Assembly: GCA_031291075.1 (NCBI GenBank)
Contig: JARLJS010000218.1
Location: forward strand, 1-43,483
Direction of reading: 5' to 3'
Length of the DNA stretch: 43,483 nucleotides
Source: Nevskia sp.
GTDB taxonomy: Bacteria; Pseudomonadota; Gammaproteobacteria; Nevskiales; Nevskiaceae
The position numbers were made by a program, and so were the translations under genes. Positions 1 to 43,483 of the stretch are shown here, in pieces (the first letter of the stretch is position 1; each line of letters begins with the position of its first letter). Below the pieces are notes generated by a model. The model saw nothing but the letters and a program-made list of their open reading frames with translations. It ran no database searches and was not told the origin of the DNA.

Positions 1-2
1 GA

Positions 3-68
3 GTGGGAGTAGCGGCCGTGTCGGCCAGGCCGGTGGCCGGGCGTCTGCAGGTCAAAGGCACCCGCTAG
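3..68 (+). other. possible C-terminal end of an upstream gene
   Basis: An open frame enters from the left edge and reads about 21 codons (ending in ...LQVKGTR) to a TAG stop at 66-68. A G+C-rich hairpin follows 13 bases later, as expected at the end of a transcription unit. Too little is visible to name a product, and it may simply be untranslated DNA. Confidence 0.2.
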
Positions 69-81
69 CGCCCCCAGGCCT

Positions 82-121
82 CCGGCCGGCGAGAAATGCC
101 CGGCCGGTCCCGTTCCTCTTT
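82..121 (+). terminator. possible intrinsic terminator
   Basis: An 8-bp perfect stem (CCGGCCGG at 82-89 pairing with CCGGCCGG at 100-107) has a 10-base loop. A pyrimidine-rich tail ending CTCTTT follows. It lies between the stop codon at 66-68 and the start at 164. The tail is only moderately T-rich, so the call is tentative. Confidence 0.35.
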
Positions 122-163
122 AGAATCAGGTGTCGGCAAACCAGACGTAAAGGAGCGGCAGCG

Positions 164-520
164 ATGGCGGGCAGCGTCACCATCTACGGCATCAAGGCCT
201 GCGAGACGATGAAGAAGGCCCGCGCCTGGCTTGACCAGCATGGCGTCGGCTACGCCTTCCACGACTACAAGGCGCAGGGCATCGACCGCCCGAGGCTGGA
301 GTCCTGGGTCAAGGCGGTGGGCTGGGAAACCCTGCTCAACCGCTCCGGCACCACCTTCCGCAAGCTGCCCGACCACGACAAGGAGGGACTGACGCAGGCC
401 AAGGCGATTGCGCTGATGCTGGCGCAGCCCTCGATGATCAAGCGGCCGGTGCTGGAAACGGGGGCCGGGTCGCCGCTGGTGGGCTTCAAGCCCGAAGCCT
501 ACGCTGCCCGGTTCGATTAG
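164..520 (+). CDS. ArsC/Spx-family thiol reductase, YffB-like
   Basis: A 118-residue protein of the ArsC/Spx thioredoxin-fold family. It opens with VTIYGIKACETMKKARAWLD, the beta-loop-helix with one conserved cysteine (Cys13), and continues with the LLNRSGTTFRKLP stretch and the C-terminal SMIKRPVLE and LVGFKPEAY blocks typical of YffB proteins. Family members are about 115 residues, so it is full length. YffB homologues are glutathione-dependent thiol reductases of unsettled physiological role; arsenate reduction is not shown. The ATG is preceded by AAAGGAGCGG. The next gene begins 10 bases after the stop, so the two are probably co-transcribed. Confidence 0.88.
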   Translation: MAGSVTIYGIKACETMKKARAWLDQHGVGYAFHDYKAQGIDRPRLESWVKAVGWETLLNRSGTTFRKLPDHDKEGLTQAKAIALMLAQPSMIKRPVLETGAGSPLVGFKPEAYAARFD

Positions 521-530
521 GCCGCCCTCC

Positions 531-2123
<1,593 letters not shown>

Positions 2124-2124
<1 letters not shown>

Positions 2125-2245
2125 GGAACCTCTGCTTAATCGTCACCCCGGCGCAAGCCAGGGTCCAGGGGCCCACAATGCCGCGCTGAACTCACTGGAC
2201 TCGGCTTGCGCCGGAATGACGATTGCGAATTGATCAGAGGTTACC
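2124..2245. repeat. nested palindromic repeat (GTCAYYCC type) with outer inverted repeat
   Basis: The whole gap between tadA and the epimerase gene is a repeat. The inner arms start at 2139 (ATCGTCACCCCGGCGCAAGC) and end at 2223 as the reverse complement (GCTTGCGCCGGAATGACGAT). A second, outer pair, AACCTCTG at 2127-2134 and CAGAGGTT at 2235-2242, encloses it, giving a MITE-like nested structure. A relative in opposite orientation lies at 20641-20731; the two share the GGGGCCCAC centre. RNA copies would fold into a long hairpin and could act as a bidirectional terminator. Confidence 0.75.
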
Positions 2246-2261
2246 GAGAGCAGGAGGGCGT

Positions 2262-3224
2262 ATGAAAGTCTTCGTCACCGGTGGCTCCGGCTTCGTCGGC
2301 CGCAATCTCATCGTCATGCTGGCCGCCCGCGGCGACACCGTGGCGGCGCTGGCGCGCACGCCGGCGGCGATGCGGACCGTGCGCGAACTCGGCGCCGAAC
2401 CGGTGACCGGCGATCTCGACGACCTGCAGGCGATGCAGGCCGGCATGGCCGGCGCCGGCGCCGTGGTGCACTGCGCCGCCAAGGTGGAGGACTGGGGCGA
2501 CCCGGCCGAATTCCACCGCATCAACGTCGAAGGCACCGGCCGCGTGATCGCGGCGGCGCGTGCGGCGGGCGTGCCGAGGCTGGTCCACGTCAGTACCGAG
2601 GCGGTGCTGGCCGACGGCACGCCGATCCGCAATGCCGACGAGACCCGGCCGCGCGCCCCTCATCCCATCGGCCTCTACCCGGCGACCAAGGCCGAGGCGG
2701 AAAAGCTGGCGGTCGCCGCCAGCGGCCCGGGCCTGGACGTGATGGTGGTGCGGCCGCGCTTCATCTGGGGCAAGGGCGACACCGCCATCCTGCCCAAGCT
2801 GGTGGAGGTGATGCGCAAGAAGCAGTTCGCCTGGATCGGCGGCGGCCGCTACCTCACCTCCACCTGCCATGTGCGCAACGTCTGCGAGGGCATCCTGCTG
2901 GCGGCCGAACGCGGCAAGCCCGGCGAGATCTACTTCCTCACCGATGGCGCGCCGGTGGAGTTCCGCGGCTTCATCACCGCCATGGCCGCCACCCAGGGCG
3001 TGGACGCCGGGACGCGCCAGATCCCGCGCGGACTGGTCTACGCGTTCGCAGCGGCGGGAGAGTTCCTGTGGCGGGTGCTGCCGCTCAAGGGCCGGCCGCT
3101 GGTCTCGCGCACCGCGGTGATCCTCACCGGCGAGGAAGTCACGGTGAACGACGCCAAGGCACGGCGGGAGCTGGGCTATCGCGGCCTGGTCAGCCGGGAG
3201 GCCGGGCTGGCGGAGATGGCTTAG
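2262..3224 (+). CDS. NAD(P)-dependent epimerase/dehydratase, SDR family
   Basis: A 320-residue extended short-chain dehydrogenase/reductase. The Rossmann glycine motif TGGSGFVGRN is at residues 6-15, the active-site YPATK (YxxxK) sits near residue 143, and the Ser of HVSTEAV is upstream of it. The sequence VVRPRFIWGKGDTAILPKLVE resembles the 3-beta-hydroxysteroid dehydrogenase/OleD-like branch that oxidises beta-hydroxy substrates, but the exact substrate cannot be fixed from sequence. The ATG at 2262 follows AGGAGGGCGT, an excellent ribosome-binding site. It is convergent with clpB, and the gap is filled by a palindromic repeat. Confidence 0.85.
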   Translation: MKVFVTGGSGFVGRNLIVMLAARGDTVAALARTPAAMRTVRELGAEPVTGDLDDLQAMQAGMAGAGAVVHCAAKVEDWGDPAEFHRINVEGTGRVIAAARAAGVPRLVHVSTEAVLADGTPIRNADETRPRAPHPIGLYPATKAEAEKLAVAASGPGLDVMVVRPRFIWGKGDTAILPKLVEVMRKKQFAWIGGGRYLTSTCHVRNVCEGILLAAERGKPGEIYFLTDGAPVEFRGFITAMAATQGVDAGTRQIPRGLVYAFAAAGEFLWRVLPLKGRPLVSRTAVILTGEEVTVNDAKARRELGYRGLVSREAGLAEMA

Positions 3225-3242
3225 CGGTAGCGGTCAGCGGCC

Positions 3243-3315
3243 GTAGCCCGGATGCAGCGCAGCGGAATCCGGGAACCTGCCGAACCGTCCCGGATTCCAC
3301 TCCGTTCCATGCGGG

Positions 3316-3319
<4 letters not shown>
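3243..3319. repeat. palindromic repeat overlapping the clpB stop codon
   Basis: Two imperfect 32-base arms face each other. The first (3243-3274) begins GTAGCCCGGATG and ends GGAATCCGGGA. The second (3288-3319) is its near reverse complement and ends GCGGGCTAC. It belongs to the widespread GTAGCCCGGATG-type repeat of proteobacteria. It sits between two convergent genes. The CTA at 3316-3318 in the right arm is also the clpB stop codon, so the repeat contributes the gene end and may serve as a shared terminator. Confidence 0.75.
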
Positions 3320-5898
<2,579 letters not shown>

Positions 5899-5989
5899 GG
5901 TGCGCGCCTCACTGGTTCAATAGTCCGGTTGCAAAGCCGGCCTGCTATGGCCGGGCGGTTCAAAGCTCATCCATCTGGAACGCACACGA

Positions 5990-6017
5990 AGTTGAGGGTG
6001 GCGCCCCCGCTTTCAAG
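5990..6017 (-). promoter_or_regulatory. sigma32-like heat-shock promoter of clpB
   Basis: Read on the minus strand, a perfect -35 CTTGAAA (6011-6017) is followed after 13 bases by CCTCAACT (5990-5997), a partial match to the CCCCATNT -10 of RpoH promoters. It lies about 90 bases upstream of the clpB start. clpB is a classical RpoH target, which supports the assignment; the -10 is imperfect. Confidence 0.6.
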
Positions 6018-6208
6018 CGCCGGCCCGCCCCCGGGGCGGATCCGCGCCGCTGACGGGTAATGTGCGCCCCGCCGCCGGCCGGCTCCATGATCCTGATCAA
6101 GCGCCGGGCAAAACCGGCCCGTCCCCCGCCGCGGGATGGGGAAGGAGGGTGTTTTGGCGGAAAGGCAAGGCGCGGGCCCGTAAACCGGACCGGGCGGGTG
6201 AGCGGAGC

Positions 6209-6229
6209 GGGCGGACGCAGGGTCCGCCC
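6209..6229 (-). terminator. hairpin downstream of the small acidic protein gene
   Basis: An 8-bp perfect stem (GGGCGGAC and GTCCGCCC) with a 5-base loop lies 7 bases beyond the stop codon of the gene at 6236-6487. No T-run follows, so it may be an mRNA-stabilising hairpin or an atypical terminator. The rest of 6018-6208 shows no gene. Confidence 0.3.
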
Positions 6230-6235
6230 GCGGTA

Positions 6236-6487
6236 TCAGGACCGGCGCCTGTTCGCCGGTCTGTCGTCGAACAGGTGGTCGAAATCCTCGCCGATCAGCT
6301 TTTTCAGGTCGCGGATCTCGCGGTACTTCTCAACGTCGCGCCAGTCGCGCGAGCGCCCCTCCGGCAGGGGGTTGCCCTTGGCATCCACCGCCGGCACGTC
6401 GTCCTCGAAGCCCTCGCTCTCCTCGGCGAACTCGTCGAAGGCGGGCTTGGCCGGCTGCTGCGGCTTTTTCCCGGGTCTTCCAGCCAT
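6236..6487 (-). CDS. small acidic conserved protein, possibly PA3496-like
   Basis: An 83-residue, highly charged soluble protein. The N-terminal half is proline/acid-rich and likely disordered; the C-terminal half (SRDWRDVEKYREIRDLKKLI) is helical and ends in acidic and basic clusters. This layout resembles the short PA3496-type proteins of gammaproteobacteria, which have a conserved helix rich in RxxxxYxExRxLK, but the match is by eye only. The start at 6487 is supported by CGGAGAG about 10 bases upstream; longer in-frame versions lack such a site. Divergent from tRNA-Ala. Confidence 0.55.
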   Translation of the reverse strand: MAGRPGKKPQQPAKPAFDEFAEESEGFEDDVPAVDAKGNPLPEGRSRDWRDVEKYREIRDLKKLIGEDFDHLFDDRPANRRRS

Positions 6488-6697
6488 GTGCTGCGTCTCT
6501 CCGTCGCTTTTCGGGTGGAATTTGGGCGCCTTGTAACAGGCTTTGCCGCCGAGGGGAAGCCCCCAGGGCGACCGCCGGTACAAATCAGCAGCAATCATCG
6601 GGCCTGTGGCGGTTTGCGGCCTTTCGGCGGGGACCCCCTCGGCGCCGGAATCCGCGCACGGCGGCCGCCAGCGCCCGCCCGGGCCGCGGCGCGCAAG

Positions 6698-6728
6698 TTG
6701 TTTCAATCCGGGCGAAGCCTGCTAAAAT
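6698..6728 (+). promoter_or_regulatory. probable tRNA-Ala promoter
   Basis: TTGTTT at 6698-6703 and TAAAAT at 6723-6728 are separated by 19 bases. A G+C-rich discriminator (GGCGGAC) follows, as is common at stringently controlled stable RNA promoters. Predicted transcription would begin about 14 bases before the mature tRNA. The spacing is slightly long, so the -35 assignment is uncertain. Confidence 0.5.
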
Positions 6729-6748
6729 GGCGGACTAGCATCAAGTGT

Positions 6749-6824
<76 letters not shown>

Positions 6825-6834
6825 ATAGAATCAA

Positions 6835-6863
6835 GGGCTTGCAGAGATGCGAGCCCTTTTCGT
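6835..6863 (+). terminator. rho-independent terminator of tRNA-Ala
   Basis: An 8-bp stem GGGCTTGC/GCGAGCCC (one G:T pair) with a 6-base loop is followed by TTTTCGTTTTC. It lies 10 bases after the tRNA CCA end. Confidence 0.85.
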
Positions 6864-7013
6864 TTTCGTTGGGCATACGCGGCTTCGGATCCCTCGATTC
6901 AGGTGCGCTCTGACGATCAGCAGCCCCTCCAAAATCTACTCCAAATTTCGGTACGAGCGAAGCGCTGATCAGCTCCGAGACTAGCAACCGACCACCGCTC
7001 GTCGTTACATGTC

Positions 7014-7548
7014 ACTTGAATCATTGTGATGTGCCCCTTGTGGTTCTGTAGCCAGAGTTGAACCACTTGATGTCGAACCGCAACAGAGGGGTTGATCGAC
7101 AATAGATGGATCGTCCGGTTGGCGTCCATTGCGAGCCGCCCCACGAAGTCGTTGACCATATAAGGGTTGAGCGGTTCGTCGTACACGAGCCATCGAACTT
7201 GGTTACTCGCGCTCGTTGCCCACAAGAGCTTCAGTACCCCCAGTGCGCGAGATAGTTTCCGACTGACCGCACATGCGCTTCCACGCCGAATTCCTTCTTG
7301 ATCAACATTTGCACCGCCGGGGTGGGACCACAGTTGGAACGGGAGCCCCTTCCGATCCGGGGTTAATCGACCAGTACGCTTTGAATGCGCAGCTCTTGTT
7401 CAGGGGAAAGCAGGCGGTGTTCGACAGAGCGTCTCCCGCGTCGTCGTTCATTGCCTGCAACTGCGACGCCTTTCTTCGCGCGATCACAGATATTGAACAC
7501 GGCAGTTTTGCTGAGACCCGTCTCCTCGGCGATCTGGAGTTCATGCCG
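7014..7548 (-). pseudogene. decayed IS630-family transposase
   Basis: Three blocks in different frames align in order with an IS630 transposase on the minus strand. First, an N-terminal helix-turn-helix (IAEETGLSKTAVFNICDRAK) followed by LLSPEQELRIQSVLVD and then a stop. Second, after frame changes, LTPDRKGLPFQLWSH and then AVQMLIKKEFGVEAHVRSVG up to HWGY and a stop. Third, from about 7225 down, NQVRWLVYDEPLN and DFVGRLAMDANRTIHLLSIN resembling the DDE domain. The segment carrying the first catalytic Asp is deleted, the usual IxDN reads LLSIN, and the C-terminal PxxSPELNPxE block is missing. It is clearly inactive. Lower G+C than the flanks fits a foreign origin. No terminal repeats were found. 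Confidence 0.8.
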
Positions 7549-7559
7549 CGGCCAGCACA

Positions 7560-7816
7560 CGACATGCTGGTCGCCTGCCTGTGGTCGCGCTGGGAGGCGC
7601 CCGGGCAGCCAGGGCTGCTGCCGCCCTGCCGCCGCCATCACAGACGAGCCGCCACCCGAGGTTGCCGCGGCCGGCCATGATAGCTGCATCATTCCCATCA
7701 AGCCGGAGAACGTCGACGCATGGCTGAAGACCGAGCTCGACAACCCGTCGGCCATGTACGCGATTCTCGACGACCGGGACAGGCCCCCCTACTACGAGCA
7801 CCGTCTGGCAGCCTGA
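7560..7816 (+). pseudogene. C-terminal remnant of an SRAP (HMCES/YedK-type) peptidase
   Basis: Two adjacent plus-strand frames give HDMLVACLWSRWEAPGQPGL and then AAITDEPPPEVAAAGHDSC, IIPIKPENVDAWL, and AMYAILDDRDRPPYYEHRLA to a stop. Together they match the C-terminal part of SOS response-associated peptidase (SRAP) family proteins, which crosslink to abasic sites in single-stranded DNA. A frameshift near 7615 separates the parts, and the N-terminal half with the catalytic Cys2 is absent. The missing part is replaced by the IS630 remnant, so insertion followed by decay is likely. Confidence 0.7.
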
Positions 7817-8169
7817 CCCCTGTTATTGCGACCGAACCCCGGAAGAGCGTGAGCGCATCTTCGCCCTTGAAGCGGCCGTTTGTCCCAGAATTATCGTTGC
7901 TACCGCGCTGAACAGGAATTCGGGAGCCGCTTGACCCCGGCTAGGCACTGGCGGCAATGTGACAATCCTGCAACGATCCAGGCACGTCGCCGGGTTTATG
8001 GCGGGGTTAACACCCTGCGGTTGAGCGCGGGCTTCCGATGTAGACTGCTGTTGGGGATTCGCGGCCGGGCGCGGATGACACGCCGCCAGTGGGATGGCAC
8101 GCGATCACCAGGTCCGGCGGCTCTCGGAGTACAAGAGCCGCCATCTCGTAGCGAAACGGGGGAGCACTA
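7817..8169. other. gene-poor gap upstream of the patatin-like gene
   Basis: About 350 bases without a credible gene. A short plus-strand open stretch at about 7822-7934 (RTPEERERIFALEAA in part) continues after the SRAP stop but I do not recognise it. The last 15 bases carry the GGGGGAG ribosome-binding site of the next gene. No convincing promoter was seen. Confidence 0.4.
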
Positions 8170-10011
8170 GTGCCGCCGGAAACACCGCTGCCGCCGCGCC
8201 CTGACAAAAACACCCTTGAGGCGTTTTTTCCCTACGCCACGAATCCCCCGCCGGCCGGGACGTTCGAGATGGGGCTTGTCCTGGGAGGCACCGTTTCGGC
8301 GGGAGCGTACACGGCGGGCGCGCTCGACTTCCTGTTCCAGGCGCTAGATGCCTGGCACGAGCGGGCGGGCAACCACAAGGTCAAGCTCAAGGTGGCCGCC
8401 GGCTCTTCCGGCGGAGCGGTCTGTGCCGCGCTGGTGAGCGTGCTTTCGAACCGGGACTTCAACCACGTCACTGCACCGCAAAGCGTACTGGTGGCGTCGC
8501 CGCCGCCGATCAACAACCAATTCTGGAACATCTGGGTCGACGCTTTCAGTTTCGACCAGTTGGTGGACACCTCGGATCTGAATGCGCTCGTCGACGAGGG
8601 CGCCGGCAACCGTCCCGATCAAAGAACGCCGTCCGCCCTCAACTGCCAGATGATCGACCGTGCGGTGCAGTCAATCATCCAATACGCCGGCCAGGCCCCA
8701 AGCAAGCAACGTGCCTGGGTCGAACCCCTGCTCAGAGTCGGGATCACCGTGGCCAACCTGAGGGGCATCCCGTTCAAGGTCGAGGCCATCCCGGGCATCG
8801 GGCAGTTCGATGGCGCTAATTTTGTCCAGCACGACGACTACGCCTGGTTCGCCGCGCCGACTTGGGTAACGAAGCCTCAGGGCTTGCGTGCCCCGAGGCC
8901 CGACGAATTCTGGGTCGCCGATCCCGCGATCGGCTACACCACCATGGCGCAATGGGCCGCGGCCAGTGGGGCCATGCCGGTGGGTTTCAAGGCGCGGCTG
9001 CTGCACCGTCCGGTCGAGCATTACTACTACCGGCCGCGTGCCAGGGCCACGATGAACGCGGCCGGATCGTTCGACAAGAGGATCGATCCGCCGTCCCTGG
9101 ACATGGGCGCCTTGGGGGGAATGGCCGAAAATGGGCAGTACCTTTTCTCCGCGGTGGACGGCGGAACGCTGAACAACGACCCGGTCAGCCTGGTCCACGA
9201 CGAGCTGGCCGGCTTGATCGGCCTGAATCCGCGCGACCCGCAGGAGGCCAATCGCGCGATCTTCATGATCGATCCCCTGGTCGATATGCCGACGGCGCTG
9301 AAGAAGGTCGGCCTAAGCATGCTTTCGGTGACGAAGTCGATGGTCGACGTGTTCGTGGGCAGCGCGCGCTACTTGACAGCGGACAAGGAGTTGTTCGCCA
9401 GCGACGATGTCTTCAGCCGCTTCCAGCTCGTTCCTAACCGCAAGGTGGATGGCGAAGCAAAGATCGGCGAGGACGCGCTGGCCGGAACCGCGCTCATGGC
9501 GCTGGGGGGATGGTGTGCGCCCGCATTCCGTGTGCATGATTTCCTGCTGGGCCGGGCCAATATGCAGGCTTACTTGAGCAGTACGTTCGTCCTTCGCGCC
9601 GACAACGCCCTGTTCAACGGATGGACGCCGCAGCTGCGCCAGATTTACGCGGTCGACAAGGGCGGAAACAAGATCCAGGTCGACGGCGCGACCCCTCCCC
9701 AGAACTACTACCTTCCCGTGATCCCGGTGATGCCCGGGGCGACGGCGGTGGCGCCGGACTGGCCACTGAACGCGCTGGATCAGGCCGCGGTCGACCGGAC
9801 CGTCAGGAATCCGCTCAAGAAGCGGGTCGAGGCGGTACTCGACCGGCTGCGCGAAGACAATGCAGAGGGTTTTGGTCCCTGGGTGCTCCAACTCATCGCC
9901 CTGCCGGGTATCGCCGATACGATCACAAACGCTCTGGTGGACGGATTTGTCGGTGATCTCCAGCAAAAGAGGCTCATGCCGAAATCGACGCCAGACGCGG
10001 CCGCGCTCTGA
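8170..10011 (+). CDS. patatin-like phospholipase domain protein
   Basis: A 613-residue protein with the patatin catalytic features. These are the glycine-rich oxyanion loop LVLGGTVSAGAYTAG (residues 36-50), the nucleophile elbow GSSGG with Ser80, and the DGG motif with Asp330 of the Ser-Asp dyad. Patatin-like enzymes are usually acyl hydrolases acting on phospholipids. The region beyond residue 350 is long and not recognised. No signal peptide or clear membrane helix is visible, so it is probably cytoplasmic. GTG start with GGGGGAG eight bases upstream. It stands alone among broken mobile genes, which suggests acquisition by transfer. Defence or effector roles are possible but no partner genes support them. 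Confidence 0.85.
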   Translation: MPPETPLPPRPDKNTLEAFFPYATNPPPAGTFEMGLVLGGTVSAGAYTAGALDFLFQALDAWHERAGNHKVKLKVAAGSSGGAVCAALVSVLSNRDFNHVTAPQSVLVASPPPINNQFWNIWVDAFSFDQLVDTSDLNALVDEGAGNRPDQRTPSALNCQMIDRAVQSIIQYAGQAPSKQRAWVEPLLRVGITVANLRGIPFKVEAIPGIGQFDGANFVQHDDYAWFAAPTWVTKPQGLRAPRPDEFWVADPAIGYTTMAQWAAASGAMPVGFKARLLHRPVEHYYYRPRARATMNAAGSFDKRIDPPSLDMGALGGMAENGQYLFSAVDGGTLNNDPVSLVHDELAGLIGLNPRDPQEANRAIFMIDPLVDMPTALKKVGLSMLSVTKSMVDVFVGSARYLTADKELFASDDVFSRFQLVPNRKVDGEAKIGEDALAGTALMALGGWCAPAFRVHDFLLGRANMQAYLSSTFVLRADNALFNGWTPQLRQIYAVDKGGNKIQVDGATPPQNYYLPVIPVMPGATAVAPDWPLNALDQAAVDRTVRNPLKKRVEAVLDRLREDNAEGFGPWVLQLIALPGIADTITNALVDGFVGDLQQKRLMPKSTPDAAAL

Positions 10012-10123
10012 CCATGATCTAAAATCAGGGGAGCGTGGGATAGCCCGTGCAGATCGGACGACATCCGTACTTGACCGTGAGTCGTCAGATGTCGATCTCC
10101 CTAGGAAACGGAGCACGGACCGG

Positions 10124-10348
10124 CTAGAGACCGAGGCGGTCTACTTCAGCTTCTGCCTCGAGCCAGTCCTGCAACTCGCGGCCCGGCGCGAAATTTCGTC
10201 TTTCGGACCGGAAATATGCAGTCTCCGCGATGAGTGCGCGGCGAGTTGGGATGGCGCTCCGTACGGGCTTCCCGTCGTCGGTAAAACTGTTAGATCCGTG
10301 TTCAGTTGCCGAAGCCTCGGGTTGTGAGGCTTTCGCATTCTTGGCCAT
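10124..10348 (-). CDS. DUF2934-domain protein
   Basis: A 74-residue protein whose C-terminal half, IAETAYFRSERRNFAPGREL followed by QDWLEAEAEV, has the DUF2934 pattern (R..IAE.AY..AE.RGF.PG...DWLEAE). The N-terminus is lysine/serine-rich and likely disordered. The function of DUF2934 is unknown. The ATG at 10348 is preceded by AAAGGGGAT. A perfect Crp/Fnr-type box lies at 10405-10418, 56 bases upstream of the start codon. Confidence 0.8.
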   Translation of the reverse strand: MAKNAKASQPEASATEHGSNSFTDDGKPVRSAIPTRRALIAETAYFRSERRNFAPGRELQDWLEAEAEVDRLGL

Positions 10349-10404
10349 TGCACGAATCCCCTTTGCCTACACAGCTACCTTGAACGGAGCTTGTATCACG
10401 GGCA

Positions 10405-10418
10405 TTGATCAGGATCAA
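10405..10418 (-). promoter_or_regulatory. FNR/ANR box upstream of the DUF2934 gene
   Basis: TTGATCAGGATCAA is a perfect match to the FNR/ANR consensus TTGAT-N4-ATCAA. With the box at -41.5 the transcript would start near 10370, leaving a 21-base leader. The hexamer at the expected -10 position (CAAGGT) is poor, so activation is less certain than for the other boxes in this window. Confidence 0.55.
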
Positions 10419-10442
10419 TCGAAGGCTAGTCAGGCAACCCAC

Positions 10443-10607
10443 TAGTGTGGTGAGTTGGAAATCCGTTTATTAAGTTGGGACTGTCGTCCCCGCGGAGGCG
10501 GGGTCCCAGTTCTGCTTTGGAGCTTCGTGGAAAATCGAAAACTGGATTCCCGCCTGCGCGGGAATGACGAAGAAATTTAGTTAACGAATTTCCAACTCAC
10601 CACACTA
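10443..10607. mobile_element. 165-bp MITE with IS630-type ends
   Basis: A short non-coding element bounded by TA dinucleotides. Its terminal inverted repeats read CTAGTGTGGTGAGTTGGAAA on the left and, as the reverse complement, on the right, then diverge slightly. Nested inside is a second pair of about 29-base arms (GTCGTCCCCGCGGAGGCGGG and the reverse complement ending CGCGGGAATGAC). The ends match 22-24 of 29 positions of the IS630 terminal repeat at 43346-43374, so the element was probably mobilised in trans by a related transposase. Confidence 0.85.
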
Positions 10608-10688
10608 GAACCTCGTGCGCGCCGTTGCCGGGCGGTTAGAAAAAGGCGCTCCGAACCGGGAGGGCTATGGTTACTGCGGAGCCTTGCT

Positions 10689-10841
10689 CTACGCCGCGAC
10701 CCCCGCCGCCGCCGTCTGCACCTTGACCAGGTCATCCAGCTTCGAATAGATCAGGTTGGCTTGGTACTGCGTCCCCACCTTTCGGGCCGAAACCTTATGC
10801 GCCGGCAGCTTCAGCGCCGCCGTAATCTTGTTCTCGATCTG
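10689..10841 (-). pseudogene. C-terminal fragment of an unknown gene
   Basis: On the minus strand 50 codons run from a stop (TAG, complement of 10842-10844) to TAG at 10689. The peptide is regular in composition (KITAALKLPAHKVSARKVGT then LIYSKLDDLVKV) and looks like the tail of a real protein, but I cannot assign it. It abuts the serine recombinase fragment exactly at its upstream end, which points to a rearrangement junction near 10842. Confidence 0.35.
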
Positions 10842-11285
10842 CTAGTTGACCAGGAAGGTCGCGGCGTCGGATTCAAGACGTTGACCGGCGCCGGCAGCAT
10901 CGACACAACCGGACCATCTGGGCGCCTGGTGTTTACGATCTTCGCTGCCATAGCCGAGTTCGAGCGCGATCTGATCCGTGAACGCACCCGCGCCGGTCTG
11001 GAGGTAGCGTGCAAGAGGGGGCGGATAAGGGGCCGACCGAAGGCATTGGACGAGTGGGCGCGGAGGCAAGCGAAAGCGCTACTGCGAGACCTGGAGAGCA
11101 CTTGGGAGGACGTTGCAACTCGACTAGGGGTAGGGGTGGCGACATTTTATCGGCCGTTTCCGGGTGGACGCCAGGAACTCATGTACGCCGCAAGGCAGGA
11201 GTTTAAGGGCCAAGCCGGCGGTACCGGTCACGACAAGACGGTAGTTGGGGTATGCTTGTTTCCGGGGTATGCCGAGAAAGAGTGA
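10842..11285 (+). pseudogene. truncated serine recombinase (resolvase/invertase)
   Basis: The readable part starts at LVDQEGRGVGFKTLTGAGSI and continues through GRLVFTIFAAIAEFERDLIR, ERTRAGLEVACKRG and a helix-turn-helix (STWEDVATRLGVGVATFYR). This is the second half of a Tn3-type resolvase/DNA invertase. The N-terminal part with the catalytic serine and arginines is missing; the bases upstream encode an unrelated sequence on the other strand. The frame ends at 11285, overlapping the GGDEF gene start by 17 bases. It cannot catalyse recombination but could still bind DNA if expressed. Confidence 0.75.
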
Positions 11286-12288
11286 AGTGGAACAGCCGGA
11301 TCTTCCTCCTGGTTTTGCCAACGAGGTGCTGAATTCGCTCACGGCCCACATCGCGGTGCTTGATGTCGGCGGCCGGATTGTCAGTGTAAACGAGGCGTGG
11401 CGGCGGTTTGCCCGCGAGAACAACGGCGAATGCGAGACATTCTATGTAGGGGCCAATTACCTGGCCGTCTGCAGGGAAGCCATACGCCGTGGCGGTGACG
11501 GCGCCTTGGTGGAGATGCTCGACAGCATCCGTGCCGTGCTGCGCGGTGATCGGGATCATTTCGAGATCGAATACCCTTGCAATTCTCCGACCGAGGAGCG
11601 CTGGTTCATTGTCCGGGTGACACGCTGCCGGCGCGAGGCGACCGCCAGCATCATCGTTTCGCATGAGGACATCACGGCGCGCAAGCGGGCGGAAGAGGAC
11701 TTGCGTCGCGCCAAGGAAGCGCTCGAAGCGGCGAACAGGGATCTTGAGCAGGCGCTGGCCCGCGAGCAGCAGGCCGCCCGCACCGATTACCTTACCAGCA
11801 TCTGCAACCGCCGCCACTTCTTCGACCTTGCCGAGCACGCATTCGAAGTGTCGCGGAGGTATCGCCACCCGCTGTCCGTCATCCTGTTCGACGTGGATCA
11901 TTTCAAGCAGGTCAATGACCGCTGGGGACACCAGATCGGCGACGAGATCCTGAAGAGCGTTGCCCGCATCGCCGGTGAACACTTGCGCGATTCGGACGTG
12001 CTCGCGCGCTACGGCGGAGAGGAATTCGCCGTGTTGCTCCCCGAGAGTGATGCCCGGCAGGCGTTGATCGTGGCGGACCGCATCCGCGAAAGCATCGCCG
12101 CGCACCACATTGCCGACGACGAGGGGACAGTGAAAGTGACGATCAGTGCCGGTATCGCGAATGCCCTGGGCGGGGACGACGCGCTCGATCGGCTGATCCA
12201 TCGAGCGGATCAGGCGCTGTACGCGGCCAAGAAGGCGGGGCGCAATCGCGTCACGACGTTTAGCCTCTCAAACCACTCGTCGACGTAA
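11269..12288 (+). CDS. PAS-GGDEF diguanylate cyclase
   Basis: A 339-residue soluble signalling protein. A PAS-like sensor domain (about residues 10-125, with HIAVLDVGGRIVSVNEAWRR) is followed by a coiled coil (about 130-165) and a GGDEF domain. The active-site GGEEF is at residues 249-253. The RDSD inhibitory I-site lies five residues upstream, so the enzyme should make cyclic di-GMP and be feedback-inhibited. The ATG at 11269 is chosen; a TTG at 11245 in frame would add eight residues. It begins inside the resolvase remnant, so its original promoter region may have been replaced. Confidence 0.92.
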   Translation: MPRKSEVEQPDLPPGFANEVLNSLTAHIAVLDVGGRIVSVNEAWRRFARENNGECETFYVGANYLAVCREAIRRGGDGALVEMLDSIRAVLRGDRDHFEIEYPCNSPTEERWFIVRVTRCRREATASIIVSHEDITARKRAEEDLRRAKEALEAANRDLEQALAREQQAARTDYLTSICNRRHFFDLAEHAFEVSRRYRHPLSVILFDVDHFKQVNDRWGHQIGDEILKSVARIAGEHLRDSDVLARYGGEEFAVLLPESDARQALIVADRIRESIAAHHIADDEGTVKVTISAGIANALGGDDALDRLIHRADQALYAAKKAGRNRVTTFSLSNHSST

Positions 12289-12293
12289 CAAGC

Positions 12294-12413
12294 GTGGTGG
12301 TCTGCCTACTCGGAATTGTGTTGACAGTGTTTTCGATGACCGGGATCTACATCTGGCTGAGAAAGCGGCGAGCTAGAATTTTCTGCGACGCGGACCGCTC
12401 GAAAAGCGTTTGA
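12294..12413 (+). pseudogene. remnant of a PepSY-type transmembrane protein
   Basis: In one frame the DNA reads VVCLLGIVLTVFSMTGIYIW followed by LRKRRAR. This is the characteristic last transmembrane helix of PepSY-associated membrane proteins (LTVFSVTGxYIW-x-KKRRAR). Only about 25 recognisable residues remain, followed by unrelated codons to a stop at 12411-12413. It starts five bases after the GGDEF stop. It is too short to function and indicates a deletion. Confidence 0.5.
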
Positions 12414-12501
12414 ATCCCACCTCGACGTCGGGTCCCGCACTGTCATCGCCGTAATCCGTACCGGCGAGGATCCCGCACACATCCCGGCCGCATGTCGAGG
12501 C

Positions 12502-13065
12502 TTACTGGCCCAGCCAATGAATTTCCGGCTCCTTTCTGGGGACGGGCGGAGTCGTGGACTTCGGATGGCCGACGATGATCGGTGCCACCGGCACATAGGC
12601 CGGCGGAAGCCCGAGGGCCGCCTTTCCCTCTGGAGTGCGCAGCCACATCTGGGCAAATCCGATCCAGCACGTGCCCAGGCCGGCGGCACGCGCCGCAAGC
12701 ATCAGGTTCTGCGCAGCCAGTGCACAATTCTCGACGGTCCAAGGGCTCTCGGTCACGCTAGAGATCAGGATCAGAGCCGGGGCGTGATAGAAGATGTCGA
12801 ATTTCGGATCGTTCAGGATCTCCTGGAAGTGGTGTGACAACAGGCCTGCAGGCGTGGCGGCCAGCATGTGCGCCTTCGACTGCTGCGCTATTCGAGCGAG
12901 AAGCGCCTTGTCTCGCACCACGCAGAACGACCACGGTTGCTGGTTGACCGCGCTGGGCGCCTGTACCGCCGCGTCGATAAGCTGGCGCAGGATCGGCTCG
13001 GCGACCGCTTCCTCCGTGAATTCGCGCACCGCACGCCGTGTATAGATCGCTTCGTTCAGGTCCAC
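12502..13065 (-). CDS. nitroreductase-family FMN flavoprotein
   Basis: A 187-residue NAD(P)H-dependent flavoprotein of the nitroreductase fold. The FMN-phosphate-binding TRRAVREF is near the N-terminus, then QAPSAVNQQPWSFCVV, the ENCALAAQNLMLAARAAGLG helix and the GLPPAYVPVAPIIVGHP segment. The GTG at 13065 has a GGAGGT site five bases upstream, which decides the start over longer readings. The substrate is unknown. It lies 91 bases downstream of the pao-type operon on the same strand and could be co-transcribed with it. Confidence 0.85.
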   Translation of the reverse strand: MDLNEAIYTRRAVREFTEEAVAEPILRQLIDAAVQAPSAVNQQPWSFCVVRDKALLARIAQQSKAHMLAATPAGLLSHHFQEILNDPKFDIFYHAPALILISSVTESPWTVENCALAAQNLMLAARAAGLGTCWIGFAQMWLRTPEGKAALGLPPAYVPVAPIIVGHPKSTTPPVPRKEPEIHWLGQ

Positions 13066-13156
13066 GTCACACCTCCACGTCCGCCCGCCATATGGGCACC
13101 GAAAAGACAAGCGCAGCTCTGCGATGGCGCCCGCTGCTTCAATCCACGCGCGATCA

Positions 13157-14188
13157 TCAGCCGAGCGCGGCCTTCAGGATCGCACGGCGGACCAGCGTCT
13201 CGAACAGCGGCAGCTTGTACGCGTTCTTGGCCAGCGGCGTGGCGCCTTCCAGGGCGGCCCGCCCCGCCTCCCGCGCCAGGTCCTCGCCGATGTGCTTGCC
13301 GGCGAGCAGGCCCTCCGCCTGCTTCGCCCGGTGCGGAACTGGTGCCGCCGTGCCGAGAACGAGCGCGGCCTTTCTGCAGCTTCCGTCCGGCGACAGCTCG
13401 AGCACGACGGCGACATCGGCGAGCGGCCAGTCGAAGGAATCCTTTTCGCCCTGCTTCAGGTGCGCCATGTGCGTGCCTGCCGGGAGCGCGGGCAGGCGGA
13501 TGGCCGTCAGGACTTCCCGCGGCTTCAGATCGTTTTCCCGCTGGAGGTCCCGGTCCGGTGGGCCGAAGAAGTCTTCGAGCAGCACCTGGCGCACGGCGCC
13601 CTGGGCATCCGCAAGCTCCACCGTTGCGCCCAGCGCCACGAGCGCCGTCGCCGCGGTGGAGGGATGGACGATCGCGCAAGGCCTGTTGTCGAAGATCGCG
13701 TGGTATTGGTTTTCGCCTGCGATCGCGAAGCAGTGGCCGCCCCCCTTTCTCAGGCAATGATATTCGTGCGCCCTGAAATACCAGCAGCGCGGCCGCTGCA
13801 GCAGATTGCCGCCGAGGGTGGCGACGTTGCGTATCTGGGGGCTTGCCGAAGCCCGCACCGCCTCGCTCAGCGCCGGATAGCGCCGCCGCACCACGGGATG
13901 ATCGGCAAGCCTGGACAGGGTGGCCATGGATCCGATGCGCAAGCCGCCGCCGGCCTCCTCAACGACGGCGTCGAGGCCCGGGATTCCGCGCAGGCTCACG
14001 ATCCTCGCGGGCGCCAGCAGTCCTTCCTTCAGCAGGTCGAGAACGTCGACCCCACCTGCCTTGAGGACCGCCGTGTCGCCAGCGGCCGCGTTGCCGGCAA
14101 GCTCTGTCATCGCATCCGCGACGGTCGCCGACACGGCCGCCGACGCCTCCTCGATCGTTCGGGCGTTCACCCAGGCGAAACGGTTCAT
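13157..14188 (-). CDS. FAD-binding subunit of a PaoABC-type aldehyde oxidoreductase
   Basis: A 343-residue member of the xanthine dehydrogenase FAD-subunit family (CO-dehydrogenase flavoprotein fold). FAD-binding blocks include LKAGGVDVLDLLKEG, SPQIRNVATLGGNLLQRPRC and AIRLPALPAG. The cysteine-rich insert RPRCWYFRAHEYHCLRKGGG, then HCFAIAG and RPCAIVHPST, supplies four cysteines as in E. coli PaoB (YagS), which carries a [4Fe-4S] cluster. The start at 14188 follows GGAGCTGAGACC. It is the last gene of the three-subunit operon, four bases after the large subunit gene. It passes electrons from the 2Fe-2S subunit to an acceptor in the periplasm. Confidence 0.88.
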   Translation of the reverse strand: MNRFAWVNARTIEEASAAVSATVADAMTELAGNAAAGDTAVLKAGGVDVLDLLKEGLLAPARIVSLRGIPGLDAVVEEAGGGLRIGSMATLSRLADHPVVRRRYPALSEAVRASASPQIRNVATLGGNLLQRPRCWYFRAHEYHCLRKGGGHCFAIAGENQYHAIFDNRPCAIVHPSTAATALVALGATVELADAQGAVRQVLLEDFFGPPDRDLQRENDLKPREVLTAIRLPALPAGTHMAHLKQGEKDSFDWPLADVAVVLELSPDGSCRKAALVLGTAAPVPHRAKQAEGLLAGKHIGEDLAREAGRAALEGATPLAKNAYKLPLFETLVRRAILKAALG

Positions 14189-14192
14189 GGTC

Positions 14193-16523
14193 TCAGCTCC
14201 TCGCCGGAATCTTGCCCAACGCGGCAAGGACAGCCGCAGGGGTCATGGGCGTGGTGCGAAGGCGGACCCCGATCGCGTTGTAGACCGCATTGGCGATCGC
14301 GGGCGCGGTCGCGATGTTGGAGGGCTCGGCGATGCCGTAGGCGTCCGTGGCGCTTTGCCCCTGGTAGTTCTCCAGGACCGCGACCTCGATCTCCGGGGTT
14401 TCGCGCGCTCCCAGCAGCTTGTATTGCTCCAGGTTCGGGTTGACCATGCGGCCGCTGTTCTGATCGATGATGCGCTCCTCGAACAGAGCGAAGGAGATGC
14501 CCATCAGCACGCCGCCCTGCACCTGGCTCTCGATCTGCCTGGGGTTCATGGGGCGGCCGCAGTCCTGCACCGCGACCACGCGCTCGACCCGGATGATCCC
14601 GGTCTCGGTGTCGACGGCCACCTCGGCGAACTGGACCCCGCCGAGGTCCTGCAGCGCGATGGCGGCATCGCCGATGCGGCGGCGGAACCCGCCGTAATCG
14701 TCGCTGCGGGAAGCCACCGCACTGATCCAGTCCGTGCGCAGGCGCGCGGCGGCGTCGGCGAACTTCATGCCGCGGCCCGGGTCGCCGAGGACCACGATCT
14801 TCCCGTCGCGCGCGGCCAGCTGTTCCGGAGCGGCGTTCAGCACGGGCGCCGCTTCGCGGCAGAGCGCCTGCAGGACGCGCCAGGCGGCGGTGCGGGCCGG
14901 CGGGGTGATGGAGGCGGTCGTGCGGCTGCCGTAGGAGGGCGGCCCGGCCGGAAACTCGGTGTCACCGATGCGCACCGTGATCGCCTCCGGGCGCAAACCC
15001 AGCACCTCGGCGACCACCTGGGCCAGGACCGTGCCGATGCCGGTCCCGATGTCCTGCACGCTCGACAGCACCTCGACCGAGCCGTCGCGCATTACACGCA
15101 CCTCGCAGGATGCGTTGATTTGCACATTGGCGCCCCAGAGGGATTGCGCCACGCCGAGGCCGCGCTTGACCGGGCCGGCATCGGCGCCGGACGCACGGCG
15201 CCGATGCCAGCCGATCCGGTCGGCGCCGATGCGTCGCTCCTCGCGTCTGACCGGGCTGGGATCGATGCGATCGCGCAACGCCAGGGGATCGATGGACAGC
15301 CGCCCGGCCAGCTCGTCGATCGCCTGCTCGAGCGCAAACGCGCCTTGCACGTTGCCCGGTCCGCGCATCGCGCACCCCGGCCCGGCGTTGATGAAGACAT
15401 CGTACTGCGCAGATTCGAAGTTCGGGCAGGCATACAGCGCTTCGGCGAAGCTTCCGACCCCCGCGCCGACGGCGACGCCGGCGGTGCCGTAGCTCAGCAC
15501 GGAGATCGCGGTGAGCGTGCCGTCGCGCTTCGCGCCGACGCGCAGCTGCTGCCACGTCCCTGGCCGATTGCCGGCGTCCATCTGTTCCTCTTCACGGTCG
15601 AGGACAAGGCGCACCGGCGCCTGCGCCTGACGCGACAGGGCGACGGCGAAGCGGCCGTAGTTGCCCAGGCTGGACTTCGATCCGAAGCCGCCTCCCATGC
15701 CGTCGACGATCACGCGCACACGGCTCAGCGGCAGGTCGAACGCGGCCGCCAGCTCATGCCGCACCCCGGCGGTGAACTGCGTGGACATGTAGACAGTCAA
15801 CCCGTCCGTACGCCAGTCGGCGACGATCGCATGCGGCTCCAGGCAGCAATGGGTTTGCACCGCGGTGCGGTACTCGCCCTCGACCACGATGTCGGCCTCA
15901 GCAAGGCCCTGCGAGATAACGCCGCGAGTGACCGTCGCGGGTCCGCGTACATTGCCGTGGAGCGGTAGCCCGGCCGGTGCGGGAAAGCCATGCGCATCGC
16001 CGGCCGGCGCCGAGGCGCTGTCGTGCACCGGCGGGGAGGCGGGGTTGCGCGCGACGTCGAGGTCTGCCACGAAGGGCAGCGGTTTGTAGTCGACGCGGAT
16101 CAGTCGCAGGGCCTCTTCCGCCGCCGCCGGGGAATCGGCCGCAACCGCCGCCACGGGCGCTCCGACATAACGCAGAATGGCGTCCGGCGTTGCGATCGGC
16201 AATATCGCGCGCACTCCGGGAACAAGCGCGGCGGCGACGACGTCGATGGCCGCGACCGCAGCGTGCGGTAACGGCGAGCGCAGGATGCCGCCGTGCAACA
16301 TATTCGGCAGGCTGATGTCCACCGTGAAACGGATTGCACCCGTCACCTTGGCGCGGCCGTTCTGGCGCGCGGTCGGCTTGCCGATCACCGCCAGCTCGGC
16401 GTTGGGTGGCAAGGGTGGCGGCTCGTCGGAAGGAATCTGCCGCTTCACTTCGCTGAGCCCGACGCTGACGATGCCGCTCGGGAATGCTTCGGTGCGTTGT
16501 GTCTCGTCCGTCGCCATAGTCAT
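14193..16523 (-). CDS. molybdopterin-binding large subunit of a PaoABC-type aldehyde oxidoreductase
   Basis: A 776-residue molybdenum hydroxylase subunit. It has the a/b hammerhead domain (AKVTGAIRFTVDISLPNMLH) and molybdopterin-binding regions (GMGGGFGSKSS, CAMRGPGNVQGAFALEQAID, QDIGTGIGTVLAQVVAE). The catalytic base is conserved as Glu733 in GIAEPSN. Such enzymes hydroxylate aldehydes to acids, with the molybdenum cofactor as redox centre. The ATG at 16523 overlaps the stop of the small subunit gene (ATGA), indicating translational coupling. PaoC (YagR) is the closest E. coli type judged by subunit pattern. No PaoD/XdhC-like cofactor-loading chaperone is encoded nearby. Confidence 0.9.
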   Translation of the reverse strand: MTMATDETQRTEAFPSGIVSVGLSEVKRQIPSDEPPPLPPNAELAVIGKPTARQNGRAKVTGAIRFTVDISLPNMLHGGILRSPLPHAAVAAIDVVAAALVPGVRAILPIATPDAILRYVGAPVAAVAADSPAAAEEALRLIRVDYKPLPFVADLDVARNPASPPVHDSASAPAGDAHGFPAPAGLPLHGNVRGPATVTRGVISQGLAEADIVVEGEYRTAVQTHCCLEPHAIVADWRTDGLTVYMSTQFTAGVRHELAAAFDLPLSRVRVIVDGMGGGFGSKSSLGNYGRFAVALSRQAQAPVRLVLDREEEQMDAGNRPGTWQQLRVGAKRDGTLTAISVLSYGTAGVAVGAGVGSFAEALYACPNFESAQYDVFINAGPGCAMRGPGNVQGAFALEQAIDELAGRLSIDPLALRDRIDPSPVRREERRIGADRIGWHRRRASGADAGPVKRGLGVAQSLWGANVQINASCEVRVMRDGSVEVLSSVQDIGTGIGTVLAQVVAEVLGLRPEAITVRIGDTEFPAGPPSYGSRTTASITPPARTAAWRVLQALCREAAPVLNAAPEQLAARDGKIVVLGDPGRGMKFADAAARLRTDWISAVASRSDDYGGFRRRIGDAAIALQDLGGVQFAEVAVDTETGIIRVERVVAVQDCGRPMNPRQIESQVQGGVLMGISFALFEERIIDQNSGRMVNPNLEQYKLLGARETPEIEVAVLENYQGQSATDAYGIAEPSNIATAPAIANAVYNAIGVRLRTTPMTPAAVLAALGKIPARS

Positions 16524-17152
16524 GCCTGCCGCGCTTTCGCCGCGGTCAGCGTGGCGGCAACGACATGTGGATAGGTGCCGCAACGGCAGTAATGCCCGCT
16601 GATGGCGGCCCGGACCTCCTCGGCGGCCGGGTCCGGCCTGTTACGAAGAAGTGCGGCGCAGCTCATCACCAAGCCGGGCGTGCAGTAGCCGCATTGCAAA
16701 GCATCGTGCTCGATGAACGCGGCTTGTACAGGATGCAGGGTTTCGCCTTGCGCGAGGCCCTCTATCGTCGTGACACTGCGCGCGCCGATGTCGATGGCGA
16801 GAATCATGCACGAGCACACGGTGACCCCGTCGATCCAGACCGTGCAAGCGGAACAGGCGCCGCGATTGCATCCGATCTTGGTTCCGGTGAGGCCCAGGGG
16901 GCCGCGCAGCGCTTCAGCCAGGGTCACCCGTGGCTCCAGCCGGAGGGTGCGTTCCACCCCGTTGACCTTGAGCGTGACCGGAACCGGTTCCGGACCCGCA
17001 ACCGCAACCGGTACACCGCTGCCCTCCGCCGCTTTCGCATCATCGAGAAAGCCGGAAGCTGCATCGACCATGGTCGTTCCCACGGCAGACCGCAGAAACG
17101 TCCGCCGAGATATTCCCCGTTCCCTGCTTCCGCTATCGTCAGGATTTAGCAT
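16520..17152 (-). CDS. 2Fe-2S subunit of a PaoABC-type aldehyde oxidoreductase, Tat signal
   Basis: A 210-residue iron-sulfur subunit. The N-terminus has a twin-arginine motif SRRTFLR (residues 15-21) followed by a moderately hydrophobic stretch, so the folded, cofactor-loaded complex is expected to be exported through Tat to the periplasm, as for E. coli PaoA. The plant-ferredoxin-type cluster site is CNRGACSACTVWIDGVTVC; the second [2Fe-2S] site is CGYC...CRC near the C-terminus. It is the first gene of the operon. A Crp/Fnr-like box at 17248-17261 and a CTAAATG -10-like sequence lie upstream. Confidence 0.92.
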   Translation of the reverse strand: MLNPDDSGSRERGISRRTFLRSAVGTTMVDAASGFLDDAKAAEGSGVPVAVAGPEPVPVTLKVNGVERTLRLEPRVTLAEALRGPLGLTGTKIGCNRGACSACTVWIDGVTVCSCMILAIDIGARSVTTIEGLAQGETLHPVQAAFIEHDALQCGYCTPGLVMSCAALLRNRPDPAAEEVRAAISGHYCRCGTYPHVVAATLTAAKARQA

Positions 17153-17247
17153 GTCGATCTCCTCTCACGGGATCCTCGGATCGCAACGGAAACAACAAGC
17201 CGGCCTTCGCGCAGCCTGCATTTAGCCACGAAAGTAGGACGGGGGTT

Positions 17248-17261
17248 ATGATCCATGTCAA
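17248..17261 (-). promoter_or_regulatory. Crp/Fnr-type box upstream of the aldehyde oxidoreductase operon
   Basis: Read on the minus strand, TTGACATGGATCAT matches TTGAY-N4-ATCAA at nine of ten fixed positions. If centred at -41.5, the -10 hexamer should cover 17220-17225, where the minus strand reads CTAAAT (TAAATG one base on). The predicted leader to the 17152 start is about 60 bases. The divergent CarS-like gene begins about 190 bases away on the other side, too far for the same geometry. Confidence 0.45.
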
Positions 17262-17447
17262 TTTGGGAAGGGCGAACTGGCGGCCACTGCCACCCTCGGC
17301 CCACCAGTCCGCTGGCTCGAAGTGCTTCGCGCCGGTTCGGCGCTACAACAAGCCCGCGGCTCGGCGGGATGTTTGTTGTGGGGGCGCCCGGGCTCGGAGG
17401 CGCGGACGCGGGATATTGGAATTCATCGCGTTCAAGGAGCACCCGGC

Positions 17448-17945
17448 ATGCTGCGATTGATCGAGGTCTTGTACCTGATGCTGCCGGTGTACGCGGCCAA
17501 CATGGCGCCGCCGTTCGTGAAGTTCTGGCCATGGTGGAACCGGCCCATCGACCGCCGCCGGCTGGGCGATCACAAGACGATCGTCGGATTTGCCTTCGGG
17601 ATTGCGGTTGCCGTCGCCACGACGGCATTACAACGTACCCTGGCCTGGAGCGGCGGCCTGGTCGACTACGGGCAGTGGTTACCCTTGGGCTTGAGCTGCG
17701 GCTTCGCGGCGATGGCGGGCGACAGCTTGAAAAGCCTGTTCAAGCGCCGTCTGCGCATTGCGCCGGGCAGCTCCTGGGTGCCGGCCGACCAGCTCGATTT
17801 CGTCGTCGCCGGGTTGATCGTCCTGTCGCTGTGGACCCGCCTGACCTGGCTGGATATCTCCCTGGTCCTCGGCCTCAGCTTCGTTGCCGACATCGCCGTG
17901 AATCACTTCGCCTTCTGGCTGAAGATACGCGATACGCCGTGGTAG
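17448..17945 (+). CDS. CarS-like CDP-archaeol synthase family membrane protein
   Basis: A 165-residue integral membrane protein with about four or five hydrophobic segments. The pattern LYLMLPVYAANMAPP, then PIDRRRLGDHKTIVGFAFGI and AGDSLKSLFKRRL, with PADQLDFV towards the end, matches the CarS/DUF46 family. In archaea CarS transfers CTP to unsaturated archaetidic acid to give CDP-archaeol. Bacterial members exist and their substrate is unclear; they may activate another lipid phosphate. The ATG has AAGGAG nine bases upstream. It is convergent, with 16 bases between stops, with the deoxyhypusine synthase-like gene. Confidence 0.8.
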   Translation: MLRLIEVLYLMLPVYAANMAPPFVKFWPWWNRPIDRRRLGDHKTIVGFAFGIAVAVATTALQRTLAWSGGLVDYGQWLPLGLSCGFAAMAGDSLKSLFKRRLRIAPGSSWVPADQLDFVVAGLIVLSLWTRLTWLDISLVLGLSFVADIAVNHFAFWLKIRDTPW

Positions 17946-17961
17946 GCGATCCGGCCAGAAG

Positions 17962-18927
17962 CTACTCGTCCAGCACGTAGGCGAAAATCAGCGGCGCCAC
18001 GATGGTGGCGTCGCTGTGGATCACGTACTTGGGTGTTTCCGGCTCCAGCTTGCCCCAGGTGATCTTCTCGGTCGGCAGGGCGCCGGAGTAGCCGCCGTAG
18101 CTTTCCTGCGCGTCCGTGATCTGGCAGAAATAGCGCCACACCGGCACGCCCTCGCGCAGATCCTTGTTCAGCAGCGGCACGATGCAGATGGGGAAGTCGC
18201 CGGCGATGCCGCCGCCGATCTGGAAGAAGCCGATCGGGCGTTGGCGCGCATTCGTGCTGTACCAGCGGGCCAGTTGTTCCTGGTACTCGACGCCATGGCG
18301 CATGATCTGGCGGCGGATTTTGCCGCGCATGCGGTGCGACGAGTAGAAATTGCTGAGGGTGGAATCCTCCCAGCCGGGGACCACCAGCGGGAGGTTCGCT
18401 TCCGCCGCCGCCAGCACCCAGCTGTGCTCGGGTGGAATCCGCATGAGCTTGCGGAACTCCGGTTGGAGCACCGCCTTGAACACGTACTCGTGCGGGAAGC
18501 AGGCCTGGTTCGCTTCGTCCTCCTCCTGCCACAGCGGCAGGATCAGGCGCTCGATCACGCGCATCGCCTCGTCCTCGGGGATGCAGGTATCGGTGACGCG
18601 GTTCATGCCCTTCCTGCCCAGCTCGCGTTCCTGCTCGGGAGTCAGGTCGCGGTAGTTGGGCAGCCGCATGTAGCGGTCGTGCGCCACCGCGTTGAACAGG
18701 TCCTCCTCCAGGTTCGCACCGGTGCAGGATATGCCGGCCACCTTGCCTTGGCGGATCATCTTGGCCAGGGAGACGCCCAGTTCCGCCGTGCTCATCGCGC
18801 CGGCCAGCGTCATGAACATCGACCCGCCCTGTTCCAGCAGCCTGCAGTAACCGATCGCCGCCTCGCGCAGCGCCGCGGCATTGAAATGGCGATAGTGGGT
18901 GTCGATGAAAGCGCGCAGACTTGGCAT
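17962..18927 (-). CDS. deoxyhypusine synthase-like protein
   Basis: A 321-residue protein of the deoxyhypusine synthase family. Eukaryotic and archaeal enzymes move the aminobutyl group of spermidine to a lysine of eIF5A/aIF5A. Bacterial members act on small amines or are uncharacterised, since bacteria lack eIF5A. Recognisable blocks are MFMTLAGAMSTAELG, GISCTGANLEEDLFN, FFQIGGGIAGDFPICIVPLL and YSGALPTEKITWGKL. Lys293 in ITWGKL corresponds to the lysine that forms the enzyme intermediate in eukaryotic DHS, so activity is plausible. No ribosome-binding site of note. A perfect Fnr-type palindrome lies about 100 bases upstream at 19024-19037. Confidence 0.85.
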   Translation of the reverse strand: MPSLRAFIDTHYRHFNAAALREAAIGYCRLLEQGGSMFMTLAGAMSTAELGVSLAKMIRQGKVAGISCTGANLEEDLFNAVAHDRYMRLPNYRDLTPEQERELGRKGMNRVTDTCIPEDEAMRVIERLILPLWQEEDEANQACFPHEYVFKAVLQPEFRKLMRIPPEHSWVLAAAEANLPLVVPGWEDSTLSNFYSSHRMRGKIRRQIMRHGVEYQEQLARWYSTNARQRPIGFFQIGGGIAGDFPICIVPLLNKDLREGVPVWRYFCQITDAQESYGGYSGALPTEKITWGKLEPETPKYVIHSDATIVAPLIFAYVLDE

Positions 18928-19023
18928 CGGTTCGGCTTCCTGGGAGTGGCGGCGCCCGCAACCGGTCGTGAGGCCCTCCGATCGCTGACCTGCCCAGGGT
19001 AGACCTGCCGGCGAGCGGCTTCA

Positions 19024-19037
19024 TTGACTTCAGTCAA
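19024..19037 (-). promoter_or_regulatory. Crp/Fnr-type box upstream of the DHS-like gene
   Basis: TTGACTTCAGTCAA is a perfect palindrome of the TTGAC-N4-GTCAA form used by Fnr/Dnr/FixK-type regulators. Placing it at -41.5 puts the minus-strand hexamer TACCCT (18996-19001) exactly at -12 to -7; it keeps the key T, A and final T. The predicted leader to the start codon is about 62 bases. Confidence 0.5.
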
Positions 19038-19142
19038 CCGCCGCCGGACCGTTACATCTCCTTGCTTGATGGACGCGATGCGCTCGTCCGTGGTCAGTGG
19101 TCTGGGCGCAGGTGCGTTCCACGCTGACCCCTGGCGCGCGGC

Positions 19143-19313
19143 TCAGGTCTCCTTCACCGCCTCGAAGTCCGCCTTCTCCCGCACCGAACAGTCCGGGCAC
19201 TGCCAGTCGTCCGGCAGGGATTCCCACCGCGTGCCCGGCGGGTAGCCCTCATGGGGCTCGCCCTTGGCCTCGTCGTAAATGTGACCGCAGCAGGGGCAGC
19301 GGTAGCGTGCCAT
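19143..19313 (-). CDS. rubA: rubredoxin (AlkG-type electron donor)
   Basis: A 56-residue rubredoxin with two CxxC knuckles, RCPCCGHIYD and QCPDCSVREK, that hold one iron. The aromatic and acidic residues between them (GTRWESLPDDW) are typical. It starts 14 bases after the alkB stop, so the pair is an operon. Rubredoxin carries electrons from a rubredoxin reductase to AlkB; no reductase gene is present in the window. Confidence 0.93.
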   Translation of the reverse strand: MARYRCPCCGHIYDEAKGEPHEGYPPGTRWESLPDDWQCPDCSVREKADFEAVKET

Positions 19314-19327
19314 GGTCGGTTCTCCGC

Positions 19328-20506
19328 TCAGGCGGCTGCCGGCCGCCGGCCCCAGCGCGCCAGGATGCGGTCGCGCTGCGAGGGCTGCATGTTGATGCGC
19401 GAGAGATCGCCGCCGTAGTGGGCGACCACGCGCTTGTCCATCACTGCGCGCCAGGCCGGCACGCAGTAGGCGAGCACGATCATGCTGGCGTAGCCGGAGG
19501 GAAGCTGCGGCGCGTCCTCGAAGTGGCGCAGCGACTGGTAGCGGCGGGTCGGGTGGGCGTGGTGGTCGGAGTGGCGCTGCAGGTGGTACAGCAGCACGTT
19601 GGTGACGATGTGGTTGCTGTTCCAGGAGTGCTCCGGCTGGCAGTGCTCGTAACGGCCGTTGGGCAGCTTGCGCCGCAGCAGGCCGTAGTGCTCGACGTAG
19701 TTCACCACCTCCAGCAGCGAGAAGCCGTAGATCGCCTGGCCCAGCAGGAACAGCAGCGCCGCCGGGCCCAGCCACAGCACCAGCGCGCCGAACAGCAGCG
19801 GCGTCATGATCCACGCGTTGAGCACGTCGTTGTCGAGCGACCAGGGGCTCTTGCCGCAGCGCGCCAGGCGTTCCTTCTCCAGGCGCCAGGCCGAGCGGGC
19901 GGCGCCGATCACGGTGCGCGGCAGGAACGCCCAGAAGCCCTCGCCCATGCGAGCGGAGGCCGGGTCTTCCGGCGTGGCGACGCGCACGTGGTGGCCGCGG
20001 TTGTGCTCGACCACGAAGTGGCCGTAACCGGTCGGCGCCAGCACCAGCTTGGCCCACCAGCGCTCCAGCGCATTGGTCTTGTGCCCCAGCTCGTGGGCGT
20101 TGGCGATGCCGATACCGTTGACCATGCCGACGGAGACCGCCAGGCCCGCCGTGTCGAGCGTGGACAGGCCGCCGCGCACCGCCATCCAGGCGCCCCACAC
20201 CAGGCCGGCGTACTGCAGCGGCAGGAACAGGAACACGCACCAGCGGTAGTAGAGGGCCTTTTCCAGGCCCTCGACGGCCGATGCCGGCGGATTGGATTCG
20301 TCGGTACCGAGCACCGGCTCCAGCAGCGAGACGATGCCGTAGATGAACACCGGGGTGAACCACCAGAAGGCATTGATGCCGGTCGCCTTGACCAGGCCGT
20401 AGCCTATGAAGGGCAGGCTCGGTACCAGCAGGCCCGCCAGCCAGAGCAGGCGCTTGCCGTCTTTCCAGGGGGCTTCGGCGGCCGGGGTCGTCGCGGTCGA
20501 TGTCAT
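19328..20506 (-). CDS. alkB: alkane 1-monooxygenase AlkB
   Basis: A 392-residue integral membrane non-haem di-iron monooxygenase that hydroxylates the terminal carbon of n-alkanes with O2 and rubredoxin electrons. Diagnostic histidine motifs are intact: HELGHK (138-143), EHNRGHH (167-173) and RHSDHH (311-316), plus NYVEHYG. Six hydrophobic segments are visible. The ATG at 20506 follows CAGGAGACACGAAG; an ATG at 20554 is in frame but lacks a site and would lie almost at the predicted transcript start. It is 228 bases downstream of hypE on the same strand, with its own promoter and FNR box at 20565-20606. Confidence 0.95.
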   Translation of the reverse strand: MTSTATTPAAEAPWKDGKRLLWLAGLLVPSLPFIGYGLVKATGINAFWWFTPVFIYGIVSLLEPVLGTDESNPPASAVEGLEKALYYRWCVFLFLPLQYAGLVWGAWMAVRGGLSTLDTAGLAVSVGMVNGIGIANAHELGHKTNALERWWAKLVLAPTGYGHFVVEHNRGHHVRVATPEDPASARMGEGFWAFLPRTVIGAARSAWRLEKERLARCGKSPWSLDNDVLNAWIMTPLLFGALVLWLGPAALLFLLGQAIYGFSLLEVVNYVEHYGLLRRKLPNGRYEHCQPEHSWNSNHIVTNVLLYHLQRHSDHHAHPTRRYQSLRHFEDAPQLPSGYASMIVLAYCVPAWRAVMDKRVVAHYGGDLSRINMQPSQRDRILARWGRRPAAA

Positions 20507-20564
20507 CTTCGTGTCTCCTGAGTCGATGAGGTCACACACCAATAACTGTGACATTGCATGATGT

Positions 20565-20606
20565 AATAATACAGCGATCGGAAGTCGCCGTGTTGATCTG
20601 GATCAA
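20565..20606 (-). promoter_or_regulatory. class II-type FNR/ANR promoter of alkB
   Basis: TTGATCTGGATCAA (20593-20606) is a perfect FNR/ANR site. On the minus strand TATTAT (20566-20571) lies downstream at the distance expected for a -10 when the box is centred near -41.5; transcription would begin near 20558, about 52 bases before the alkB ATG. There is no good sigma70 -35, as usual for activator-dependent promoters. Confidence 0.65.
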
Positions 20607-20640
20607 GGACAGGCGGGTGGTTGCAGGTTAGGGAGGTTCT

Positions 20641-20731
20641 GACGCGATCGTCATTCCGGCGCAGGGCGAATGCAGGGACTCGGCGTTGCGCCGTGGGCCC
20701 CCGGACCCCGGCTTTCGCCGGGGTGACGGCT
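20641..20731. repeat. GTCAYYCC-type palindromic repeat, inverted relative of that at 2.1 kb
   Basis: The left arm from 20651 (GTCATTCCGGCGCAGGGCG) and the right arm ending about 20728 (CGGCTTTCGCCGGGGTGAC) are imperfect reverse complements. The centre GTGGGCCCC and the GACTCGG block match the repeat at 2124-2245 in reverse orientation. It fills the space between the hypE stop and the alkB promoter and may terminate the hydrogenase transcript. Confidence 0.7.
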
Positions 20732-20733
20732 GC

Positions 20734-21795
20734 TCAGCAGATCCGCGGCAGCAGTTCCCCGCCCGGCAGGTCGAGGATGCGGCGCGAGCCCACCCGGCTG
20801 CGCAGGATCACCTCGGCGCGGGCGCGGCGCTCCACCCGGCCGATCAGGCTGGCGCCGGCGCCGAGCGGATGCACGCGCAGCACCTCCAGCGTGCGCGCCG
20901 CCTGGTCGGGCGGCAGGACCATCAGCATCCGTCCCTCGCAGGCCACCTGCAGCGGGTCCAGGCCCAGCACCTCGCAGGCGCTGGCCACGGCCTCGCTCAC
21001 CGGGATGGCGGCTTCGTCCACTTCGATCGCCAGGGCGCTCGCCTCGGCGATCTCATGCAGCACGGCGGCGAGTCCGCCGCGGGTGATGTCGCGCAGGCAA
21101 TGCGGGCGCAGGCCGGCGCCGAGCAGGACCTGCACCAGCCCGCCGAGGGGGGCGCAGTCGCTCTCGATCGGCGGCTCGAACTCCAGTCCTTCGCGGCAGG
21201 CCATGATGGCGATGCCGTGGCGGCCGACGTCGCCGCTGACCAGCACGGCGTCGCCGTCCTGCACGTGCGCGGGATGGATGTCGATGCCCGGCTCGACCAG
21301 GCCGATGCCGGCGGTGTTGATGTAGAGGCCGTCGCCGGCGCCGCGGTCCACCACCTTGGTGTCGCCGGTGACGATGCGCACGCCGGCGATGTCGGCCGCC
21401 TCGCGCATCGAGCGCAGCAGCGCGGCCAGCTCGCCGCGCGGCAGGCCTTCCTCGATGATCAGCCCGGCGCTGAGCCAGAGCGGGCGCGCGCCGGCCGCGG
21501 CGAGGTCGTTGACGGTGCCGTACACCGCCAGCCTGCCGATGTCGCCGCCCGGGAACACGCGCGGCCGTACCACGTAGGAGTCGGTGGTGAAGGCCAGGCG
21601 GCGGCCATCGGTTTCGATGACGGCGGCGTCGTGCTGCCGCGTCAGCGCCTGGCCAGTGAGCGCCGGCAGCACCAGCTCGCGCAGGAGCTGCTGCATCAGG
21701 CGCCCGCCGCCGCCGTGCGCCAGGCGGATGGTGTCGGCGCCGTCGTCGGGCAGGGGGCAGCTCAGCTCGAAGGGGGCCGGCCGCTTGGCGGTCAT
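20734..21795 (-). CDS. hypE: hydrogenase maturation factor HypE
   Basis: A 353-residue PurM-like ATPase. HypE dehydrates the carbamoyl group placed on its C-terminal cysteine by HypF to a thiocyanate, the source of the CN ligands of the NiFe site. The C-terminus ends PRIC, with Cys353 as the acceptor. The glycine-rich [13 protein letters not shown], the GDTKVV segment and DITRGGLA are typical. ATGA overlap with hypD. It is the last gene of the hydrogenase operon. Confidence 0.97.
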
Positions 21796-22907
21796 GTCGC
21801 GCTTGCCGTCGCCGGCTGCGCCTCGCTGCGGCGGTAGCGGTAATAGGCGGCGCAGGCACCCTCGGCCGAAACCATGGGCGCTCCGAGCGGACGCTCCGGC
21901 GTGCAGGCGGTGCCGAAGGCGCCGCACTGATGCGGCTTCTTCACGCCGCGCAGGACTTCGCCGGCGACACAGCGCGGGTCGTCGTCGGCGCGCACGCCGG
22001 AGAGGTCGAAGCGTCGCTCGGCGTCGTAGTCGTGGAAAGCCGGCCGGAGTGCGAGCCCGCTGCGCGGCAGCTCGCCGATGCCGCGCCAGCGCCGCGGCAC
22101 CTCCTCGAACACCTCGCTCACCATGGCCTGCGCCTGCCGGTTGCCGTCGCTGCGCACCACCCGCGCGTAGGGGTTTTCCAGGCGCGCCTCGCCGCGCTCG
22201 AGCTGGCGGATGCAGAGCAGCACGCCGAGCAGGATGTCCACCGGCTCGAAGCCGGTGATGACGATGGGCACGCGCAGGCGCTCCACCAGCGCCCGGTACT
22301 GTTCCTCGCCCATCACCGCGCAGACGTGGCCGGCGGCGAGGAAGCCGTCGACGCGGCTGTCGGCGCTGGCGGCGATGGCTTCGATGGCCGGCGGTACCAG
22401 CACGTGCGACACCAGCAGCGAGAAATTGCGCAGGCCGAGGTTGTGCGCCTGCAGCACGGCCAGGGCGTGCGCCGGCGCGGTGGTCTCGAAGCCCACCGCC
22501 AGGAACACCACCTCCAGCTCCGGCTCCTGCTGCGCCAGCTTCACCGCGTCCAGCGGCGAATAGACCATGCGTACGTCGCCGCCCTCGGCCTTGGCCTGAG
22601 CCAGGCTGCCGCGCGAGCCGGGCACGCGCAGCATGTCGCCGAAAGTGCACAGCGCCGTGCCCGGGCGCAACGCCAGGGCGATGGCGCGGTCGATCGCCTC
22701 GGTGGGCGTCACGCATACCGGGCAGCCGGGACCGTGGATCAGCTCCACGTTCTCCGGCAGCAGGGTGTCCAGGCCGTGGCGCACGATGGAATGGGTCTGC
22801 CCGCCGCACACTTCCATCAGGCGCCAGGGCTTGGTCGCCGCCGCGCGGATCGCCGCCGCCAGCGAGGCCACCGCGTCGCGGTCGCGGAACTCGTCCAGGT
22901 ATTTCAT
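21792..22907 (-). CDS. hypD: hydrogenase maturation factor HypD
   Basis: A 371-residue iron-sulfur protein, the scaffold on which Fe(CN)2CO is assembled with HypC. Conserved blocks are [26 protein letters not shown] (the two redox cysteines) and [10 protein letters not shown], with the C-terminal cysteines [16 protein letters not shown] and FGTACTP for the [4Fe-4S] cluster. ATGA overlaps both with hypC upstream and hypE downstream. Confidence 0.97.
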
Positions 22908-23140
22908 GGCTCGTCCTCCTCCAGCGATTCCAGCAGGGCCAGCACCCGCTGCGCCTCCTCGGCGTCGATCGCGCTGATGGCGATGCCGGCATGCACCAGT
23001 ACGTACTGCCCAACCTTCACCTCGGGCAGGCAGGCCAGGGAGATTTCCTTCACCAGCGGCCCGAAGGCCACGCGGCCTCGCCGGAACAGCGGGTCCTCGC
23101 CGGTCACGCTCAGCAGCTGTCCCGGCACGGCTAGGCACAT
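22904..23140 (-). CDS. hypC: hydrogenase maturation chaperone HypC
   Basis: A 78-residue HypC/HybG/HupF-family chaperone. It begins [10 protein letters not shown]; Cys2 binds the Fe(CN)2CO unit and carries it to the large subunit precursor. The remainder ([21 protein letters not shown]) is typical. GGAGGG lies seven bases upstream of the ATG, and the gene overlaps the end of hypF by ten bases. Confidence 0.96.
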
Positions 23141-25413
23141 GGCGATCCCTCCAGGCAGGCTTGCGCCACCGCGAGCTGGCCCAGTGCCAGCGCGCCGTCG
23201 TTGGGCGGCAGGCGCAGTGGCAGGTGTGCCTCGCAGCCGCGCGCGCGCAGCGCCGCCAGGCTCAGCTCCAGCAGCAGCCGGTTCTGGAAGCAGCCGCCGG
23301 CGAGCACCACCGGGCGCGGCGCGAAAGCCGCGGCGACTTCGGCGATGGCCGCGGCGAGCGCGCGGTGGAACGCGGCGGCGACGGCCGTCGTGTCCTGCCC
23401 GCGCTGCCGGATCAGGCCGAGCACCGGCGACCAGTCGATGCGCCAGGGCGTCACGCCGCGGTCGAGCGGGAACGCCAGCACCGGCACGGCGCCCTGGTGC
23501 CGTTCGGCCGCGAACTGCAGGGCCATCGCCGCCTGCCCCTCGAACGTGGTCACCGCGTGCAGGCCGAGCAGCGCGGCCACCGCGTCGAACAGGCGTCCGG
23601 CGCTGCTGGTGCGTACGCACTGGACGCCGCGCGCGAGCATCTGTTGAAGGGTGGTGCGCTCGCGCGTGGTGAAGCTGTGCTCGAGCAGCGCTCCGGCTTC
23701 ACGGTCCGGTGCCGCATGCAGCAGGCCGAGCGCGGCGCGACGCGGTTCGCGCATCGCCGCTTCGCCGCCCGGGAGCAGGAACTCGCGCAGGCTGGCCACG
23801 CGCCGGCAGTCGGTGCGCGTCGCCAGCAGGAACTCGCCGCCCCACAGGGTATCGTCGTCGCCCAGCCCGGTGCCATCCCAGGTCACGCCCAGCACCTCGC
23901 CGTCGAGCGCGTGCTCGGCCATCACCGCCGCGACGTGGGCGTGGTGATGCTGCACGGCCAGCACCCGGCTACCGCTTTCATGCGCAAACGCGCTGGTGCG
24001 GTAGTCGGGATGGCCGTCGCAGGCGAGCGGCCGCGCCGGCAGTCCGAGCATCGCGGGCAGGGTCTCGGCGAGGTGGCGGTAGGCGGCCACCGCTTCCACG
24101 CTGTCCAGGTCGCCGACGTGCGGGCTGACCACGGCCCCGGCGGGACCGCCGAGCGCGAGTGTTGCCTTCTGGTGTCCGCCCAGGGCCATGCCGGTCACTG
24201 TATGCGATTCCAGGCCGGGCAGCACCAGCGGCGCCAAGCCGCGGGCGCAGCGCAGCACCTGCATCCGCCCGCCGGCGAGCTGGACCACGGAATCGTCCAC
24301 CGGCTGCAGGATCGGGCGGTCGTGTACCAGGAACAGGTCGGCGATGCCGCGCAGCCGCGTCAGTGCCTCGTCGCCGTCGCGGCACAGCGGCTCGCCGCTG
24401 CGGTTGCCGCTGGTCGCCACCAGCGGCAGCCCCCTGTCGCGCAGCAGGAGCTGGTGCAGCGGCGTGTACGGCAGCATCACGCCCAGCCAGGGATTGCCCG
24501 GCGCGATCAGCTCCGGCAGGGTGCCGCGCGAGCGCAGCAGCACGATTGGTGCGGCGGGGCTGCACAGCGCTGCGCGGGCCGGTTGCGGCAGCTCGCAGTG
24601 GCGCTTGATCTCGGTGACGCCGTCCAGCATCACCGCCAGCGGCTTGTGCGGGCGCTGCTTGCGCGTGCGCAGCGCGGCGATGGCGTCGGCGTTGCGCGCG
24701 TCCACCATCAGATGGAAGCCGCCCAGCCCCTTCACCGCCACTACGGCGCCGCCGCGCAGCGCCTGCACCGCCTCCCGCAGCGCATCCTCGCGCCGTGCCA
24801 GCACGGCGCCGTTGCCGTCCCACAATTCCAGTTGAGGACCGCAGCCGGCGCAGGCGTTGTTCTGGGCGTGGAAGCGCCGGTCGTCCGGATCCTCGTATTC
24901 GGCCGTGCAGTGCGGGCAGGGCGCGAAACCGGCCAGCGCCGTGTTGGCGCGGTCGTAGGGCAGGGCCGCCAGCGCGCTCCAACGCGGGCCGCAGTCTGGG
25001 CAGGCGATGAACGGGTAGCGATGGCGCCGGCTGGCCGGATCGAACAGTTCGGCGCGGCAGGCCTCGCACAGCGCCAGGTCGAGCGGCACGCTCAGGTCCG
25101 CGCCGTCGCCGGCCGCGCTGTCATGGATGGCGAAGCCGTGGCGGCCGTCGGCGGCGACGGGCCAGCTGCGCAGCCCCTCGATGTGCGCACGCGGCGGCGG
25201 CCGCTCGCGCAGCTCCCGCACGAACGCCTCCAGCTGCGGTGGCGGTCCTTCCACCTCGATGGTGACGCTGTTGCGGTCGTTGCGTACCCAGCCCTCCATG
25301 GCGTGGCGGCCGGCCAGGCGGTACACGAAGGGCCGGAATCCCACACCCTGTACCTGGCCTCGGACCTCGATGCGCAGCCGCTGCGCGATGGCCGGCGGTG
25401 CGGCGTCGTTCAT
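23131..25413 (-). CDS. hypF: hydrogenase maturation carbamoyltransferase HypF
   Basis: A 760-residue protein that uses carbamoyl phosphate and ATP to carbamoylate HypE. Domains in order: acylphosphatase-like (about 10-95, [16 protein letters not shown]), two zinc knuckles ([15 protein letters not shown] and [15 protein letters not shown]), a YrdC-like domain (about 200-390, [12 protein letters not shown]) and a Kae1-like domain with HHHAH ([13 protein letters not shown]) and GGCFQN. Length is normal. It starts 43 bases after the endopeptidase gene. Confidence 0.97.
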
Positions 25414-25456
25414 GATGCCGCCGCGCTATTGCGGTTCGATCCGCATCGGCGACATC

Positions 25457-25933
25457 TCATGCATGTTCGCAGGTTCCCTCTTGCTTCAGTTCCGCGCTCA
25501 GCATCTTGATCACGCGCCGGCCGGCCGCTTCGATTTCTGGGCTCAGACCGCGGCCGTGATCGAAGGTGCGGCCCTCGACGCCGATCAGCGTCAGCCGCTC
25601 CGGCAGTTGATCGAGGCTGCGGCCCAGCGCCACCGCGTCCGCCAGGTTCAGGCTATGGCTGGAGCACAGGGCCTGCTGCGGCAGGGCGTGTTCCAGCGCG
25701 TCGATATGCAGCACCTCGCCGGGTTGGCCGGCCCCGCACAGGGCATCGAACACGAAGGCGGTTTCCGCCCCTTTCCAGGCTTCGATCAGTTCCAGCACCT
25801 CGCGGGCGCAGACCAGCACGGCGACATCCGGCAGATCGGCGTCGCGCAGCGCTCCGGCGATCCAGGGACCGATGCCGTCATCGCTGCGCCATTCGTTGCC
25901 GATGCCGGCCAGCAAGGTCTTCCCCCGGCTCAT
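25457..25933 (-). CDS. hydrogenase maturation endopeptidase
   Basis: A 158-residue protease of the HybD/HyaD/HycI family. It opens with TLLAGIGNEWRSDDGIGPWI, whose GIGN and DDG residues bind nickel in the pre-large subunit, and ends with VEGRTFDHGRGLSPE. It removes the C-terminal peptide of the large subunit after Ni insertion; the large subunit here has a matching 14-residue extension. ATGA overlap with the large-subunit gene. Confidence 0.92.
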   Translation of the reverse strand: MSRGKTLLAGIGNEWRSDDGIGPWIAGALRDADLPDVAVLVCAREVLELIEAWKGAETAFVFDALCGAGQPGEVLHIDALEHALPQQALCSSHSLNLADAVALGRSLDQLPERLTLIGVEGRTFDHGRGLSPEIEAAGRRVIKMLSAELKQEGTCEHA

Positions 25934-27246
25934 GCCGCGACGCCGTCCACGCGCTCGACCGTGAGCTTGAGGAAGTGCGCCGAGCAGGAAATGCAGGGGT
26001 CGAAGTTGCGGATGACCTGCTCGCAGCCATGGCGCAACTCGTCTTCCGGCATGTCCAGGCGGTCGCTCACGAACTGACGCAGGTCGCCTTCGATGGCCGC
26101 CTGGTTGACGGCGGTCGGCGGCACGATCTTGGCCGCGGTGATGAGGCCCTGCTCGTCGATCGAGTAGCGGTGGTAGCAGGTGCCGCGCGGCGCCTCCGTG
26201 CAGCCGTAGCCGGTGCCCGCGCGGGGCGTCACTTCGAAGCAGGGCCGGTCGGGCGCCACGTAGCCGTCGATGATGCGCGCCGATTCCTCCAGCGCGAACA
26301 GTATCTCCACGCAGCGCAGGGCGATGCTGCGGTGGGGATTGCGCCAGGCGTCCTCCAGGCCGTGCTCCTTCAATGCCGCCCGCGCCAGCGGGCCGAGGCG
26401 GTCCTGGTTGAGCGCGATGCGCGCGGCCGGTCCCACGCAGGCCAGCGGCGGGTTGGCGGCGCCGAGGCGGCGGCTGTGCAGCGCGGTGGAGTGCGCCACA
26501 TGCTCCTCCTGCAGCACCTGCTCGTATTCGCGGATCGGGATGTCCACCCCGTCGGTGGAAGCGTAGCGGCCCTCGTTGAGGGGGTATTCGTCCGCATGCC
26601 GCAGGGCGAAGTGCTCGTGGGCGGTGCGCAGGTCGGGCGCCTTCAGGCCGGCGACCAGCTTCAGCAGGCGCTGCGTGGCCCCCATCGCCCAGTCCAGCTC
26701 GCCTCGCCGGGCCTTGAGTTCCGCTACGGTGGGCAGCTTGTAGAAACCGCCGACACGCACGTTGATCGGGTGGATCTCGCGCCCGCCGAGCAGCCGCAGC
26801 AGGTCGTTGCCGACCGCCTTCAGCCGCAGGGCGTCCTTCACCAAGTCCGGATGGTCCTTGGCCATGGTGATGGCGTCCGGATAGCCGAGGAAGTCCGGCA
26901 GGTGCAGCATCGCCACGTGCAGTCCATGGCTTTCGATCCACTCGCCGCAGTACAGCACGCGGCGCAGGTCCCGCAGCGGGCCGTCGACCTTCACCCCGCA
27001 GATATCCTCCATCGCGTGGGCCGCGCTCATCATGTAGGCGATCGGGCAGATGCCGCAGATGCGCGAGGTGATGTCCACCGCCTCGGTGAAGTGGCGCCCG
27101 CGCAGCAGCGCCTCGAAGAAGCGCGGCGGCTCGAAGATGTTGAGCTCGACCCGGTGCACGCGGTCGCGGTCCAGCGTGATGTGGAGGGCCGCCTCGCCCT
27201 CGACGCGGGCGATGTAGTCGACCTTGATGGTTCTGGTGGTGGTCAT
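25930..27246 (-). CDS. [NiFe]-hydrogenase large (catalytic) subunit, probably group 3b
   Basis: A 438-residue catalytic subunit. The four nickel-ligand cysteines are intact: RICGIC with Cys64 and Cys67, and DPCISC with Cys418 and Cys421, followed by His424. A 14-residue tail after His424 is the expected cleavage product of the endopeptidase. The lack of a membrane anchor, together with neighbouring beta (iron-sulfur) and gamma (FAD/NAD(P)) subunits, indicates the soluble bidirectional NADP-linked sulfhydrogenase type (HydABGD/HyhBGSL). Direction of H2 turnover cannot be told from sequence. ATGA overlaps on both sides. Confidence 0.93.
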
Positions 27247-28013
27247 GGCGTTTCGTGGGCGCGGCTTTCCTCGCGGAACTCCGGCGCCCAGGCGTTGAAG
27301 CTGCGGTAGAAGCGCACCAGCTTGTCGCCCTGCATCCCGAGCTTCTGCAGTGGCGCGGCGAGCGAGGCGGTGGGCGTTTCCTTCGGCCCGTAGCAGCCGT
27401 AGCAACCGCGGTCGTGGCGCGGGCACAGGGCGCCGCAGCCGGCGTGCGTCACCGGGCCCAGGCAGGGCGTGCCGTGGGCCACCATCACGCACACCGTGCC
27501 GCTGCGTTTGCACTCGGTGCAGACGCTGTGCGAGGCGACCGCCGGGCGGCGGCCGTTGACGAAGGCGTTGATGACCTCGACCAGCTGCGCCTTGTTGATC
27601 GGGCAGCCGCGCAGCTCGAAATCGACGCTCACCTGCTCGGCGATCGGCGTGGAGGTGGCGAGGGTGGAGAGGTAGTCGGGGCGGGCATACACGGCGGCGG
27701 CGTACTCGCCGGCGTCGGCGAAATTGCGCAGCGCCTGGATGCCGCCGGAGGTGGCGCAAGCGCCGATCGTCACCAGGTAGCGCGACTGCGCGCGGATGGT
27801 GCGGATCTGCTCCAGGTGCTCGGGCGTGCTGATCGAGCCTTCCACCAGCGACAGGGTGTAGGGCCCGGGCCGCATGCTGCTGCTGGCCTCCGGGAACATG
27901 GCGATGTCCACCGCGCCGGCCACCGCCAGCAGTTCCTCCTCGCAGTCGAGCAGGCTGAGCTGACAGCCGTCGCAGGAGGCGAACTTCCATACCGCCAGGG
28001 TCGGTCGGGTCAT
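27243..28013 (-). CDS. [NiFe]-hydrogenase small (electron-transfer) subunit
   Basis: A 256-residue soluble small subunit without a Tat signal, as expected for group 3. The proximal-cluster motif is [15 protein letters not shown] near the N-terminus, followed by [11 protein letters not shown] and the [10 protein letters not shown] loop. The C-terminal cysteines ([35 protein letters not shown]) supply further iron-sulfur ligands. The ATG shares one base with the TGA of the preceding gene. The last codons overlap the large-subunit start as ATGA. Confidence 0.92.
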
Positions 28014-28846
28014 CACAGCTCCGGGACGATCAGGCCGCCGTGCAGCCGGTCGAAGCGGAACACCGGGCCGTCGCGGCAGATGAAGTGCGGGCCGTAGAAG
28101 CAATGGCCGCAGTAGCCGACGGCGCATTGCATGTGGCGCTCCATCGACAGGTAGATCGCGGACTGCTCCATTCCCTCCTGCTGCAGGGCCAGCACGGTGA
28201 ATCGCATCATCACCTCCGGGCCGCACACCACCGCCAGGGTCTTGGCGGGATCGAGGTCGATGGAAGGCACCAGGTGGGTGACCGCACCGATCTCGCCCGG
28301 CCAGCCGGGCGAAGCGTTGTCCACGGTGACGCGCATGCGGATGTTGCAGTCCCGCTGCCAGCGGGCGATGTCGGTCGGGTAAAGCAGGTCCGCCGGCTTG
28401 CGCGCGCCATAGATGATATCGACGCGGCCGTAGTCGGCGCGGTGCAGCGCCAGCCACTCGATCAGCGGCCGTAGCGGCGCCAGCCCCAGGCCGCCGGCGA
28501 CGATCACCACGTCGTGGCCACGCAGTTCCTCCACCGGCCAGCCGTTGCCGAACGGGCCGCGCACGCCCAGCACAGTGCCCGGCGCGATCTGTTCCAGCAC
28601 CCGCGTCACCGCGCCGACCGCGCGCACCGTGTGCAGGATGCCGCCGTCCGGGGCGTGGCCGCTGATGGAAATGGCGACCTCGCCCTGGCCGAACTGGTAC
28701 AGCATGTTGAACTGGCCCGGCTTGAACGGCGGGGCCACGCCCTCCAGCGGTGCCATCTGCATGCTGAACACGTCGCTGGTGTCGCGGCGCAGGTCGCGCA
28801 CGCGCCAGGGCTGCGGCACCCAGGGATCGGAGCCGTCGGCGTTCAC
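28013..28846 (-). CDS. hydrogenase gamma subunit, FAD/NAD(P)-binding
   Basis: A 277-residue ferredoxin-NADP reductase-like subunit. An FAD-binding barrel (about 10-100, [13 protein letters not shown] with SISGHA) is followed by the NAD(P) domain ([19 protein letters not shown]). The C-terminal cysteine motif [17 protein letters not shown] holds a [2Fe-2S] cluster, as in PyrK and HydG. It links the hydrogenase to the nicotinamide pool. ATGA overlap with the gene for the cyclic-nucleotide-binding protein. Confidence 0.92.
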
Positions 28847-29313
28847 CGGCGCGGCTCCGTGGGATGGGCGTAGACCTCGGCGAGCTGCAGGCGGCTGGCC
28901 TGCAGCCGGTTCATCACCGAGCGTACCGCCCGTTTGAGGAACTTGTAGCCGAAGTCGTGGTTGTTATCCATCGCCAGTCGCAGGCACTGGCAGTCCACCG
29001 CGAGGGTGGTGACCGGCTCGAGCACGCGGGCGTCGAAGAACGAGTGGTACGGCGGCACCAGCCAGGACAGGCCCGCCACGGCGCCACCTTCCAGGGTCTG
29101 GATGGGCATGCAGACCCCGCGCGTGTCGCAGGTCTCCAGCATGATGCGTCCGTGGAGCACGAAGTGGCATTCGCGGATCTCCTGGTTCTGGCGCATCAGC
29201 ACTTCGTTCTTGCCGAACTGCCGTTCATGCACGCAGGGTTCCAGCACGGCCAGCAGCGCCGGGTCGAAGCCGGCGAAGAACGGGTGGGCGGCGAGCTGCT
29301 CCAGGGGTGTCAT
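28843..29313 (-). CDS. stand-alone cyclic-nucleotide-binding-domain protein
   Basis: A 156-residue protein with a Crp/cNMP-type beta-roll (about residues 10-125: [56 protein letters not shown]) and a C-terminal helix. No helix-turn-helix follows, so it is not a transcription factor. It is embedded between the beta and gamma subunit genes with ATGA overlaps on both sides, which implies a stoichiometric role, perhaps a regulatory or assembly subunit. The usual phosphate-binding cassette (RxA) is not evident, so the ligand is unknown. Confidence 0.82.
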
Positions 29314-30431
29314 GGCTTCTCCGCGTCGGCGCGCAGGGCGGCGATTTCCTCGGTCAGGTCGATGCCCGGCGGGCACCAGGTGATGCAGCGGCCGCAGCCG
29401 ACACAGCCCGAAGTGCCGAACTGGTCGATCCAGCCCGCCAGCTTGTGGGTCAGCCAGTGGCGGTAGCGCGAGGAGGTGCTGACGCGCGCGCTGCCGCCCG
29501 CCATGTGCGTGAACGACTGGGTGAAGCACGAAGCCCAGGTGCGCTCGCGCTCGGTGGTGGAGCCGTCCAGGCTGGTGACGTCCTGCACGTCGGAACAGAA
29601 GCAGGTCGGGCACACGCTGGTGCAGTTGCCGCAGCTCACGCAGCGCTCGGCCACCGCCTTCCAGCGCGGGCTTTCCGCGTTGCCGTAGAGCAGCGCGCGG
29701 ATTTCCGTGGTGTCGAGCTGGCGCCCCATGGACGCCGCGGTGGCGGCCACCAGGGCGTCGGCCTGGCTGTGGTCGGCCTGGGCGGCGGACGGCGCGTCCA
29801 GTTCGGCCAGCACCTCGGCGCCGGCGTCGCTGCCGGCTTCCACCAGCAGGTCGTGGCGCTGCGCGTCGAGCAACTCGGTCAGCGCCAGGTCGAAGCCGCG
29901 GCTGGCGCGCGGGCCGCTGTTCATCGACACGCAGAAACAGGTCGCGCCGGCCACGCCGCAGTTGACCGCGACGGTGAAGATCTCCTTGCGTCGCGCCGCG
30001 TAACGGGAGTCGACGGCCGCGCCGCCGGTGAACACCCGGTCCTGCACGGCGATGGCCTGCAGCTCGCAGGCGCGCACGCCGATGAAGGCGCGCCGTGGCG
30101 GCGGTGGTGGTGGCTCGATCGCGAAGCCGTTTTCGCCACGCTGCCCCCGCCATAGCGTTTCGTGGGGCGGGAACAGGTATTTCTTCCAGGACTGCGGGCC
30201 GACCGTGTAGCCGAACAGGGCGCGGTCGCCGCCGGCTTCGACCCGGTAACGGCCCGGCCCCTGCCGGTCGTGCCAGCCGATGGGCAGGTCCGCCATCGAT
30301 TTCAGCTCGTCGTAGACGATGGCGCCGTCGCGCAGGCGCGGGCCGACGACGGCGTAACCGCGCCGCTGCAGCGCGTCGAACAGCGCATCGAGTTGAGCCG
30401 CCGGCAGGAGCTTTGGTCCGTTCGAAGCCAT
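29310..30431 (-). CDS. hydrogenase beta subunit, dicluster iron-sulfur protein
   Basis: A 373-residue electron-transfer subunit of the sulfhydrogenase beta (HydB/HyhB) family. Two [4Fe-4S] motifs are visible: Cys264/267/270/274 in [11 protein letters not shown] and Cys343/346/349/353 in [11 protein letters not shown]. Extra cysteines lie at [12 protein letters not shown] and FIGVRACEL. It is the first gene of the operon. The ATG lies about 68 bases from a predicted transcript start in the shared control region with usp. Confidence 0.9.
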
Positions 30432-30533
30432 GCGCTGTCCCTAGCCGTACGAGGGTGGAGGGAAAACCTACCACGGTGCCGTGAAGTCATGTTGACGCCG
30501 TCGCATCATCCTCGCAAGCGCCGCAAGGCGGAT

Positions 30534-30547
30534 TTGACCTGTGTCAA
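30534..30547. promoter_or_regulatory. Crp/Fnr-type box between the hydrogenase operon and usp
   Basis: TTGACCTGTGTCAA is a perfect TTGAC-N4-GTCAA palindrome between divergent genes. For usp (plus strand) the expected -10 window contains CTAAAT (30570-30575), with TAAATA one base on. For the hydrogenase operon (minus strand) the window contains GATGAT (30505-30510). Both sit within one base of class II geometry, so one dimer could activate both directions. Confidence 0.55.
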
Positions 30548-30618
30548 TGCCCCGGCATGCGCTGCGGCGCTAAATATCGGCGTATTCTGATCAATAATGG
30601 TGCACTGGAGGCTTGGTC

Positions 30619-31047
30619 ATGCAGAAAATCCTGATCCCGTTCGACGGGTCCGCCGCGGCGAAACGGGCGGTGCAGTTCGTGGCCGATACGTTCAAGGGAC
30701 AAGCGGGTGTGCACGTCTACCTGCTCAACGTGCAGGAAATCCCCGCCTTCTTCGACGACTTCGGCAACGCTCACCTGATGAGCGAGATGGAGCCGCAGCT
30801 GATCGAGAAAGGACGCAAGGTCCTGCTCGAAGCGGCGGAAGTGCTGCAGCAGGCGGGGGTACCCCATCAGCTCGATGCCACCGTGGGACTGGTGGCGCAG
30901 ACCATTGCGCAGCAGGTGGAAGCCCTGGATTGCCAGTCGGTGGTGATGGGAACGCGCGGCCTCGGCGCCGTGGCCGGGCTGGTGTTCGGCTCGACCGCGA
31001 CCAAGATCGTGCACATGGTGCACGTGCCGGTCACGCTGGTGAAATAG
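30619..31047 (+). CDS. universal stress protein, UspA family
   Basis: A 142-residue Usp domain protein. It begins KILIPFDGSAAAKRAVQF and contains the ATP-binding signature VVMGTRGLGAVAGLVFGST (G-x2-G-x9-G-S/T). Usp proteins of this size in pseudomonads are often induced under oxygen limitation by ANR; the box at 30534-30547 agrees. The start at 30619 has TGGAGGC upstream. Convergent with the TetR gene, with four bases between stops. Confidence 0.9.
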   Translation: MQKILIPFDGSAAAKRAVQFVADTFKGQAGVHVYLLNVQEIPAFFDDFGNAHLMSEMEPQLIEKGRKVLLEAAEVLQQAGVPHQLDATVGLVAQTIAQQVEALDCQSVVMGTRGLGAVAGLVFGSTATKIVHMVHVPVTLVK

Positions 31048-31051
31048 AAGC

Positions 31052-31774
31052 CTAGCGGCGCGACCGCGCGGCGGCAGGTGCCTGCGCCGCGGCGCGCCGG
31101 CTTTGGCGGCCCGGCTGCGGCATTTCCGCCAGCAGCAGGCCGGTGGCGAGCTGCGCCAGCGTTTCGACCTGACGGGTCAGGTGCCCGGCTCCCTCCGAGA
31201 AGACGATCCGGTACAGGATTCCGCCAACCGCCTCGATCACCGCGACGGCATGTAATTCGCTCACCGGCCGCGCCCCCGACTGGTGGAACGATACGTCGCG
31301 GCTCAGCGCCACCAGCAGCAGCGCGAGCTGGCGATCCACCTCCAGCCGCATATTGATCGCCCTGGGACCGGCGGCCCACACTTCCACCACGAAGGCCCGT
31401 GCGTATGACGGCCGCTCGGCCAGCAACTGGAGCAGGCCGCGGATGGTCGCTTCCGCGCGCCGGTACAGGTCCAGCCCGGGGTCGTGCGGCAGGGTGATGG
31501 TGCGCACGATCTGATCGGCGAGGTGCTCGCCCGCCGCCAGGAAGCAGGCTTCCTTGTCCTCGAAGTATTCGTAGAAGGTGCGCTTGGCCACGCCGCCGCG
31601 CGTGACGATGTCGGCGATGGTCACGGCCGCGTAACCCTTTTCCGCCGTCAGCTCAGCGATCGCGTCCAGCAGGCGCATCCGCTGCGAGGCTTGCACCAGC
31701 TCACGGCTCAAGCCGTGGCGGCCACGAGGCAGATTGCGCGGAATGTGCCGGCCTTTCGCGGCGGGTTCTTTCAT
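31052..31774 (-). CDS. TetR-family transcriptional regulator
   Basis: A 240-residue regulator. The N-terminal helix-turn-helix spans about residues 30-75 (LLDAIAELTAEKGYAAVTIA, GGVAKRTFYEYFEDKEACFL). The C-terminal ligand domain is unclassified, and the arginine/alanine-rich tail is unusual. The start at 31774 is chosen; a start at 31792 would add six residues. Immediately upstream lies a perfect 24-base palindrome that overlaps the -35 of the divergent lipase promoter, so it most likely represses itself and the lipase gene. Confidence 0.9.
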   Translation of the reverse strand: MKEPAAKGRHIPRNLPRGRHGLSRELVQASQRMRLLDAIAELTAEKGYAAVTIADIVTRGGVAKRTFYEYFEDKEACFLAAGEHLADQIVRTITLPHDPGLDLYRRAEATIRGLLQLLAERPSYARAFVVEVWAAGPRAINMRLEVDRQLALLLVALSRDVSFHQSGARPVSELHAVAVIEAVGGILYRIVFSEGAGHLTRQVETLAQLATGLLLAEMPQPGRQSRRAAAQAPAAARSRR

Positions 31775-31798
31775 GGCCGCACATGGTAGCACCGCTTA

Positions 31799-31822
31799 TT
31801 TGGGAACTTGACAGTTCCCAAA
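31799..31822. promoter_or_regulatory. TetR operator palindrome
   Basis: Arms TTTGGGAACT (31799-31808) and AGTTCCCAAA (31813-31822) are perfect reverse complements around a 4-base spacer. A half-site AGTTCCTAAA follows at about 31848-31857. The palindrome begins 25 bases upstream of the tetR start codon and covers the -35 of the lipase promoter. Confidence 0.7.
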
Positions 31823-31836
31823 GGCTGGGTTATTTA
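31808..31836 (+). promoter_or_regulatory. sigma70 promoter of the lipase gene
   Basis: A consensus -35 TTGACA (31808-31813) is separated by 17 bases from TATTTA (31831-31836). The -35 lies inside the operator palindrome, so repressor binding would block RNA polymerase. The transcript would begin near 31843, about 50 bases before the ATG. Confidence 0.65.
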
Positions 31837-31891
31837 TAAACCACACAGTTCCTAAAACAACACATAGCGGCACTTGCGGAGGAGAACCATC

Positions 31892-33700
31892 ATGCGGAGA
31901 CGTCCCTTTGGCGTGCGCGTCGTGTGCGCGCTCGGAGTATTGACCGCGGCCGTCTGTGCCACGGCCGGCGCGGTCCCGGTCGTAGGCCCGGCCGGTATCG
32001 CCTTCTACCAGCCGCCTGCGCCGCTGCCGACCGGCAACCACGGCGATCTCGTCTGGTATCGCCAGGCCACGGTCAACCTCGGCGGCGGGGCGCCGAAGGT
32101 GAACGCCTGGAACGTGCTTTATCACTCGGTCGACGCGGCCGGCGCGGCCAACGTGGTCACCGGCACGGTGCTGGTGCCCGCCGCCGCATGGTCGGGGTCG
32201 GGCTCGCGCCCGGTGGTCAGCTACGCGGTCGGCACGCACGGCCTGGCGCAGAGCTGCGCGCCGTCGCTGCAGTACGCCCAGGGTACGGATTACGAGAACG
32301 CCAACGTGGTCGCGGCTCTCGACCGGGGCTACGCCGTGCTGGTCACCGATTACGCCGGCTACACCACCGGCAATGTGCCCACCTACCTCGCCGGCGCAGC
32401 CGAGGGCCACGCCGTGCTCGACATGTTCCTGGCGGCCAGGGAGATTCCCGGCGCGGGCATCGCCGCCACCGCCAAGTCCGCCGTCTGGGGTTATTCGCAA
32501 GGCGGCCAGGCGGCCGCCTGGGCCGGTCAGCTGCAGCCGACCTACCTGCCGGGCCTCAACCTGATGGGCGTTGCCGCGGGCGGGGTCCCGGCCAACTTCA
32601 TCGAGACCGCGTCCTATCTGGACGGCAGCATCGGCGAGGCCTTCCTGCTCGGCGGCGTGGTGGGCCTGTCGACCCAGTACCCCGCCCAGATCCCGATCGA
32701 CACGCTGGCCAACGCCGCCGGCAAGGCGGCCATCGCCCAGGGTGAGCGGGAGTGCGTGTTCCAGCTGGTGCTGCAGTACATGGATCACAGCATCGCCGAA
32801 TACACCGTCGGCAACCAATCGCTGGCCCAGCTCGAGACCGTACCGTCGATCCAGCAGACGCTGCTGGAGCAGGATCTCGGCGGCAGCCGCATCGGCGTGC
32901 CGCTGTACCAGTACCACGGCCAAGCCGACGAGTTCATCCCGCTCGACCAGGCCGAGGCACTGAAGCAGGCCTATTGCGGCAAGTTCGAAAGCGTGACCTT
33001 CGGGGTCTACCCTGGCGAGCATATCGTTACGCAGTTCCAGGCCGCGCCGCAGGTGCTGTCCTGGCTGGCGGACCGCTTCGCGGGCAAGGCCGCGCCGAGC
33101 TCCTGCCTGACCACGCAGCCGCCGCCGAAGTCCACTGCTCCCCCGGGCGGAGGCGATTTCGTGGTCAGCGTGAACAACTGGCCCCTGAGCGGCAAAGTTC
33201 ACCTGAAGACCCTGAACCAGGACGTCGTCCTGCCGGCCGGCTCGACCTTCGAGGCCGACACCGACCTGAGCAGCGAGAGGGTCACTGGCGGCCTGTCGAT
33301 CCCCAAGTTCGCCGACTCCCTGCTGATCGTTATCCTGCCGGTGACGGTCGACCTGTCGATCGTTCCCACCGGCGCCATCACCGGCACGGTGACGCTGGAC
33401 AACGCCGGATTGCTGCACATCCATGGCAGTGCCCAGGCCAACATCACCGTGGTCTCGGCCGGGGAGGGCTCGCTGCAGATCCCGTTCGGGTGCCAGACCT
33501 CGTCGCCGGTCGATTTCCCGATCGACTTCGACGGGCCGGTATCGTCCCTCGGCGACGGCAAGCTGAGCTTCACCGGCACCACCACTTTCCCCCAGCTGGC
33601 CAACTGCGGCGCCTTCAGTGGCCTGTTCAGCGCCCTCATGTCGGGGCCGGGGCAGACCTTCACCTTCACCGCGACACCGCCGGCGCCGGTGGTCTGGTAA
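31892..33700 (+). CDS. secreted lipase, secretory-lipase (LIP) family with C-terminal beta domain
   Basis: A 602-residue exported protein. A basic N-terminus and hydrophobic stretch (VVCALGVLTAAVCATAGA) form a signal peptide. The alpha/beta-hydrolase domain (about 30-410) has the nucleophile elbow GYSQGG with Ser202, Asp346 in YHGQADEF and His377 in PGEHIV, a complete triad like that of the secretory lipases PF03583. After a proline-rich linker (PPPKSTAPPGGG) comes a 170-residue beta-rich domain (residues 430-600) resembling domains seen in actinobacterial exported lipases. GGAGGAG precedes the ATG. Controlled by the adjacent TetR. An esterase acting on bulky esters is also possible. Confidence 0.82.
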   Translation: MRRRPFGVRVVCALGVLTAAVCATAGAVPVVGPAGIAFYQPPAPLPTGNHGDLVWYRQATVNLGGGAPKVNAWNVLYHSVDAAGAANVVTGTVLVPAAAWSGSGSRPVVSYAVGTHGLAQSCAPSLQYAQGTDYENANVVAALDRGYAVLVTDYAGYTTGNVPTYLAGAAEGHAVLDMFLAAREIPGAGIAATAKSAVWGYSQGGQAAAWAGQLQPTYLPGLNLMGVAAGGVPANFIETASYLDGSIGEAFLLGGVVGLSTQYPAQIPIDTLANAAGKAAIAQGERECVFQLVLQYMDHSIAEYTVGNQSLAQLETVPSIQQTLLEQDLGGSRIGVPLYQYHGQADEFIPLDQAEALKQAYCGKFESVTFGVYPGEHIVTQFQAAPQVLSWLADRFAGKAAPSSCLTTQPPPKSTAPPGGGDFVVSVNNWPLSGKVHLKTLNQDVVLPAGSTFEADTDLSSERVTGGLSIPKFADSLLIVILPVTVDLSIVPTGAITGTVTLDNAGLLHIHGSAQANITVVSAGEGSLQIPFGCQTSSPVDFPIDFDGPVSSLGDGKLSFTGTTTFPQLANCGAFSGLFSALMSGPGQTFTFTATPPAPVVW

Positions 33701-34185
33701 TCCGTGACGGGGCGGGAAATGGCGCCGGTGGCGGCGACGGGCGGGCCGGCCGCAGGGGTTGTACGGGCGTGGGCGACGGTGTGACCGCTCGTCGCCCTTG
33801 TCCCGGCGGGCCGATCAGCGGCCCGCTCCCAGGGCCGGGGGTGCAGATGCCGCCTTCTGTTGCCGAGGAGTCCGTGGATCAGTCAAGATAGCGCTGTAAA
33901 TAAGGTGGCGGAGCGGGGCGAAGACGCCCCGGATCACAGAAAAGCCCAACACAACACGACACCGGGGTCGCACCGGTGATCGATGCACAGCAGTTTTATG
34001 CGCCGGCGGGGCCGCCCGGGAGTTCTTCCCGAGGTGACCAGGGCCTGTTACGCCCACGGATAGCGCCGCGCGGCAGTCATGGACGACGACATCCGGGCGC
34101 CTGGCGGCGAAGACGCCGGCACGGGACTGCCTGGGGTTTTGTACGCGCAAGCGCGCCGGGTCTGTCATTTCGAAAGGCTGTCAAC
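33701..34185. other. 485-base intergenic region with hairpins
   Basis: No credible gene. Two perfect hairpins are visible: CGGGCCG/CGGCCCG at 33808-33826 (7 bp, 5-base loop) and GGGGCG/CGCCCC at 33915-33930 (6 bp, AAGA loop). The first could end the lipase transcript, though it lacks a T-run. A TAAATA at about 33897 could be a -10 for the desaturase. An in-frame GTG at 33976 would extend the desaturase, but the added residues are arginine-rich and unlike the family. Confidence 0.4.
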
Positions 34186-35286
34186 TTGAATACCGCAACT
34201 TTGGATCGTTCCGCAGCGGCATCCGTGCCCCACCGCAAAGTCATCCGTAGCTGGCTGGCACCGGTCTCGCAGCGCAGCACGCCGCGCGCCCTGGCCCTCG
34301 TCGTGGTGGACATTGTGCTGTTCCTGTCGCTGATCGCGGCGGCGGCGTGGCTGCACAGCCCGGTCCTGAAGATCCTGGCCGGCACGGTCGCCGGGTTCGT
34401 GATCGGCCGGCTGTTCATACTCGGCCACGACGCCTGTCACCAGAGCTTTACGTCGAATCGCGGCCTCAACCCCTGGCTGGGACGGCTCACCTTCCTGCCC
34501 TCGCTGACGCCGTACAGCCTGTGGGACACGGGGCACAACGTGGTCCACCATGGCTACACCAACCTGAAGGCCTTCGACTTCGTGTGGCAGCCACTGACCC
34601 TGGAGCAGTACCGCGAGCTGCCGTTCTGGCGGCGCTGGCTGGAACGCGTGTATCGCAGCGGCTGGGGGCCTTCCCTCTACTACCTGGTCGAAATCTGGTG
34701 GAAGCGCATGTTCTTCCCCAGCCGGCGTCACATGCCGACCCGCCGCAGGGTCTTCCTGGGCGATTGCATCCTGGTGAGCGTGGCCGCCCTGGTCTGGATC
34801 GGAGCACTGGTGGCCGCTGCCGTGCACGGCCACCAGCCGGTGTGGCTGAACCTGCTCGCCGGCTTTGTGGTTCCCTACCTGTTCTGGAACGGCATGATCG
34901 GCTTCGTGGTGTACGTTCATCACACCCATCCCGACATCGCCTGGTATGACGACAAGGCGGCCTGGTCGGCGGCCCAGCCGTTCGTTTCCACCACCGTGCA
35001 TGTCGCCTTCCGGCCCTTCCTGGGCATGGACGTCGGTGCCCTGCTTCATCACATCATGGAGCACACCGCGCACCACGTGGATATGACGATCCCGCTGTAT
35101 CGCCTGCGGGAGGCCCAGGCCATCCTGGAAGAGCGCATGCCCGGCCGGATTGTCGTGCAGTTCTTTTCCTGGCGCTGGTATTTCGATACCGCCCGGCGCT
35201 GCAAGCTGTACGACTATCGACTGCGCTGCTGGACCGACTTCGCGGGCCGGCAGACTACACATTCGTTGGTTCCGACGGCCGCCTGA
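34186..35286 (+). CDS. membrane fatty acid desaturase
   Basis: A 366-residue integral membrane di-iron desaturase. Histidine boxes are HDACH (81-85), HNVVHH (117-122) and EHTAHH (292-297), preceded by LLHHIM. Four hydrophobic segments are visible in two pairs. The fold class (PF00487) introduces a double bond in acyl chains of membrane lipids; regiospecificity is unknown. TTG at 34186 is chosen because GAAAGGCTG lies upstream and the protein then has family length. It is followed by the FabF-like gene 58 bases later. Confidence 0.85.
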   Translation: MNTATLDRSAAASVPHRKVIRSWLAPVSQRSTPRALALVVVDIVLFLSLIAAAAWLHSPVLKILAGTVAGFVIGRLFILGHDACHQSFTSNRGLNPWLGRLTFLPSLTPYSLWDTGHNVVHHGYTNLKAFDFVWQPLTLEQYRELPFWRRWLERVYRSGWGPSLYYLVEIWWKRMFFPSRRHMPTRRRVFLGDCILVSVAALVWIGALVAAAVHGHQPVWLNLLAGFVVPYLFWNGMIGFVVYVHHTHPDIAWYDDKAAWSAAQPFVSTTVHVAFRPFLGMDVGALLHHIMEHTAHHVDMTIPLYRLREAQAILEERMPGRIVVQFFSWRWYFDTARRCKLYDYRLRCWTDFAGRQTTHSLVPTAA

Positions 35287-35343
35287 GGAGAGGGCCCCGG
35301 CCGAGTTGTCGCATCACCGAGGCTGTTGCAGGAAACGCCGTGT

Positions 35344-36585
35344 ATGAGCCGTAGAAGAGTCGTCGTCACTGGAATGGGCATCGTCTCCCCCGTGGGATCG
35401 ACGGTGGAAGCCGCCTGGAGCAACATCCTGGCGGGGAAGTCGGGTATCGTCCCGATCACCCATTTCGACGCCTCCGCGTTTTCCGCCCGCATCGCCGGAC
35501 TGGTGAGCGGCTTCCGGGCGGAGGACTACCTGGGCCCCAAGGATATCCGCAGGACCGACTCCGCCGTCCACTACGGGGTGGCGGCCGCCAAGCAGGCGGT
35601 GCGCGATGCCGGCCTGGAAATCACCGACGAGAACCGCTTCCGCATCGGTGTCTGCATCGGCTCGGGCATCGGCGGCATCGGCCGGATCGCCGAGGAGACT
35701 GCTGCACTGCACAAGTGCGGCCCACGGCGGGTCTCCGCCTTCCTGGCCCCGTCCGTCATCATCAACATCATCTCCGGCTACGTCTCGATCGACCTGGGCA
35801 TCACCGGCCCCAACCTGGCGGTGTCCGCGGCCTGTACCACGGCCACCCACGCCATCGGCATCGGCACCCGCCTGATCCAGTACGGCGACGCCGACGCCTT
35901 CATCGTTGGCGGTGCCGAATGCGCTTCGGTGCCGGCCGGCATAGCCGGTTTCTGCCGCGCGCGGGCCCTGTCGACCCGCAACGACAGTCCGCAGCAGGCG
36001 AGCCGGCCCTGGGACCAGGACCGCGACGGCTTCGTGGTGGCCGACGGCTCCGGTGTGCTGCTGCTTGAGGAGTACGAGCACGCACGCCGGCGCGGTGCGC
36101 GCATCTACGCCGAGCTGTCGGGTTTCGGCACTTCGGGCGATGCGGTCCACCTGTCCCAGCCGGCCGCCGATGGCTGCGGCAGCAGGCGCAGCATCCAGTA
36201 CGCCCTGAAGGATGCGCGCCTGAATCCCGAGCAGGTGAATTACGTCAACGCGCACGGCGCCTCCACGCCGGCCGGCGATCTGGCCGAGACCCTGGGCATC
36301 AAAGGGGCCCTGGGTGATCATGCCTACCGCTGCCCGGTCAGTTCCACCAAGTCCATGACCGGCCACCTGCTGGGCGCGGCCGGCGGGGTCGAATCCATCT
36401 TCGCGGTGCTGGCCCTGCGGGATCGGGTGGTGCCGCCCACCATCAACCTTGACCGTCCGGGACCCGGTTGCGACCTGGACTATGTGCCGCATACCGCCCG
36501 CCAGATGGACCTGGACGTCGTCATGCTCAACTCGTTCGGCTTCGGCGGCACCAACTGCACGCTGGTGTTCAAGCGGCTCTCCTGA
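35344..36585 (+). CDS. 3-oxoacyl-ACP synthase II, FabF-like
   Basis: A 413-residue ketosynthase of the KAS II type that elongates acyl-ACP with malonyl-ACP. The catalytic Cys164 (SAACTTA), His304 (NAHGAS), Lys336 (STKSMTGH) and His341 are all present, each one position from the numbering I recall for E. coli FabF. The usual HGTSTP reads HGASTP, a Thr to Ala change beside the active His. Grouped with a desaturase and a lipase rather than with acpP and fabG, so it is probably a second, specialised copy. The GAEC of the gatekeeper region and GFGGTN loop are typical. Confidence 0.9.
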   Translation: MSRRRVVVTGMGIVSPVGSTVEAAWSNILAGKSGIVPITHFDASAFSARIAGLVSGFRAEDYLGPKDIRRTDSAVHYGVAAAKQAVRDAGLEITDENRFRIGVCIGSGIGGIGRIAEETAALHKCGPRRVSAFLAPSVIINIISGYVSIDLGITGPNLAVSAACTTATHAIGIGTRLIQYGDADAFIVGGAECASVPAGIAGFCRARALSTRNDSPQQASRPWDQDRDGFVVADGSGVLLLEEYEHARRRGARIYAELSGFGTSGDAVHLSQPAADGCGSRRSIQYALKDARLNPEQVNYVNAHGASTPAGDLAETLGIKGALGDHAYRCPVSSTKSMTGHLLGAAGGVESIFAVLALRDRVVPPTINLDRPGPGCDLDYVPHTARQMDLDVVMLNSFGFGGTNCTLVFKRLS

Positions 36586-36693
36586 GGCTTTGTACTGAAC
36601 CGGCCAGGGCGGTGGCTTGAACAGGCCGGCCGGGCGCGAACTTCTGCGGCGCGGCCCCATCTAAGGCGTGGCCAAACTGTAAAGTATCCCCCC

Positions 36694-39174
36694 ATGAACC
36701 TGCGCCGCGCCTCCCTGCTGCTGGCGGCCGTCCTCGCCGGGGCGGCCCATGCCAACCCGGCGCCGTTCGACCTCGCCGGCCCGACCCTGGAGGTCAAAGT
36801 CACCCGCGGCGACAAGACCCTGCCGGCGACCCAGGTGCCCGATCTCGCCGTCGGCGACCGTCTGTGGGTCAAGGCGGACCTGCCGTCCAACCAGTCGGCC
36901 CATTACCTGCTGGTGGCGGCCTTTCTCAGCGGTTCCACCAATCCGCCGTCCGAGGACTGGTTCCTCCCGTGCAAGACCTGGAAGGGCAAGTGCGCCCGCG
37001 AAGGTCTGAGCGTGACCGTGCCGGACGGAGCGCAGCAGGTGCTGGTGTTCCTGGCGCCGGAGACCAGCGGCGACTTCCGCACCCTGGTCGGGGCGGTGCG
37101 CGGCCGTCCCGGCGCCTTCGTGCGCACCTCGCAGGACCTCAACCAGGCGGAGCTCGATCGTTCCCGCCTGGAGCGTTATCTCACCAGCATCCGCCGCCTC
37201 AGCGAAACCGATCCGCAGGCGCTGAAGGAGACCGCCCCGCTGCTGGCGCGCAGCCTGGCGATCAAGGTGGAGGAGAAGTGCCTGGATCGCGTGCCCGAGC
37301 TGCAGGCGCCCTGCCTGATGCAGGGCCAGGAGTCGCTGATCCTCAACGACGGCCACAGCACGTCCATTGTGGGGGCGCTGACCGCGGCGTCCGACATCGA
37401 CGCGCTGATGGCCGCCAGCTCCACGCCGCAGCTGGGCTATGGCTACTACAGCCCCGACATCGCCTCGGTGGTGGACATCGCCCGGTTGATGGATTCCTTC
37501 CGCACCGCGGTATACCAGTACATCCCCGCGCTCGCCTCGCAGCGCGACGACCGGTTCGACCTGGCGCTGAACGCCGCCCCTTCCTTCAACGATCCCAAGT
37601 CGGTGCTGGTCGTGGCCCTGCCGGCGATCCAGCCGCCGCGGCTGCCGCCCTTGCACGCGGTGGATCCCAAGGCGGTCTACTGCGCGGGACGCGCCGACCT
37701 GGTGCTGCCGGTGGAGGGGGCGCCGCTGGTGTTCTCCACCGCCTACGCCCATGACCTCAGGCTGAGCCTGACCGGCAGCGACGGCAAGACGGTCGAGCTG
37801 CCCGCGCGCGCCGATCCGGCCCAGGGCGGCTACGTCATCGACACCTCCGCCCTGCAGACCGCGGCCGCGGCTGAGCCGATGCGCGCCACTCTGCGCGGCT
37901 ACTGGGGCTTCGAGCCCTACCAGGGGCCGGTGTTCCAGCTCCGCACCGCCCATGCCGCCAAGTGGGCGCTGGCGCCGGAGGACGAAAGCGCGCTCGTCGC
38001 GGGCCGCAAGGACACCGTGCATCTGCAGGCCGACAGCGTCAGTTGCGTCGAGGGCATCGCGCTCAAGGACGCCGACGGCCGCGAGCTGAAGGCGGAATGG
38101 AAGCCGGTCAACCCCAACGAGGTGGAAGTCACCGTGCCGCTGCAGGACGCGCAACCCGGCGCGATGACCCTGCTGGTGCGGCAGTACGGGCTGGACCAGG
38201 CGCAGGCGATCCCGGTGCAGGTGTTCGCCGACGCCGGCCGCTTCGACGGCTTCACCATCCATGCCGGCGACAGCCAGGGTGTCCTTAAGGGGACCAGCCT
38301 CACCGACGTGGCCAGCCTCAGCCTCGGCGGCCTCAGTTTCGTGCCGGGCGACCTGTCGCTCCGGCATGCGGCCGGGGAGCTGCCGATGGTGGCCAAGGAC
38401 GCCGAGGCCGCCGCCGCGCTCAAGCCGGACTCGGCCACGGCCCGGGTGCTCCTGAAGGATGGGCGCGCGTTCCGGCTCACCGCCACGGTGGCGCCGCCGC
38501 GGCCGCGCGCGAGCCTCATCGCCAAAGGGGTGCAGCTCCCCGATGCCCGCCTCGACAGCAACATCCAGCTCGCCAACGAGGACGAGCTGCCGCAGGACGC
38601 CAGGCTTACGTTTTCGGTGCGGGCGCAGGCGCCGGCGAACTTCGCCCGCGACGAGACGGTCGAGGTTGCCACTGCCGACGGCTCGTTCTCGGCCACGCTG
38701 AGCCTGGACAACGGCGGCCTGCGGCTGGAGGACGCCAGGATCGCAGTCGCCACCCTCTATCCGGCCAAGGCCTTCGGTTCCTCCGCGTTCGGTCCCTTGC
38801 AGTTCCGCGTCAGCCTCAATGGCGCCGCCGGTGACTGGCTGCCGCTGGCGACCCTGGTGCGACTGCCGGCGCTCAAGGAGCTGCAGTGCCCCGCCGCCGC
38901 CGAGCTGCCATGCAAGCTGTCCGGCGCCGACCTGTTCCTGGTGGATTCGGTCTCAGGAGACCCGGGCTTCGACCACCCCGTGCAGGTGCCGGACGGCTTC
39001 CCGGGAACCGTGCTGCCGGTGCCGCATCCGGGCAACGGCCGGCTTTACGTCAAGCTGCGCGACGATCCCTCGGTGATCAACCTGGCCAGGCTGGAGGCGC
39101 AGCCGCTGCCCGCCGTTTCCGACGCGGTTGCGCGTGCCGCCGCGGACGCCGCTTCCCACACCACACCGCCGTAA
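36694..39174 (+). CDS. large secreted protein of unknown function
   Basis: An 826-residue protein with a clear signal peptide (RRASLLLAAVLAGAAHA, cleavage near residue 20). I recognise no domain. The sequence is mostly beta-rich and alanine/leucine/aspartate-rich, with isolated cysteine pairs (near residues 92 and 98, and about 730 and 738) that could form disulfides in the periplasm. The region 140-290 appears helical. Repeated Ig-like segments are possible in 390-720. The ATG lies after GTAAAGTATCCCCCC, where TAAAGT could be a -10; no strong ribosome-binding site. Convergent with the channel gene, with 25 bases between stops. Confidence 0.7.
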   Translation: MNLRRASLLLAAVLAGAAHANPAPFDLAGPTLEVKVTRGDKTLPATQVPDLAVGDRLWVKADLPSNQSAHYLLVAAFLSGSTNPPSEDWFLPCKTWKGKCAREGLSVTVPDGAQQVLVFLAPETSGDFRTLVGAVRGRPGAFVRTSQDLNQAELDRSRLERYLTSIRRLSETDPQALKETAPLLARSLAIKVEEKCLDRVPELQAPCLMQGQESLILNDGHSTSIVGALTAASDIDALMAASSTPQLGYGYYSPDIASVVDIARLMDSFRTAVYQYIPALASQRDDRFDLALNAAPSFNDPKSVLVVALPAIQPPRLPPLHAVDPKAVYCAGRADLVLPVEGAPLVFSTAYAHDLRLSLTGSDGKTVELPARADPAQGGYVIDTSALQTAAAAEPMRATLRGYWGFEPYQGPVFQLRTAHAAKWALAPEDESALVAGRKDTVHLQADSVSCVEGIALKDADGRELKAEWKPVNPNEVEVTVPLQDAQPGAMTLLVRQYGLDQAQAIPVQVFADAGRFDGFTIHAGDSQGVLKGTSLTDVASLSLGGLSFVPGDLSLRHAAGELPMVAKDAEAAAALKPDSATARVLLKDGRAFRLTATVAPPRPRASLIAKGVQLPDARLDSNIQLANEDELPQDARLTFSVRAQAPANFARDETVEVATADGSFSATLSLDNGGLRLEDARIAVATLYPAKAFGSSAFGPLQFRVSLNGAAGDWLPLATLVRLPALKELQCPAAAELPCKLSGADLFLVDSVSGDPGFDHPVQVPDGFPGTVLPVPHPGNGRLYVKLRDDPSVINLARLEAQPLPAVSDAVARAAADAASHTTPP

Positions 39175-39199
39175 AGCTGCAGGCCGCGTCGGTGGCGGC

Positions 39200-40219
39200 T
39201 TATTCGAACCGCCCCATGCGCCCGCTGCGGCCGAGCACCACCAGTCCGTCGCCCGCTTCGACCATGGTCGAGCCTGGCGGACGGTTGATGGTGCCGCCGT
39301 CCAGGCGGTTGATGGCGACCACCAGGAAGGCCCCGCCGGCGCGCCGGTCCACTTCGTCCACGCTCAGCCCGGCGAAAGCGCCGCTGCCGGCGGCGGTGAT
39401 GACCTCCAGCTCCAGCCCCAGCTTGCGCAGGTCGCGCTCCAGGTCGCTCATCTTCTCGCTGCGCAGGAAGCGGGATGTTTCCTGGTACAGGATCATCTCG
39501 GCGATGCGCTCGGCACCGATATGCGTGGGCAGCACGACGCGATCAGCGCCGGCGTGGATCAGCTTGCCCTCGGTGGTCGGCATCTCGCCGCGGGCGATGA
39601 TCTGCAGCGACTTGTTGAGGCTGCGTGCGCTCAAGGTGATGAACACGTTGGCGGCATCGTCCGGCAGCACGGTGGCCAGGATGCGGGCGCGCTCGACGCC
39701 GGCGGCGATCAGGGTGGTCTCGTCGGCGGCGTCGCCCTGCATGCACAGATAGCCCGCCGCCCGCGCCTCCGCGATGCGCTGCTCGCTGCGGTCGAGCAGC
39801 ACGAAGCGTGCATTGGCGGCCCTCAGCTCGCGCAGCAGCATGTTGCCGATGCGGCCGTAGCCGCACACGATAATGTGGTCCCGCAACTGGGCGATTTCGT
39901 TTTTCATGCGATTGATCCCGAACACCTGCTGGATTTGCAGCGCGGTAAAGAACTGCACCAGGGCGCCGGTCATGAAGATCATGCCGGTCGATCCCAGGAT
40001 GATCGCCGTCATGGTCAGGCCGCGCAGGAAGGGCGTGTTGACAGGGTGGACTTCGTCGAAGCCGACGGTGGAGGTGGTGAGCACCAGCATGTACAGCGCG
40101 TCGCCCATGCTCCAGCCTGCCGCCATGTAGCCGCAGATGCCCAGCGCCGTCACGATGAAGAGGAAGACGGCGCCGTAAATCAGGTTGCGGGCTGGATGCA
40201 GGCCGGTCGGCATCGGCAA
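39200..40219 (-). CDS. potassium channel protein with TrkA-N (RCK) domain
   Basis: A 339-residue two-transmembrane channel subunit. Helices lie at about residues 13-33 and 66-93, with a pore loop whose selectivity filter reads TVGF (51-54) instead of the usual TVGYG. The cytoplasmic RCK domain begins with the NAD-binding HIIVCGYGRIG (GYGRIG 120-125), and a TrkA-C-like part ends the protein. Such proteins form tetramers gated by nucleotides or ions. The filter is altered after the second glycine position (TVGFDEV), so selectivity should be tested. Tandem with the GH13 gene but 123 bases apart. Confidence 0.85.
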   Translation of the reverse strand: MPMPTGLHPARNLIYGAVFLFIVTALGICGYMAAGWSMGDALYMLVLTTSTVGFDEVHPVNTPFLRGLTMTAIILGSTGMIFMTGALVQFFTALQIQQVFGINRMKNEIAQLRDHIIVCGYGRIGNMLLRELRAANARFVLLDRSEQRIAEARAAGYLCMQGDAADETTLIAAGVERARILATVLPDDAANVFITLSARSLNKSLQIIARGEMPTTEGKLIHAGADRVVLPTHIGAERIAEMILYQETSRFLRSEKMSDLERDLRKLGLELEVITAAGSGAFAGLSVDEVDRRAGGAFLVVAINRLDGGTINRPPGSTMVEAGDGLVVLGRSGRMGRFE

Positions 40220-40342
40220 TACCGGTGGGGTTGCCAGGGCCTTGCACGGTTGATGCCAGCCACCACAAGCTCAATCGAGCAGGCCAGACCCCGCCCCCTC
40301 GCCGGACCGCAGGCCGGGGGGACTGCGGCGATCGAGGCGCGG

Positions 40343-41833
40343 TCAGCCCAGCGTGACCAGCTCGAACACGTGGTAGCCCCAGGCGGGCAGATCCAGGTAG
40401 AAGCCGCGGGCGGCGAGGTCGCCGCCGTCGCGCTCGTACACCGCCGGTCCGGTCAGGTCCTTGAGCACCACCCTCTGGCCGGACAGGCCGGGCAGCTCCA
40501 GGCGGACGTAGCATTGTCCCTGGTTGCCGGCGTAGTTGACCGTCACCAGCCGCCGCTGGCCGTAGGGCGACTGCCAGATCCAGGCGATGAAGCCGTCCCA
40601 GCTGCCGTTGCCGTCCCAGGCGGGGACGCATTCGAGCAGGTGCCACTGGCCATGGCGGACCACCGACTGCCGCAGCACCGACAGCAGCCCCTCGTAGAAG
40701 CGCTGCAGCCCGCTATCGACCGCTTCCTGCGGCGCCCGGACCAGGTGCGGCGAGATGCGCTTGCGGCGGCCTTCGAACTGCCCCTGGTGAAAGAAGCGCA
40801 GCCCCGGGGTGAGATAGGTGACGATCGCGGCCGCCTCGTGCATGGCGGGTGCAAAGGTGGCCGCGGCGCGCGGTTCGTCGTGGTTTTCCATGAAACGGGC
40901 GAGCTTGTTCTGGTAGTCGGCACCGGCATGGAGGTGTTCGCGCACCGGCCGGGCATGGCCCTCGTGCAGCCGGTCGTAAAGGCGCTTGTCATAGGCGTAG
41001 TCGAAGCCCTGCTGCATCATCGTCCACTCCAGGTCCCAGTACACCTCGGCCATGAAGCAGAAGCCGGGCACCTGCTCGCGCACGCGCCGGGTCGCGCGTG
41101 GCCAGAACGGCAGGGGCCGCCGGCCCCAGGTGCGCTCGAACACATCCGGCAGCACCAGCATCGCCATGTCGCAGCGCACGCCGTCGCATTGGCCGGAGAT
41201 CTTCAGCAGCTCGGCGATCATCGCCTCCTGCGTCGCCGGGTTGCTGTAATCGAGCTGCAACGTATCCGACCAGCCGGGGAAGTAGGGGTCGCGCCCGTAC
41301 GGCAGCACCCGTTCGTCCTGCGCGGTGACCACCCGGATGTAATTCTGCGGCGCCTGCGCCAACTGGGCTTCCGTGGCCGGGACGTAGTAGTCGGGGTGCT
41401 CCATCACCCAGGGATGGTCCACCGCCGTGTGGTTGGGGACGAAGTCGAGCATCAACCAAAGGCCGCGCGCCCGCAAGCGCTTGCGCAGGCGTTCCAGCGC
41501 CGCATCTCCACCCAGCTCCTGGCTCACCCGGTAGGCGGTGATCGCGAAACCCGAGCCGGCGATGTCGTCCTCGCGCAGGTCCGGCAGGGTGTCCTGGAAC
41601 TCGCGGCGCCACTCCGCGTTCCCGCGCGAGATGCGCTGTCCCACCGCGCCGATCTGCCATACGCTGAGCAGCCACACCCAGTCGAAGCCCAGCGCCGCCA
41701 CGCGGTCCAGCTCGGCATCCGGGATGTCGTCCAGGGTGGCGGGCCGGTTCAGGGCCCGGCTCAATTCGGTCAGCCAGACGCGGGTATTGATCTGGTAGAG
41801 CGAGGGGTGGAGCTTCTTGTCGCCTTCGATCAC
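40343..41833 (-). CDS. GH13 alpha-amylase-family glycoside hydrolase
   Basis: A 496-residue cytoplasmic enzyme without signal peptide. The four GH13 regions are visible: DFVPNH (130-135), GVRCD with the nucleophile Asp222, the acid/base Glu263 in FMAEVYW, and ENHDEP with His318/Asp319. A C-terminal beta domain (about 400-496) follows. The substrate is unknown; alpha-glucan or trehalose-related sugars are possible. GTG start preceded by AAGGGGAAACC. Divergent from the MarR gene. Confidence 0.87.
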   Translation of the reverse strand: MIEGDKKLHPSLYQINTRVWLTELSRALNRPATLDDIPDAELDRVAALGFDWVWLLSVWQIGAVGQRISRGNAEWRREFQDTLPDLREDDIAGSGFAITAYRVSQELGGDAALERLRKRLRARGLWLMLDFVPNHTAVDHPWVMEHPDYYVPATEAQLAQAPQNYIRVVTAQDERVLPYGRDPYFPGWSDTLQLDYSNPATQEAMIAELLKISGQCDGVRCDMAMLVLPDVFERTWGRRPLPFWPRATRRVREQVPGFCFMAEVYWDLEWTMMQQGFDYAYDKRLYDRLHEGHARPVREHLHAGADYQNKLARFMENHDEPRAAATFAPAMHEAAAIVTYLTPGLRFFHQGQFEGRRKRISPHLVRAPQEAVDSGLQRFYEGLLSVLRQSVVRHGQWHLLECVPAWDGNGSWDGFIAWIWQSPYGQRRLVTVNYAGNQGQCYVRLELPGLSGQRVVLKDLTGPAVYERDGGDLAARGFYLDLPAWGYHVFELVTLG

Positions 41834-42008
41834 CGCGGTTTCCCCTTGTAATGGCTTGGCGCTGCAATGTTCGTCTTCGCGCGGAAAAAATCAAGCTGCA
41901 CGCGCCACCGCCTCGATGCGGCGTGCGCCGCGCGGCGCCGGGCTTGAGCATGGCGTCCACCTCGCCCACAATGGGCGCGAGCCTCATGGATCGAGCACTT
42001 CCTGCGCA

Positions 42009-42491
42009 ATGGCCAAGCACCAGTACTTCCTGATCCGTGGCCTGCTGCGAGCCTTTTACTGGGTTGACGAGGGTATGCAGAACTACATCCGGGCCGCCGG
42101 CTTCCAGCCGATGTCGCGCTCGCAGGCCATGGTCATGGGCAGTATCGCCGGCGGCATGCGCCGACCGGCGGACCTCGCGCGCAGCCTCGGTGTCAGCCGC
42201 CAGGCGGTGCACCAGCTGCTCGCGGATATGGAGGGGCGTGGCCTGGTCGACCTGCGTCCGGACCCGGACGACGCGCGCGCCAAGCTAGTGCACTTCAGCC
42301 GGCGCGGCAGCGGCATGCACCGGGTGGCGATGCACGCCCAGCGGCGTATCCAGGCCGAGCTGGAGAAGCGCCTCGGCCGCACCGCGGTGCGGGAGTTCCT
42401 GCAAGTGCTGCTGGAGTCGGAGTGGGGGCCGGCGCTGGTCCCGCGGCCGAAGTCCAGGAGCGTGCGCGCGGCCGTGGGCCGCCGCGCATGA
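42009..42491 (+). CDS. MarR-family transcriptional regulator
   Basis: A 160-residue winged-helix regulator. The recognition region is RRPADLARSLGVSRQAVHQL, LADMEGRGLVDLRPDPDDAR and the wing AKLVHFSRRG. Dimerisation helices flank it. The stop overlaps the ATG of the nitroreductase gene (ATGA), so the two form an operon and the regulator probably responds to a substrate or stress relevant to that enzyme. The ATG at 42009 is chosen over longer readings that run through the upstream control region. Confidence 0.85.
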   Translation: MAKHQYFLIRGLLRAFYWVDEGMQNYIRAAGFQPMSRSQAMVMGSIAGGMRRPADLARSLGVSRQAVHQLLADMEGRGLVDLRPDPDDARAKLVHFSRRGSGMHRVAMHAQRRIQAELEKRLGRTAVREFLQVLLESEWGPALVPRPKSRSVRAAVGRRA

Positions 42492-43159
42492 GCGTCGCTG
42501 ATGCCGTGCGCGCGCGGCGCAGCGTGCGCGCCTTCCTCGACCGCCCGGTGCCGCCGGAGGTGCTGCGGCAGGCGCTGGAGACCGCGGCCCGCGCGCCGTC
42601 GGGCGGCAACCTGCAGCCCTGGCGCCTGTACCTCCTCGCCGGCGAGCCGTTGCGCACCCTGAAGGAACACATGCAGCGGCGCCTGTCCTCCAACCCGCAG
42701 CCGGATCCCGCCGACTACCCGATCTATCCGCCCAAGCTGGGCGAACCCTACCGCACGTACCGTTTCGCGGTGGGCGAGGACATGTACGGCCTGGTCGGCA
42801 TTTCGCGCGAGGACAAGCTGGGGCGCCTGCGCTGGCTCACCGGCAATTTCCGCTTCTGGGACGCGCCGGTCGGCCTGTTCTGTTACGTCGACCGCCAGAT
42901 GGGATCGCCGCAGTGGTCCGATCTGGGCATGTACCTGCAGACCCTGATGCTGCTGCTGCGCGAACAGGGCATCGACACCTGCCCGCAGGAAGCCTGGTCC
43001 TCCTACCACCGCAGCGTGGCGGAATGCCTGCAGCCGCCGGCGGAATGGATGTTGTTCTGCGGCATGGCGATCGGCTACGCCGATCCCGACGCCGCCGTCA
43101 ACCGGCTGCAGACGCAGCGCATGCCGCTGGAGCAGTTCGCCACCTTTCTCGGCTTCTGA
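42488..43159 (+). CDS. nitroreductase-family flavoprotein
   Basis: A 223-residue FMN-dependent oxidoreductase. It has VRARRSVRAFLDRPV at the N-terminus (FMN phosphate contacts), RAPSGGNLQPWRLYLL, the LGMYLQTLMLLLREQGIDTC helix and the C-terminal GMAIGYADPDAAVNRLQTQR. Length fits the NfnB/nitrobenzoate-reductase branch. Translationally coupled to the MarR gene. It is only distantly similar to the nitroreductase at 12.5 kb. Confidence 0.88.
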   Translation: MSVADAVRARRSVRAFLDRPVPPEVLRQALETAARAPSGGNLQPWRLYLLAGEPLRTLKEHMQRRLSSNPQPDPADYPIYPPKLGEPYRTYRFAVGEDMYGLVGISREDKLGRLRWLTGNFRFWDAPVGLFCYVDRQMGSPQWSDLGMYLQTLMLLLREQGIDTCPQEAWSSYHRSVAECLQPPAEWMLFCGMAIGYADPDAAVNRLQTQRMPLEQFATFLGF

Positions 43160-43169
43160 GCGCTTACCC

Positions 43170-43348
43170 TAGAAGCGGCAGTTGGGGATCGGACCCAGGA
43201 TATTGATTGGGCGGCGATCCCGCGAGGGGCGCCGAGCGCCGATCCAGCGGGAGAAGCATTCACCCAGGTGGTGGAACCCACACCTTCGCAAGATTCCTGA
43301 TCACCTCAACCAATTTGCGGCTTCTCCCGCGGCCAACTGCCGTTTCTA
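43170..43348. mobile_element. 179-bp palindromic MITE-like element with TA ends
   Basis: Terminal inverted repeats TAGAAGCGGCAGTTGG (43170-43185) and CCAACTGCCGTTTCTA (43333-43348) agree at 15 of 16 positions. Internally GCGGGAGAAGC (from about 43249) and GCTTCTCCCGC (ending 43330) form an 11-bp perfect pair, and GGCGCCGAGCGCC is a further small palindrome. No coding sequence. Its right-hand TA is the same TA at which the IS630 element starts. Confidence 0.6.
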
Positions 43349-43483
43349 GTGTCCTGAGTTAGAAGTTCGTTGACAAAAGCGTTTGATTGAAGCCAGGATG
43401 TCGTCGGCGGACTTTGTCCAAGCGAACGGTCGCGGATTTTTGTTGTAGGTCTCCAGGTAGTGGCGAATCGCCGTTTCCAGGGC
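43346..43483 (-). CDS. IS630-family transposase, C-terminal end (partial)
   Basis: On the minus strand 45 codons from the right edge read AIRHYLETYNKNPRPFAWTK, then SADDILASIKRFCQRTS, to a TAG stop (complement of 43346-43348). This is the characteristic C-terminus of one branch of IS630 transposases. The stop codon is embedded in the terminal repeat CTAGTGTCCTGAGTTAGAAG that starts at 43346. The remainder of the element lies beyond the window, so whether it is intact cannot be told. The same end sequence, diverged, bounds the MITE at 10443-10607. Confidence 0.88.
   Translation of the reverse strand, partial: ALETAIRHYLETYNKNPRPFAWTKSADDILASIKRFCQRTSNSGH

Follow-up and report, generated by a model that had tools for sequence, protein, structure and literature searches.

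Crp/Fnr-type boxes on a Nevskia contig as a probable part of a large FNR/Anr-type regulon

Genes and boxes in the window

The window analysed here, a 43,483-nucleotide stretch of Nevskia sp. (contig JARLJS010000218.1), carries palindromic boxes beside genes whose names in a first-pass annotation (DUF2934, deoxyhypusine-synthase family, rubredoxin, Fe-S/Mo/FAD oxidoreductase, AlkB, Usp and hydrogenase) were borne out by profile matches. The genes are given below with coordinates, strand and best matches.

3319..5898, minus: ClpB-type chaperone (AAA_2, ClpB_D2-small, Clp_N), possible target of the 6087 box
10130..10348, minus: DUF2934 small protein (PF11154, E 5.8e-11)
13160..14227, minus: FAD subunit of the oxidoreductase (FAD_binding_5, CO_deh_flav_C)
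14196..16583, minus: molybdopterin-binding subunit of the oxidoreductase (MoCoBD_1/2; every NCBIfam match below cut-off)
16523..17152, minus: Fe-S subunit of the molybdenum oxidoreductase (Fer2_2/Fer2; twin-arginine-like N-terminus SRRTFL)
17965..18927, minus: deoxyhypusine-synthase-family enzyme (PF01916, E 1.4e-40)
19146..19313, minus: rubredoxin (PF00301, E 1e-19)
19331..20506, minus: AlkB alkane monooxygenase (FA_desaturase; solved alkane 1-monooxygenase 8f6t, E 7.5e-157)
20737..21795, minus: HypE-like protein (AIRS domains)
21795..23138, minus: HypD (PF01924)
23134..25413, minus: HypF
25933..27240, minus: [NiFe] hydrogenase large subunit (PF00374; ShyA/HydA below cut-off; start approximate)
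27243..28010, minus: hydrogenase small (delta) subunit (Oxidored_q6; ShyD/HydD below cut-off; start approximate, the ORF being open further upstream)
28016..28846, minus: hydrogenase gamma subunit, HydG/ShyC-like (every NCBIfam match below cut-off)
29313..30431, minus: hydrogenase beta subunit, HydB-like (Fer4_22; AsrA and HydB models below cut-off)
30613..31044, plus: universal stress protein (PF00582, E 2.1e-24)

The four hydrogenase subunits stand in the order beta-gamma-delta-alpha, with sulfhydrogenase-like beta and gamma subunits; the nearest models are ShyA/HydA, ShyD/HydD, AsrA/HydB and AsrB/ShyC/HydG, none of which reaches its cut-off, and we take the enzyme to belong to group 3b. The AIRS-domain gene is presumably HypE, a name given from its place. 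In the deoxyhypusine-synthase-like protein, a WGK motif aligned by phmmer to the W-K of solved deoxyhypusine synthases, whose lysine is catalytic, and NCBIfam gave no equivalog-level match to deoxyhypusine or homospermidine enzymes (best 123.7 of 450 bits). The window AlkB has three other homologues (58–63%) and one partial homologue (36%) in the same genome.

Five boxes had been proposed in the window, and all were recovered at their coordinates by a window scan, four as exact TTGAYNNNNRTCAA palindromes and the one at 17248 with one mismatch.

6087..6100, minus: possible sixth box, one mismatch, TTGATCAGGATCAT; 195 nt ahead of the ClpB start codon, CACATT at 6059–6064 (minus) at class II distance
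10405..10418, minus: FNR-type box TTGATCAGGATCAA; -10-like CAAGGT at 10377–10382 (minus), about 63 nt between the box centre and the DUF2934 start codon
17248..17261, minus: FNR-type box, one mismatch, TTGACATGGATCAT; -10-like TAAATG at 17219–17224 (minus)
19024..19037, minus: FNR-type box TTGACTTCAGTCAA; -10-like TACCCT at 18996–19001 (minus)
20593..20606, minus: FNR-type box TTGATCTGGATCAA; -10-like TATTAT at 20566–20571 (minus), beginning 28 bases from the box centre
30534..30547, no strand assigned: FNR-type box TTGACCTGTGTCAA between the divergent usp and hydrogenase genes; -10-like TAAATA at 30571–30576 (plus)

The list of five was sound as far as it went, and because of its place before ClpB and the hexamer at class II distance, 6087 may be a sixth box that it missed; a further one-mismatch match at 9373, likewise absent from the list, lies within a patatin ORF. 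With up to one mismatch to TTGAYNNNNRTCAA, the window held 7 matches, compared with a mean of 1.30 and a largest count of 4 in 100 dinucleotide shuffles, and its 4 exact sites compare with 0.59 expected from the genome mean (Poisson tail 0.003, with the window treated as a random pick). The -10-like hexamers listed for the five boxes all fall within about one base of the class II distance. A full TANNNT at offset 29/30 was found among the five boxes at 19024 only, and in the hydrogenase direction the 30534 box has a weak GATGAT alone, at 30505–30510 (minus).

Sites and promoter geometry across the genome

Across the whole genome the exact palindrome occurred 77 times and its reversed control 4 times, so that the claimed excess over chance, already visible in the window shuffles, held genome-wide. 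All but one of the 77 sites (76/77) were intergenic, in stretches that are 80% coding by predicted genes, and over-representation together with this placing agrees with their prediction as Crp/Fnr-type operators. The one-mismatch form of the 17248 box had 46 genome matches, compared with 11 for reversed controls. The exact sites were spread over 37 contigs of the 302-contig assembly, with at least four on six contigs besides that of the window (eight on C40, within 28 kb; five on C194; four each on C1, C222, C247 and C259). This spread rules out a local regulon of five targets: the window, which had been proposed as a separate cluster regulon, is part of a set of at least 77 exact sites. The gene caller behind the intergenic assignments and the box-gene pairs was crude and missed the DUF2934 gene, and the box-gene pair counts are therefore approximate.

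The class II geometry put forward for the window boxes had its counterpart at this scale, as a peak of TANNNT at the distance predicted for class II promoters in two species. In the genome itself, 27 of 154 directions had TANNNT at offset 29/30, where other offsets averaged 0.75 and shuffles gave a mean of 1.8 and at most 8. The congener G011 repeated this, with 19 of 100 directions, an average of 0.225 at other offsets, and shuffles with a mean of 1.0 and at most 5. That the window boxes are chance palindromes, as the poor gene-by-gene conservation described below might suggest, is thus extremely improbable, being disfavoured by the genome-wide excess, the intergenic placing and the -10 peak.

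Box-linked genes for respiration and nitrogen oxides included cbb3 oxidase (CcoN), quinol-type nitric oxide reductase (qNorB), NnrS, Rrf2 and NapC/NirT, as well as a multicopper oxidase with cytochrome c, which we read as NirK-like. Stress and storage genes were also box-linked (universal stress protein, Hsp20, ribonucleotide reductase, hibernation factor and wax-ester synthases), as was a single-domain response regulator. The Pfam scan took 70 of the 84 targets outside the window (seven were left out as lying beyond 180 nt and seven by choice), and at E 0.001 it assigned no family to 11 of the 70.

Candidate regulators and conservation in relatives

The genome was searched for an Fnr-family regulator, and two FNR-like proteins were found, on contigs C194 and C205. 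Both have the CxxCxxxxC motif, another cysteine in QVCV-P and the helix ETVCR; for the C194 copy, alignment with solved FNR placed the QVCV-P cysteine on that of VC-IP, and the gene of this copy has a box of its own 142 nt upstream. The cysteine pattern, judged from sequence, appears to be that of oxygen sensors. Two points tell against an FNR assignment: the spacing to the third N-terminal cysteine is 4 and not 5 as in E. coli FNR, and both paralogues, as divergent members, fall short of the Fnr cut-off of NCBIfam (NF008365, the best match), with 120.7 and 116.3 bits where 228 are required.

Site counts were compared across 18 genomes of the genus. They were highest (77, 77 and 40) in the three that carry two or three close FNR copies and ran from 8 to 26 in the other 15; they did not rise steadily with copy number (one copy, 8–16; none, 8–26). 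An oxygen-type global regulator would thus have regulons nearly tenfold apart in size within one genus, the largest where at least two regulator copies are present. This distribution also argues against binding mainly by another Crp/Fnr protein that lacks an Fe-S cluster (NO-sensing or FixK-like), with NO or a phosphorelay as the signal. The boxes of FNR, DNR and FixK are nearly alike, the genome encodes further Crp/Fnr proteins, of which one on C93 has no N-terminal cysteine cluster, and qNorB, NnrS, the Rrf2 regulator and the single-domain response regulator are box-linked; however, the genus members with the most sites are those with the most cysteine-bearing FNR paralogues, and many box-linked genes (Usp, Hsp20, ribonucleotide reductase) are not NO-specific, and we regard a regulator of the C93 type as very unlikely.

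Conservation of the boxes in relatives, which the first-pass annotation had named as a check, was mixed: some box-linked genes were matched in G011, but the boxes of the window genes were mostly not kept. Sixteen of 88 box-linked genes had a box-linked homologue in G011 (35% identity, half coverage, start within 350 nt), two of the 16 matching the same G011 gene, and the other 72 had no such match among the 51 of 77 G011 sites covered. In relatives, an exact box was absent from the 1.5 kb flanks of 29/29 alkB loci. An alkB match was present in 56 other genomes; the loci come from 29 of them, eight of which belong to the genus, and in G011 no alkB is close (lowest E 1.5e-20). An exact upstream box was likewise absent, within 1.5 kb flanks, from 29/29 loci of the nearest Fe-S subunit homologues. 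These homologues, 39–54% identical and perhaps paralogues, come from 29 of the 43 other genomes in which the subunit had a match. Of 60 relatives, only G011 has hydB; the box there stands 350 nt or more ahead of that gene and precedes a divergent gene by about 110 nt. The deoxyhypusine-synthase-like gene was found in 0/60 relatives, and hence in this genome alone (1/61). Separately, one exact palindrome was seen among the relatives' alkB and Fe-S subunit loci, downstream of the gene (locus L256). Weak box conservation would be usual for such a regulon, since only 11 Anr boxes are common to five Pseudomonas species in the portion of that work considered (PMC6588701).

Proposed mechanism and comparison with known systems

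Taken together, the 77 versus 4 sites, their intergenic placing, the class II -10 peak, the FNR-like regulators and the set of box-linked genes lead us to read the window boxes as operators of an FNR/Anr-type activator and the contig as one part of its large regulon (probability about 0.85). At low oxygen, which we infer to be the signal, one or both of the FNR paralogues (C194, C205) would be expected to hold a [4Fe-4S] cluster and then dimerise; the dimer would bind TTGAY-N4-RTCAA about 41.5 bases ahead of the transcript start and recruit RNA polymerase to a class II promoter, at which a -10 is present and a -35 element would not be needed. Activation, rather than repression, would thereby switch on DUF2934, the Tat-type molybdenum oxidoreductase, the deoxyhypusine-synthase-like enzyme, one AlkB isoform and usp, and, less surely, the hydrogenase operon. 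A single switch for at least 77 sites would join high-affinity respiration and nitrogen-oxide genes to a persistence set like those of lxa and DosR.

The box might instead be a repressor site at some promoters of the window, most of all that of alkB. In keeping with this reading, AlkB requires oxygen and the box is missing at all 29 of the relatives' alkB loci covered. We consider this unlikely: TATTAT starts near the class II position at the 20593 box, and the parts of the published work considered place Anr boxes ahead of alkB, a gene involved in degrading alkanes under micro-aerobic conditions in P. extremaustralis (PMC6588701).

Activation by an FNR/Anr-type regulator is of a known kind. 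The same portion of the Pseudomonas work describes 92–136 predicted Anr boxes per genome, of the type found here, with denitrification genes, high-affinity oxidases and alkB among the predicted targets (PMC6588701); its main text uses neither the term hydrogenase nor the term universal stress. The present genome differs in having two FNR paralogues and many box-linked protein-quality and storage genes. In its two paralogues it resembles Burkholderia cenocepacia, in which, from the published parts considered, the paralogues Anr1 and Anr2 are present, the double mutant cannot survive anoxia, and lxa is a low-oxygen persistence locus (PMC6127331, PMC9104464, PMC9733578). By family match, seven lxa kinds described in these portions all adjoin boxes here: Usp, Hsp20, DUF1488, BON, cytochrome c, phosphate acetyl/butyryl transferase and the metallo-beta-lactamase superfamily; an aldo/keto reductase is also shared with Burkholderia, but outside the lxa range. 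In the parts considered, lxa is one 50-gene locus, whereas the genes here lie on several contigs of the 302-contig assembly, and, unlike in lxa, no phosphofructokinase or phbB was found among the 70 scanned targets. The portions of these three papers do not state direct Anr control of lxa.

A broader reading is tentative, and we hold it to be possible rather than probable: the duplicated FNR-type regulator would be the master switch of a DosR-like dormancy programme (hibernation factor, Usp, Hsp20, ribonucleotide reductase, wax-ester synthases, CBS protein and hydrogenase), expanded within the genus from some 10 sites to some 80 and capturing laterally gained genes (hydrogenase, deoxyhypusine-synthase-like) via class II boxes; the role in persistence is likewise conjectural. 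DosR, whose targets include wax-ester/TAG synthase, a CBS protein and ribonucleotide reductase, is a heme-sensing two-component system with a different box, whereas the system here is of the Crp/Fnr type, and the likeness is functional only. In the parts of the mycobacterial literature considered, it extends to Usp, alpha-crystallin and flavin-sequestering Acg-type proteins, and the M. smegmatis hydrogenase Hyh belongs to the DosR regulon (PMC8125079, PMC6127331).

The description of the regulon as new therefore held only in part. Its kind is known, since both Anr boxes ahead of alkB and a locus for persistence at low oxygen have been published; the hydrogenase, deoxyhypusine-synthase-like and molybdenum-enzyme targets had no published record that we found, and the openly licensed literature gave nothing direct on an FNR or DosR link to hydrogenase, wax-ester synthase or deoxyhypusine-synthase-like genes. 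The exact reach of the FNR/Anr-type regulon in this genome, including hydrogen, alkane-oxidising and polyamine-type enzymes, thus seems to be new, and it adds a group 3b-type hydrogenase, a deoxyhypusine-synthase-like enzyme and a Tat-type molybdenum oxidoreductase to the Anr/lxa set as candidate low-oxygen targets. A further suggestion is that the bacterium reserves one of its several AlkB isoforms for micro-oxic use. A box before an oxygen-using enzyme is in itself odd for a low-oxygen activator, yet it has a precedent in the published portion considered.

Boxes in the window and across the genome

There is good support for reading the box set as a class II regulon of FNR/Anr type, whose oxygen dependence and function are putative. 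All five box positions reported in the first-pass annotation were confirmed, four as exact TTGAYNNNNRTCAA and the fifth (17248, minus strand) with one mismatch, and their excess over chance held as well: at up to one mismatch the window has seven matches, whereas 100 shuffles averaged 1.30 and never exceeded 4. The two further matches lie at 9373, within a patatin ORF, and at 6087, which may be a sixth site overlooked in the first pass:

6087-6100, minus strand: candidate box with one mismatch, TTGATCAGGATCAT, 195 nt ahead of the start codon of ClpB; CACATT stands at the class II spacing

Across the 5.65-Mb genome (302 contigs, the window being the whole of contig C103), the exact pattern occurred 77 times and its reversed control 4 times. 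All but one of these sites (76/77) fell outside predicted genes, in stretches (all 77 recovered) that are 80% coding. Since a one-mismatch form with a CAT end was found 46 times versus 11 reversed controls, the regulon probably exceeds 77 sites. The window's four exact sites compare with 0.59 expected from the genome mean density (Poisson tail 0.003, uncorrected). The window is above mean density, yet contig C40 has eight of the genome's 77 sites, and the proposal of a separate, local five-box regulon was abandoned. Other site-rich contigs were C194 (5) and C1, C222, C247 and C259 (4 each).

Adjoining the 10405 box, an inverted repeat (window 10442-10608; 35-nt arms, 89% complementary, 97 nt apart) encloses a GC-rich palindromic stretch and looks like a small mobile element. 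A truncated resolvase at 10761-11282 (it covers positions 75-144 of a 145-position profile and has a weak HTH), adjoining a GGDEF gene, suggests a past insertion near the boxes.

Promoter geometry and regulators

With the box centre at -41.5, the -10 hexamer is expected to start 29-30 bases from the centre. TANNNT occupied offset 29/30 in 27 of 154 directions, versus a background of 0.75 per offset (offsets 8-51, 28-31 excluded), and 1000 shuffles gave a mean of 1.8 and a maximum of 8. When only box-gene pairs were counted, 19/79 had TANNNT at the class II offset and none at offsets 14-27. The peak was seen again in the congener G011 (19/100 directions versus a background of 0.225 per offset; shuffles averaged 1.0 and reached at most 5) and points strongly to class II promoters. 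Within the window, the class II spacing proposed earlier held to within about one base at five promoters, but full TANNNT at 29/30 was present only at 19024; the -10 match of the 30534 box in the hydrogenase direction is weak. Start codons lay a median of 98.5 nt from the box centre, and 50 of 88 genes fell in the range 55-110 nt.

FNR-like regulators are indeed present. An HTH_Crp_2 profile search gave 11 matches, seven above cut-off, including two that sit at contig ends. Two of the matches, on C194 and C205, are FNR-like paralogues with 67% identity to each other. Both carry CxxCxxxxC near the N-terminus, an extra cysteine in QVCV-P (in the C194 copy, aligned to the cysteine in VC-IP of solved FNR) and the recognition helix ETVCR; Fnr was the best NCBIfam model for both, with a score under cut-off. 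The C194 gene has a box of its own 142 nt upstream.

When 18 genomes of the genus were compared, the ones with two or three close FNR copies (≥50% identical along most of their length) had 77, 77 and 40 exact sites, those with one (n = 6) had 8-16 and those with none (n = 9) had 8-26, the last including G001 (26 sites, 86% complete), scored as having no copy, with a 60-residue match in a short open frame. Site number is therefore tied to at least two copies and does not rise steadily. The odds that the top three would be the multi-copy genomes are 1 in 816 if genomes are independent, while these are related and the grouping is post hoc. Three genomes from another family of the same order (G055, G056 and G060) have 47, 51 and 38 exact boxes, versus 2 reversed controls each, and probably make up another large-regulon group.

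Conservation in relatives

Conservation of the boxes was partial. With 51/77 G011 sites read, 16 of the 88 box-linked genes had a box-linked homologue in G011, two of them sharing one G011 gene. AlkB was encoded in 57/61 genomes, with no exact box at any of 29 alkB loci read from other genomes; likewise, 29 loci of Fe-S subunit homologues (39-54% identical) had no exact box upstream, and one exact match downstream. The deoxyhypusine-synthase-like gene was found in one of 61 genomes, this one, and hydB in two, this one and G011. There, the exact box upstream of hydB lies at least 350 nt from it and ~110 nt from a divergent gene, by eye similar to a TonB-dependent receptor, and between box and hydB is a 42-residue stretch similar to the N-terminus of another box-linked protein. 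From these comparisons, the regulon is common in kind to the two genomes but seems to undergo fast turnover, as reported for Pseudomonas Anr, for which just 11 boxes are shared by five species (PMC6588701).

Box-linked genes and related systems

Genes starting within 240 nt of a box numbered 88, 84 of them outside the window; 70 of these were scanned for families, and 11 of the 70 matched none at E 0.001. Several labels, the first three below among them, are family names, with functions predicted. Respiration and nitrogen oxide families comprised CcoN (COX1), a multicopper oxidase with cytochrome c (NirK-like by our reading), qNorB, NnrS, an Rrf2 regulator, NapC/NirT and cytochrome c. Persistence-like families comprised Usp, Hsp20 (two), Cpn60 chaperonin, ribonucleotide reductase (presumably class II, judging from its length), S30AE hibernation factor, FtsH, Lon, DksA-type, CBS, bacterial globins (two), nitroreductase, PPK2, PEP-synthase type, PTA/PTB and WS/DGAT (two). 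Oxygen-using proteins were AlkB (in the window), a desaturase and KshA.

Published work describes Anr boxes ahead of alkB and a part for it in micro-aerobic alkane degradation (PMC6588701). In Burkholderia cenocepacia, the lxa locus contains Usp, Hsp20, DUF1488, BON, cytochrome c, PTA/PTB and metallo-beta-lactamase superfamily proteins, and loss of both Anr paralogues abolishes survival of anoxia (PMC6127331, PMC9104464, PMC9733578); the likeness of lxa to DosR is already in print (PMC6127331), and the M. smegmatis Dos regulon takes in hydrogenase Hyh (PMC8125079). By analogy with these systems, the nearest description would be a regulon for low-oxygen persistence of the Anr/lxa type. Within the CC-licensed papers searched, with the box not always a criterion, we found none that places an FNR box before such a hydrogenase, a wax-ester synthase or a deoxyhypusine-synthase-like gene. 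The word "undescribed" in the first-pass annotation thus has to be narrowed: the regulon is ordinary in kind, and as far as searched some targets and the link with regulator duplication are new.

The eight exact C40 boxes lie within 28 kb (13192-41142; loci L118 and L119), among genes for ribonucleotide reductase, hibernation factor, a PEP-synthase type enzyme, FtsH, Hsp20, a phosphoribosyltransferase, and DUF6455 and DUF6763 proteins, a cluster that resembles an lxa core island. On locus L112 (643-2925, minus strand), 170 nt from a box, a 761-aa protein fuses a pyruvate-kinase barrel to DUF1488, which in the lxa locus is a separate protein. Three related small proteins, each preceded by a box (L116 2874-3245, L119 8080-8481 and L151 5585-5953), are an uncharacterised family tied to the box regulon; both members scanned matched DUF6455.
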